DNA from: Lachnospiraceae bacterium | Lineage (GTDB): Bacteria; Bacillota; Clostridia; Lachnospirales; Lachnospiraceae | Direction: 5' to 3' | Assembly: GCA_030540075.1 (NCBI GenBank) | Contig: JAUNWX010000018.1 | Location: 1 to 43,888 of the forward strand | DNA: 43,888 bases | Shown here: positions 1 through 43,888 of the stretch, piece by piece | Layout of the letters: each line of letters opens with the position of its first letter | Position numbering within the stretch: position 1 is the first letter of the stretch | Program-made: the position numbers and the translations under genes | Notes under the pieces: generated by a model | Seen by the model: the letters and a program-made list of their open reading frames with translations, nothing else | Databases searched by the model: none | What the model was told of the DNA's origin: nothing

Positions 1-54
1 TACCGGGTGAACTCCGGACTTACACCGGTTAGAAACGTGCGCCGCCAGGCGCAC
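1..54 (-). mobile_element. Group IIC intron, 5' end only (cut by window edge)
   Basis: Read on the minus strand from position 54, the sequence begins GTGCGCC, the GUGYG start of group II introns. It continues with a short GC-rich hairpin and the TTCTAACCGGTG...AGTCCGG block typical of the 5' end of bacterial introns. The 5' exon is the intrinsic terminator of the transaldolase gene at 61-95, and the intron sits 12 nt past that stem. Insertion just after terminator hairpins is the habit of class C introns. The ORF, domain V and 3' exon lie outside the window. Confidence 0.8.
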
Positions 55-60
55 GGCATG

Positions 61-95
61 AAAAAGGGGCTGTCGCACGAGCGACAGCCCCTTTT
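61..95 (-). terminator. Intrinsic terminator of the transaldolase gene
   Basis: An 11-bp perfect stem (66-76 with 81-91, GGGGCTGTCGC and its complement) closes an ACGA-type tetraloop. It is flanked by five A and four T, so it works on the minus strand after the transaldolase stop and could act both ways. It is also the landing site of the adjacent group IIC intron. Confidence 0.9.
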
Positions 96-102
96 GATTA
101 CA

Positions 103-765
103 TCAGTCCTGCTTGCCAAATACAGCTTCGTAGTCCTTCTTGAAACGCTCGATGCCGATGTCGGTGAGCGGGTGCTTCACCATCTGAAGAAGAACCTTAT
201 ACGGAACGGTGGCGATATCTGCACCGGTCTTCGCGCACTCGACGATATGCATCGGATGACGAACGGAGGCACAGATGACCTCGGTCTCGATGTCCGGATA
301 CATCTGGAAGATATCCTCGATGTCCTGGATCAGGGCGATACCGTCGGTGGAGATATCATCGAGGCGGCCCAGGAACGGGGACACGTAAGTCGCACCGGCT
401 CTGGCTGCAAGAAGTGCCTGGGATGCAGAGAATACCAGGGTCACATTCGTGTGGATGCCTTCCGCAGAGAGTACCTTGACGGCTTTCAGGCCTTCGGTGG
501 TCATCGGAATCTTCACCACCATGTTCTTATGAAGCTTCGCGATCTCACGGCCCTCGGCGATCATGCCCTCGGCATCGGTCGTGCTGGCCTTTACCTCACC
601 GGAAATCGGACCGTCGACGATCTCTGTGATCTCCTTCAGGGTCTCCATGTAATCCCGGCCTTCCTTCGCAATCAGGGAAGGATTGGTGGTGACGCCGGCG
701 ATGATGCCCATGTCATTTGCTTCACGAATCTCATCTACATTTGCTGTATCGATAAAAAATCTCAT
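103..765 (-). CDS. fsa: Transaldolase-like fructose-6-phosphate aldolase family protein
   Basis: This 220-residue protein belongs to the short transaldolase/FSA (MipB/TalC) family, cytosolic TIM-barrel enzymes that transfer or cleave dihydroxyacetone units of sugar phosphates. It starts [13 protein letters not shown], carries TTNPSLI near residue 26, and has the Schiff-base lysine in VVKIPMT (Lys85). The start at 765 was chosen because AGGAGGTGAACCGT lies directly upstream and the family begins with MRFFIDTA; the longer reading frame adds 30 unrelated residues. It lies 120 bp downstream of transketolase on the same strand and ends at a strong terminator, so the pair probably forms a non-oxidative pentose phosphate operon. 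Whether it acts as a true transaldolase or only as an F6P aldolase cannot be decided from sequence alone. Confidence 0.93.
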
Positions 766-885
766 ACGGTTCACCTCCTGATGAACGTTTTTACCCCGGC
801 GGCCGGGCGAAGTGGTGTCTACCTTCGAAAGGCATGCTTCGCATGCGCTTCCCACCTCGCCGGTGGCGCAGGATCTGAAATCAAA

Positions 886-2871
886 TCAGAGACTGTTTAC
901 GGTTTCCACGACATTCTCTACCGTGAAACCGAAGTGCTTAAAGAGAAGCGAGCCGTTGCCGGACGCACCGAAGCCATGCATGCTGACGACCTTTCCGTCC
1001 AGGCCGACATACTTGTACCAGCCGAAATCGGAAAGTGCCTCAATGGCAACTCTCTTTCGTACGCTGTTCGGAAGTACCGACTCCTTATACGCCGCATCCT
1101 GACGGTCGAAGGCTTCCATGTTCGGCATGGAAACGACACGGACCTTCTTTCCCTGTGCGCTGAGCTCTGCCTTCGCCTTCACCGCGAGTGCGACCTCGGA
1201 TCCGGTCGCAATCAGAATAACCTCCGGTGTGCCCTCACAGTCATCGATGATGTAGGCACCCTTCTCTACCTTCTGTGCATCTGCACCCGGCAGCTGCTCG
1301 AGGTTCTGTCTCGTCAGCACGAGGGCGGTCGGACGATCCTTCGCTTCCAGGGCCATCAGCCATGCACCCTCGGTCTCGGTACGATCGCACGGACGGATGA
1401 CGTCGAAGTTCGGAATCGAACGGAGCATCGCGAGCTGCTCGATCGGCTCATGGGTCGGGCCGTCCTCGCCGACACCGATGGAATCATGGGTCAGTACGAA
1501 GATCTGTGGAATCTTCATCAGCGCCGCCAGTCTCGCCATCGGCTTCAGATAGTCACTGAAGACGAAGAAGGTCGCCACGAAGGTACGAAGACCGCCGTGG
1601 AGGAGCATACCGTTTGCGATACCGGCCATCGCCATCTCACGAACGCCGAAGTGAATGTTTTTTCCTGCCGGTGTCTCGGCGCTGAAGTAATCCTCGCCCT
1701 TCATCTCGGTCTTGTTGGAAGGTCCGAGATCTGCTGAACCACCGAAGAGGTTCGGAAGCTTATCCTTCATGTAGTTGATCACGACACCAGAGGAGGCTCT
1801 CGTCGCCTCCGCCTTCTCTGCCTTTGCGAAGAAGCCGGCATCCGCACGAAGTGCCTTCACATCCTCATCCGAGTGGTAGCGTGCCCACAGCTCCGCCATC
1901 TCCGGGAACTTCGCACAGTACTCGTCGAAGAGCTTTTTCCAGGCATCCTCTGCCGGCTGCTTTGCCTCCGCGAGTGCCTTATAGTGTGCGTATACCTCCT
2001 CCGGTACATAGAACGGCTCCTGAGACGGCCACTCGAGCGTTTCCTTCATCGCCTTTACGTTTTCCTCACCGAGCGGCTCGCCATGGGCTGCTGCGGAGCC
2101 CTGCTTCGCAGGACAGCCGAAGCCGATGGTGGTCTTCACCTTGATGAAGTATGGTGCGGAATCATCCTGAAGCGCCGTATCCAGTGCGGCTGCGATCTTC
2201 TGAAGATCATTTCCATCATCCACCTCGAGGGTTTTGAAGCCGAAGGCCTCGGCACGCTTCACCACGTCCTCACGGAACGCGATATCCGTGGATCCCTCGA
2301 TGGAAATCTTATTGGAGTCATAGAGCACGGTCAGCTTGGAAAGATTCCAGGTACCGGCCAGGGACAGTGCCTCGGAGGAAATGCCCTCCATGAGGTCGCC
2401 ATCACCCGCGATGACGAAGGTACGGTGATTGACGATCTCGTAGCCCGGCTTGTTGAAAATCGATGCCAGGTGCTTCTCCGCTGCGGCCATACCGACCGCC
2501 ATGCTGATGCCGGCGCCGAGCGGTCCGGTGGTCGCCTCGATACCGACCGTGTGACCATACTCAGGATGACCAGGTGTCAGGGAGCCGAGCTGACGGAACT
2601 GCATCACATCCTCCTTCGTGAGGCCGAAGCCGAAAAGGTGAAGCAGGGAATACAGCAGCATGGAGCCGTGTCCACCGGAAAGAATAAAGCGGTCACGATC
2701 CTCCCATGTCGGATCGGCCGGATTGATGTTCAGATAATGTGCCCACATTTCATAGGCCATCGGTGCCACACCGAGTGGCAGTCCCGGGTGTCCAGAGTTC
2801 GCCTTCTGGATCGCATCTGCTGATAAAACGCGGATGGCATTTACCGCCATCGTTTCCATATCTTTCGTCAT
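886..2871 (-). CDS. tkt: Transketolase
   Basis: This 661-residue thiamine-diphosphate enzyme transfers two-carbon ketol units between pentose, tetrose and hexose phosphates. Visible landmarks are NSGHPGLPLG near residue 26, the ThDP/Mg motif GDGDLMEGISSEA, and the pyrimidine-domain block LTHDSIGVGEDGPTHEP. The length is normal for bacterial Tkt. The start at 2871 follows AAAGGTGGAGGATATATC; an in-frame upstream extension of 32 residues has no family similarity and overlaps the promoter. The gene is followed at 120 bp by the transaldolase-like gene and preceded by a clear sigma-A promoter (2939-2967). Confidence 0.97.
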   Translation of the reverse strand: MTKDMETMAVNAIRVLSADAIQKANSGHPGLPLGVAPMAYEMWAHYLNINPADPTWEDRDRFILSGGHGSMLLYSLLHLFGFGLTKEDVMQFRQLGSLTPGHPEYGHTVGIEATTGPLGAGISMAVGMAAAEKHLASIFNKPGYEIVNHRTFVIAGDGDLMEGISSEALSLAGTWNLSKLTVLYDSNKISIEGSTDIAFREDVVKRAEAFGFKTLEVDDGNDLQKIAAALDTALQDDSAPYFIKVKTTIGFGCPAKQGSAAAHGEPLGEENVKAMKETLEWPSQEPFYVPEEVYAHYKALAEAKQPAEDAWKKLFDEYCAKFPEMAELWARYHSDEDVKALRADAGFFAKAEKAEATRASSGVVINYMKDKLPNLFGGSADLGPSNKTEMKGEDYFSAETPAGKNIHFGVREMAMAGIANGMLLHGGLRTFVATFFVFSDYLKPMARLAALMKIPQIFVLTHDSIGVGEDGPTHEPIEQLAMLRSIPNFDVIRPCDRTETEGAWLMALEAKDRPTALVLTRQNLEQLPGADAQKVEKGAYIIDDCEGTPEVILIATGSEVALAVKAKAELSAQGKKVRVVSMPNMEAFDRQDAAYKESVLPNSVRKRVAIEALSDFGWYKYVGLDGKVVSMHGFGASGNGSLLFKHFGFTVENVVETVNSL

Positions 2872-2938
2872 GATATATCCTCCACCTTTACTTACTAAAG
2901 CATAGAACCTGCGCCTGTCTCCAGACATAGCTGGTTTC

Positions 2939-2967
2939 ATTTTAAAACGCAAACGCGGATATAGCAA
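2939..2967 (-). promoter_or_regulatory. Sigma-A promoter of tkt
   Basis: On the minus strand -35 TTGCTA (2962-2967), a 17-bp spacer and -10 TAAAAT (2939-2944). It lies about 70 bp upstream of the tkt start and downstream of the MATE gene terminator. Confidence 0.65.
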
Positions 2968-3002
2968 CTATGTATTTACCGGATACCGCCTTTTGAATGT
3001 TC

Positions 3003-3047
3003 AAAAAAAAGTTCAGTGAAGTCCCCCGGAGAGGTTCTTCACTGAAC
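3003..3047 (-). terminator. Intrinsic terminator of the MATE gene
   Basis: An 11-bp stem GTTCAGTGAAG (3011-3021) with CTTCACTGAAC (3037-3047). On the minus strand it is followed by a run of eight T. It begins six bases after the MATE stop codon. Confidence 0.9.
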
Positions 3048-3052
3048 TTTTA

Positions 3053-4414
3053 TCATGCATTCATACGATACTGTGTTTTCAGCTTCTTCAGGCAGTGATA
3101 GAAGCATGGAATCAGAAAAGCATCTGCAAAGATCCACGCAAGCGGAGACGCAAAGCAGGACGCGATGTAGCCGAGCCACGGAACGAAGACGAAGCCGACC
3201 AGTCCACGGGCCACCATCTCACAGACACCGGCGAGAATCGCGAGGCCGGAGAAGCCCATGCCCTGGATCGTGAAACGCCAGACATTGACGATGGTGAGCG
3301 GAATATAGAACGCCGCATTGCAGACGAGGAAGAGATGGGCATTTGTGATAACCTCGGTCTCCGCGGCATCCACAAACAGCTTCGGAATCTCTCCACCGAA
3401 GAAGATCAGGATCACGCAGATCAGCACCGAATAGACGGAGCCCTGGATCGTCGCGGAGCGTACACCCTCACGGATACGATTGAAGCGGAGGGCGCCTACA
3501 TTCTGACCCGCGTAGGTCGCCATGGTCGCACCGAGGGAATCGAAGACGCAGCAGACGAAATTACTGATACGCTGGCCCGCGGTGATGGCAGCCAGGGCAA
3601 TCGCACCGAGGCCATTCACTGCGGTCTGCAGGATGACGGAGCCGATGGCCGTGATGGAGTACTGAAGGCCCATCGGGATACCCATCGCGAGGAGATTCAG
3701 CACCTTCTCGCTGTCTGGCTTAAGCTCTCCCGCCGCAAAGTGGAGAATCGGGAACTTATATACCATATAGATGAGGCACAGCACGCCACTCAGCCCCTGT
3801 GAGATGACGGTCGCGTAGGCCGGTCCCTCGACCCCGAAACCCATCAGGCCGATGGAGATATAGTCGAGCAGAATATTGAGAAGTGCTGCGAAAATCAGGA
3901 AATAGACCGGCGTTTTCGCATCACCCAGGGAACGGATGATGCTGGCCGTGATGTTGTAGAGAAAGATCGCCGGCGTCCCCAGGAAGATGATGAAGATATA
4001 GTCGTAGGCATAATCAAAGATCGATGCCGGCGTATTCGTGCCGATCAGGATACTCTTCGTCAGTGCACCAATCACCACCGTCATCAGCACGGAAATCGCC
4101 ACCATGAGATAGATGATCTGCGCCACGTACTTCCGAAGTCCTTTAAAATCCTGCGCACCGAAACGCTGCGCGACCGGAATCGCGAAGCCGGCCGTCACAC
4201 CGATGACGAAGCCGTTTACCATGAAATTGATCGCACCGGTAGAGCCGACACCGGCCAGCGCATCGACGCCCAGAAAACGGCCGACGATGATGGTATCCAC
4301 CATACTGTAAAACTGCTGAAACAGTGTTCCGAGCAGCATCGGAATCGCAAATCCCAGAATCAGCTTCGTCGGATTTCCGTTCGTCATATCCTTCATGCTT
4401 GTTTTTGCAGCCAT
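3053..4414 (-). CDS. MATE family multidrug/sodium antiporter
   Basis: This 453-residue membrane protein has about twelve hydrophobic segments in two similar halves. It begins with the MATE N-terminal pattern NPTKLILGFAIPMLLGTLFQQ and YSMVDTIIVGRFLG. Members of this family export drugs or metabolites in exchange for Na+ or H+; the substrate cannot be read from sequence. The start at 4414 (MAAKTSM) is preferred over the in-frame ATG at 4438 because GGGGGAATAT sits just ahead of it. The start lies only 26 bp past the fbp terminator; a promoter overlapping that terminator (4471-4499) explains how the gene can be expressed. Confidence 0.92.
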   Translation of the reverse strand: MAAKTSMKDMTNGNPTKLILGFAIPMLLGTLFQQFYSMVDTIIVGRFLGVDALAGVGSTGAINFMVNGFVIGVTAGFAIPVAQRFGAQDFKGLRKYVAQIIYLMVAISVLMTVVIGALTKSILIGTNTPASIFDYAYDYIFIIFLGTPAIFLYNITASIIRSLGDAKTPVYFLIFAALLNILLDYISIGLMGFGVEGPAYATVISQGLSGVLCLIYMVYKFPILHFAAGELKPDSEKVLNLLAMGIPMGLQYSITAIGSVILQTAVNGLGAIALAAITAGQRISNFVCCVFDSLGATMATYAGQNVGALRFNRIREGVRSATIQGSVYSVLICVILIFFGGEIPKLFVDAAETEVITNAHLFLVCNAAFYIPLTIVNVWRFTIQGMGFSGLAILAGVCEMVARGLVGFVFVPWLGYIASCFASPLAWIFADAFLIPCFYHCLKKLKTQYRMNA

Positions 4415-4440
4415 ATATTCCCCCTGCGCGCATCCCATAA

Positions 4441-4472
4441 AAAAACGGGATCCTGTATTTGATCCCGTTTTT
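4441..4472 (-). terminator. Intrinsic terminator of fbp
   Basis: A 12-bp stem AAAAACGGGATC (4441-4452) and GATCCCGTTTTT (4461-4472) with an 8-nt loop. On the minus strand a T tract follows the stem. It lies 24 nt after the fbp stop and overlaps the promoter proposed for the MATE gene. Confidence 0.88.
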
Positions 4473-4499
4473 TATAGCACTGTTCTTTTTTCGAATCAA
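4471..4499 (-). promoter_or_regulatory. Promoter of the MATE gene, overlapping fbp stop and terminator
   Basis: On the minus strand -35 TTGATT (4494-4499) overlaps the fbp stop codon. A 17-bp spacer follows, then -10 TATAAA (4471-4476), which overlaps the 5' arm of the fbp terminator. A transcript starting near 4464 would lack most of the 5' arm and so should escape that terminator. Confidence 0.55.
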
Positions 4500-6457
4500 T
4501 GTCTCTTTTGCACAATTTCACCCTTCTCGCGGATATCACCGTTGCGATACGCCGTGAGCAGCTCCTCGAGGTCGGCGATCTGACGCTTCAGCTCCTGTCC
4601 ATTATCGGTTTCACCGACGTGGATGCGGTGCTTCATCTGCTCCACGATCTGGATCTCCGGCGTATTCTCGGATCCCTTTCGGAAGCCCTTATGCTCTGCC
4701 AGCGCCAGATGGCGGGAGTTGAAAATGAGTGTATAGCCGGCGATGCCGGTGCGGGAGTGGTAGGCCTTCGAGATACCGCCATCGATGACGAAGAGCTTGC
4801 CGTTCGCCTTGATCGGGGACTCGCCGCGCTTCGTTTTCACCGGCACATGGCCATTCACCACATGGCCCATCTCCGGATCCACACCGAATTCCGCGAAGAT
4901 CCGGTCGACATAGCGCTCTTCCTTCGAGAATTCATAGTAGATGTTAAACTTCTCCACATGTGTATCCGGATCCTCGATGAAGCAGTGCTCGAAAGTCGTC
5001 ATCTTATCCTTTCCGAAGAGCGGTGAGCATGGGCCGCACCACATATACCAGAAAAGGTCCGTGGCGTATATCTTTCCCTTCGGATCATTCTCTCCATTCA
5101 GGAAATAGGCATCGATCGCACGCTCATAGAAGTAATCCATGAGGGCCTTTCCGCCGACGCTGCCCTTCGCCGTCTCGAGCTGCAGGAAGGAGCCGTCCAC
5201 GTTCATCGGGATACAGCCATGGTAGAGGATGTTGTTATTGACGACCTTATACATCGCACCGTTTGTAAAGAAGAAGCGGATGTGCTTCTGGAGCAGCTGC
5301 GAGTGCGTGAAGCTGTACACAAGGGTGTTCATCAGCTCCTTTTCCTTCTCCGTCATCTTATACGGATCCTTCGGGTCGATGGTCGGGAAATTCGTATCCT
5401 TCAGCGGATAGCTCTGTCCGTCGATGGTCACCGTACCCTTTTCATAATCGATCTTATCGAGGAGCATCCGGTGGTCAAGCTTATACTCCGGATGGCGGCG
5501 GATCAGCGCCCCCTCCTCCTTAAACAGGATGATGCTGATGGCCTTACACATCTTCGCGGCGAGACGGGGATCCACCGAGTCGGAGACATTGGTATCCAGA
5601 AGATGCGGCTGGAAGCAGGCACACGGGTCGTCGCCGTACACCTCCTCCGCATACATCGAAAGCGGACGCAGATTGATGCCATAGCCGTCCTCGAGCACAT
5701 CGAAAGAGTTATAAGAAGTGGCGATACGGAGAACGCTTGCGATGCAGGCCGGATTACCGCAGGCGGCCCCCATCCACTCGGCATCATGATTGCCCCACTC
5801 GATATCCACATCATGGAAGCTCATCAGCTCCTCCATGATCTGGTCCGCGTGCGGGCCTCGGTCGAAGACATCGCCGATGATATGCAGATTGTCGATGACG
5901 AGGTTCTGAATCAGCTCCGACAGGGCCACGATGAAATCGTCACCCATATCGATGTCGATGATGGCATCCATGATCCCGCGGAGATAGCCCCGCTTATCCT
6001 CATCATGGCTGTCGAGGTGCAGGAGCTCATCGATCGCGTAGGCATACTGCTGCGGCATCTTCTTACGTACCTTCGAGCGGGTGTACTTCGAGCTGACACA
6101 GCGGCAGATATTCACGAGACGATTGATCGTGATGCGCTGCCACTCCGGCGTATCCTTCGCCTTGTGCGCCGGATCCGAAAGAATGTCTCTCGGATAGTAG
6201 ATCAGGTTCGCAAGCTCGAGCTGCTCCTCCTCCGGGAGCAGGTTTCCAAAGGTTTCATCGATCTTATCACGGACAATTCCGGAGGCCGAGCGCATCAGGT
6301 AGATGAAGGCATCACTTTCACCATGCAGGTCTGAAAAGAAATACTCTGTGCCCTTCGGAAGTGCACAGATCGCACGCAGGTTGATGATCTCCGCACCTGC
6401 CGCTGTAGCCGTCGGAAACTGCTTCGCGAGCAGCTTCAAATAATCAAGATCACGCAT
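4496..6457 (-). CDS. fbp: Fructose-1,6-bisphosphatase, class III (Firmicutes type)
   Basis: This 653-residue protein hydrolyses fructose-1,6-bisphosphate to fructose-6-phosphate in gluconeogenesis and pentose supply. It belongs to the long metallophosphatase-type FBPase found in Bacillota. Metal-binding motifs are visible: FFSDLHGESDAF (Asp43, His45), GDVFDRGPHADQ near residue 196, and WGNHDAEW near 222. The length matches the family (about 640-670). The start is preceded by AAGGGAAGTATT. The gene stands between ftsH and the MATE gene with its own promoter (6537-6566) and terminator. Confidence 0.96.
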   Translation of the reverse strand: MRDLDYLKLLAKQFPTATAAGAEIINLRAICALPKGTEYFFSDLHGESDAFIYLMRSASGIVRDKIDETFGNLLPEEEQLELANLIYYPRDILSDPAHKAKDTPEWQRITINRLVNICRCVSSKYTRSKVRKKMPQQYAYAIDELLHLDSHDEDKRGYLRGIMDAIIDIDMGDDFIVALSELIQNLVIDNLHIIGDVFDRGPHADQIMEELMSFHDVDIEWGNHDAEWMGAACGNPACIASVLRIATSYNSFDVLEDGYGINLRPLSMYAEEVYGDDPCACFQPHLLDTNVSDSVDPRLAAKMCKAISIILFKEEGALIRRHPEYKLDHRMLLDKIDYEKGTVTIDGQSYPLKDTNFPTIDPKDPYKMTEKEKELMNTLVYSFTHSQLLQKHIRFFFTNGAMYKVVNNNILYHGCIPMNVDGSFLQLETAKGSVGGKALMDYFYERAIDAYFLNGENDPKGKIYATDLFWYMWCGPCSPLFGKDKMTTFEHCFIEDPDTHVEKFNIYYEFSKEERYVDRIFAEFGVDPEMGHVVNGHVPVKTKRGESPIKANGKLFVIDGGISKAYHSRTGIAGYTLIFNSRHLALAEHKGFRKGSENTPEIQIVEQMKHRIHVGETDNGQELKRQIADLEELLTAYRNGDIREKGEIVQKRH

Positions 6458-6536
6458 AATACTTCCCTTATAAAACAGATCGCAGATACGCGTTCAGCGG
6501 AGGTCCCCCGCCTGAACGGTATCTATAGTTAGTTTT

Positions 6537-6566
6537 ATTATACGTAAACTAAACCGGTTTTGTCAC
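6537..6566 (-). promoter_or_regulatory. Sigma-A promoter of fbp
   Basis: On the minus strand -35 GTGACA (6561-6566), an 18-bp spacer and -10 TATAAT (6537-6542). The ~75-nt leader contains an imperfect hairpin (about 6489-6518, GTTCAGCGG with CCGCCTGAAC) that does not overlap the ribosome binding site. Confidence 0.65.
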
Positions 6567-6590
6567 CGTTTCAGCAGATTGTTCAGAATT

Positions 6591-6630
6591 AAAAAAGGCT
6601 CGTTACAGTTTTCTCAAACTGCAACGAGTC
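6591..6630 (-). terminator. Intrinsic terminator downstream of ftsH
   Basis: A 15-position stem (6597-6611 with 6616-6630) with one A-C mismatch and one G-T pair, loop TCTC. On the minus strand a run of six T follows. It lies 90 nt after the ftsH stop. Confidence 0.85.
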
Positions 6631-6720
6631 TTTACATGTCTACATATACGGTTCGGTTTTATCATCCGAATTTCTATCCGATGTGCACATCACCCATCCG
6701 TATCCTTTCGGGCAGGATGC

Positions 6721-8793
6721 TCAGGCCTGTGTGCCCGGTGCCACCACGGACGGATCGATCTCCTTCCGGTTCAGGATCTCCATGAACTCTGCACCGGTGA
6801 TGGTCTCCTTCTCATAGAGGTACTTCGTGATCTCATGAAGCTTCGTGATGTGATCACTCAGCAGCTGATACGCCTTATCGTGCTGCTTCTTCACGAGGTC
6901 CACCGTCATCTGATCGATCTTCGTCTGGGTCTCCGGTGAGCAGGTGAGGGATACATCCCCACCGAGGTACTGGTTCTGAACCTGTTCCATCGCCACCATA
7001 CCGATACCGTCCGCCATACCATAGCGTGTGATCATCGCACGGGCATACTTCGTCGCCTGTTCGATGTCGTTGCTGGCACCCGTCGTGCAGGTATGGAAGA
7101 TCAGCTCCTCGGCACAGCGTCCGCCGGTGAGGGTCGCGATCTTGTTCTCCAGCTCCTCCTTCGAGTAGAGGTAGTGGTTTCCTTCGTCCTCGACCTGCAT
7201 GGTGTAGCCCAGTGCGCCGGAGGTTCTCGGGATGATCGTGATCTTCTGTACCGGTGCCGAGTTCTTCTGAAGTGCCGCCACCAGTGCATGACCGACCTCA
7301 TGGTAGGAAACGATCAGCTTCTCCTTATCGGTCATCACGTTGTTCTTCTTCTGGTAACCGGCGATGACGACCTCGATCGACTCCTCGAGATCCGACTGGA
7401 TCACGCGCTCACGACCGGCACGTACTGCACGAAGCGCCGCCTCGTTGATGATATTGGCCAGCTCCGCACCACTCGCGCCGGCGGCGGCCTTTGCGATGGC
7501 ACTGAGATCGACATTTTCCGCCATCTTGATGCCTCTGGAGTGCACCTTCAGGATGTCGACACGGCCCTGGAAATCCGGAAGCTCGACCGGTACACGACGG
7601 TCGAAACGGCCCGGACGAAGCAGTGCAGGATCCAGGGAATCCGGCTGGTTCGTCGCTGCCAGGATGATGATGGCCTTCGAGCTGTCGAAGCCGTCCATCT
7701 CCGTCAGGAGCTGGTTCAGGGTCTGCTCACGCTCATCGTTGCCACCCATCGCACCGTTGCCACGCTTCTTACCGATGGCATCGATCTCATCGATGAAGAT
7801 GATGCATGGAGACTTTTTCTTCGCCTGCTCGAAGAGGTCACGTACCTTCGCCGCACCCATGCCGACGAACATCTCGACGAACTCGGAGCCGGCGATGGAG
7901 AAGAACGGAACGTTCGCCTCACCGGCCACGGCCTTCGCAAGTAAGGTCTTACCGGTTCCAGGAGGGCCGACGAGCAGCGCACCCTTCGGAATATGTGCAC
8001 CGATCTTCGTATACTTATCCGGTTCCTTCAGGTAGTCGACCATCTCGGACAGAAGCTCCTTCGCTTCATCCTCGCCGGCGACATCCTTAAAGGTCACCTT
8101 GTTTCCGTCCTTCGCCTCGTACTCACGGGCGTTCGACTTACCGAAGCCGCCCATGCCGCCGAAGCCACCGCCCGCACCGAGCGAGCTCGCCATACGCTTG
8201 CTGAGCCAGTTGCCGAGGGCCCAGAACAGGAGGATCGGGAAGATCCAGGTCAGGAGGAAATTCAGCAGCGGGCTGGTCTCGACCGGGATCGTCTCATCGA
8301 AGTTGACGCCCTGCCGATAGAGCTCCTGCAGCACCTGTGCCTCGGTGTACTCGTTCTTCAGTCGACCGGTCTGACAGGTGAGGTCCTCACCGTTCACCGT
8401 CGCAACATAGGTGATGGTATCATCGCTCAGGTTCACCTTCGTGATCGCCTGGTTGTTCACCGCGTTCATGAACTCCGTATAGCTCGTCTGGCGGATCGAC
8501 CGTGTCAGCAGCGACGGGAATACGAAGGTATTCAGCAGCAGGATGATGAGAAGCGCGATGAAATAATAGAACATCAGCGGTTTTTTATTCTTCGGCTGAT
8601 AGCTGTTATTTCCGTTGTTCCCACGATTTCCGCCATTCGCGCCGTTCTGACCGTTCGTGAACTGATTAAAGAAATCATTGAAATTGCCGAAACCATGGTC
8701 GTCCTCCGGATGGTTCTGGCCGTTGTTCCCATTTGCGAGATTCATCTGCCTTTTCAGGCGATGCCGCTGGAAAATCTGTACTATATTCCCCAT
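6721..8793 (-). CDS. ftsH: ATP-dependent zinc metalloprotease FtsH
   Basis: This 690-residue membrane-anchored AAA+ protease degrades misfolded membrane and short-lived regulatory proteins. Order of parts: an Asn/Gly-rich cytosolic N-terminus (about 18-70), TM1 (about 74-94), an extracytosolic domain, TM2 (about 176-196), a Gly-rich linker, then Walker A GPPGTGKT (276-283), Walker B IIFIDEID (331-338), the SRH region, and the zinc site HEVGH (498-502). The start at 8793 (MGNIVQIF) follows GAAAGGATGAATCTT. An in-frame ATG at 8835 also has an AGGA upstream, but a likely -10 TATATT at 8848-8853 would leave it almost without leader, so the later start is preferred; this is not certain. The N-terminal extension is longer than in model FtsH proteins. 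Confidence 0.95.
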
Positions 8794-8888
8794 AAGATTC
8801 ATCCTTTCATGTGACAGAGGAGACCTTTCCTCCATCTGATGTTCCTAAATATAAAGCAGAAATGTGTTAACTATGTGAACGAAGCGAA

Positions 8889-8923
8889 AAAATTAGCAGT
8901 CTTTTTACAAGACTGCTAATTTT
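8889..8923 (-). terminator. Bidirectional-looking terminator after csoR
   Basis: A perfect 15-bp stem AAAATTAGCAGTCTT (8889-8903) and its complement (8909-8923) with a 5-nt loop. T tracts occur on both strands. On the minus strand it closes the copA-csoR operon. Confidence 0.88.
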
Positions 8924-9004
8924 ACTTTTCTTATGTTACATGTACGGAAACAACGCCAGCAGATGTACCGGTGGCACAGGCATCCGGCGAATGCGCTCGC
9001 GGGC

Positions 9005-9319
9005 TTACTTCATCGTTTTCTTCAGAAGCTCGCAGAGCTCGTCCACGGCTTCTTCCTTGCCCTCCCGGATATCATCGACGACGCAGGTCTTTATGTGCGT
9101 CGCGAGCAGCTCCTTATTAAAGGAGTTCAGCGAGGCCTGCACGGCGCTGACCTGCATCAGGACATCCGGACAGTAGCGGTTCTCCTCGATCATCTTTTTG
9201 ATGCCGAGGATCTGCCCGTCGATCCGATTGAGACGCGTCACCAGCGACTTCACCTGTTCCGGCGTCCGCGGCTTGTGTTTCTGTCTTCCGTTTTCATCCT
9301 GTCCACAGCAGCATGCCAT
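9005..9319 (-). CDS. csoR: CsoR-type copper-sensing repressor
   Basis: This 104-residue all-helical DUF156 protein is a cytosolic repressor that leaves DNA when it binds Cu(I). The metal ligands are visible with the textbook spacing Cys50-x24-His75-x3-Cys79 (YCPDV and HIKTC). An extra Cys-rich N-terminus MACCCG is present. The start at 9319 follows AGGAGGTGGAAAC; the longer reading frame adds 24 residues without family similarity. The gene lies 121 bp downstream of copA on the same strand, so it is likely co-transcribed and controls the operon through the palindrome in the copA promoter (12103-12121). Confidence 0.93.
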   Translation of the reverse strand: MACCCGQDENGRQKHKPRTPEQVKSLVTRLNRIDGQILGIKKMIEENRYCPDVLMQVSAVQASLNSFNKELLATHIKTCVVDDIREGKEEAVDELCELLKKTMK

Positions 9320-9440
9320 GTTTCCACCTCCTCCTGTATCCTTCCGGCATCCACGCAGCGTCCCGAGGCCAATGTCATCGCCGGACGGCATATCCCCTCC
9401 CGACCGTCTGCATTGCCCTCCAGACCCTGCGATACAGCGT

Positions 9441-9653
9441 TTACTTTACGATCGATACGAACTCGAAATCGAGGTCCTCGACGACCTTCCGGATCGCCGC
9501 ATCCTCGACCGGCGCGCTCAGCGTCAGCTCTGCGGTACCGCTGGTGTGGGAAACCACGGCCTCCTCGACACCATCGAGCTTCTCGAGGGCCTTCTTCACG
9601 CTGGCCTCGCAGTGTCCACACATCATACCCTTGATATTTACAGTCTCTGTCAT
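9441..9653 (-). CDS. copZ: Possible internally initiated CopZ-like copper chaperone (nested in copA)
   Basis: The last 70 codons of copA form a self-contained HMA copper chaperone, [18 protein letters not shown] onward. The ATG at 9653 is preceded by AAGGAG nine nucleotides upstream, inside the Lys/Arg-rich linker codons. Internal initiation here would give free CopZ in addition to the fusion. The alternative is that the Shine-Dalgarno is a relic of a once separate copZ gene that fused by loss of the copA stop codon. Internal use is inference; the domain identity is clear. Confidence 0.45.
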
Positions 9654-12032
9654 CTTTTTACTCTCCTTTTTCTTCCTTTTTCTGATTTTTCTATCCTGTG
9701 AAGCGTCATGCACCTTGCAGAGGTTGAGACGCAACGCATTCATGCATACGGTGAAGCTCGACAGGCTCATCGCCGCCGCGCCGACCATCGGGCTCATCTC
9801 GAATCCGAGTCCCAGCACAGCCGTGTAGAAGCCGGCCGCCAGCGGGATGCAGATCACGTTATAGAAGAAGGCCCAGAACAGGTTCTCATGGATATTCCGC
9901 AGCGTCGCCCGTCCGAGACGGATCGCCGCCGACACATCCGTGAGCCGACTCTTCATCAGGACCACATCCGCCGCATCAATGGCGACGTCTGCGCCGGCAC
10001 CGATGGCGATACCGAGATCCGCACGTGTGAGGGCCGGGGCATCATTGATGCCGTCTCCGACCATCGCAACACGTCCCTCGTTCTTCAGCCGCCGGATCAC
10101 CGCTTCCTTTCCATCCGGAAGCACCCCGGCGATGACATGCGTGACACCGGCCTGCCGTGCGATGGCCCGCGCTGTTTTTTCATTATCGCCCGTGATCATA
10201 TAGACGTCAATGCCCATATTCTGAAGCTCCGCGATGGCCTGCGCAGAATCCTCCTTGATGGCATCCGCGACCGCGATGATGCCCATCGGCTTCCCGTCAC
10301 GCGCAAAGAAGAGCGGTGTCTTTCCCTGCTCCGCGAGCGCCTCATACTGCTGCTCCAGCTCCCCTGTAACACCGAAGCGCTCCTTCATATACTTATACGA
10401 GCCACCGAAGAGCGCCGCTGCGTCCTGCATCGCCTGCAGTCCGTTGCCGGGCAATGCGGAGAACTCCGTCACGGCGCGTGGGGTCATGGCCTGCGCCTCC
10501 GCATAGCGCACGACGGCCCCTGCCAGCGGATGCTCGGAGTACTGCTCGAGGTCGAGTGCGCTCTGAAGAAGCGCCTCCGCCGATCCCCCGGTCACAGGCA
10601 GTACATCCGTCACCACCGGCTGTCCTGAGGTGATGGTGCCGGTCTTATCCAGCGCGACGATTTCGATGCGGCCGGCCTGCTCCTGCGCCGCTGCGGTCTT
10701 AAACAGGATGCCGTTTCGTGCGCCCTGTCCGCTGCCAACCATGATGGCCACCGGCGTCGCCAGTCCGAGCGCACACGGGCAGGACACCACCAGCACGGCG
10801 ACGGCCCGCGGAATCGCAAATTCCACACCCTTCCCGGCCAGCATCCAGGCGATGAAGGTCAGCAGAGAAACGAGGATCACGGCCGGCACGAAGATACCGG
10901 CCACCTGATCCGCGATCCGGGAGATCGGTGCCTTCGTCGCCGCCGCATCCGAAACCATCCGGATGATCTGGCTGAGCGTCGTGTCCTCTCCGACGCGAGT
11001 CGCCCGCGCCTTCAGGAAGCCATCCGTGTTGATGGTCGCCGCCGATACGCTGTCCCCGACGGTCTTATCCACCGGGATGCTCTCACCGGTCAGGGCGGCT
11101 TCATTGACCGCACTGCTGCCCTCGAGGATGACACCATCCACCGGGATGCTCTCGCCCGGACGTACCACGAAGAGATCGCCGGACTGCACCTCTGAGATCG
11201 CCACCGTCACTTCCTTCCCATCCCGCAGCAGCACAGCGGTTTTCGGTGCCAGCTTCATAAGACTGCGCAGGGCATCGGTCGTCCGTCCCTTCGACATCGC
11301 CTCGAGCATCTTGCCGACGGTGATCAGTGCCGGAATCATCGCTGCCGTTTCGAAATAGAGATTGTGGTGCAGATGATGCACCGTCTCCATCTGGCCGCCG
11401 GCCAGTGCGAGGCTCATCAGAAAGAGCTCCACCAGCGAGTACAGGAAGGCCGCACTCGAGCCCAGTGCGACGAGGGCGTCCATGTTCGGTGCCCGGTAAA
11501 GGAGCGAGCGGAAGCCACCGACGAAGAATTTCCGGTTGATATACATGACGATGAGCGCCAGCAGCATCTGTACGATGCCGCCGTTCACCGGATTCTCAAA
11601 CACCGCCGGCAGCGGCCAGCCCGCCATATTGTGTCCCATGCTGAAGTACATAAGAATCAGGAGCAGCAGGATCGACTGGAGGAGACGCTTCTTCAGCTTC
11701 GGCGTCTCATGATCCCGCAGCGCCTCTTCCTCTGCCGCCATCGGATCGAGCCCGCAGCCCGCCGAGGAGCAGGACGCCCCCTGCATGCTTATGCCAGGTT
11801 CCGTTCCACGGCCAATGCTTCCACTCGGCTGTCCGCCCTTCACGCGGACGCCATAGCCCGCGTTCACTACTGCTTTTATGATGTCCTCTGGTGCCGCGTC
11901 TCCCTCGACGGCGAGGGTATTGGTCAGCAGGGAGACCGTCGCCTCCCGTACCCCCGGCACTGCCCGCGCGGCCTTCTCGACACGCGTCTGGCAGGCCGCA
12001 CAGCTCATACCGATCACGATATACTGTTTCAT
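9441..12032 (-). CDS. copA: Copper-exporting P1B-type ATPase fused to a C-terminal CopZ-like domain
   Basis: This 863-residue protein pumps Cu(I) out of the cytosol. Parts in order: an N-terminal HMA domain with GMSCAAC (Cys11, Cys14); a Cys-containing linker (Cys88, Cys93); membrane helices from about residue 118; phosphatase motif TGES (about 315); the metal-transport motif CPC (418-420); DKTGT (462-466); a SEHPLA motif and GDGINDAP in the ATPase domain. A basic linker ([10 protein letters not shown]) then leads to a complete second HMA domain of 70 residues with GMMCGHC. A C-terminal metal-binding domain of this kind is unusual in CopA. The start follows AGAGGTATCT. csoR lies downstream; a copper operator lies upstream. 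Confidence 0.95.
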
Positions 12033-12100
12033 AGATACCTCTTTCTACATACAAGTCATGGCAGGATATATACCCCCACCCCCTATATCAAGTCGACGTC

Positions 12101-12129
12101 AGTATACCCCCGTGGGGTATATATGTCAA
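12101..12129 (-). promoter_or_regulatory. copA promoter with embedded CsoR operator
   Basis: On the minus strand -35 TTGACA (12124-12129), exactly 17 bp, -10 TATACT (12101-12106). The palindrome TATACCCC-CGT-GGGGTATA (12103-12121) fills the spacer and overlaps the -10, matching the G/C-tract architecture of CsoR boxes, so bound CsoR would block polymerase. A second C-rich AT-flanked stretch at 12067-12087 lies just downstream of the start site and may be a weaker site. Confidence 0.85.
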
Positions 12130-12153
12130 TAGCATTTCTCTGTCTCATTCAAC

Positions 12154-12390
12154 GCAAGGAGCCCCGGAGGGCAGCCACTGAAAGCCATACGTAGAGTTCG
12201 TGAAGAATCAAAATTGTCCCCCTTAGAACCAGTTGGAGTAATTTTTCCTTAGCACTCTCTGCAACACTGAGTTTTCATAAAGAAAACTCAGTCGTTTGCA
12301 GAGAGCCTACTGGTTCTTAGGGGGACAATTTTAGAGTCTTCCGAACTCGTAGTACTGTGCTTTCAGTGGCTGCCCTCCGAGGCTCCTTGC
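12154..12390 (-). other. Structured inverted-repeat element, copy A (candidate ncRNA or hairpin mobile element)
   Basis: A 237-bp element that can fold almost end to end. The outer arms (12154-12185 with 12359-12390) pair over 32 positions with one mismatch. Inside lie a second helix (12193-12205 with 12338-12348), a 27-position helix (12210-12236 with 12306-12332) with two A-A mismatches, and a terminal hairpin (12255-12264 with 12296-12305, capped by ACTGAGTTTTC and its complement). It shares architecture and loop sequences with copy B at 27542-27746 when read on the minus strand. It lies between the copA promoter and the stop of the lipoprotein gene, so it could be its 3' UTR or an independent RNA. 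No ORF is plausible inside. Confidence 0.75.
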
Positions 12391-12414
12391 TTCACAGCGA
12401 CCAGGTTGCATTCA

Positions 12415-13926
12415 TCAACCCATCGGGCCTCCCGGGAGGAGGTCATCTGAAGGGGCCTGACTGCCCGGGCCGGCGGGTGCGGCGGACGGATCCGGGCCGG
12501 CCGGTACAGCCGGCTGAGGCGCAGGAGAAGCGGCGGTTTCTGCCGGCTTCTGCGGCTCCTCGATCTCCACGTGCTTTTCGCTTTCGTGTTTCTTTTCCGT
12601 TTCCTTCTTCTCGCTTTCCGCCTTCGTTTCGTCGTTCTTTTTCTTCTCGTTCTCCTCTTCTGTTTCGTCTTCACGCTTCGTATGATTCTCGCGCTTTATA
12701 TCATCGTCTCGTTTTTTATCCTTCTCTGACTCCGCATCCTCGCTCTTCTTCGACTCGCTGCTCTCGTCTTCGTCCTCATCCTCATATTCGTCTTCCGAAT
12801 CGTTTCCATAGGACGTCGAATCATCGTACCGACTCGCTGAGCTGCTTTCCTCCGGCTTCGTCACGGCATATCCATAGTAGAAATCCTCGCCCGGGACACT
12901 GCGGCCAATGGCGGCCGAGTCGACCTCCGCGATGGCGATCAGGTAGGCACCGAGCCGGCTCTTCATCTGATCGCCGGTGATGCACTTGAGATTCGCATAC
13001 GGAAGTGCCAGCGGCACAACCGCCGACTGTGTGATGCCGAACTTTCCGGCGAGCTTCGCGGTCTGATTCGCCGCCCGCTCGGCCTTTACGATCGACATCG
13101 CGGTCTCACGGAGAAGATTATCCACCGCGGCACGCTTATTTTCATAGTAATTCCGGTGCACGAGGGTCACGCTGGAGATCAGACTGCCGGTCGCGGTGAC
13201 ATTTTCCCAGCTGTCCTGCAGCGAAAACGCGCGGACGGTACCCGGCACGCCGGCCAGCAGGCTCGAGGCGTCCGGCTCTGCGACGATGGCGACCTTCGAC
13301 GGATCTGCCGAAAGCTGCGCCGTGATGTCCTCGATGCTCGTATACTGCACATCAAACTGCGTGCCGTACTGACTCTTCAGGTAGCGGATGACATACTCCG
13401 GCTGCTCGCCCTGTCCGACGCTCAGTATCGTCTGCCCCTTCAGTCCCTGGAAGCTCTTCAGCTCGGTGTTGCCGCTGATGCAGTACAGCTCGTTACCTGC
13501 ATTGATATTGACGATGACCGCACCGTCCTTCGCATCATGGTAGGCCCGTGTGGCACTTTCCGGTGACAGGACCGCGACGTCCGCCGCACCGGTGATGAAG
13601 TCCGAGAGGACCTCGTCTTCACTCGTCTTCAGCTCGAAATGGTAGTCTCCCTGTGTCGCACCCAGCTCGGACTCCTCCATGAGATGCGCGAAGCCGAGGG
13701 CCGCTGCCCCCTGGGAAAGCTCGATCTGTATCGCATCCGGATCCGCCGGCTCCACGACCTGGTCCGCCGGGATCGTCGTTTCAAGGATTGCCTGCGTCTC
13801 TGCTGCCGTCGTTTCCTGTTTCGATGCGACATGCTCCACGAGCTCCGTAAAATGTGTACATCCGGACAGGAGCAGCATCAGGGCCGCCGGGATCATCATA
13901 TATTTCCATGCTTTTTTCATCATCAT
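12415..13926 (-). CDS. Substrate-binding lipoprotein (NMT1/SsuA-like) with charged low-complexity C-terminal tail
   Basis: This 503-residue predicted lipoprotein has a lipobox LLLSGC (Cys23) after a short hydrophobic signal peptide. Residues about 65-350 resemble the periplasmic-binding domain of NitT/TauT/NMT1-type ABC transporters (ITGAADVAVLSPESATRAY and LKGQTILSVGQGEQPEYV). From about residue 358 the protein changes to a Ser/Asp/Glu/Lys-rich stretch of roughly 95 residues and then a Pro/Ala/Gly-rich end. No ATPase or permease gene is adjacent, so its transporter partner and ligand are unknown. Three ATG codons in a row mark the start; AAAGG lies just upstream, and the first or second ATG is used. 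The tail may span the cell wall or be disordered. Confidence 0.8.
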   Translation of the reverse strand: MMMKKAWKYMMIPAALMLLLSGCTHFTELVEHVASKQETTAAETQAILETTIPADQVVEPADPDAIQIELSQGAAALGFAHLMEESELGATQGDYHFELKTSEDEVLSDFITGAADVAVLSPESATRAYHDAKDGAVIVNINAGNELYCISGNTELKSFQGLKGQTILSVGQGEQPEYVIRYLKSQYGTQFDVQYTSIEDITAQLSADPSKVAIVAEPDASSLLAGVPGTVRAFSLQDSWENVTATGSLISSVTLVHRNYYENKRAAVDNLLRETAMSIVKAERAANQTAKLAGKFGITQSAVVPLALPYANLKCITGDQMKSRLGAYLIAIAEVDSAAIGRSVPGEDFYYGYAVTKPEESSSASRYDDSTSYGNDSEDEYEDEDEDESSESKKSEDAESEKDKKRDDDIKRENHTKREDETEEENEKKKNDETKAESEKKETEKKHESEKHVEIEEPQKPAETAASPAPQPAVPAGPDPSAAPAGPGSQAPSDDLLPGGPMG

Positions 13927-13968
13927 CTGGCCTTTTCTTTCTGATAAACTCTGATGACTATGTTAGCA

Positions 13969-13998
13969 CAAAAAGACCCCCGGAGAAAACTCCGGGGG
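13969..13998 (-). terminator. Intrinsic terminator between fucO and the lipoprotein gene
   Basis: A perfect 9-bp stem CCCCCGGAG (13977-13985) and CTCCGGGGG (13990-13998) with an A4/T4 loop. On the minus strand it is followed by TCTTTTTG. It ends the fucO transcript after a series of three larger hairpins. Confidence 0.88.
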
Positions 13999-14025
13999 AA
14001 ATATTTACAGTTCAAATTACAAGGA

Positions 14026-14153
14026 GACCATGCCATGAGATGCGCCTTCGGCGCGGGCATGGTCGCTTGATTTTGCCGGGCAGGCCGGCAAAACGGCCTC
14101 GCCGCCCGGGGGCATCACTGGGACCCCGCGCCCAAAGGGCGCACCCCAGTGAT
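14026..14153 (-). other. Three consecutive GC-rich hairpins downstream of fucO
   Basis: Directly after the fucO stop on the minus strand come three hairpins in a row. The first has ATCACTGGG with CCCAGTGAT (14114-14122, 14145-14153) and an inner GCGCCC/GGGCGC. The second has TTTTGCCGG with CCGGCAAAA (14071-14079, 14085-14093). The third has GACCATGCC with GGCATGGTC (14026-14034, 14056-14064) and an inner GCGCC/GGCGC. None has a T tract except the true terminator that follows. They may stabilise the fucO mRNA 3' end or form a small RNA. Confidence 0.55.
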
Positions 14154-14158
14154 ATTAA

Positions 14159-15304
14159 TTACATAAGCTTTCTGAACATAGCCTCGAAGTCAGCGATGCT
14201 TGCTTCTCTCGGGTTACCAGGTGCACATGCATCAGCAGCAGCGGACTCGCACAGGAACGGAAGATCCTCTTCCTTGAGTGCCTCGAGCTTGGTCGGGATG
14301 CCTACATCTACAGAGAGCTGCTTTACAGCATCGATGGCTGCCTTACGATAGGTGGCTGCATCCATACCGGTCGTGTCGATACCAAATGCCTCTGCGATGG
14401 CCTTGAACTTCTCACCAGTGTACTCCTGGTTGAACTCCATAACGATCGGAAGCATCATCGCGCATGCAACACCGTGCGGTGTGTCATAAACTGCACCGAG
14501 GGTATGTGCCATGGAGTGTGCGATACCGAGACCTACGTTGGAGTATGCCATGGCGGTTACATACTGTGCAAGTGCCATGCCCTCACGTCCATCCGGATCG
14601 TTCTGTACAGCCTTACGAAGGTTCTTTGCGATGAGCTTGATGGCCTCAAGGTCGAGTACATCGGCGAGCTCCCATGCACCCTTGGTGGTGTAGCCCTCAA
14701 TCGCATGTGTCAGCGCATCCATACCGGTCGAAGCGGTGAGGCCCTTCGGCATGGAGGACATCATATCCGGATCAACGACGGCGATATCAGGGATATCGTT
14801 TGCATCGACGCAGACGAACTTTCTCTTCTTCTCAACATCGGTGACAACGTAGTTGATGGTGGACTCTGCACCGGTACCACCGGTTGTCGGAACGGCGATG
14901 GTGAATACGGTACGATGCTTGGTCGGTGCAACACCCTCGAGGGAACGGATATCTGCGAACTCCGGGTTGTTGATGACGATACCGATGCCCTTACCGGTAT
15001 CCATGGAAGAACCGCCGCCGATGGTGATCATGCAGTCAGCGCCGCAGGACTTGTACGCCTCTACACCGTGCTGGATGTTCTCGATGGTTGGATTCGGCTT
15101 GATGTCATCATACAGGAAGAAGTCGATGTCGTTCTCCTTCAGAAGATCCGTCACCTTGGCTGTTACGCCGAACTTTACGAGGTCAGGATCGGATGCAACG
15201 AAAGCCTTATGATAGCCTCTTGCCTTGATGAGACCCGGGATCTCCTTGATTGCGCCATGTCCATGATAGGAAATACCATTTAAGACGAAACGATTCACAG
15301 CCAT
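14159..15304 (-). CDS. fucO: Iron-containing alcohol dehydrogenase, FucO-like lactaldehyde reductase
   Basis: This 381-residue cytosolic group III alcohol dehydrogenase is closely similar along its whole length to E. coli FucO (lactaldehyde:1,2-propanediol oxidoreductase, about 382 residues). Visible are the NAD-binding GGGSSMDTGKGIGI (about 96-109), NNPEFADIRSLEG, the iron ligands in GMDALTHAIEG and in HSMAHTLGAVYDTPHG, and the C-terminal GNPREAS. It would reduce aldehydes with NADH during fermentation; lactaldehyde is the best guess, but the family is broad. The start follows AAAGGAGTAAAATT. A near-consensus promoter (15435-15463) and a large leader palindrome (15385-15427) precede it. No fucose or rhamnose genes are nearby. 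Confidence 0.92.
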   Translation of the reverse strand: MAVNRFVLNGISYHGHGAIKEIPGLIKARGYHKAFVASDPDLVKFGVTAKVTDLLKENDIDFFLYDDIKPNPTIENIQHGVEAYKSCGADCMITIGGGSSMDTGKGIGIVINNPEFADIRSLEGVAPTKHRTVFTIAVPTTGGTGAESTINYVVTDVEKKRKFVCVDANDIPDIAVVDPDMMSSMPKGLTASTGMDALTHAIEGYTTKGAWELADVLDLEAIKLIAKNLRKAVQNDPDGREGMALAQYVTAMAYSNVGLGIAHSMAHTLGAVYDTPHGVACAMMLPIVMEFNQEYTGEKFKAIAEAFGIDTTGMDAATYRKAAIDAVKQLSVDVGIPTKLEALKEEDLPFLCESAAADACAPGNPREASIADFEAMFRKLM

Positions 15305-15384
15305 AATTTTACTCCTTTAAAATAAAATGAATGCCCTGTCAGAAAGACCCATTCGATCTGCACAGGCATGCTCTACAAACGATC

Positions 15385-15427
15385 GTTGTGTATGTGCAGA
15401 GCATTGTTCACTCTGCACAACCACAAC
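15385..15427 (-). promoter_or_regulatory. Leader palindrome of fucO (operator or RNA hairpin)
   Basis: Two nested inverted repeats: GTTGTG (15385-15390) with CACAAC (15422-15427), and TGTGCAGAG (15393-15401) with CTCTGCACA (15411-15419), separated symmetrically by two bases on each side. It starts right after the expected transcription start of the fucO promoter. The TTGTG/CACAA outer halves recall Rex half-sites, but their spacing is far wider than a Rex operator. Confidence 0.5.
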
Positions 15428-15434
15428 CTTTTTT

Positions 15435-15463
15435 ATGATAGCAGATTGTCGTTATTTTATCAA
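15435..15463 (-). promoter_or_regulatory. Sigma-A promoter of fucO
   Basis: On the minus strand -35 TTGATA (15458-15463), 17-bp spacer, -10 TATCAT (15435-15440). The leader is about 125 nt and carries the palindrome at 15385-15427. Confidence 0.7.
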
Positions 15464-15503
15464 CATTCTCCCAAAACACGACAAAATCGTCCTTCATCAG
15501 CTT

Positions 15504-15541
15504 AAAAAAATACCCTTCAGCCGTGAAAATGCCGAAGGGTA
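15504..15541 (-). terminator. Intrinsic terminator of the YfcE-like gene
   Basis: Stem TACCCTTCGGC-type: 15511-15521 pairs with 15531-15541 on the minus strand with one G-T pair, followed by seven T. It lies 28 nt after the stop of the phosphoesterase gene. Confidence 0.87.
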
Positions 15542-15568
15542 AGAAAAAGCGTTTCGTCAATATGTCGT

Positions 15569-16132
15569 TTACGCGTTCAGTGAAATCGATGCGATCGTGT
15601 GACCCTCAAAATCATATACCGTAAATACATCCTCATCGAGGATGGCATAGGTATTCGTGTTTCCGCCCTTCGGAAGGGAGGTGCTGCCCGGGTTCAGATG
15701 AAAGAACGAGCGTCCATCCTCTGCCGTCAGCTTCTCTGCCTTCAGCAGATGCGTATGACCATGCAGCAGTGCATCGCCTGCCATCAGTGGTGGAAGCTTC
15801 GTTTCATCGAAGAGATGACCATGGGTTGCAAAAATCGTATGGCCATTCAGTGCGAGGATCGCATAATCCGCCATCACCGGAAACTGCAGCACCATCTGGT
15901 CGACCTCCGCCTCACAGTTGCCACGTACCGCCCAGATTCTGTCCTTCAGCGGATTCAGCATCGCGATGACCTCCTTCGGTGCATACTCCTGAGGCAGGTC
16001 ATTCCGCGGTCCATGGTAGAGGATGTCGCCGAGGAGAATCAGGCGCTCTGCACCGCTCTCCTCAAACTTCTCCAGGGTCTTACGGCACCAGTACGCGGAG
16101 CCGTGGATATCACTGGCAATGAAATATTTCAT
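15569..16132 (-). CDS. yfcE: YfcE/MJ0936-type metallophosphoesterase
   Basis: This 187-residue cytosolic phosphoesterase has the calcineurin-like metal motifs ASDIHG (Asp8, His10), GDILYHGPRN, GNCEAEVD, THGH and GHTH in order. The YHGPRN and NPGS elements match the YfcE branch, which hydrolyses phosphodiesters in vitro; the physiological substrate is unknown. The start follows AGGAG ten nucleotides upstream. It lies 77 bp downstream of argS on the same strand, with a 11-bp hairpin (16152-16162 with 16179-16189, no T tract) in between, so it is probably the second gene of an argS operon. Confidence 0.92.
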   Translation of the reverse strand: MKYFIASDIHGSAYWCRKTLEKFEESGAERLILLGDILYHGPRNDLPQEYAPKEVIAMLNPLKDRIWAVRGNCEAEVDQMVLQFPVMADYAILALNGHTIFATHGHLFDETKLPPLMAGDALLHGHTHLLKAEKLTAEDGRSFFHLNPGSTSLPKGGNTNTYAILDEDVFTVYDFEGHTIASISLNA

Positions 16133-16209
16133 AATCTGTATTCTCCTCTCACTGCTGTCCGACGCATCGAACGTTTCCGGACAGCAGTCACTATTCGGTA
16201 TATTTCCGA

Positions 16210-18024
16210 TTACATCCGCTCCGGTGCACCGAATCCCAGTGTATGGATGCAGGTGCTCAGTACACGGAAGGTCAGCATCAGAAGCGCCATGCAGCTCTCC
16301 TTTTCCTTCTCCGGCAGGCTCAGGAACTTCACATCATGGTAGAGACTGTTGAAGTTGTTCGCCAGTGCATAGATATAGGAGCAGATGCGGTGCGGTGCGA
16401 GGTCCTTCCATGCACCGTTGATCTCATCCTGGTAACGGGTCAGCAGCATCTGCACATCATGTGCAGACTTCTCCTTCATCGGCAGGATCTGGAAGTCGGT
16501 CGCATGGGCCTTCACATAATCCTTTACATGCACATCATCACTTACGCCACGCTCCTGCATGAACTTCCGGAGGATCGAGTTGATCCGTACGATGGTGTAG
16601 AGGATGTATGGACCGGTGTTACCCTCGAAGGACGTGAATTTATCGAGGTCGAAGACGTAGTCCTTCGTCGCCTGATTCGAGAGATCACCGTACTTCAGTG
16701 CGGCGAGGCCGACACGAACGGCGATGGCGGCTGCCTCCTCCTCGCTGAGCTCCTCACCACGGGATGCGCGTACACGCTCGAGGACCTTTTCATTTGTCTC
16801 CTGGATCAGCTTCTCGAGACGGAGCACACCACCCTCACGGGTCTTAAACGGCTTTCCGTCCTTGCCGTTCATCGTACCGAAACCGATGAAACGAAGCTCC
16901 TCCTCCGGACGTACGAGGCCGGCCTTCCGTGCTACACGGAAGAACTGGGTATAGTGGAGGGACTGACGGCTGTCCGCGATGTAGATGTACGCATCCGGAT
17001 GATACAGCTTCTCACGCTCGACGATGGTGCCGAGGTCAGAGGTCGCATACAGTGCCGCACCGTCCGACTTACGGATCATGCATGGTGGAATCTCCTTCGC
17101 ATCGCTCTCCTCTGCAACATCCACCACCAGGGCGCCCTGGGACTCATACGCAAGTCCCTTATCAATCAGATCCTGAATCAGGCCCGGAATATACTGCTGC
17201 GCATCACTCTCGCCCTTCCAGAGATCGAAGTGAACGTCGAGGTTGCCATAGTTCTTCTTCAGATCCGCGATGGAGACCTTCATGATCTTGTTCCATACCG
17301 CACGGTAGGTCGGATCTCCGTTCTGCAACTTCAGTGTCGCCTGATGCGCACGCTCGGCGTACTCCGGATTGACGAGCTCGCCCTTATGCGGACCATCCTC
17401 ATACTTAGCCTTCGCCTTCGCAGAAGCGAACGGGTAGATCTCCTCCAGCTGGGAGATCTCGAGATCCTGGTCAAGCTGTCCGCGGTCCTCGAGCTCCGTG
17501 ATGATGAGGCCCATCTGAAGACCCCAGTCTCCGAGATGTACGTCACCGATGACCTCATTGCCCTGCTGAATCGCCATCCGCTTGATCGCCTCACCGATGA
17601 CGGCTGAACGAAGGTGGCCGACATGGAGCGGCTTCGCCGCATTGGCTCCGCCGTAGTCGATGATGATCTTCTTCCCCTCGTGGGCATCGAGGCCGAGGTC
17701 CTCATGGAAGTTCATCTCGTTCAGATACTTCGTGGTGAGCTCCTCGGATACGTTCAGGTTGATGAAGCCCGGCATCACCGCAGAGACCTCGGAGAACATC
17801 ACGATGTCACCCTGCTGCATGGTCTTCAGCTTCTCCACCACCTCGTTTGCGATATCCATCGGCTTCTTGTGGTACTGCTTCGCACCGGCCATCGCTCCGT
17901 TCGACTGGTACTCGCAGAGGTCCGGACGGTTGGAAATCGACACGCGACCGAGCTCTGCATCATAGCCGGCCAGCACAAACGCAGTCCGTACGGCGTCGGT
18001 GATAACGTTAAGAATCGTAGTCAA
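16210..18024 (-). CDS. argS: Arginyl-tRNA synthetase
   Basis: This 604-residue class I synthetase charges tRNA-Arg. The HIGH signature appears as HVGH in DYGGANAAKPLHVGHLRSAV near residue 130. The C-terminal anticodon-binding domain ends with GAPERM, matching the usual ArgS LG(I)xxxERM ending. As in many ArgS proteins no canonical KMSKS is present; the region reads REGGVLRLEKL. The start codon is TTG (18022-18024), preceded by AAAGGAG at seven nucleotides, and no upstream ATG fits better. A rare start can lower translation. No T-box leader is visible upstream. Confidence 0.96.
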   Translation of the reverse strand: MTTILNVITDAVRTAFVLAGYDAELGRVSISNRPDLCEYQSNGAMAGAKQYHKKPMDIANEVVEKLKTMQQGDIVMFSEVSAVMPGFINLNVSEELTTKYLNEMNFHEDLGLDAHEGKKIIIDYGGANAAKPLHVGHLRSAVIGEAIKRMAIQQGNEVIGDVHLGDWGLQMGLIITELEDRGQLDQDLEISQLEEIYPFASAKAKAKYEDGPHKGELVNPEYAERAHQATLKLQNGDPTYRAVWNKIMKVSIADLKKNYGNLDVHFDLWKGESDAQQYIPGLIQDLIDKGLAYESQGALVVDVAEESDAKEIPPCMIRKSDGAALYATSDLGTIVEREKLYHPDAYIYIADSRQSLHYTQFFRVARKAGLVRPEEELRFIGFGTMNGKDGKPFKTREGGVLRLEKLIQETNEKVLERVRASRGEELSEEEAAAIAVRVGLAALKYGDLSNQATKDYVFDLDKFTSFEGNTGPYILYTIVRINSILRKFMQERGVSDDVHVKDYVKAHATDFQILPMKEKSAHDVQMLLTRYQDEINGAWKDLAPHRICSYIYALANNFNSLYHDVKFLSLPEKEKESCMALLMLTFRVLSTCIHTLGFGAPERM

Positions 18025-18120
18025 ATCTATACTCCTTTAACTATGCCATGAGAGGCACGTCCTCCCATGAATCGACGGTTTCTTAAGAATTTCGTAAGGG
18101 GGTCAGACCCCATAAACCCG

Positions 18121-18154
18121 AAAAAAAGAAGGTTTCCCGTTTGGGAAACCTTCT
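18121..18154 (-). terminator. Intrinsic terminator of efp
   Basis: A perfect 12-bp stem AGAAGGTTTCCC (18127-18138) and GGGAAACCTTCT (18143-18154), tetraloop, followed on the minus strand by seven T. It lies 41 nt after the efp stop. Confidence 0.92.
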
Positions 18155-18195
18155 CACAAACGGATCGCTCCGTATATGGTCTGATCACGCAAGGA

Positions 18196-18753
18196 TTAGC
18201 CGCGGGACTCGTACTCACCGGTCTGGGTAGATACGATAACCTTATCACCGATGTTGATGAACAGCGGAACCATGATCTCTGCACCGGTCTCAAGGGTTGC
18301 CGGCTTCTGAGCACCGGTTGCGGTGTTGCCCTTTACGCCCGGCTCCGTGTGGGTAACCTCGAGGGTGACCTTCAGAGGCGGCTCAACAGCGAATACCTTA
18401 CCCTGGTAGGAGTCTACACGAACGGTCTCGTTCTCCTTTACGAACTTCATCTCATCCGAAATCTGCTCGTGGGAAAGGGAAATCTGCTCGAAGGTCTCCG
18501 GGTTCATGAAGTTGTACATATCACCATCATCGTAGAGATACTGCATATCCTGACGATCGATGTGTGCTGGCGGGAACTTCTCGGTCGGACGGAATGTACG
18601 CTCGATTACACCACCGTTGATAACGTTTCTAAGCTTCGTTCTTACGAAAGCTGCGCCCTTACCAGGCTTTACATGCTGGAACTCGACGATCTGAACAACC
18701 TGACCATCAATCTCAAGTGTGACACCGTTTCTGAAATCACCTGCTGATACCAT
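18196..18753 (-). CDS. efp: Translation elongation factor P
   Basis: This 185-residue three-domain factor rescues ribosomes stalled on polyproline stretches. The KOW-like domain I has the modified-lysine loop PGKGAAF with Lys32 at the tip. The OB domains II and III contain [15 protein letters not shown] and the C-terminal signature region [13 protein letters not shown]. The length is normal. The start follows AGGAGGATTTT. The gene is monocistronic: own promoter (18882-18910) with a leader of about 120 nt and own terminator. The enzyme that modifies Lys32 is not in the window. Confidence 0.96.
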
Positions 18754-18881
18754 AAAATCCTCCTAAAATGAAAAACCAAAATATCACTATTCTGGAAACA
18801 TGAAGTTTTTATATTCTAATCGTACTTTCAGGCCCGAATCAACGTCCCTTCGGATGCGCCAAGCTCACAAAATACTGATGT

Positions 18882-18910
18882 ATTTTAATATAAATACCGC
18901 TGCAATGCAA
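18882..18910 (-). promoter_or_regulatory. Sigma-A promoter of efp
   Basis: On the minus strand -35 TTGCAT (18905-18910), 17-bp spacer, -10 TAAAAT (18882-18887). Between this and the citC stop is a small hairpin (18986-19002, CTTCTGT-CGC-ACAGAAG) without a T tract that may end the cit transcript. Confidence 0.6.
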
Positions 18911-19002
18911 GTATTTCTTAGGTTTTGCGTGCTTTCCCGACGTTTTTCCGATCAGCCTTGCGCCGAGGGGGCCCGATGTGTCGGCTTCTGTCGCACAGAA
19001 GA

Positions 19003-20175
19003 TCAGTAATGTACGACCTCTTCTGCTGCCCGGATCCGCTCAATCACCGCTGCTGCTTCCGGGGATGTGAAGTAGCGGTAGGTGGTTTCCGGCACGAGGC
19101 CGCGGATGTCCTCGAGCCGTCCGTCATGGATGCAGCTCCGTACCGTGGAGGCCGAAATCGCCTTTCCGTCCGCTTCCTTCCGCGGGATGATGTGACACGC
19201 CACGCCCGCCTCCGGGAGCGCCGTCGACAGGATTTCATTATAGATGCCTGTCACCACCGACGTCGGTTCATCCCCGACAAAGCGATCCGTGATGCCGAGC
19301 GCCGCCGCGATCTGCGTGAAGATCCGCTCATCGATGCCCGCCTGGCTTCGAATCACCGCATTGTCTCCCTTCTGGAAGTACGCCGGGAAGGTCGCCGAGC
19401 TGATGATATACGAGCCGGCCTCGTGGTATACGATGCCCGGGATGTCCTTCGTCCCCTCCAGGATCAGCTTCTTCCGCACGGAAAACGGCACGAGGCTTAC
19501 GTCCTCCGACACCATAAACAGATGCAGAACCCCGCAGGCCGCCCGCGCCTGTTCGACGAGGTAGCGGTGCCCGAGGGTAAACGGATTCGCGTTCATGACG
19601 ATGGCCCCGACGCGTACACTCTGGTCCAATGCTGCCGGGCCGGCTGCACAGGACCCTCCCGGGACCATGACGGCTTCGGTCGGGTGCGACGGACCCGGCT
19701 CGCCTGCATTGGCCTCATCCCGGGCGGTCGTCTCCGCCTGCTGCGTCTGCCGCTGAAGCGCGGCGAGGTAATCCCGGAAACCGGTCCGCTTATTCTCCAT
19801 GAAGACGATATTCTCCTCCGGGACGCGGGTGATCTCATAGAAACCAAGGTTTCCGAAGAAACGCGCGGAATCGCACTTCGTATATAAGAAGAGATGGTAG
19901 TTTCCGCGACTGTACTGCACCTCGATGAGGTGGGAAACGATCGCGTTCATGAGGGACTCACCCTGGTGGTCGGAGCTCACCGCCATACAGCGGAGGGTGT
20001 TCCCGAACAGGCTGCCCGTCGCGATGACATGATAGTCCTCGTCGAGCATCGCCGCCGTATAATCGAGATGCTGGTCGCGATGGATACCCTCCCGCTCGAG
20101 GAGCGCGTCCACCTCTGCCTGCATATAGCGGTCACCCGGGCCGACCGATGAGATTGCATACGTTGTGTCTGACAT
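19003..20175 (-). CDS. citC: [Citrate (pro-3S)-lyase] ligase
   Basis: This 390-residue enzyme acetylates the thiol of the citrate lyase prosthetic group with acetate and ATP, switching the lyase on. It has a GNAT-like N-terminal domain (about 1-135, SLFGNTLRCMAVSSDHQGE) and a nucleotidyltransferase domain with NANPFTLGHRYLVE (195-208). Between them is an unusual 48-residue Gly/Pro/Ala/Glu-rich linker (about 140-188), making the protein longer than model CitC (about 350). The start at 20175 (MSDTTYAI) follows AAGAGGTTTT; the open frame upstream reads through the citG tail. It is the last gene of the citX-citG-citC unit. A GC hairpin (20215-20231) separates it from citG. Confidence 0.93.
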   Translation of the reverse strand: MSDTTYAISSVGPGDRYMQAEVDALLEREGIHRDQHLDYTAAMLDEDYHVIATGSLFGNTLRCMAVSSDHQGESLMNAIVSHLIEVQYSRGNYHLFLYTKCDSARFFGNLGFYEITRVPEENIVFMENKRTGFRDYLAALQRQTQQAETTARDEANAGEPGPSHPTEAVMVPGGSCAAGPAALDQSVRVGAIVMNANPFTLGHRYLVEQARAACGVLHLFMVSEDVSLVPFSVRKKLILEGTKDIPGIVYHEAGSYIISSATFPAYFQKGDNAVIRSQAGIDERIFTQIAAALGITDRFVGDEPTSVVTGIYNEILSTALPEAGVACHIIPRKEADGKAISASTVRSCIHDGRLEDIRGLVPETTYRYFTSPEAAAVIERIRAAEEVVHY

Positions 20176-20237
20176 AAAACCTCTTTTCCATCCAGTAGAG
20201 TTTCGCTCCATCATAACGCCCTGCGGGCGTTTCTTTT

Positions 20238-21359
20238 TCAGCAGCCCGCACTGTCTGCGTCCGCATCCTCCGTGAGTTTCAGAAGAAGGATCGCCACCGC
20301 GAGGATATCCGCGGCACCACCCGGACTGATGTTCTTTTCGATGCAGGCAGTATTCAGTGCTTCGATCGCCCGCACGCCCTCCTCCGTAAACATCGCACCC
20401 ATGCTGAGGATCGTGCTGCTCTCTGCCTGCAGCCAGCACATATCCTCATAGGAGCTTCGGATGAACACGTTCGTGTCGTTCAGCACCGACATGATGGCGA
20501 TCAGCGTACTGACATGTACCGCATTCTCGAAGTGCTCGGCATGCATGCTGCCGGTATCCTGAAGGAGTCCGCGGCGGAGCGTCGCCTGCGCGGCTATAGC
20601 GCGCTGCAGTTCTGCGTCTGTGCCTATGTTCTGAAATCGTCGCAGCCATGGCACAGCGGTATCCCGAAGGATCGGAAAGCCCTCCATCGCCTGACCGCGG
20701 ATGCCCCGCTCACCATACGCCTGAAAGAGCCGCTCCCCATGCGTCTTCGGCGGGTGCTCGAGCATCTTCCGAAAGTCCTCTGCCATACTCCGTGCCGTCA
20801 TCTGACGCGCCCTGTCGAGGATCGCGTCCACCGTGATCTGCCCGACGATGACGCCCGTTTCCGATATCGCCGACTCTCCGTCAGCTGTCATCGGCTGCAC
20901 GTCCGCGGAAGCCAATGCTTCCGGCGTCACATCATCGTCCACCGGCCGTTCTGCCGCCTCTTCGCGTCGTGCATACAGGATACCCGCCGCCGCCAGCACG
21001 ATGCCCATGGTGAAGATCATGCCCTTATGGGTATTAACGCCTTCGGTCACCGCATACATCGCCTGCTCCGCCTCGAGACCGATGCCGCGGATCGCCTGAA
21101 ATACTTCTTCCGGCGTATGGCCGGCGCCTGTCGCATCCATCCCCTCCGTAAACATACGCACCATGAACGGTGTGATGGCTTCGGTACTCGCGAGGAAGGT
21201 CTCGTAATTCATGTCGCGATGCGCGCCGGTATCCCGACGATCCACGAGGCCCGGCTTCGGTGTCGCATAGACTTCGCCGAGCAGCGCATTCCGTACCTGC
21301 CAGCCGATGTGCTCGAAAAGGGTGGCACGCGCCGAATCATCAAACGCTTTTTTATTCAT
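20238..21359 (-). CDS. citG: Triphosphoribosyl-dephospho-CoA synthase
   Basis: This 373-residue enzyme makes 2'-(5''-triphosphoribosyl)-3'-dephospho-CoA, the precursor of the citrate lyase prosthetic group, from ATP and dephospho-CoA. Family motifs are GEVYATPKPGLVDRRDTGAHRDM (first part, about 28-46), GVNTHKGMIF near 108-117 and the C-terminal SPGGAADILAVAILL. An acidic insert of about 45 residues (roughly 132-177) is not expected in model CitG. Its ATG overlaps the TGA of citX by four bases (ATGA), so translation is coupled. GAGG lies upstream inside citX. Confidence 0.93.
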   Translation of the reverse strand: MNKKAFDDSARATLFEHIGWQVRNALLGEVYATPKPGLVDRRDTGAHRDMNYETFLASTEAITPFMVRMFTEGMDATGAGHTPEEVFQAIRGIGLEAEQAMYAVTEGVNTHKGMIFTMGIVLAAAGILYARREEAAERPVDDDVTPEALASADVQPMTADGESAISETGVIVGQITVDAILDRARQMTARSMAEDFRKMLEHPPKTHGERLFQAYGERGIRGQAMEGFPILRDTAVPWLRRFQNIGTDAELQRAIAAQATLRRGLLQDTGSMHAEHFENAVHVSTLIAIMSVLNDTNVFIRSSYEDMCWLQAESSTILSMGAMFTEEGVRAIEALNTACIEKNISPGGAADILAVAILLLKLTEDADADSAGC

Positions 21360-21886
21360 CGCGCCGCCTCGATGATGCGGTGGATCTCCGCGACCATATC
21401 CGACACCGCATGGGTCCGGTTCCGTGCGCAGAGATGGGCCTCCTGTTCACACATGAGGCACTTCCGCGGCGGCATACCGAACTCCTCGCGACTCACCTTC
21501 TGCCCATCCTTCCGGATGACATCGATGTCGAAGATCCGTCCGAGCCGGTCCGCATCCTCGATGAGACACATGAGCTCCTTCACGCGGATCGCCTCCGCGT
21601 CCACGGAAGCGTAATACACATAGCCGGTCACTTCCTCTTCCTTCTTCTCTGCCTCGATCCGGATATCGTTCTGGTCGAGGCAGTGCTCTATACGCTGAAG
21701 GCCGGTTTCGAAGGCCCAGTAGAAGTCCTCTCCCACCTTATGTGGGCCCGGGATGTTCAGCATGAAGCAGATCACCGGATGGTGAAAGCGCGCGATGAAA
21801 TCCTGCTGCAGCTCCACCCGATGATCTCGTGCGGCCAGCATCTCCGGCACCGTCACCTCATGCGTAAAATCAAGTTTCTTTTCCAT
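21356..21886 (-). CDS. citX: Holo-ACP synthase CitX (apo-citrate lyase phosphoribosyl-dephospho-CoA transferase)
   Basis: This 176-residue transferase attaches the dephospho-CoA-type prosthetic group to the CitD acyl carrier protein. Recognisable are LNIPGPHK (about 43-50), GRIFDIDV (about 115-122) and the Cys/Arg-rich RKCLMCEQEAHLCARNRTH (about 141-159), which is the family signature. The start follows GGAGGCCTGCT. It overlaps citG by four bases. It is separated from citF by a strong terminator, and an extended -10 promoter (21918-21926) may drive citXGC separately. Confidence 0.94.
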   Translation of the reverse strand: MEKKLDFTHEVTVPEMLAARDHRVELQQDFIARFHHPVICFMLNIPGPHKVGEDFYWAFETGLQRIEHCLDQNDIRIEAEKKEEEVTGYVYYASVDAEAIRVKELMCLIEDADRLGRIFDIDVIRKDGQKVSREEFGMPPRKCLMCEQEAHLCARNRTHAVSDMVAEIHRIIEAAR

Positions 21887-21917
21887 AGCAGGCCTCCTGT
21901 TTTTCTATCTGCAGCTT

Positions 21918-21926
21918 ATTCTAACA
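21918..21926 (-). promoter_or_regulatory. Possible extended -10 promoter of citXGC
   Basis: On the minus strand TGT-TAGAAT, an extended -10 element, lies just after the citF terminator and about 32 nt before the citX start. No convincing -35 is present. Without it citXGC would depend on terminator read-through. Confidence 0.35.
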
Positions 21927-21930
21927 CATA

Positions 21931-21968
21931 AAAAGGCGCTTTGGTTATCCCCTTAACCAGAGCGCCTT
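21931..21968 (-). terminator. Terminator between citF and citX
   Basis: A 15-position stem (21933-21947 with 21954-21968, AAGGCGCT core, one T-G pair) with a 6-nt loop; on the minus strand a run of five T follows. It lies 78 nt after the citF stop, inside the cit cluster, and would make the structural genes more abundant than the maturation genes. Confidence 0.85.
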
Positions 21969-22045
21969 CATTCATGAGAAGACCGTGTCACGCACGGAGA
22001 GGTCATGATCTGCTGACCCGAATCGAAAATTCAGGTCCTGTATGA

Positions 22046-23608
22046 TCAGTCTTTAAACTCGAATGGCTTGATCTGACGAACGACATCCATGATGGAGCCG
22101 TCACGTGCTTCGATGACACCGACAACACGGTCACCGAACTGAACCTTCTCCGGCGCGCCGGTGATGGAGTACGCGATGTCGCGAAGCTCCTCGATGGTCT
22201 TGATCGGAAGATCCTTACCAGCGACAGCATCGATGAGATCCTGACGCTTCGGGTTGATGGCGATACCATAATCGGTTACAACGACATCGACATCCTCACC
22301 CGGAGTGGTGACGGTCGTACAGTCGCTGCAGATCGTCGGGATTCTGCCCTGCATGATCGGAGCGATCACGATGGTGCACTTCGCACCGGCAGCGGTATCC
22401 GGATGTCCGCCCTGGGCACCAGTGATGACACCGTCAGAGCCCACAACGACGTTACAGTTGAAGTGTGTATCAACCTCAAGTGCAGCGAGGATAACGAAAT
22501 CCAGCTTATTTACGTATGCACCCTTGTTGAACGGGTTTGCATACTCATCTGCCGTGATGTAGAAGTGGCGCGGATGAGTCGCTGCGGACTTGATCGCATC
22601 CTGGTCGAAATCCTGGGTATCGACGAGACAGTCTGCGAGACCCTCATCGAGGAGGTCACACATCGGCTTCGTAAGACCACCGACGCCGAAGGACATGTGA
22701 ATATTGCGCTCACGCATCACCTCTGCGAGGTACTTGGTGGAAGCGATGGACGCACCGCCGACACCGGTCTGGTAGGAGAAGCCCTCCTTGAAGTACGGTG
22801 TGTTCACAACGAAATCTGTGCAGTACTTCGCCATAAGCAGCTTTCTCTGATCGGTCGTCGGCTTCGCTGCACCGGTCGCGATCTTCGTCGGATCACCGAT
22901 CTCGTCGACCTTTACGACATAATCGACCTTAACCTGAGAAATCTGTGCAGGAAGGTTCGGGAATGGTACCAGTGTATCGGTAACTGCAACTACGCGGTCT
23001 GCATACTCAGCATCCACTGCGGAGTAGGAAAGCACACCACAGTCCGCCTTACCACCGTTGGCGTTCAGGTTACCGTACTCATCTGCGGTTGGTGCGCCGA
23101 TGAAGGCGATGTCGATGTGGGTCTCACCACTCATGATGGCTCTGGAACGTGCACCGTGGGAACGCATGATGGCGAGTCCCTGCAGACGACCATTTGAAAT
23201 CGCCTTACCGATCTCACCACGCACACCGGAAGACTCGATGTTTGTGATGGTGCCATCGTCGAGCATGTATACGATCGGATCGTTCTGTCCACCGAGGGAA
23301 GAAGCGCAGATCGTGATGTTCTTGATGCCCATGGCATGAACCTCTTCCATGACCATGTTGAGCACCTTGTCACCATTACGGAAGTGGTGGTGGAAGGAAA
23401 GGGTCATACCGTCCTTGATGCCGCACTTTACGAGTACATCATGGATGGAATCTACGAGCTTGGAGCCGTTCGAGTTGATCACGCACTTCACCTTATGGGA
23501 AGCAGTCTCAAACTCATGGCCGTCGAAATGATGGGTTCCCTGGAATACTTCCTTACCGGTCGCCTTTAAAATCTCCTCCGGAATATCTCTTCCTACTGCA
23601 TTTAACAT
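22046..23608 (-). CDS. citF: Citrate lyase alpha subunit (citrate:acetyl-ACP transferase)
   Basis: This 520-residue subunit swaps acetate for citrate on the acyl carrier protein, forming citryl-ACP. The CoA-transferase fold is seen in SFHHHFRNGD, SSLGGQNDPIVYML, GAPTADEYGNLNANGG, and CGVLSYSAVDAEYAD. The C-terminal half has GSDGVITGAQGGHPDTAAGAK, strongly conserved in CitF. The start lies 2 bp after the citE stop, with GGGGGATC overlapping the citE end as ribosome binding site. Order citD-citE-citF matches other citrate lyase operons. Confidence 0.97.
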   Translation of the reverse strand: MLNAVGRDIPEEILKATGKEVFQGTHHFDGHEFETASHKVKCVINSNGSKLVDSIHDVLVKCGIKDGMTLSFHHHFRNGDKVLNMVMEEVHAMGIKNITICASSLGGQNDPIVYMLDDGTITNIESSGVRGEIGKAISNGRLQGLAIMRSHGARSRAIMSGETHIDIAFIGAPTADEYGNLNANGGKADCGVLSYSAVDAEYADRVVAVTDTLVPFPNLPAQISQVKVDYVVKVDEIGDPTKIATGAAKPTTDQRKLLMAKYCTDFVVNTPYFKEGFSYQTGVGGASIASTKYLAEVMRERNIHMSFGVGGLTKPMCDLLDEGLADCLVDTQDFDQDAIKSAATHPRHFYITADEYANPFNKGAYVNKLDFVILAALEVDTHFNCNVVVGSDGVITGAQGGHPDTAAGAKCTIVIAPIMQGRIPTICSDCTTVTTPGEDVDVVVTDYGIAINPKRQDLIDAVAGKDLPIKTIEELRDIAYSITGAPEKVQFGDRVVGVIEARDGSIMDVVRQIKPFEFKD

Positions 23609-23610
23609 AA

Positions 23611-24516
23611 TTAAAGATCCCCCTTATACACACCGGCTGCCTTTGCGAGCTTGATGGTTCTCTGTGCGCCGTCATAGAAAGCGATATCGATCATCTTACC
23701 GTCTACGGTGAAGACGCCGATGCCCTTTGCCTTCTTGTCATCGATTTCCTTAATTACCTTCTCTGCGAAGATGATATCCTTTGTGGTCGGCGTGAAGATC
23801 TCATGTACGATATCGATCTGACGAGGGTTGACACAGGACTTTCCATCGAAGCCCATGTCATGGATCGTCTGAACATCCTTGCGGAAGCCGTCCATGTCAT
23901 CGAGGTTCGTCCATACGGTATCGAAGCACTGTACACCAGCGGCACGTGCAGCGATGATCATCTGCTGACGGGCACCCATGAGCTCTACACCGGTACCGGT
24001 GATATGGGTCTGCAGATCCTTCGTATAGTCACCACCGGAAAGTGCAACACCGATCAGACGATCTGAAGCGGTGCAGACCTCGTAAGCATTCATGATTCCC
24101 TTGCAGGACTCGAGTGCCGACATGATGAGGGTGGAACCCGGCTCACGGTCGAACTCTTCCTCAGCCGCCACGACCTTCTCTTCTACGGCACGAACCATGT
24201 CCGCAGACTCGGTCTTCGGGATACGGATGACATCCGCGCCTCCAGCTACGCAGCAGCGGATATCCTCCTCCCAGAGGTCGGTATCGAGGCCGTTGATACG
24301 AACGACACGCTCAGATCCACGGTAATCGATGGTGGTCAGTGCATGGTAGAGTGAGAAACGTGCGGTGTCCTTCGCAGTTACAGCAACCGCATCCTCGAGG
24401 TCCAGCATGAGTGAATCACACTTGTAGATGTACGGATCCTTGATGAGTGAAGGCTTCTGTGCATTCAGGAACATCATGGATCTTCTCAGTCTCTTCTTGT
24501 TCGGATTCTCAATCAT
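23611..24516 (-). CDS. citE: Citrate lyase beta subunit (citryl-ACP lyase)
   Basis: This 301-residue TIM-barrel subunit cleaves citryl-ACP to oxaloacetate and acetyl-ACP. Family blocks are RRSMMFLNAQKPSLIKD at the N-terminus, SLMLDLEDAV, VRINGLDT, IRIPKTES, and the later GVALSGGDYT and GFDGKSCVNPRQ. The start at 24516 follows GGAGG at nine nucleotides, which lies within the last citD codons; the in-frame ATG at 24534 is not used in family members. Its ATG overlaps the citD stop (ATGA), so the two are coupled and made in equal amounts. Confidence 0.97.
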   Translation of the reverse strand: MIENPNKKRLRRSMMFLNAQKPSLIKDPYIYKCDSLMLDLEDAVAVTAKDTARFSLYHALTTIDYRGSERVVRINGLDTDLWEEDIRCCVAGGADVIRIPKTESADMVRAVEEKVVAAEEEFDREPGSTLIMSALESCKGIMNAYEVCTASDRLIGVALSGGDYTKDLQTHITGTGVELMGARQQMIIAARAAGVQCFDTVWTNLDDMDGFRKDVQTIHDMGFDGKSCVNPRQIDIVHEIFTPTTKDIIFAEKVIKEIDDKKAKGIGVFTVDGKMIDIAFYDGAQRTIKLAKAAGVYKGDL

Positions 24517-24812
24517 CGGATGGCACCTCCCCATGGTAAATTCGTGTACTGATCCACAGAACGGAATACAGCACCTTCGATACGCGCCTTGATCGTGCAG
24601 TCGAGTGCACCCTTGTCGACGATGGAGATCTTGACATTATCGATGCCCAGATTCTTCAGGGTTTCCATGGTGACCTTGCGGATCTCGTTACCAAACTGAT
24701 GTGCAACTGCGGAATCGAGAGTGAAATCGATCTTTCCGTCTCCCGGCTCAACCGTTACCTGGCAGTCACTGGATTCCATCGTGCCCGCTACAGCAGGTTT
24801 CTTAATTTCCAT
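24513..24812 (-). CDS. citD: Citrate lyase acyl carrier protein (gamma subunit)
   Basis: This 99-residue carrier holds the dephospho-CoA-derived prosthetic group of citrate lyase. The serine attachment site lies in AGTMESSD (residues 9-16, Ser14 by position). The C-terminus has RVEGAV-like ARIEGAVFRS and NLPWGG. The start follows AAGGAGGAAACT. It is the first gene of the cit operon, with about 150 nt of leader back to the promoter at 24965-24993. Confidence 0.95.
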   Translation of the reverse strand: MEIKKPAVAGTMESSDCQVTVEPGDGKIDFTLDSAVAHQFGNEIRKVTMETLKNLGIDNVKISIVDKGALDCTIKARIEGAVFRSVDQYTNLPWGGAIR

Positions 24813-24964
24813 AGTTTCCTCCTTGTCAGCAGAAGCGATCCCCCAATCGTTTCTGCAACTCCATTAGTTACTTGTTTCGACTTAACCAGCGCTCTTCTGT
24901 GTTTAAGCTATCGTCATTATACACTTTGAAGCGCCGGATAATTCTTATTTTTTGTGGTAATTCC

Positions 24965-24993
24965 ATAATATAGCAGTGTGAGTGTATAGTAAA
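24965..24993 (-). promoter_or_regulatory. Promoter of citDEF with shared AT-rich box
   Basis: On the minus strand -35 TTTACT (24988-24993), 17-bp spacer, -10 TATTAT (24965-24970). The sequence just upstream (to about 25011) reads CCATAATAATATAACTATT and forms, with the -35, a box shared with the promoters at 32753 and 38090. An alternative -10 TATAAT occurs at 24916-24921 but lacks a -35. The 382-bp gap 24813-25194 holds this promoter, a hairpin and no gene. Confidence 0.6.
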
Positions 24994-25053
24994 ATAGTTA
25001 TATTATTATGGACGGCATAGGTTGTTCCTATATTTATACAATTCTGTATACAC

Positions 25054-25084
25054 AAACAGGGAGATGGCATGGATCTCCCCGTTT
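25054..25084. terminator. Hairpin between hydratase 1 and the cit promoter
   Basis: Stem AAAC-x-GGGAGAT (25054-25065) with ATCTCCC-x-GTTT (25073-25084). The T tract is better on the plus strand; on the minus strand only TGTTTG follows. It is the only candidate to end the hydratase transcript, 110 nt past its stop. Confidence 0.45.
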
Positions 25085-25194
25085 TTCATTATTTCAAGTG
25101 CCTCATAAAGGCGATGATCATCTCCGCACAGGCAAACTGCATACATTCGCTGAAATGCGGTCAGAACCGCACCGCGACGTGATGATGTCGTGCC

Positions 25195-27492
25195 TTAAGC
25201 ATTGGCATGTCCCAGCTTGTTAAAGTTGATGAGGCAGCCGTCCTTTACAATCTGACGCTCGTTTTCCGTCATCGGAAGGACATAGAGCCCGATCTCGGTC
25301 GCCTGACCGTTCTTCAGAACATAGGCCTTGATGTCGTCGAGTTTATTCTCGGTGAGCGCCTGACGGATGCCCGGTACGTAGATGTAGTCACCGACCTCGA
25401 AGCTGTCCGGCTCGCCCTTCAGGTGGAACGGTACCATGCCCCAGTTCATGCAGTTACTTCTGTAACGCTTGGTTGCGTACTCCTGCGTGATGTTTGCGAG
25501 GGCACCGAGTACACGCTGGCAGGAAGCGGCCTGCTCACGGGCAGAACCGTCGCCCGGCTTGTTCGCGTAGATGGTGGAACCGATCTCGACCTCGGACGCC
25601 TGTACGTTCTCCTGGCCCGGGATCTGATGGATCAGCTTGAATACCTCTTCTACCTCAGCGGCGTTCTTACCGGCCTTACGTGCATCCTCGAGATCACGTA
25701 CTGCCTTCGCACGGGCTACGTACTCCGAATCACGTCTCGAAAGCGTGAACTCTGCGAGGCCGAGCGGGTTCGAACGGTAGGAAGAGGTCTCACCGGAAGG
25801 GATGAGCTCATCGGTCGTGGTGACCGGATCGAGGATCTTCGAAGCGACCTTGAGAAGGATGTTGTCGGTCATCTCCTCCTGCTCCGGCCAGTCCTTGATG
25901 TTCGGTCCGAAGCGAAGCGGAAGCTCGAGATCCGCCTTGCCCCAGCCCTGGTATACACGGTTCTGGTAGGCCTTGTCGTCGTAGTTGTACTCTGGGATAT
26001 CGCCCCAGCAGTCGAGCTCCTCGGCAGAGGTCAGCTTACCGCCGTTTGCAGCGGTTGCCGCGATGGAACGCGCGTCCATGAGGCATACGGCCGACATCTG
26101 GCCCACGCCCGGCTTCGAGCCCTCACGGTTCGGGAAGTTACGGGTCGTATGACGGATGGAAAGCGCGTTGTTCGCCGGTGTGTCACCTGCGCCGAAGCAA
26201 GGTCCACAGAAAGCGGAACGGATGATGGCACCCGCATCCATGAGGTCTGCGAGCAGGCCCTTGCGGTCGAGGTCGGTATAGACCGGCTGCGAGGACGGGT
26301 AAACGCTGAGATAGAACTCGCTGTCGCCAATGTTTTTGCCCTTCAGTGCATGAGCCGCCTCGACGACATTGGTATAGTTACCGCCTGCACAGCCGGCGAT
26401 GATACCCTGCTGTACCTGGAGGCGATGATCCGCGGTGATCTTATCGAGGAGGGTGAAGTGTGCTCTGCCCTCGGCAACCTTCTCGGCTTCCTGCTCGGTC
26501 GCACGGAGGATGTCCTCGAGGTTGTCATAGAGCTCGCCGATCTCGTATGCGTTGGACGGATGGAACGGAAGGGCGATCATCGGACGGATGCTGGAAAGAT
26601 CGACCTCGACGCAGCCGTCATAGTATGCGACGTCTGCCGGATTCAGCTCCTTGAACTCTGCACCTCTGTGATGCTTGTCGAGGAACTCCTTCGTTGCGGC
26701 ATCGGTTCTCCAGATGGAGGACAGGCAGGTGGTCTCGGTGGTCATAACGTCGACACCGTTACGGTAATCCGCCGTCATGCTGGATACACCAGGGCCCACG
26801 AACTCCATTACCTTATTCTTCACATAGCCATTCTTGAAGACCGCGCGCTCGATCGCGAGTGCGACATCGTGCGGGCCTACGAATGGCTGTGGCTTACCGG
26901 TGAGGTAGATGGCTACGACACCCGGATAAGCGACGTCATAGGTCTGCTTCAGGAGCTGCTTACTGAGCTCTCCGCCACCCTCACCGATCGCCATGGTACC
27001 GAGGGCGCCATAACGGGTGTGGGAATCGGAGCCGAGGATCATCTTTCCGCAGCCGGCGAAGTTCTCACGCATGAACTGATGGCATACCGCGATGTGAGGT
27101 GGAACGTAGATTCCGCCGTACTTCTTTGCGGCAGAGAGACCGAAGTAGTGGTCGTCATCATTGATCGTACCACCGACCGCGCAGAGCGAGTTGTGGCAGC
27201 AGGTCAGCACGTATGGCAGCGGGAACTTCTCCATGCCGGAGGCACGTGCCGTCTGGATGATGCCGACAAAGGTGATATCGTGGGATACCATCGCGTCAAA
27301 CTTGATTTTCAGATTCTCCATGGTGTCCGCGGTGTTGTGGGACTGCATGATGCCATAGGCGATCGTACCCTTCTTCGCTTCCTCCTGGTTTGCAGCCTTT
27401 CCGGTCAGCTGCTCGACTTTTGCGGCCTCGGATGCCGGAACGAGCTCGCTTCCGTGCACCAGGTAGACGCCACCTTCATGTAACTTTACCAT
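25195..27492 (-). CDS. Aconitase-family hydratase, YbhJ-like (copy 1)
   Basis: This 765-residue protein is an aconitase-superfamily hydratase of the YbhJ/'hydratase' branch rather than a standard AcnA, AcnB or LeuCD. The expected Fe-S cluster cysteines are present: GCAGGNYTN in place of SCTNS, and [28 protein letters not shown] and the C-terminal swivel-domain block [14 protein letters not shown] are also clear. The substrate of this branch is not established; the neighbourhood (citrate lyase directly downstream, isocitrate dehydrogenases, PrpF) suggests a tricarboxylic acid such as citrate, isocitrate, aconitate or a homologue. The start follows AAGGAGGTACAT. Its leader contains structured element B. 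Confidence 0.85.
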
Positions 27493-27541
27493 ATGTACCT
27501 CCTTGGGGTGTAATATCTCTGTTCAGGCGGGAAGATCGAGC

Positions 27542-27746
27542 GGACGCGCAGCAGAAGCACAGTACTGCGATGCCGGCAAACTCTAAAATCGGACCTCTAA
27601 GAAGCGCTAAGCTCCTTCCAATCGGTGAGTTTCCCTGATGGAAACTCGCCGTTGGAAGGAGGGCTAAGGAAAGCAGAACTAAGCGCTTCTAAGAGGTCCG
27701 ATTTTGATTTTGCACGGCCTCTTCGTATGGCTTCTGCTGTGCGTCC
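27542..27746 (+). other. Structured inverted-repeat element, copy B (candidate ncRNA or hairpin mobile element)
   Basis: A 205-bp element with the same fold as copy A. Outer helix 27542-27558 with 27730-27746 (17 bp, one G-T). Second helix around 27572-27580 with 27708-27718. A 27-position helix 27585-27611 with 27679-27705 with A-A mismatches at positions 15 and 25, exactly as in copy A. Terminal hairpin CTCCTTCCAA (27612-27621) with TTGGAAGGAG (27652-27661), capped by GGTGAGTTTCC and its near complement. Unpaired blocks shared with copy A are AGCACAGTACT, ACTCTAAAAT, GCTAAGGAAA, TTTTGATT and CGTATGGCTT. It fills the divergent region between hydratase 1 and LysR 1. Confidence 0.75.
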
Positions 27747-27833
27747 TCCGAGTTTCCCTGACTAAACGGTTAATTATTTCAATTGAGTAACTTTGTTATG
27801 AATATAGTATCTCAAATGTCCGTATCGCAGAAT

Positions 27834-27860
27834 CCGATATTTTGATATACTTTGTATCGG
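27834..27860. promoter_or_regulatory. Possible LysR operator in the divergent hydratase/LysR region
   Basis: Inverted repeat CCGATA-N15-TATCGG in an AT-rich stretch, about 80 bp before the plus-strand LysR gene and upstream of the minus-strand hydratase. The size and position suit a LysR-type tetramer site controlling both genes. The 450-bp gap 27493-27942 otherwise contains element B and no gene. Confidence 0.45.
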
Positions 27861-27942
27861 AATTATCGATATATAACATATTTTCGTGCCATTCTAAGAT
27901 AAACAATAATCATTATTATATTATTTCTTTGGAGGACAAAGA

Positions 27943-28860
27943 ATGGAACTGAAGGATCTGAATTTTCTGATTGCGATTTATGAGGAGAGGAGTATTTCGC
28001 GGGCGGCGGAGCGGCTCTATATGGCGCAGTCGAGTCTGTCACAGTTTCTCTCGAATTATGAGCGGGCGCTCGGATACCGGATCTTCGTGCGTACGGCGAG
28101 TGGTGTGCGGCCAACGGAGGCGGGGGAGCTGCTGCTTCAGTATGCGTATAAGGCGACGGCGGAGTATAAGCGTGTTCAGGATGAGATGCAGGATACGGCG
28201 AATCTGAAAAGCGGGAGTGTGATTCTCGGGATCAATACATTCCGAGGATCCTATCTGCTGCCGCCGGTGCTGAATGCCTTCCATATGAAGTATCCGAAGC
28301 TTCACGTGAAGGTGGTGGATGGTCGCTCGCGTATGCTCGAGCAGCTGCTTCTGAACGGTGATCTCGATCTCGCCCTGCTGGCGACGCCGGATAAGCACAG
28401 CCGGATCGAATCGGAGTATCTGATGACGGATGAAATCTGCCTCATCACGAATTCGACGCATCCGATCATGAAAAAGGCGAAAAAAAACCGACCGCACAGC
28501 GGTTCTTCTCAGATACCGATGTACGTCGATCTTCGGGATGCGGCGAACTATGAATTTAATCTCTGCGGCAGTGACACGATGCTCGGACAGTATGCCCGCC
28601 AGATCTTTCTGAAAAACGGTCTCACGCCGATCACGTATAACGACAACATGTCCGTCCTGCTGGCCTCCTCCCTCGGTGCCGCCGGGCAGGGACTCGCCTT
28701 CACCTACTACAGCTCCCGGCACTACTTTCGGAACGCGGAATTCCTTTCCCTCGGGAAGGATGGCGGCACCATCGAGATCTCGACGGCCCTCGCCCCGGGC
28801 CGCTACCACAGCAAGGCGACCCTCGCGCTCCGGGATGTCATGCATGAGTTCCTGACGTAA
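27943..28860 (+). CDS. LysR-type transcriptional regulator 1
   Basis: This 305-residue regulator is the only plus-strand gene in the window. The N-terminal winged helix (about 1-60) has the typical SRAAERLYMAQSSLSQFL; the periplasmic-binding-like effector domain follows from about 90. The start follows GGAGGACAAAGA. It is divergent from hydratase 1 across a 450-bp region holding a palindrome and element B, so it most likely controls that hydratase and perhaps the cit genes beyond it. The ligand is unknown; a tricarboxylate is the obvious guess. Confidence 0.92.
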   Translation: MELKDLNFLIAIYEERSISRAAERLYMAQSSLSQFLSNYERALGYRIFVRTASGVRPTEAGELLLQYAYKATAEYKRVQDEMQDTANLKSGSVILGINTFRGSYLLPPVLNAFHMKYPKLHVKVVDGRSRMLEQLLLNGDLDLALLATPDKHSRIESEYLMTDEICLITNSTHPIMKKAKKNRPHSGSSQIPMYVDLRDAANYEFNLCGSDTMLGQYARQIFLKNGLTPITYNDNMSVLLASSLGAAGQGLAFTYYSSRHYFRNAEFLSLGKDGGTIEISTALAPGRYHSKATLALRDVMHEFLT

Positions 28861-28912
28861 TCGTCCAACTGGCCGAAGGTCCGGAGGACGGTATCAGAAG
28901 CACGTGCGCCTG

Positions 28913-28946
28913 GCCCGGAAGCCGTCGAAATCTCTTCCGGGCTTTC
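28913..28946 (+). terminator. Weak convergent terminator after LysR 1
   Basis: Stem GCCCGGAAG (28913-28921) with CTTCCGGGC (28934-28942), 12-nt loop, followed by TTTC on the plus strand. It lies between the convergent LysR 1 and isocitrate dehydrogenase genes. Confidence 0.5.
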
Positions 28947-28966
28947 AAGCTGAATCTGCAATTTCT

Positions 28967-30016
28967 TCAGGCAGCGAGTTCCTTCCGCTTCTTCACTTCG
29001 CGGATGACCGCGTCGGTGTAGCTCGTGGTCGCGCCCTGTCCGCCGATGTCCCTTGTGGTATGGATACCTTCGTCCATGACGGCCTTTACAGCCTCACGAA
29101 TCAGGTCTGCGTAATCGGAAAGGCCGATGTGATCCAGCATCATGCAGGCAGACCAGAGGAACGCGGTCGGGTTTGCCAGGTTCTTTCCGGCGATATCCGG
29201 TGCCGAACCATGCACGGCTTCAAACATCGCCATGTCGGTGCCGATGTTTGCACTCGGCATGAGGCCGACGCCACCGATAAGGCCGGAGGTCAGGTCCGTG
29301 ATGATGTCACCGTAGAGGTTCTCGGTCACCAGCACATCGAACTTCGACGGATCCAGTACGAGGTTCATGCAGCAGGCATCGACGATCATATCCGTCGCTT
29401 CGATGGTCGGATAGTCCTTCGCCACCTCGCGGAAAACGCTCAGGAACAGGCCATCGGTCAGCTTCATGATGTTCGCCTTATGGATGCAGGTAACCTTTCT
29501 GCGGCCATTCTGTACCGCATAATCGAAGGCGGCACGGCATATGCGCTCGGACTTGTCCTTTGTGATGATCTTGATGCTGTGCATCTCATCGTCGCTGATC
29601 TTCTCTTCTACGCCGGCATACAGATCCTCCGTATTCTCACGGAAGGTGACGATGTCCGTATTCGGGAACGGAGTCGGTACCGCGCTGTTTGACTTCGCCG
29701 GGCGGAAGTTTGCATAGAGATCATACTTCTTCCGCATCGTGACGTTGAGGGAGCGGAAGCCGCAGCCGACCGGTGTCGTGATCGGGCTCTTCAGCAGCAC
29801 CTTCGTCTTCTCGAAGGACGTAAAGGCTGCATCCGGGATAAGCTTGCCGTTACGAAGATACTCTGCCTCGCCGACATCATAGACATCAAAGTGGACCGGA
29901 ACCCCAGTGGCCTCGAAAATCGCCATCACTGCATCCGAAATTTCCGGACCGATGCCATCACCTCTGAAAAAGGTAACTGTCTTTACTGTTGTATTCTGAA
30001 ACGTCGGTGTGCTCAT
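28967..30016 (-). CDS. NAD-type isocitrate dehydrogenase (isocitrate/isopropylmalate dehydrogenase family)
   Basis: This 349-residue beta-decarboxylating dehydrogenase oxidises a 2-hydroxy-tricarboxylate and decarboxylates it. FFRGDGIGPEI lies at 16-26, RSLNVTMRKKYDLYANFRP in the substrate site, and TFRENTEDLYAGVE is the pattern of NAD-dependent isocitrate dehydrogenases and homoisocitrate dehydrogenases. The later FEAVHGSAPDIAGKNLANPT closes the cofactor pocket. Isocitrate is the most likely substrate given the aconitases nearby; homoisocitrate cannot be excluded. The start at 30016 (MSTPTFQN) follows GGAGGCAGGCATC; the in-frame ATG at 30079 gives 21 extra residues without similarity. It has its own promoter. 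Confidence 0.88.
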   Translation of the reverse strand: MSTPTFQNTTVKTVTFFRGDGIGPEISDAVMAIFEATGVPVHFDVYDVGEAEYLRNGKLIPDAAFTSFEKTKVLLKSPITTPVGCGFRSLNVTMRKKYDLYANFRPAKSNSAVPTPFPNTDIVTFRENTEDLYAGVEEKISDDEMHSIKIITKDKSERICRAAFDYAVQNGRRKVTCIHKANIMKLTDGLFLSVFREVAKDYPTIEATDMIVDACCMNLVLDPSKFDVLVTENLYGDIITDLTSGLIGGVGLMPSANIGTDMAMFEAVHGSAPDIAGKNLANPTAFLWSACMMLDHIGLSDYADLIREAVKAVMDEGIHTTRDIGGQGATTSYTDAVIREVKKRKELAA

Positions 30017-30139
30017 GATGCCTGCCTCCTGCTCTTTCTGCTTCCATGTCGTCGACCACGCAGCTTTGTGCTGCGCCACTATGATTTTCAGTCCTTGAAA
30101 AAGACTTCGATGAATACGTCCTTTTCTTTGATAGAGCCT

Positions 30140-30168
30140 ATCCTACGCTTTATTAAAAGACATGTCAA
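30140..30168 (-). promoter_or_regulatory. Promoter of the isocitrate dehydrogenase gene (28967-30016)
   Basis: On the minus strand -35 TTGACA (30163-30168), 17-bp spacer, -10 TAGGAT (30140-30145). The -35 lies in the small palindrome ACAT-AGTTG-ACATGT, a possible operator. Confidence 0.6.
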
Positions 30169-30214
30169 CTATGTCCTTATCTATGTTTCTTATATTTGTC
30201 ATAACCAGGCACAG

Positions 30215-30238
30215 AAAAAGCCGCCGATGAACGGCGGC
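30215..30238 (-). terminator. Intrinsic terminator of hydratase 2
   Basis: Stem GCCGCCG (30220-30226) with CGGCGGC (30232-30238), 5-nt loop, followed on the minus strand by TTTTTC. It lies 10 nt after the stop of the C-terminal fragment. Confidence 0.85.
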
Positions 30239-30248
30239 CTGAGGCGGA

Positions 30249-30788
30249 TCAAATGCGGTCCGTACGATTTCTTATGGCTTCCTCCAGCGTGATATCCTGT
30301 GGCAGTACACCAAACAGCGATTTTGCGATGTCCGCTTTATCCTGCGGAACAGCATCGTTTTTATAGTGGTTGATCAGGCATCCGCTCATGAGGATATCTC
30401 TTTCCTCGTCGGTCAGTGTGTCGAGTGTTGCATGGATGATCTTCATCGTATGTGCCTTCAGCTCCGCCGGATGCAGCGCGCGTACATCTGCTTCACTCTC
30501 CACCCGAACATCCGAATCCAGTACCCGAAGCTCGACCTCGCTTGCGCCACTTCGAAGGAGGGTGCGGATTCCCTCGATATAGATACAGGTACCGACCGGA
30601 AGCTGCAGCGTTTCTTCGGTACGCAGTGGCAGCAGGCCCCAGTTGATGAGATTTGAGCGGTAGCGCTTCGTGGAGTATTCCTGTGCGAGGTTTGCGAAGC
30701 CGCCCAGCACCTTCTGGCAGGAGGCTGCCTGCTCACGGCTGGAGCCATCGCCGATCTGGTCGGAGACCATGAGGGAACCGAAGGTCAC
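30249..30788 (-). pseudogene. Hydratase 2, C-terminal (swivel-domain) fragment after a frameshift
   Basis: This 179-codon frame carries the aconitase C-terminal swivel domain: [19 protein letters not shown] and TKRYRSNLINWGLLPL align with the end of hydratase 1. It lies in a different frame from the N-terminal part, whose stop is at 30827; similarity in this frame can be traced upstream to about 30840 (SRDAGDPEG). A GTG at 30788 has GGAGG only two bases away, too close for normal initiation, so it is better read as the tail of one disrupted gene. A 1-nt loss near 30830-30850 would produce this. Natural two-subunit organisation, as in LeuC/LeuD, is the alternative. Confidence 0.75.
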
Positions 30789-30826
30789 GCCCTCCGGATC
30801 ACCGGCATCCCGTGACGACGTCGGCG

Positions 30827-32671
30827 CTATTCGAGGTTTGGTGCAGCCTCGATGGCCCGAATCGCCTTTGCCGTCGGCACATACTGCGGATCACGTGAGA
30901 TCATCGTGAAGCCGGAAATCTTCTCCGGATTCGAGCGATAGGAGCTCGCCTCACCAGACGGCACCAGTTCGTCGGTCGTGACGGAGCCCTGGTAGGAGCC
31001 GGCGACCTTCAGAAGGAGATGCTCTTTCAGCGGTGCCATCTCCGGCCAGTCCGCGATGTTCGGGCCCTTCACGAGCTCAACCTCCGGATCTGCATGCCCA
31101 TAGTTATCATAGATCTGATTCGCATAGATCTTCTCGTTAAAATGATGCTGAAGCTTCCGGTATTCTACATTCGTGAGCTCGGTCGCAGCCGTCAGACGGC
31201 CACCGTTTCGAACCGTCGCGGCGATCGAGCGTGCATCCATGAGGCATACCGCCGCCATCTGTCCCTGGCCAGGCTTCGAGCCCTCACGGGTCGGGTAGTT
31301 TCTCGTCACATGGCGGATGCTCAGCTGATCGTTCGCCGGTGTGTCGGTGACACCGAAGCATGGTCCGCAGATGCATGGACGCATCGTGACGCCGGCGATC
31401 GCCAGCTCCGAACCGATGCCCTGGCGCATCAGGTCCTCCATCACCGGAAGGGAGGCCGGGTTCACGTGCAGGTTGAGACCGTTTCCCGGGATGCCATAGA
31501 TCGCGTCGGTTCCTGCATTGATCTCATCCTCGTTCAGCGAGGCACGAAGGATATCCGCGATGGCGACGATGTTCTCGAACAGTCCACCGGCACAGCCGGA
31601 GACGAGGGCCTGGTCTGGATAGAATGCGCCATCATGCACATGCTGCATGATACGGAACGGCTCACCGTGGGCACCCTTGATTTTATTCCCTTCCGCCTCG
31701 ACTTCACGGAGTACCGTCTCCATGTTTTCCTTGAATTCCCGAATCGGCATCGCATGGCTTGGGTGGAAGGGCAGTGCGATCATCGACTCGACCGTGTCCA
31801 TATCGATCTCGATGTAACGGTCATAGTATGCACCGGCTTCTGGCGCAAGCTGCTGATAATCTGCCGCACGGCCATGCTCTGCGAGGTACGCCTCGGTCTT
31901 CTCGTCGGTGCACCAGATCGAGCTGAGCGCCGCCGATTCGGTCGTCATCACATCGATGCCCATACGGAACTCCATCGAGAGATTTCGGATGCCCGGGCCG
32001 AAGAACTCGAGGACGTTATTTTTATTAAAGCCGTTTGCAAAGGTCTTCGCAATCAGCGCCAGCGCCACATCCATCGGGCCGATGCCCGGCTTCGGGCTTC
32101 CGGTGAGACGAATGCCGACGATTTTTGGATAGGCGAGGTCATAGGTATGACCGACCAGCTGCTTCACGAGCTCGCCGCCACCTTCACCGATGCCCATGGT
32201 GCCGAGGGCTCCGTAACGGGTATGCGAATCGGAGCCGAGGATCATTTTTCCGCCGCCGGCCATCTTCTCCCGCATGTACTGGTGAAGGACGCCACGATAC
32301 GGCGGGACGAAGATCCCGCCGAACTTCTCAGCATTGGATAAGCCGAAGGCATGATCATCCTCCAGGATCGTTCCGCCGACCGCACAGAGCGTGTTGTGGC
32401 AGTTGGACAGCACATAGGGCATCGGAAACTTCGTGAGTCCGGATGCGCGCGCCGTCTGCAGGATATTGACATAGTTGTTATCCGGGGAGACCATGCTGTC
32501 GAACTTGAGCTCGAGATGCTGCATGTCGCCACTGTGATTGTGCGCCGCGAGGATGCGGTAGGCCATGGTTTTCTGACGGCCGGCTTCCACTTCCCGGGCG
32601 GGTGCCGCACTTGCGTCGGAAACATTGCCCTCCACATCGAGGAGCACGCCGTGATCAAATAAAGTAACCAT
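30827..32671 (-). CDS. Hydratase 2, aconitase-family YbhJ-like, N-terminal three domains (frameshifted gene)
   Basis: This 614-residue product is a paralogue of hydratase 1 over its whole length: [21 protein letters not shown], the cluster-ligand region SGCAGGLFEN, and ICGPCFGVTDTPAND are all kept, so the catalytic face looks functional. It stops at TAG (30827) in IEAAPNLE, just where the linker to the swivel domain should begin; the swivel domain follows in another frame. The start follows GGAGAAAAAG. Its promoter at 32753-32782 has the AT-rich box shared with citDEF and the dehydrogenase gene at 36820. If the break is real, activity would need two separate chains. Confidence 0.8.
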   Translation of the reverse strand: MVTLFDHGVLLDVEGNVSDASAAPAREVEAGRQKTMAYRILAAHNHSGDMQHLELKFDSMVSPDNNYVNILQTARASGLTKFPMPYVLSNCHNTLCAVGGTILEDDHAFGLSNAEKFGGIFVPPYRGVLHQYMREKMAGGGKMILGSDSHTRYGALGTMGIGEGGGELVKQLVGHTYDLAYPKIVGIRLTGSPKPGIGPMDVALALIAKTFANGFNKNNVLEFFGPGIRNLSMEFRMGIDVMTTESAALSSIWCTDEKTEAYLAEHGRAADYQQLAPEAGAYYDRYIEIDMDTVESMIALPFHPSHAMPIREFKENMETVLREVEAEGNKIKGAHGEPFRIMQHVHDGAFYPDQALVSGCAGGLFENIVAIADILRASLNEDEINAGTDAIYGIPGNGLNLHVNPASLPVMEDLMRQGIGSELAIAGVTMRPCICGPCFGVTDTPANDQLSIRHVTRNYPTREGSKPGQGQMAAVCLMDARSIAATVRNGGRLTAATELTNVEYRKLQHHFNEKIYANQIYDNYGHADPEVELVKGPNIADWPEMAPLKEHLLLKVAGSYQGSVTTDELVPSGEASSYRSNPEKISGFTMISRDPQYVPTAKAIRAIEAAPNLE

Positions 32672-32724
32672 CTTTTTCTCCTTCTACGATGATTCGGTGC
32701 CAGCTTGAATCGTCGGATTCGACA

Positions 32725-32765
32725 TAAAAAGAGCACCCTGTATCTGTTTTCCATTATACGGGTGC
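32725..32765 (-). terminator. Terminator of LysR 2, overlapping the hydratase 2 promoter
   Basis: On the minus strand GCACCCGTAT (32756-32765) pairs with ATAC-x-GGGTGC (32733-32743), loop 12 nt, followed by TCTTTTT. The -10 of the hydratase 2 promoter lies on its 5' arm. Confidence 0.7.
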
Positions 32766-32782
32766 CCCTTCTTATAAGTAAA
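32753..32782 (-). promoter_or_regulatory. Promoter of hydratase 2 with shared AT-rich box
   Basis: On the minus strand -35 TTTACT (32777-32782), 18-bp spacer, -10 TATAAT (32753-32758). Just upstream lies ATATATAAATCAATATAT fused to TTTACT, matching the box at the citDEF and 38090 promoters. Transcripts would start in the terminator loop and so avoid terminating. Confidence 0.6.
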
Positions 32783-32817
32783 ATATATTGATTTATATAT
32801 TTCGTATGCAGTTTTTT

Positions 32818-33789
32818 CTATCTGCCGTTTCTTTCGCTGCTGTCTGCTTCAAACACCTGCTGCATCGTTTCGATCAGGCCGCGCTCCGCTTCGCCGAGGT
32901 AAACATTTTCCTTATAGACCGCATTGACCTCCCAGCAGTCCGGCATCGGGGCGTAATTGTAGACGCTGAAATTCGGATTCTGGAACGGCACGATGGCACG
33001 CTCCGGCACGATCGTCACACCGAGTCCGGAGGCCGCCAGCTGCGTCGCAGAGATGCAGCTCGAAACCTCCATGATTTCCTTCGGCAGGAAATCGAAGCAC
33101 CGGAAGATATCATCCACCTTCCGACGGATGTACTGTCCGCGCTTCATGATGATGAACGGAAGCTCCCGGAGCATCCGAAGGTCGACCTCCGGAAGATCCT
33201 CGAGGAGGTTCGCGGCATCGCGCACCATCTGTCCGCCAGGTGAAATGAGCATGTCCTCCGTGATCATACCCTTTCCGGCGACGAGGAAGAGGCGCTCGGT
33301 ATAGATGTACTCCGTCTTCACGCCGACCGGCAGATGATCCGTCCCGCCCGGCAGCACGCAGAAGGCGATCTTGTCGTTCATGAGGTTCGTGATGATCTCC
33401 TCGGACTTCGATTCCTGCAGATGGATCTCGATGTTCGGAAACTGCGCCCGGAACGGCCCGATCACCCTCGGCAGCATGTAGCCCGCCCGCTCCGTCGGGA
33501 TGCCAATGTTGATGCGCCCTTTCTGTCCGTGGCCGATATCGGCGAGCTCACGTCGGAGATTATCCTTCAGAAGCATGATTTCCCGCGCAGTCTTCACATA
33601 GCGCTCTCCGGCATAGGTCAGCGAGATCGGATTCGTCTTCCGGTCAAAGAGCTTCACCCCGAGGTCCTCCTCCACCTTTGAGATGATGTAGCTTAAGGAG
33701 GGCTGCGAAATATACAGCTTCTTCGCCACCTCTGTCACACTATGATGATCCGCCACCGCGATGATGTAGCTCAGCTCCCTGAAGTCCAT
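32818..33789 (-). CDS. LysR-type transcriptional regulator 2
   Basis: This 323-residue regulator has the N-terminal DNA-binding domain MDFRELSYIIAVADHHSVTE and KKLYISQPSLSYIISKVEE (about 1-60), and a full effector domain. The start at 33789 follows GGAGGCGTGCCT at seven nucleotides; a GTG six bases upstream is less likely. A -10-like TATAAT lies about 40 nt upstream without a clear -35. It stands between the AEC carrier and hydratase 2, all on the minus strand, and probably responds to a di- or tricarboxylate (inference). Confidence 0.9.
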   Translation of the reverse strand: MDFRELSYIIAVADHHSVTEVAKKLYISQPSLSYIISKVEEDLGVKLFDRKTNPISLTYAGERYVKTAREIMLLKDNLRRELADIGHGQKGRINIGIPTERAGYMLPRVIGPFRAQFPNIEIHLQESKSEEIITNLMNDKIAFCVLPGGTDHLPVGVKTEYIYTERLFLVAGKGMITEDMLISPGGQMVRDAANLLEDLPEVDLRMLRELPFIIMKRGQYIRRKVDDIFRCFDFLPKEIMEVSSCISATQLAASGLGVTIVPERAIVPFQNPNFSVYNYAPMPDCWEVNAVYKENVYLGEAERGLIETMQQVFEADSSERNGR

Positions 33790-33862
33790 AGGCACGCCTC
33801 CGTCAGAAAAATATCAAAGTCTATTATATATCAGAAATGACATTTTTCATAGAATGCATCTA

Positions 33863-34807
33863 TCAGATCAGCCCGAGCGTCTTCACGAGCCACAGCCAGA
33901 AGGTGAGTGAGAATGCACTGAAGAGCGTCGTCAGCATGACGACCGACGAGGTCAGCGTGCCCTCGTGGTGCATGTTCCGTGCCATCACATAGCAGCTCAC
34001 GGTCGTGGCGGAGCCGAGCATGACGAGAATCGCCACCAGCTTTTCGGTCTGGAAGCCGAGGGCGACCGCCGTCGGCAGGAAGAGGATATTGAAGCCGATG
34101 AGCTTCAGGAACGTAGCACCGAACGCCGGTCCCAGCTTGCCGAAGGCCTTCTTAAAGTCAAACATCGCGCCCATGGCCATCAGACCGAGCGGGGTACCCA
34201 GCGCCCCGACCTTACTGCAGGTCGTCATCAGAATCTTCGGCTGCGGGATACGGAGAAGCGACCAGAGAAGGCCGACCAGAATGCCGATGATGATTGGATT
34301 CGTCGCGATACCACGGACGGTCTTTGCCAGTGTCTTCTTATCGAGTCCTGTGTTTTCCGGATCGGTCAGACTGAGGGCTACGACGGCCATCACATTATAG
34401 AGCGGCACCGCACCGATGATCATGAGGGGTGCCATCCCGGCCGTCCCGTAGATGTTCTCGATGAAGGCCACCCCGAGAAGCGATGCACTCGAGCGGTACG
34501 CCGCCTGCACGAATTCGCCACGCTCTGCATGGTTATGAAGCATCCGTGACAGAAGTGCAGCGATGATGACGCTCAGCAGCGTCGTGACGAAGCAGAATAC
34601 GACGAAACTGGTATCCCAGGCTTCGCGTATATCGAGCGCCGACACCTGTACGAACAGGTTCACCGGCAGCGGGATCAGAAATACAAATTTGTTCAGCTTA
34701 CTCGCGAAATCTGTGTCAAGCCAGCCGATCTGGTGCAGAGCATAGCCCAGTACCATCATAAGAAAGATCGGCATCGTTGCATTAAGACTGAAGATCAGGT
34801 TTTCCAT
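33863..34807 (-). CDS. AEC family (auxin efflux carrier-like) organic acid permease
   Basis: This 314-residue membrane protein has about ten hydrophobic segments in two five-helix halves, the AEC layout. N-terminal MPIFLMMVLGYAL and the central TNPIIIGILVGLL are typical of the family. Characterised bacterial relatives include malate and malonate permeases, so a dicarboxylate or tricarboxylate is plausible. It is the only carrier inside the tricarboxylate island, directly downstream of the rraA- and prpF-type genes. The start is preceded by AAAGGATATAGTCT. Confidence 0.88.
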   Translation of the reverse strand: MENLIFSLNATMPIFLMMVLGYALHQIGWLDTDFASKLNKFVFLIPLPVNLFVQVSALDIREAWDTSFVVFCFVTTLLSVIIAALLSRMLHNHAERGEFVQAAYRSSASLLGVAFIENIYGTAGMAPLMIIGAVPLYNVMAVVALSLTDPENTGLDKKTLAKTVRGIATNPIIIGILVGLLWSLLRIPQPKILMTTCSKVGALGTPLGLMAMGAMFDFKKAFGKLGPAFGATFLKLIGFNILFLPTAVALGFQTEKLVAILVMLGSATTVSCYVMARNMHHEGTLTSSVVMLTTLFSAFSLTFWLWLVKTLGLI

Positions 34808-34966
34808 AGACTATATCCTTTCACATCATGCGCCGAAGGCTCCATGAGCTGCGCCCGATTTCGGAAGCATGCCTGATCCGGTCCGACACAAGGAGCTGTC
34901 CCCTAGTATACGCCGACTTTTCCCAAATGGATACTCGATATTCCCTATCGATGTCATAAAGACTGC

Positions 34967-35584
34967 CTATACGCTCTTTTTGATCTTCGTCATGACCTTG
35001 CCGGTCTCGATCATCTCCCGAACCGTCGCCTCCTGACGCTGCTTCTTATCCAGCGATTTCGCCATCGCCTCCAGTGCTTCCTCCGGGCGCATCACGAGCA
35101 CACCGTTACGATCTGCGCAGATGATATCCCCCGGCATCACCACCTGGTTGCCACAGGCCACCGGCACATTGATGGCACCGACACCGGATTTCTGCGCCGT
35201 GCCGCAGGTCAGGCCCTTCGCAAAGATTGGGAAGCCGACATTTTCACAGCCCTCGATATCACGAAATGCGCCATCCACGATGACGCCCTCTGCGCCCATC
35301 ATCTTCGCGCAGAGAGAGCGATGATCGCCCCAGTAGGAGCATTCGCAGTTTCCCTTTCCGGAAACCACCAGGATATCCCCCGGCTTCAGTGAGAGAATCG
35401 CATCGGCGACGATGCCACCCTCCCCGGATGGCACGTCGACCGTGACGGCGGTTCCGACGATGTGGGTACTGCCTACCCGCGGCTTGATCTCATGATCCAT
35501 GACATGGTAGAGTGGCAGCCCATCGCAGAGCTCCGGCACCGTAAAGGTCCGGAGCCGCTCCAGTATTTTCTTAATTTCTGACAT
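34967..35584 (-). CDS. RraA-family aldolase/decarboxylase (HMG/CHA aldolase-like)
   Basis: This 205-residue protein has the RraA/HMG-CHA aldolase fold: LKPGDILVVSGKG (67-78), a GDH motif at 86-88 and VDGAFRD (103-109), whose Arg108 and Asp109 are the substrate and metal residues in the aldolase branch. Aldolase-branch members cleave 4-hydroxy-4-carboxy-2-oxoadipate-type acids and decarboxylate oxaloacetate; the presence of these residues favours an enzyme rather than an RNase E inhibitor. The ATG at 35584 lies inside the last codons of the prpF-like gene (14-nt overlap), so the two are translationally coupled. In this setting oxaloacetate decarboxylation after citrate cleavage is a fitting role (inference). 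Confidence 0.85.
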   Translation of the reverse strand: MSEIKKILERLRTFTVPELCDGLPLYHVMDHEIKPRVGSTHIVGTAVTVDVPSGEGGIVADAILSLKPGDILVVSGKGNCECSYWGDHRSLCAKMMGAEGVIVDGAFRDIEGCENVGFPIFAKGLTCGTAQKSGVGAINVPVACGNQVVMPGDIICADRNGVLVMRPEEALEAMAKSLDKKQRQEATVREMIETGKVMTKIKKSV

Positions 35585-36719
35585 AGACATATCCATCCAT
35601 GATACGGCGGGCCGTACGCTGTACTGCAACACCCGGTACCTTCGCATCCGCCATGTTCTCACCCTGCTTCTCGACGGTCGGCACCATGGTCATCACACCG
35701 CTCGGATGCCCGATACGGACGGTGGTCTGTCCAGGCTTCACTGGAGCGACCTGATTGACGATCGTACCATCCAGGAAAGCAGCGGTGGAAACCGAGCTGG
35801 CCGCGGTCAGCGGAATCGCCTTATGGCACTTGAAGACAGAGATCACACGGGCACAGACGTCCATCCTGTCTGCATTGACCTCTTTCCCCTCGATATCCGT
35901 AAAGCCGACCGGACTGGTCACGAAGCCGACCTTCGGAACGCCCGGCTGATAATCAGTGGCATCCTGAAGATCCTTCGCGAAGCCCATCATCACACAGGCG
36001 GTGCCACGGATCTTCTCAAGAAGCTCCATCACCAGGGTGTTGGCATTGATCTCAGACGGAAGCTCCGTGCCCTTCATGCCGATATCCTCGGCACGCACCA
36101 GGACGATCGGGTTCGATACATCGATGATGGTCGCCTCGAGCTTTCCGAAGCCCTGGATATCGAGCGTATCGATCACATGTCCGGTCGGAAGGAGCTTGCC
36201 GGTCTTTGCACCGGCCGGGTTCAGGAAATCGACCTTCAGCTCGGCTGCCGTACCATCGACACCGGCGATCTCACAATCACCATCCTGTGCGAAGGTATGG
36301 GTCTCCGGATCGATCGGTACATCGACATTGATATACTTATCGGTGTTCTTGTTCAGCATGCGAACCGTCGTGACCGGCTCCTTAATCTCGACCATGCCCT
36401 CTTCGACCGCGAATGCCGGAACCGCAGCGGTCATGTTGCCGCAGTTCGACTTATAGTCCACCTGCTCCTTGCCGACGATGACCTGGCCGACCAGATACTC
36501 GATGTCGACATTCGGCTCCTCGGACTTCCAGATGACGACGATCTTGTTGTTGGAGGATACGGTGCCGCCCATACCATCGATCTGCTTCGGGTCCGGGCAC
36601 CCCATCGTCTGCAGGAAGATCTGATCCCACTCGGCTCTGTCCGCCGGGAGATCCTCCTTCTTAAAGAGGCATCCCTTCGAGGTGCCACCACGCATAAATA
36701 CCGTCTTGAATTTTCTCAT
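35571..36719 (-). CDS. PrpF-family isomerase (aconitate/methylaconitate isomerase or 4-oxalomesaconate tautomerase)
   Basis: This 382-residue protein has the PrpF diaminopimelate-epimerase-like fold: FMRGGTSKGCLF near residue 8, GMGGTVSSNNK, and the catalytic-site SNCGN with Cys92. PrpF enzymes shift double bonds in tricarboxylic acids: 2-methylaconitate and aconitate isomerase, or 4-oxalomesaconate tautomerase. Isomerising trans- to cis-aconitate would feed the aconitases here; the coupled RraA-type gene equally recalls the tautomerase-aldolase pair of gallate breakdown. The start at 36719 follows AAAGGAGCGAATC. Confidence 0.88.
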   Translation of the reverse strand: MRKFKTVFMRGGTSKGCLFKKEDLPADRAEWDQIFLQTMGCPDPKQIDGMGGTVSSNNKIVVIWKSEEPNVDIEYLVGQVIVGKEQVDYKSNCGNMTAAVPAFAVEEGMVEIKEPVTTVRMLNKNTDKYINVDVPIDPETHTFAQDGDCEIAGVDGTAAELKVDFLNPAGAKTGKLLPTGHVIDTLDIQGFGKLEATIIDVSNPIVLVRAEDIGMKGTELPSEINANTLVMELLEKIRGTACVMMGFAKDLQDATDYQPGVPKVGFVTSPVGFTDIEGKEVNADRMDVCARVISVFKCHKAIPLTAASSVSTAAFLDGTIVNQVAPVKPGQTTVRIGHPSGVMTMVPTVEKQGENMADAKVPGVAVQRTARRIMDGYVYVRN

Positions 36720-36754
36720 GATTCGCTCCTTTATGATGTACGTAACACTTGATG

Positions 36755-36790
36755 TAAAGAACCGCATCCTCCGATGTCGAAGGATGCGGT
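36755..36790 (-). terminator. Hairpin/terminator between the 36820 dehydrogenase gene and prpF-like gene
   Basis: A perfect 10-bp stem ACCGCATCCT (36761-36770) with AGGATGCGGT (36781-36790); on the minus strand TTCTTT follows, a weak T tract. Some read-through into the prpF-like gene is likely, as no promoter is seen after it. Confidence 0.65.
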
Positions 36791-36819
36791 CGAGATTTCA
36801 TATTTCAAAGTGCAGCGAA

Positions 36820-37995
36820 TTACTTCTCCAGACCCTGGATGGTTTCGATGAGGTAATCGGTAAACTCGGCTGCGGATGCATCCTTGGTCTCGGTGGTCAG
36901 TACGACCTTACGCTCGGTCACGGTGCAGATCTCGAGGGCCTGATCCAGGATCGCCTTCCGATCACCATAACCGATATGTGCCATCATCTCGCCCATCGCA
37001 CGGATGAGGGAGCATGGATTTGCATAGTTTCCGCGGCCATGGCTCATAAGATATGGTGCAGTACCATGGATCGCCTCGAAGAGTGCGTACTGGTTACCGA
37101 TGTTGGAGCTGGATGCAGTACCGAGACCACCCTGAAGCTCGGCTGCGACATCGGTTACGATATCACCGTAGAGGTTTGGAAGCACCACCACCTGGATACC
37201 GGCGTTGAACTCCGGATCGGTCATCTTCGCTGCCATCGCATCGACGAGTCTGTCCTGTACCTCGATCTCCGGATACTCCTCTGCACCGATGCGGTGAACG
37301 GTCTTCAGGAAGTTACCATCTGCCAGCTTTACGATGTTGGACTTCGTTACGACGGTCACGTTGGTCTTGCCATTCTTACGTGCAAACTCGAACGCGGCAC
37401 GTGCGATACGCTCTGCGCCCGGCTTCGTGCAGACCTTGAAATCTACGCCGAGGTCCTCATTGACCTCGATACCCTTGTTGCCCCAGATGTACTCACCCTC
37501 GATGTTCTCGCGGAAGAAGGTCCAGTCGATGCCCTTATCCGGCATCTTGATCGGACGTACGGCTGCGAAGAGGTTGAGACCTCTGCGAAGCAGGGAGTTT
37601 GCGGATACGAGGTTTGGATATGGATCACCAGGTCTCGGCGTTACGAACGGGCCCTTCACGAGTACGTCACACTTCTTGCACTCCTCCATGACATCTGCCG
37701 GAAGAGACTCCATAAGCTCGGATCTGCGCTCGATGGTCATGCCCGGGATCTCATGAAGATCGACACGACCGGAGGCGATCTCCTCCTTCAGAAGCTCATT
37801 TACGACACGAACTGCCTGCTCCATGATGATCGGGCCGATACCATCACCCGGCAAGATGCCGACCTTGATATGTGAAAGCTTCGAGAAGTCCTTCACCTCA
37901 CTGTCCTTCTTCATCGCCTCGATGCGTGCATTCTCATTACGGATCAGCTCACCAAACTTCGCCTCCGCTGCCTTGATCTGCTCTTCTGTAATCAT
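36820..37995 (-). CDS. Isocitrate/isopropylmalate dehydrogenase family protein (second paralogue)
   Basis: This 391-residue enzyme is a diverged member of the beta-decarboxylating dehydrogenase family. GILPGDGIGPIIME begins the domain at about 46 after a helical N-terminal extension. The substrate region reads NSLLRRGLNLFAAVRPI and the usual RENTEDxYAG is altered to FFRENIEGEYIWGNKG. LPNLYGDIVTDVAAELQGG and FEAIHGTAPY are conserved. The changed motif suggests a substrate or cofactor different from the enzyme at 28967-30016; isocitrate is still possible. The start at 37995 (ATG) follows AAGGAGAGAAAG; a GTG six codons earlier is less likely. It heads a likely unit with the prpF-, rraA- and AEC-type genes. 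Confidence 0.87.
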   Translation of the reverse strand: MITEEQIKAAEAKFGELIRNENARIEAMKKDSEVKDFSKLSHIKVGILPGDGIGPIIMEQAVRVVNELLKEEIASGRVDLHEIPGMTIERRSELMESLPADVMEECKKCDVLVKGPFVTPRPGDPYPNLVSANSLLRRGLNLFAAVRPIKMPDKGIDWTFFRENIEGEYIWGNKGIEVNEDLGVDFKVCTKPGAERIARAAFEFARKNGKTNVTVVTKSNIVKLADGNFLKTVHRIGAEEYPEIEVQDRLVDAMAAKMTDPEFNAGIQVVVLPNLYGDIVTDVAAELQGGLGTASSSNIGNQYALFEAIHGTAPYLMSHGRGNYANPCSLIRAMGEMMAHIGYGDRKAILDQALEICTVTERKVVLTTETKDASAAEFTDYLIETIQGLEK

Positions 37996-38089
37996 CTTTC
38001 TCTCCTTTTCCACCGCCCTGAACGGTGCTCTACAGTATTCATACCCGAATGCCCCACGCGCTTTTCGTGTGCATTCCTTCTATAATGAA

Positions 38090-38118
38090 AGTATATCGGT
38101 GATGAGCTATATAGTAAA
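38090..38118 (-). promoter_or_regulatory. Promoter of the 36820 dehydrogenase gene with shared AT-rich box
   Basis: On the minus strand -35 TTTACT (38113-38118), 17-bp spacer, -10 TATACT (38090-38095). The upstream sequence CCATATATTTTTATATATAT runs straight into the -35. It is the third case of the box found at 24965 and 32753. Confidence 0.65.
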
Positions 38119-38269
38119 ATATATATAAAAATATATGGCTCATACGATGTTTTCTATGTAGATTCATTAAAACGAATACGACATGCCATGATTCATCCAG
38201 CATCGTTTCCATGTGCGGAGTAGTGGGAGCATACAGTCAGATGACTTCTGTTCTTAGCCCCGCAGACGC

Positions 38270-39145
38270 TCATCCCTGGATCTTTACATGCTTTTCCACA
38301 TACCGGATCAGTTCATCCACCACCACCCGACGGTTTTTCTCCTTCTTATAGATAAACCAGCTGTCTCTCGTGATCTGCTTTCCATCCATCGTGAGAAGTG
38401 GTGTCAGCGTCAGATGATATTCATTGACGAAATTATCCGGCAGGAAGCAGAGAAGGTACCTGTTTCCTGCGGCAATGCTTCGGAATGCAAATTCGATGTA
38501 GCCCGCGTCCTCTGCCGGCTCCGGCAGCTTCGTGCCGAAACGCTCCATCCACCACGCTTCGATCTTCCCGATGGTTTTCTCATTGGTCTGATAGGCCACC
38601 TGCTCCATCGACGGCAGCGCATCGAGCTCCACCGGATCCCGCGTCACGCAGTACACCGCCGTATGACCCACCAGCTCATGATAGACCCCCGTCGTATAAT
38701 CCGAGCGGATAAAGGCCGCATCGAGCTTCCCCTCCATCAGCATCTCATACAGATAATTGCTCTGCTTATTGATGACCCGGACACTGATGTTCGGATGCGC
38801 CGCGGTAAACGGATTCAGCACATCATAAAGCGAGTACTTCGTATAGGTATACGCTGACCCAAGAAGAATCGTCTCCTTGTGTTCCTCCCGAAGCTTTCGA
38901 AGTCCCTCCTGCGTCTCGTTTTCCAGCTGCAGATACTTTTCCGCCATCTGAAACAGGAACTCGCCCTCCTTCGTGAACGTCACTCCCTGTGGTGTCCGCT
39001 CTACGATCCGGCACTCGAGCTCCTGCTCCATCGACTGCAGCCGCTTCGTGATCGCCGACTGCGACTTGTAGAGAATCCCCGAAACCTTCGTGATGCTCGG
39101 ATTCTGGTGCAGCTCATAGATGATCTTCCAGTCACTGTCCCGCAT
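38270..39145 (-). CDS. LysR-type transcriptional regulator 3
   Basis: This 291-residue regulator begins MRDSDWKIIYELHQNPSITK, with the recognition helix in YKSQSAITKRLQSMEQEL; the effector domain follows from about 90 (ILLGSAYTYTKYSLYDVL). The start at 39145 follows GGAGGTTTTTT; the ORF's upstream in-frame codons lie in the hairpin. Its ribosome binding site is buried in the 3' arm of the aconitase terminator (39148-39195), so translation from read-through mRNA should be poor. It sits between the aconitase and the dehydrogenase at 36820 and probably controls one or both. Confidence 0.9.
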   Translation of the reverse strand: MRDSDWKIIYELHQNPSITKVSGILYKSQSAITKRLQSMEQELECRIVERTPQGVTFTKEGEFLFQMAEKYLQLENETQEGLRKLREEHKETILLGSAYTYTKYSLYDVLNPFTAAHPNISVRVINKQSNYLYEMLMEGKLDAAFIRSDYTTGVYHELVGHTAVYCVTRDPVELDALPSMEQVAYQTNEKTIGKIEAWWMERFGTKLPEPAEDAGYIEFAFRSIAAGNRYLLCFLPDNFVNEYHLTLTPLLTMDGKQITRDSWFIYKKEKNRRVVVDELIRYVEKHVKIQG

Positions 39146-39147
39146 AA

Positions 39148-39195
39148 AAAACCTCCTTCGTGATGTCTTTATCATACCATCACGAGGGAGGTTTT
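39148..39195 (-). terminator. Aconitase terminator whose 3' arm contains the LysR 3 ribosome binding site
   Basis: An 18-bp stem, 39178-39195 with 39148-39165, with one G-T pair and a 12-nt loop, followed by T on the minus strand. The Shine-Dalgarno AGGAGG of LysR 3 (complement of 39152-39157) is fully paired and the start codon lies three bases past the stem. Confidence 0.85.
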
Positions 39196-39259
39196 CCTCA
39201 TACTATTATGCTGATTTGAATCATCTGATTTCTTCTATCGGCCCAGCATTATGCCCTCT

Positions 39260-41242
39260 TTACTTCTCGAGGTCCTCTGCCTTGAGCACACCCATCTCGA
39301 CGAGCTGCTGCTTCAGGTAGCGGAGCTGTCCACCGGCGAGCACGACGGCGGTCTCTGCATCAGAAAGCTCGAGGCGGCACTTGAAGCTGAAATCCTTCGT
39401 CACATCGCGTACGATCACCTCACGTGTCGGAATCTGCGTGGTGAAATCATTGATGGCCAGCTCGTCCATCTGATCGAGCTTATCGTAGTCTGCCGGATCC
39501 TCGAAAATCATCGGTACGATGCCATGATTGATGAGGTTACCCTTATGGATACGAGCGATGCTCTTTGCGATGACTACCTTTACGCCGAGGTACATCGGAT
39601 TAATGGCGGCATGCTCACGGGAGGATCCCTGACCATAGTTCTCACCGCCGACAATGATGGACTTTACAAGCTCTCTTGCACGCTCAGAGAAGCTCGGATC
39701 ATAACGATTGTAGCAGTACTTTGACATCAGCGGGATGTTTGAACGCATGGAGGAGAACTCGGCGCCGGCCGGTGTGATATCATCGGTCGAAATATTGTCC
39801 CCAGCCTTCAGTGAGATCCTCACCTGAAGGTTCTTCTCCGGCTTCTCCGGAACCGGCAGGAATGCGATGTTCGGTCCCTTCAGCACCTTAACCTTTTCTC
39901 TTTCCTCTTCCGGAAGCGGTGGAATGATCATCGCATCATCGACGATGTAGTGTACCGGCTCCTGGATCGCAGCGAGCTTTTCCACATCTGCGCCCATGAT
40001 TTCCTCTGCCGTTGCAAAGGTGCCCTTGATCGCCGTGGCGGCTGCGGTCTCCGGCGAAACGAGATAAATATTGGCATTCGGTGAACCTGCACGGCCACGG
40101 AAGTTACGGTTCGAGGTACGCACTGCGACACCATTCGTCGGCGGCACCTGGCCGATGGCACAGCATGGTCCACAGCTCAGCTCCAGGATACGCACACCGG
40201 CATCGATCAGCATGTCGAGATAACCATCCTTCAGAAGCTGCTTATAGATCTGCTTGCTGGCAATACCTGCTGTGCACTGCAGATTCTCACTGACATGACG
40301 TCCCTGCATGACGAGCGCTGCCTTCGCGAAATCGCTATAGGAGCCGTTGGTGCAGGAGCCCATGAAGACCTGCTGCACGACCGGATGCTCCTCGAGTGTG
40401 CTCATCGGTACGACATTATCCGGCTGATGTGGCAGGGCGATGAGCGGCTCGAGGCTGCTGAGGTCGAGGTTCATCTCCTCATCGTACTCGGCATCCGCAT
40501 CCGGAAGGAACTCGGTATACTGGTCACCACGCTCCTGTGCCTCCATAAAGGCCTTGACGACTTCGTCGGCCGGGAAGATCGAGGTGGTGGCACCCATCTC
40601 GGCACCCATGTTGGCGATGGTGAGACGCTCCGGGACAGACAGGGTCTTCACGCCCTCGCCCACATACTCGAAGACCTTCCCGAGACCACCCTTGATGGTG
40701 ACGCGGCGAAGCATCTCGAGGACGACTTCCTTTGCGTTCACGCCGGCCTTCAGCTTGCCCGTAAGGTTCACCTTTACGACCTTTGGCATCGTGAGACGCA
40801 TCGGCACACCCGCCATCGCGGTCGTGATATCCATACCGCCGACGCCGATGGACAGCATGCCGACGGCACCGCCCGATGGGGTATGGCTGTCGCCACCCAT
40901 CAGAAGCTCACCCGGGGTTGCAAAACGAGAGGTCTGCACCATATGACAGATACCGTTTCCCGGTCTCGATACATACACACCGGTCTTCTCTGCGATGGTC
41001 CTAAGATAATTATGATCGTCCGGTGTCTTGAAATCGATGTACAGCAGATTGTGATCGAGATGCGACACCGAGGTCTTCACCTGTGTCGGGATGCCCAGCT
41101 GCTCGAAGCCGAGATAGGTCATGACCGCATTGATATCGTGCGTCAGGGTCTGATCGACCTTTACAAATACATCCTCACCCGGTACCATCGAACCCTTCAC
41201 CATGTGGGAACGGATGATTTTTCTCGTTAATGAATCGCCCAT
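39260..41242 (-). CDS. acnA: Aconitate hydratase (short clostridial type)
   Basis: This 660-residue Fe-S enzyme interconverts citrate, cis-aconitate and isocitrate. The cluster cysteines are in GSCTNGSYSD and SCGPCCAIG; GGDSHTPSGGAVGML and the swivel-domain GGENYGQGSSREHAA with its active-site Ser-Arg are conserved. It is shorter than AcnA/AcnB (about 890) and matches the 640-660-residue aconitases of clostridia; homoaconitase or isopropylmalate isomerase activity is less likely because the swivel domain is fused. The start follows AGGAGGTAAAC. It is followed by LysR 3. Confidence 0.93.
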   Translation of the reverse strand: MGDSLTRKIIRSHMVKGSMVPGEDVFVKVDQTLTHDINAVMTYLGFEQLGIPTQVKTSVSHLDHNLLYIDFKTPDDHNYLRTIAEKTGVYVSRPGNGICHMVQTSRFATPGELLMGGDSHTPSGGAVGMLSIGVGGMDITTAMAGVPMRLTMPKVVKVNLTGKLKAGVNAKEVVLEMLRRVTIKGGLGKVFEYVGEGVKTLSVPERLTIANMGAEMGATTSIFPADEVVKAFMEAQERGDQYTEFLPDADAEYDEEMNLDLSSLEPLIALPHQPDNVVPMSTLEEHPVVQQVFMGSCTNGSYSDFAKAALVMQGRHVSENLQCTAGIASKQIYKQLLKDGYLDMLIDAGVRILELSCGPCCAIGQVPPTNGVAVRTSNRNFRGRAGSPNANIYLVSPETAAATAIKGTFATAEEIMGADVEKLAAIQEPVHYIVDDAMIIPPLPEEEREKVKVLKGPNIAFLPVPEKPEKNLQVRISLKAGDNISTDDITPAGAEFSSMRSNIPLMSKYCYNRYDPSFSERARELVKSIIVGGENYGQGSSREHAAINPMYLGVKVVIAKSIARIHKGNLINHGIVPMIFEDPADYDKLDQMDELAINDFTTQIPTREVIVRDVTKDFSFKCRLELSDAETAVVLAGGQLRYLKQQLVEMGVLKAEDLEK

Positions 41243-41442
41243 GTTTACCTCCTGAAATAGACCATGTTTCCATCCACTCTTTTCATGCGGCCGTCTGTCT
41301 TCGGATTGTCTCGCCTATGCGATGCCGGAGGCAGAAAAGAAATAGCTTATATCACGCTCCGTCATGAAAGTGGTTATTTATTTATCATTCTGTACTTCGA
41401 TTGTACTGTGCCGCGCACGTGAAGAGGAAATGCAATAAAGAA

Positions 41443-41473
41443 ATAAGGGCATTCCATTATGGAATGCCCTTAT
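41443..41473 (-). terminator. Terminator of the AAA ATPase gene
   Basis: A perfect 13-bp stem ATAAGGGCATTCC (41443-41455) with its complement (41461-41473), 5-nt loop. On the minus strand TTCTTT follows. It lies 13 nt after the stop. Confidence 0.8.
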
Positions 41474-41486
41474 CTGAATGATTCTT

Positions 41487-42872
41487 TTATTCATAGATTT
41501 CATGCAGAGAAATCAGTTGCAGTGTCTCATCCATGTTTCTGATCTCTCCATATCCGGATCTCGAAAAGAATCCATACTGGTAACAGTGGAGTCCCGTCGC
41601 CTTTACCTGCTCGATTTCCGTTCGAATCATCTCCTCCGTCATCGGTGCCGATCGAAACTTCGCCTCATAAAACGTATATCCATTCGGATCCTCGGTCACC
41701 ACATCGAACTCACCGTTTCGATGCTCCTTCGGTAGATCATAATAGTACTTTCCGATGCGATCAAACGCCGGCTCGATGCGTCCCAGACGATTCTGACGGA
41801 TCAGATACTGCCGACAGATGATTTCGAATCGGTTCGGCACATATTTGCTCTCGAAGTCCTCCCGGATATAGCGTTCATAAAACACATCCGGGTTTAAAAT
41901 ATTCCGCTGCGATGCATAGCGGAAAATATAGCGGTAGTAAAACAGCGACAGATTATCGCTGATGTAGTAGCCCGTCTTCTTTTTGTTATTCTCGTCATTG
42001 ATCGGCGTTTCCTTCGCCACCACATCCATCTGGATCAGACGTTTCAGAACCTCGGCCAATGCAGGCCCGCTCGACACATGTGACTGTGCCTGTATGTCCG
42101 AATACCGGCTGTATCCTCTGGCCAATGCTTCAAATACCTCATTTGCATTCACCATCTTCGATATTTCGGATTGAATATAACCCACGACCTCATTCTCAAG
42201 CCGGGCGCCTGGCTCCACGATCAGCTCCATGAGATTCTCATAAACAGATTTTCTGTCATCCACCTGCTGATTATAGTATGGAATTCCACCAAAAATACTG
42301 AAAATCCGCACCTTATCCTCCGGCGAAAAAGCCGGGTAGAAAAGCTGGGATTCGTAATAATCCATCGGCTTCAGCTCCATCACGAGATGCAGCCGTCCAT
42401 ACAGCGGGTTCGATTTTTCCAGCAGCTTTTCCATGACATCCACATAGGATCCGCAAAGAATGAGCTTCAGCTTCGATGTTTCTTTATATTCATCGATCAG
42501 CGACTGAAGAATGCTGTCCATGCCTTCCACCTTGCTCTGAATATATGGATACTCATCGATGACCAGAATCATCGGTTCCGCACAGGATCGCTCAAACATG
42601 AATCGCAGCGTTTCTTCCATACTGTCAAAGCCAAGCTTCGGCAGTCGCAGACTCTCGGAAATCATCATTCGAAGGCTGTTGACATTATTCTGCTCCGAGG
42701 TCTGTTTACACTCATAGTACACACTCGTGATGCGCGTATCCTCCAGCACCTTCTTGATCAGCACACTTTTCCCGACACGACGACGCCCATACAGCATCAT
42801 CGTTTCCATCCGATCACTGTACAACAGACGCTCGATTCGCTTTCGCTCGTTCTCTCTGCCCAGAAACTGCAT
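41487..42872 (-). CDS. Archaeal-type AAA ATPase with DUF234 C-terminal domain
   Basis: This 461-residue protein has an N-terminal STAND/AAA-like ATPase: Walker A GRRRVGKS (29-36) and Walker B MILVIDEYPYI (101-111, Asp106, Glu107). A winged-helix region follows (about 250-320), then a DUF234-type nuclease-like domain near 345-461 (EFDVVTEDPNGYTFYEAKFR, the E-x-D...E-x-K pattern of a PD-(D/E)XK fold). Such proteins are common in Lachnospiraceae and archaea, often in several copies; the function is unknown. The start at 42872 follows GGAGGGAAAT; the open frame runs 14 codons further upstream into a duplicated segment. Confidence 0.88.
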   Translation of the reverse strand: MQFLGRENERKRIERLLYSDRMETMMLYGRRRVGKSVLIKKVLEDTRITSVYYECKQTSEQNNVNSLRMMISESLRLPKLGFDSMEETLRFMFERSCAEPMILVIDEYPYIQSKVEGMDSILQSLIDEYKETSKLKLILCGSYVDVMEKLLEKSNPLYGRLHLVMELKPMDYYESQLFYPAFSPEDKVRIFSIFGGIPYYNQQVDDRKSVYENLMELIVEPGARLENEVVGYIQSEISKMVNANEVFEALARGYSRYSDIQAQSHVSSGPALAEVLKRLIQMDVVAKETPINDENNKKKTGYYISDNLSLFYYRYIFRYASQRNILNPDVFYERYIREDFESKYVPNRFEIICRQYLIRQNRLGRIEPAFDRIGKYYYDLPKEHRNGEFDVVTEDPNGYTFYEAKFRSAPMTEEMIRTEIEQVKATGLHCYQYGFFSRSGYGEIRNMDETLQLISLHEIYE

Positions 42873-42890
42873 ATTTCCCTCCAGCCACGT

Positions 42891-42997
42891 TTTACTCAGT
42901 TTTACCTGACTCAAGTAGTTCTGACTTAATTCTACATTCGTTCAACTTCTACGTCAAGATTTTACTCCGTTTCATCTGACTCAAGTAGTTCTGACTA
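42891..42997. repeat. Direct duplication at the 5' end of the AAA ATPase gene
   Basis: The 37-nt segment 42891-42927 recurs at 42961-42997 exactly 70 bp away with three mismatches (core CTGACTCAAGTAGTTCTGAC). The first copy lies just ahead of the gene start. Confidence 0.8.
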
Positions 42998-43100
42998 AAC
43001 TCCATATTCACCATTACTACTCTGTTTTTCCAAGATGTCTTTGGTAACAGTTCAGCCGGTTTTTTTAATTCAGCTGATTTTACCGGGGATGTCCATACCG

Positions 43101-43195
43101 GGCGTCTCTTCTTGTTTGCCTGCCCACCCCTATATACATCTTTTATCTTTTTACGTATCGCCCCGCCCCATGCAGGCAAACAAAAAATCGACGCC
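43101..43195. repeat. Stem-flanked G-rich element E1
   Basis: Outer arms GGCGTC (43101-43106) and GACGCC (43190-43195), an internal loop, then TTGTTTGCCTGC (43112-43123) with GCAGGCAAACAA (43172-43183). On the minus strand the interior has GGGGCGGGG and GGGGTGGG separated by an A-rich loop. It matches E2 (43766-43834) in sequence and E3 (43618-43713) in layout. Confidence 0.7.
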
Positions 43196-43203
43196 TGTTT
43201 TAT

Positions 43204-43395
43204 GACGCTGTATCAAAAGAGTAAAAAACAGGAATGATGCTAACGGCAAGAGGGGGCCAAAGATCATAATGCTGTATCAAAACAGCCAAAATGAAAATGA
43301 TGCTAACGGTAAAAGTGTATCTGAAGGTCATGATGCTGCATCAAATCGGAAGAAAATGAAGCTGATGCCAACAGAAACCAAGCGGGATTGAAGGG
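43204..43395. repeat. Three degenerate 64-bp tandem units
   Basis: Units start at 43204, 43268 and 43332. Each opens with a version of GCTGTATCAAAA and has GATGCTAACGG (CTGATGCCAACAG in unit 3) about 30 nt later. The interiors vary. No ORF runs through. Unit 3 begins an inverted repeat (43362-43373 with 43399-43410). Confidence 0.7.
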
Positions 43396-43410
43396 CGTTG
43401 TTGGCATCAG
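43362..43410. repeat. Inverted repeat CTGATGCCAACA / TGTTGGCATCAG
   Basis: A perfect 12-bp inverted repeat with a 25-nt loop, using the conserved core of the 64-bp units. No T tract follows on either strand, so it is not an obvious terminator. Confidence 0.65.
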
Positions 43411-43617
43411 AGAAGAAATATGCCCAGATGATGCCGCATTTTTTCGAGACTGCCCAGTCATCATCATGAGAAAACTTAAAATAGATTCAGCGTAGGCATG
43501 CCGGGTGCTGAAAACCATCATCATGACGCTCCAATGTCATATGGAATTTGCGAGTGCAGGCACGTTGAACTGAAAAATCCGCCATCATGCCTATGGCGAG
43601 GGACTTCCGGTTAGCCA

Positions 43618-43713
43618 GAAGTTTGAGGGCTCCTCATGAGCGGGGTGGGACCAAAACATACAAACAACCACGAATTCTATGGGGCGGGCGAATGAGGAGC
43701 AGTCTCAAACTTC
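43618..43713. repeat. Stem-flanked G-rich element E3
   Basis: GAAGTTTGAG (43618-43627) pairs with CTCAAACTTC (43704-43713) and CTCCTCAT (43630-43637) with ATGAGGAG (43692-43699). The interior has GGGGTGGG (43642-43649) and GGGGCGGG (43681-43688) around a 31-nt A-rich loop. The arms differ completely from E1 and E2 but the G boxes are the same. Confidence 0.7.
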
Positions 43714-43765
43714 ACAAAAAACATGGGTGACTGATTTTGTTACTATCTTTGACAGGCATCTCTTT

Positions 43766-43834
43766 TTGTCTGCCTGCGTGGGGTGGGCTCAACATCTTAA
43801 CCGCTAAAGAAAAGTGAATGGGGGTGGGCAGACA
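43766..43834. repeat. Stem-flanked G-rich element E2, cut by the group II intron
   Basis: TTGTCTGCC (43766-43774) pairs with GGCAGACAA (43827-43835); the interior has GGGGTGGG at 43780-43787 and again at 43821-43828. Upstream GGCATCTCTTTTTG matches E1's outer flank GGCGTCTCTTCTTG. The matching outer arm on the right is missing because the intron begins there. Confidence 0.7.
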
Positions 43835-43888
43835 ATCGAGTAGGAGGCGGTGACTAGCCGCCGTCCTCTCACACCACCGTGCGTACCG
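43835..43888 (-). mobile_element. Group IIC intron, 3' end (domains V-VI), cut by window edge
   Basis: On the minus strand the sequence reads GGTACGCACGGTGGTGTGAG, the 3' half of a class C domain V as in the Oceanobacillus iheyensis intron. A domain VI helix (CGGCGGCTAGTCACCGCC) follows, then CTCCTACTCGAT, with the branch-point A seven bases from the 3' end. The 3' exon starts TGTCTGCC inside element E2. The rest of the intron is outside the window. Confidence 0.88.

Follow-up and report, generated by a model that had tools for sequence, protein, structure and literature searches.

Copies A and B, two long hairpin-forming repeats in the window (the whole 43,888-nt stretch of contig JAUNWX010000018.1 that was analyzed), raise the question of whether a stem whose two strands change together belongs to a structured RNA or to mobile DNA. 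Both copies are members of a large, apparently undescribed repeat family in the Lachnospiraceae, in which the folded shape is kept while the stem letters are exchanged pairwise. The family has an RNA-like look, yet its conduct is more like that of a mobile DNA palindrome at gene ends. The two copies fold as the initial annotation had described, with energies of -137.3 and -168.1 kcal/mol (z of -14.1 and -19.5) that were equaled by 0 of 200 shuffles each, and the extent first given for copy A corresponds to its full paired length (Table 1). In the 27-position helix, the eight base pairs said to differ between the copies number exactly eight, all altered on both sides with Watson-Crick pairing kept, and 15 are unchanged. 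Across all 80 pairs of the alignment, 24 are doubly changed between A and B, 49 are the same and 7 are other.

Table 1. Coordinates of the features of copies A and B in the window.
Feature	Position	Strand	Support
Copy A, full paired length including locus-specific outer stem	12154..12390	-	Fold
Copy A, conserved core (model R1 positions 1-216)	12164..12380	-	241.2 bits, E 2.1e-54
Copy A, first conserved A.A mismatch, partner 12224	12318	-	A.A in 27/27 aligned copies; coordinate from sequence
Copy A, second conserved A.A mismatch, partner 12234, 10 positions on	12308	-	A.A in 27/27 aligned copies
Copy B, conserved core	27537..27751	+	Model match 27536-27751, 214.8 bits, E 4.0e-48
Copy B, first conserved A.A mismatch, partner 27691	27599	+	A.A in 27/27 aligned copies
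Copy B, second conserved A.A mismatch, partner 27681, 10 positions on	27609	+	A.A in 27/27 aligned copies
Copy B, possible left terminal repeat remnant GTTCAGGCGGG, weak	27521..27531	+	Sequence; TTCAG-type ends enriched around Oribacterium copies
ORF upstream of copy A, same sense; stop 35 nt ahead of core	12415..13926	-	ORF rules

Homologues beyond the two copies, which the initial annotation had proposed to seek with a covariance model, are numerous. At least 50 element places were found in this Oribacterium genome, A and B among them, and at least 11 of the 17 genomes of the genus contain matches. Specifically, G004, G011, G013 and G016 each have at least 31-49 (both strands counted) and the remaining 12 have 0-5, the best 138 candidates per genome having been scored. 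A second covariance model, scored on the best six candidates per genome, matched at least 22 of 397 Lachnospiraceae genomes, at least 18 of them twice or more; in a sample of 391 genomes of the class, its own genome was the sole one among the matches listed. All of these counts are lower bounds. As first suspected, no Rfam family fits. The gathering cut-off yielded no hits over the window or over 140 kb of G013, and a permissive scan of six loci returned a tRNA gene in L077, outside the element, and eukaryotic miRNA and lncRNA models with scores far under their cut-offs, two overlapping elements. A known RNA family is ruled out by these two scans. A phage or plasmid origin was likewise rejected: copy L013 of G000 was matched by no phage or plasmid record at 1e-5, the element pattern had none in viral contigs, and two G058 copies had no phage matches at 0.1. 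These searches lend no support to the arms serving as anti-phage guides. One 35-nt match of copy A in an Escherichia phage (E 5e-3) is taken as chance.

In an alignment of 27 of the places in this genome, both A-A mismatches that had been noted in the two copies recur at their fixed positions in every sequence. Spacing of exactly 10 positions between the mismatches is found in 87 of the 114 copies examined (80 of 100 in Oribacterium, 6 of 10 in G058 and 1 of 4 in G180). The claim of shared loops stands in part, with CACAGTACT present in nearly all 27 aligned copies but missing from the subfamily L009/L033/L038 and from the copies seen in G004, G011 and G013. A wider distribution than that of this loop is seen for the CTAAG motif at the mismatches and for the AAGGAAA bulge. 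The covariation expected in a larger alignment proved massive. Compensated double changes occur in 55 of the 80 pairs, giving 300 such cells (shuffled, 76.7 +/- 6.8), and pairing falls from 96.2% to 46-47% once partners are shifted by a single column, indicating that the compensated pairs, which exceed controls as in a structured RNA, are not due to chance. Because the mismatches are kept while the stem changes, they must be under constraint. A plain inverted-repeat MITE with perfect arms is ruled out, since the conserved mismatches, loops and junction persist. The broader argument that MITEs keep no mismatches while their stems change, and hence that this is no MITE, leaves a MITE possible. 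The element is short, non-coding and dispersed in many copies, and it has terminal inverted repeats in both G067 and Oribacterium.

In G067, a single-contig genome, the element forms a unit of 439-477 bp bounded by these repeats, with five complete units and 19 ends matching the repeat pattern compared to 0 for the reversed pattern. Sixteen of the 19 ends lie on a stop codon, the flanking ORF (>=95 aa) terminating 0-2 nt inside the repeat, as opposed to 78 of 20,000 random positions. A T precedes the AA or AG of the repeat at 13 of the 19, four near-identical copies begin at a stop codon, and TA on both sides, a possible target-site duplication, is exact in two of the five complete units. For 100 Oribacterium copies, TTCAG-type ends were found on the left in 11, on the right in 15 and on both sides in 6 (shuffled, 1.84, 1.90 and 0.06); copy B is absent from the latter six. 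A survey of stop positions in 52 copies called a stop in 47. The ORFs in these context and end analyses derive from simple ORF rules, not annotation. Insertion into terminator loops was rejected as a general route; it may apply to L017, where a run of T closes the outer stem.

These results are best accounted for, with about even confidence, by a non-autonomous, MITE-like giant quasi-palindrome whose arms are matched by DNA-level copying and whose folded core is under selection. Full-length copies with terminal inverted repeats would insert at gene ends, most clearly at stop codons, which the first bases of the repeat would restore, and a transposase acting in trans would move them. Changes in one arm would be copied into the other when replication switches template on the hairpin, and dispersed copies would convert one another module by module. 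Through arm-to-arm copying and modular conversion the arms would stay complementary, and RNA-like covariation could arise without selection on RNA. The invariant features, namely the two A.A mismatches 10 apart, the internal loops and the bulge or junction, would be held by selection because the element is recognized in its folded state, most probably in the form of a cruciform or of a hairpin in single-stranded DNA. Comparison of nine sites between G013 and G004, which may count against mobility, gave no clean occupied/empty pair: both genomes have a full element at five, a full element stands opposite a short remnant at two, and at the last two (G004 C3:125776 and C1:114196) it stands opposite a site that is possibly empty or deleted.

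Orthologous elements display the arm-matched change directly. In 15 orthologous pairs, two of which share a member, there are 98 double Watson-Crick changes, 59 single changes and 4 double non-pairing changes. L081 and L083 differ in exactly two bases, which are mutual partners (A-T to T-A), while several pairs (L117/L130, L122/L132 and L123/L134) carry only uncorrected single changes. Forms of 216 and 293 nt occupy the same site in L112/L142, L121/L136 and L125/L144, apparently through module exchange, and the palindrome of L264 reaches 14 nt into the end of the coding region upstream, in what looks like outward growth.

Neither an autonomous relative nor, between facing ends in G067, a kilobase-size unit was found. 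The facing pairs inspected follow two convergent ORFs with one element each, which excludes them as ends of a larger transposon. Y1 transposases (PF01797), including a RAYT link of the REP/REPIN type, were rejected as partners because they do not correlate with element count; G016 has at least 39 element matches and no PF01797, and G008 has four PF01797 and no element matches. Three G067 ends are flanked by a repeated protein of 303 aa, which had no Pfam or NCBIfam match and, beyond G067, was found in none of 318 loci, so it is not a general partner.

The main rival is a structured RNA. The element would then be a giant hairpin of mRNA 3' untranslated regions, spread by some other route and under selection for a role in termination, in protein binding or in the stability of the mRNA. 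Its placement directly behind stop codons, its invariant loops, mismatches and junction, and a very stable RNA fold all agree with such a role. Outside Oribacterium the upstream ORF also shares the sense of the element in 47 of 53 copies; these include 29 convergent, ambiguous cases, but the same-direction ones still divide 15 to 4 in favor of shared sense. Same-direction copies in Oribacterium itself are without sense bias (++34, --31), and 8 of the 98 copies with ORFs on both sides, among the 100 surveyed, lie between divergent ORFs, copy B included. On the RNA strand, G-U should be favored over A-C. Single genomes diverge in this respect, with G.T to A.C at 36 to 16 in G058, in keeping with RNA, and 12 to 22 in G180; the four counts, 142/154 (elements over 260 nt left out), 231/194, 43/27 and 23/19, lean to G.T in three cases but overall reveal little preference, compared to 6 to 1 in the acceptor stems of 14 tRNAs, a small sample from a finder that favors pairs. 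Of 90 double changes at orthologous sites, moreover, 57 are transversions (the neighbor part omits G001 and forms of >=235 nt), which tells against RNA. Set against the MITE-like account, exchange of modules that diverged long ago would by itself yield many transversion doubles. Of the two readings offered initially, the transposable hairpin recognized by shape thus survives, and the structured RNA class, weakened by the mismatch, transversion and orientation counts, is now improbable.

It is less probable still that the element serves as a recombination site in single-stranded, folded form, in the manner of integron attC or REP/REPIN, with the mismatches of the DNA hairpin read by a recombinase or HUH enzyme. 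Bases left unpaired at a constant distance within a stem whose sequence is free, nearly strict Watson-Crick stems and a location just 3' of genes would suit such a site, but the Y1 transposases are uncorrelated and the G067 neighbors (10 + 5 ORF queries named), polC and purD among them, are genes of the ordinary chromosomal kind rather than cassettes. Least probable of all is a functionless by-product, with template switching tidying long palindromes and conversion keeping the copies alike. The arm-matched change at orthologous sites, the exchange of modules and outer arms that are unique to each copy are what this would produce. However, the process should erase the A.A mismatches first, and these persist in 27 of 27 copies here and, with 10-position spacing, in other genera, from which a model recovers the core shape in this genome. 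A bolder reading may be put forward tentatively, as a somewhat doubtful proposal: a transposable element defined by shape, whose enzyme would read the folded DNA hairpin by way of two mismatches that lie roughly one turn of the helix from each other. Its free stem letters would be rewritten in each copy by hairpin-templated DNA copying, giving covariation as strong as that of structured RNA, and it would sit on stop codons harmlessly.

The element has partial counterparts among known repeats. The bcr1 repeat of Bacillus cereus is dispersed, intergenic and stably folded, and in being dispersed between genes and folding stably the element resembles both it and YPAL/RU-2. Integron attC sites keep their structure while the sequence is free, carry extrahelical bases and lie 3' of genes. 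The element shares structure kept over sequence, unpaired bases and a 3' location, but unlike attC consists of dispersed single copies behind ordinary genes. REP/REPIN hairpins with TnpA-REP are dispersed extragenic palindromes. REPs measure 20-40 bp (PMC3733652), and the element differs from them in showing no Y1 transposase link. A review describes Correia/NEMIS of Neisseria, RUP and ERIC as small dispersed repeats that are non-coding, have 5'-TA-3' ends and terminal inverted repeats, and form long stem-loops (PMC2229807). The element is like them in its dispersed non-coding copies, terminal inverted repeats and long stem-loop. Unlike Correia/NEMIS, it measures 216 to 477 bp rather than ~100-200 (PMC2229807), forms a near-continuous palindrome of free stems and fixed mismatches, ends on stop codons and spans many genera of one family. 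The same review presents YPAL/RU-2 of Yersinia as dispersed intergenic repeats with stable folds, YPAL lacking TA ends and targeting sites in or beside dyad symmetry, and the word compensatory is absent from its text (PMC2229807). According to another paper, template-switch mutations create and maintain hairpins, with compensatory changes and stem extension in one DNA event, whereas 78.5% of two-step changes in rRNA pass via G-U (PMC8794818). For actively maintained inverted repeats of nematodes, the repeat structure is reported to be more conserved than the sequence (PMC1803023). The element has compensatory change, stem extension and a structure more constant than its sequence in common with these systems, but it belongs to bacteria, not to RNA genes or nematode repeats, and as a repeat family it shows little preference for G-U.

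Compensated base change is the accepted best evidence for functional RNA. In this family very strong covariation goes with a mismatch pattern pointing to DNA, so it should serve pipelines for RNA discovery as a warning, and the idea that template switching can generate covariation finds a natural test case in it. The Lachnospiraceae, for their part, gain a repeat that marks gene ends and has seemingly spread without breaking genes, in one genome at least.

The two copies in the window fold into the same chain of helices and loops, as the initial annotation had proposed. Its finer claims also held exactly: within the 27-position helix, eight pairs differ between copies A and B by changes on both sides, and both copies carry two A.A mismatches inside CTAAG-type motifs at a spacing of 10 positions. 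Over the whole alignment structure, 24 of 80 pairs are doubly changed between A and B. Elsewhere in the window (30249-32671), a second aconitase-like gene is present as two ORFs (30827-32671 and 30249-30788) and may be split or broken.

Window coordinates of the two element cores and their mismatches
Feature	Position	Strand	Remark
Copy A core	12164-12380	minus	paired out to 12154-12390
A.A mismatches, copy A	12318 and 12308	minus	
Copy B core	27537-27751	plus	
A.A mismatches, copy B	27599 and 27609	plus	

The element family is a conserved structure. In an alignment of 27 copies from the genome holding the window (A1, 80 pairs), 96.2% of cells pair, compared with 81.8% after shuffling and 38-47% with the partner column displaced; in a second alignment (A3) these values are 94.8, 71.0 and 37-47%. 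Double-change cells number 300 in A1 and 277 in A3, against 76.7 and 84.1 in shuffles, so that covariation stands above the controls in both alignments. Both mismatches are A.A in all 27 copies of A1, and copies with two isolated A.A mismatches exactly 10 apart number 80 of 100 in Oribacterium, 6 of 10 in the genome G058 and 1 of 4 in G180.

Covariance models, the search suggested initially, recovered homologues beyond the original genome. Within that genome, a DNA search gave 40 element matches, while the model built from the 27 copies (R1) gave 104, or 50 distinct places among the matches listed; matches outnumber places because palindromes tend to match on both strands. R1 matches are present in 11 of 17 genus genomes, reaching, with both strands counted, 49 in G013, 41 in G011, 39 in G016 and 31 in G004, with 0 to 5 in each of the remaining 12. 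A pattern scan of named genomes found the element in Oribacterium NK2B42, WCC10, P6A1 and MAG RUI013, which identifies the genus as Oribacterium, of the family Lachnospiraceae. Across 150 family genomes, R1 matched the original genome and, once each, G058 and G180. These two hold ten and six places, where the sequence letters differ and the structural chain is identical: a unique outer palindrome, internal loop, mismatch-bearing helix, long free helix and two-hairpin junction. A second model (R2), built from these 16 places, shows a compensated double change at 55 of its 70 pairs. With six candidates scored per genome, it recovered the original genome at 1.9e-9 and matched 22 of the 397 Lachnospiraceae genomes searched, representing 20 of the 334 genera; 18 of these 22 gave more than one match. 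Across 391 genomes sampled from the class, R2 matched the original genome alone, under strict filters for which a missing match is not proof of absence. Among the matches listed from open-licence PMC papers, none described a repeat of this kind from either Oribacterium or Lachnospiraceae. Variant copies include an own-genome subfamily (L009, L033, L038) with a different outer domain, in which GCTGGTCGCC replaces CACAGTACT, and two internally deleted copies, L034 (~2107-2667) and L036 (~2130-2674), with the outer hairpin alone left; L034 retains long outer arms.

The element could be a structured RNA rather than a DNA palindrome, and the strongest point for RNA is that outside Oribacterium its sense is that of the upstream ORF in 47 of 53 cases, and by 15 to 4 where the neighbours are co-directional. 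Oribacterium copies, however, represent both senses equally (98 copies relative to flanking ORFs: 34 ++, 31 --, 25 convergent, 8 divergent). RNA stems tolerate G.U and not A.C, whereas DNA palindromes treat both alike. With an arm alignment favouring neither, G.T and A.C numbered 142 and 154 among 8186 arm positions. Sums with a freer centre and G058 and G180 added were 231 and 194 (36 vs 16 in G058 alone, 12 vs 22 in G180), and paired columns gave 43 vs 27 in A1 and 23 vs 19 in A3. The lean is toward G.T in three of these four counts and strong in none, and this near parity argues against RNA; tRNA acceptor stems, a small positive control of 14 tRNAs, gave 6 to 1. Double changes in 14 orthologous pairs also weigh against it, with 57 transversions to 33 transitions, although exchange of long-diverged modules may be the source of part of this excess. 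For rRNA, one study reports 78.5% of two-step changes via G-U and 61.0% of instantaneous changes as transition type (PMC8794818).

The 15 orthologous pairs compared show double Watson-Crick changes in 98 cases, single changes in 59 and double non-pairing changes in 4. At a site common to G004 and G011, the elements (L081/L083) differ at two bases only, which are partners (A-T vs T-A), and three pairs (L117/L130, L122/L132 and L123/L134) show single changes alone. Some double changes arise because modules are exchanged, as at one site where the form is 216 nt long in one species and 293 nt, with additional apical hairpins, in another. The palindrome also continues beyond the core, for 141 nt in L258 (G047), 117 nt in L262 (G371) and 131, 122 and 111 nt in L235, L238 and L241 (G058); control arms from different copies gave a median of -8, a 95th percentile of 9 and a maximum of 91. 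Fold-back copying, presumably a known template-switch route, would yield such extension. Among the 47 copies for which a stop was called, 3 have a palindrome that reaches into the coding end, with a 14-nt overlap in L264. The double-hairpin that the 293-nt forms have in addition is also present by itself elsewhere (L118 1243-1535, G013:C45:96963-97027 and G004:C3:100515-100581); on G013:C45 it lies in a 75-nt stretch missing from G004, which may sit inside a gene. At the site orthologous to L017, L224 (G013:C45) and L218 (G011:C185) carry a different long palindrome with AGAAAATGCAAGGGA arms, whose outer arms are common to both genomes and whose apical hairpins differ, the same habit as the element.

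In the single-contig genome G067, copies are nearly identical, 439-477 bp long, and bounded by terminal inverted repeats. The terminal pattern matched 19 ends and its reverse none. At 16 of the 19, a flanking ORF of at least 95 aa ends 0-2 nt inside the repeat, while random positions at the same loci fit in 78 of 20000. The base before the repeat's AA or AG is T at 13 of the 19 ends, and TA is exact at both junctions in 2 of 5 complete units. Flanking genes include polC, purD, GH32, galactose-1-phosphate uridylyltransferase, an ABC transporter, and alpha-amylase-type and GlgC-type genes. Complete units have a second, separate hairpin adjoining the main one in the right half. At L308, L310 and L315, a repeated protein, 303 aa long at two places and matching no Pfam or NCBIfam family, ends exactly at the element ends.

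TTCAG-type ends flank Oribacterium copies on the left in 11, the right in 15 and both sides in 6 of 100 (shuffled, 1.84, 1.90 and 0.06). G004 has 30 Y1 transposase matches, many partial. Nine sites were compared between G013 and G004. Five are occupied in both species, at two a complete copy in one species faces a short remnant in the other (on G004 C24 a perfect 2 x 22 palindrome, at G004 C3:95586 an outer hairpin), and at the last two G004 is occupied and the G013 counterpart may be empty or deleted. One copy is nested within another at L128. From these shared, remnant and nested copies, movement in Oribacterium therefore looks old. Of the two readings in the initial annotation, a structured RNA class or a transposable hairpin, the latter stands and the former is weakened. 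Terminal repeats and TA-type ends are common to the element and bacterial MITEs (PMC2229807); a mobilising enzyme, a target-site duplication and empty sites, further marks of such MITEs, are putative here. Overall, the element is best accounted for as a non-autonomous mobile DNA in the form of a giant quasi-palindrome, whose folded core is subject to selection and whose arms are kept in agreement at the DNA level.
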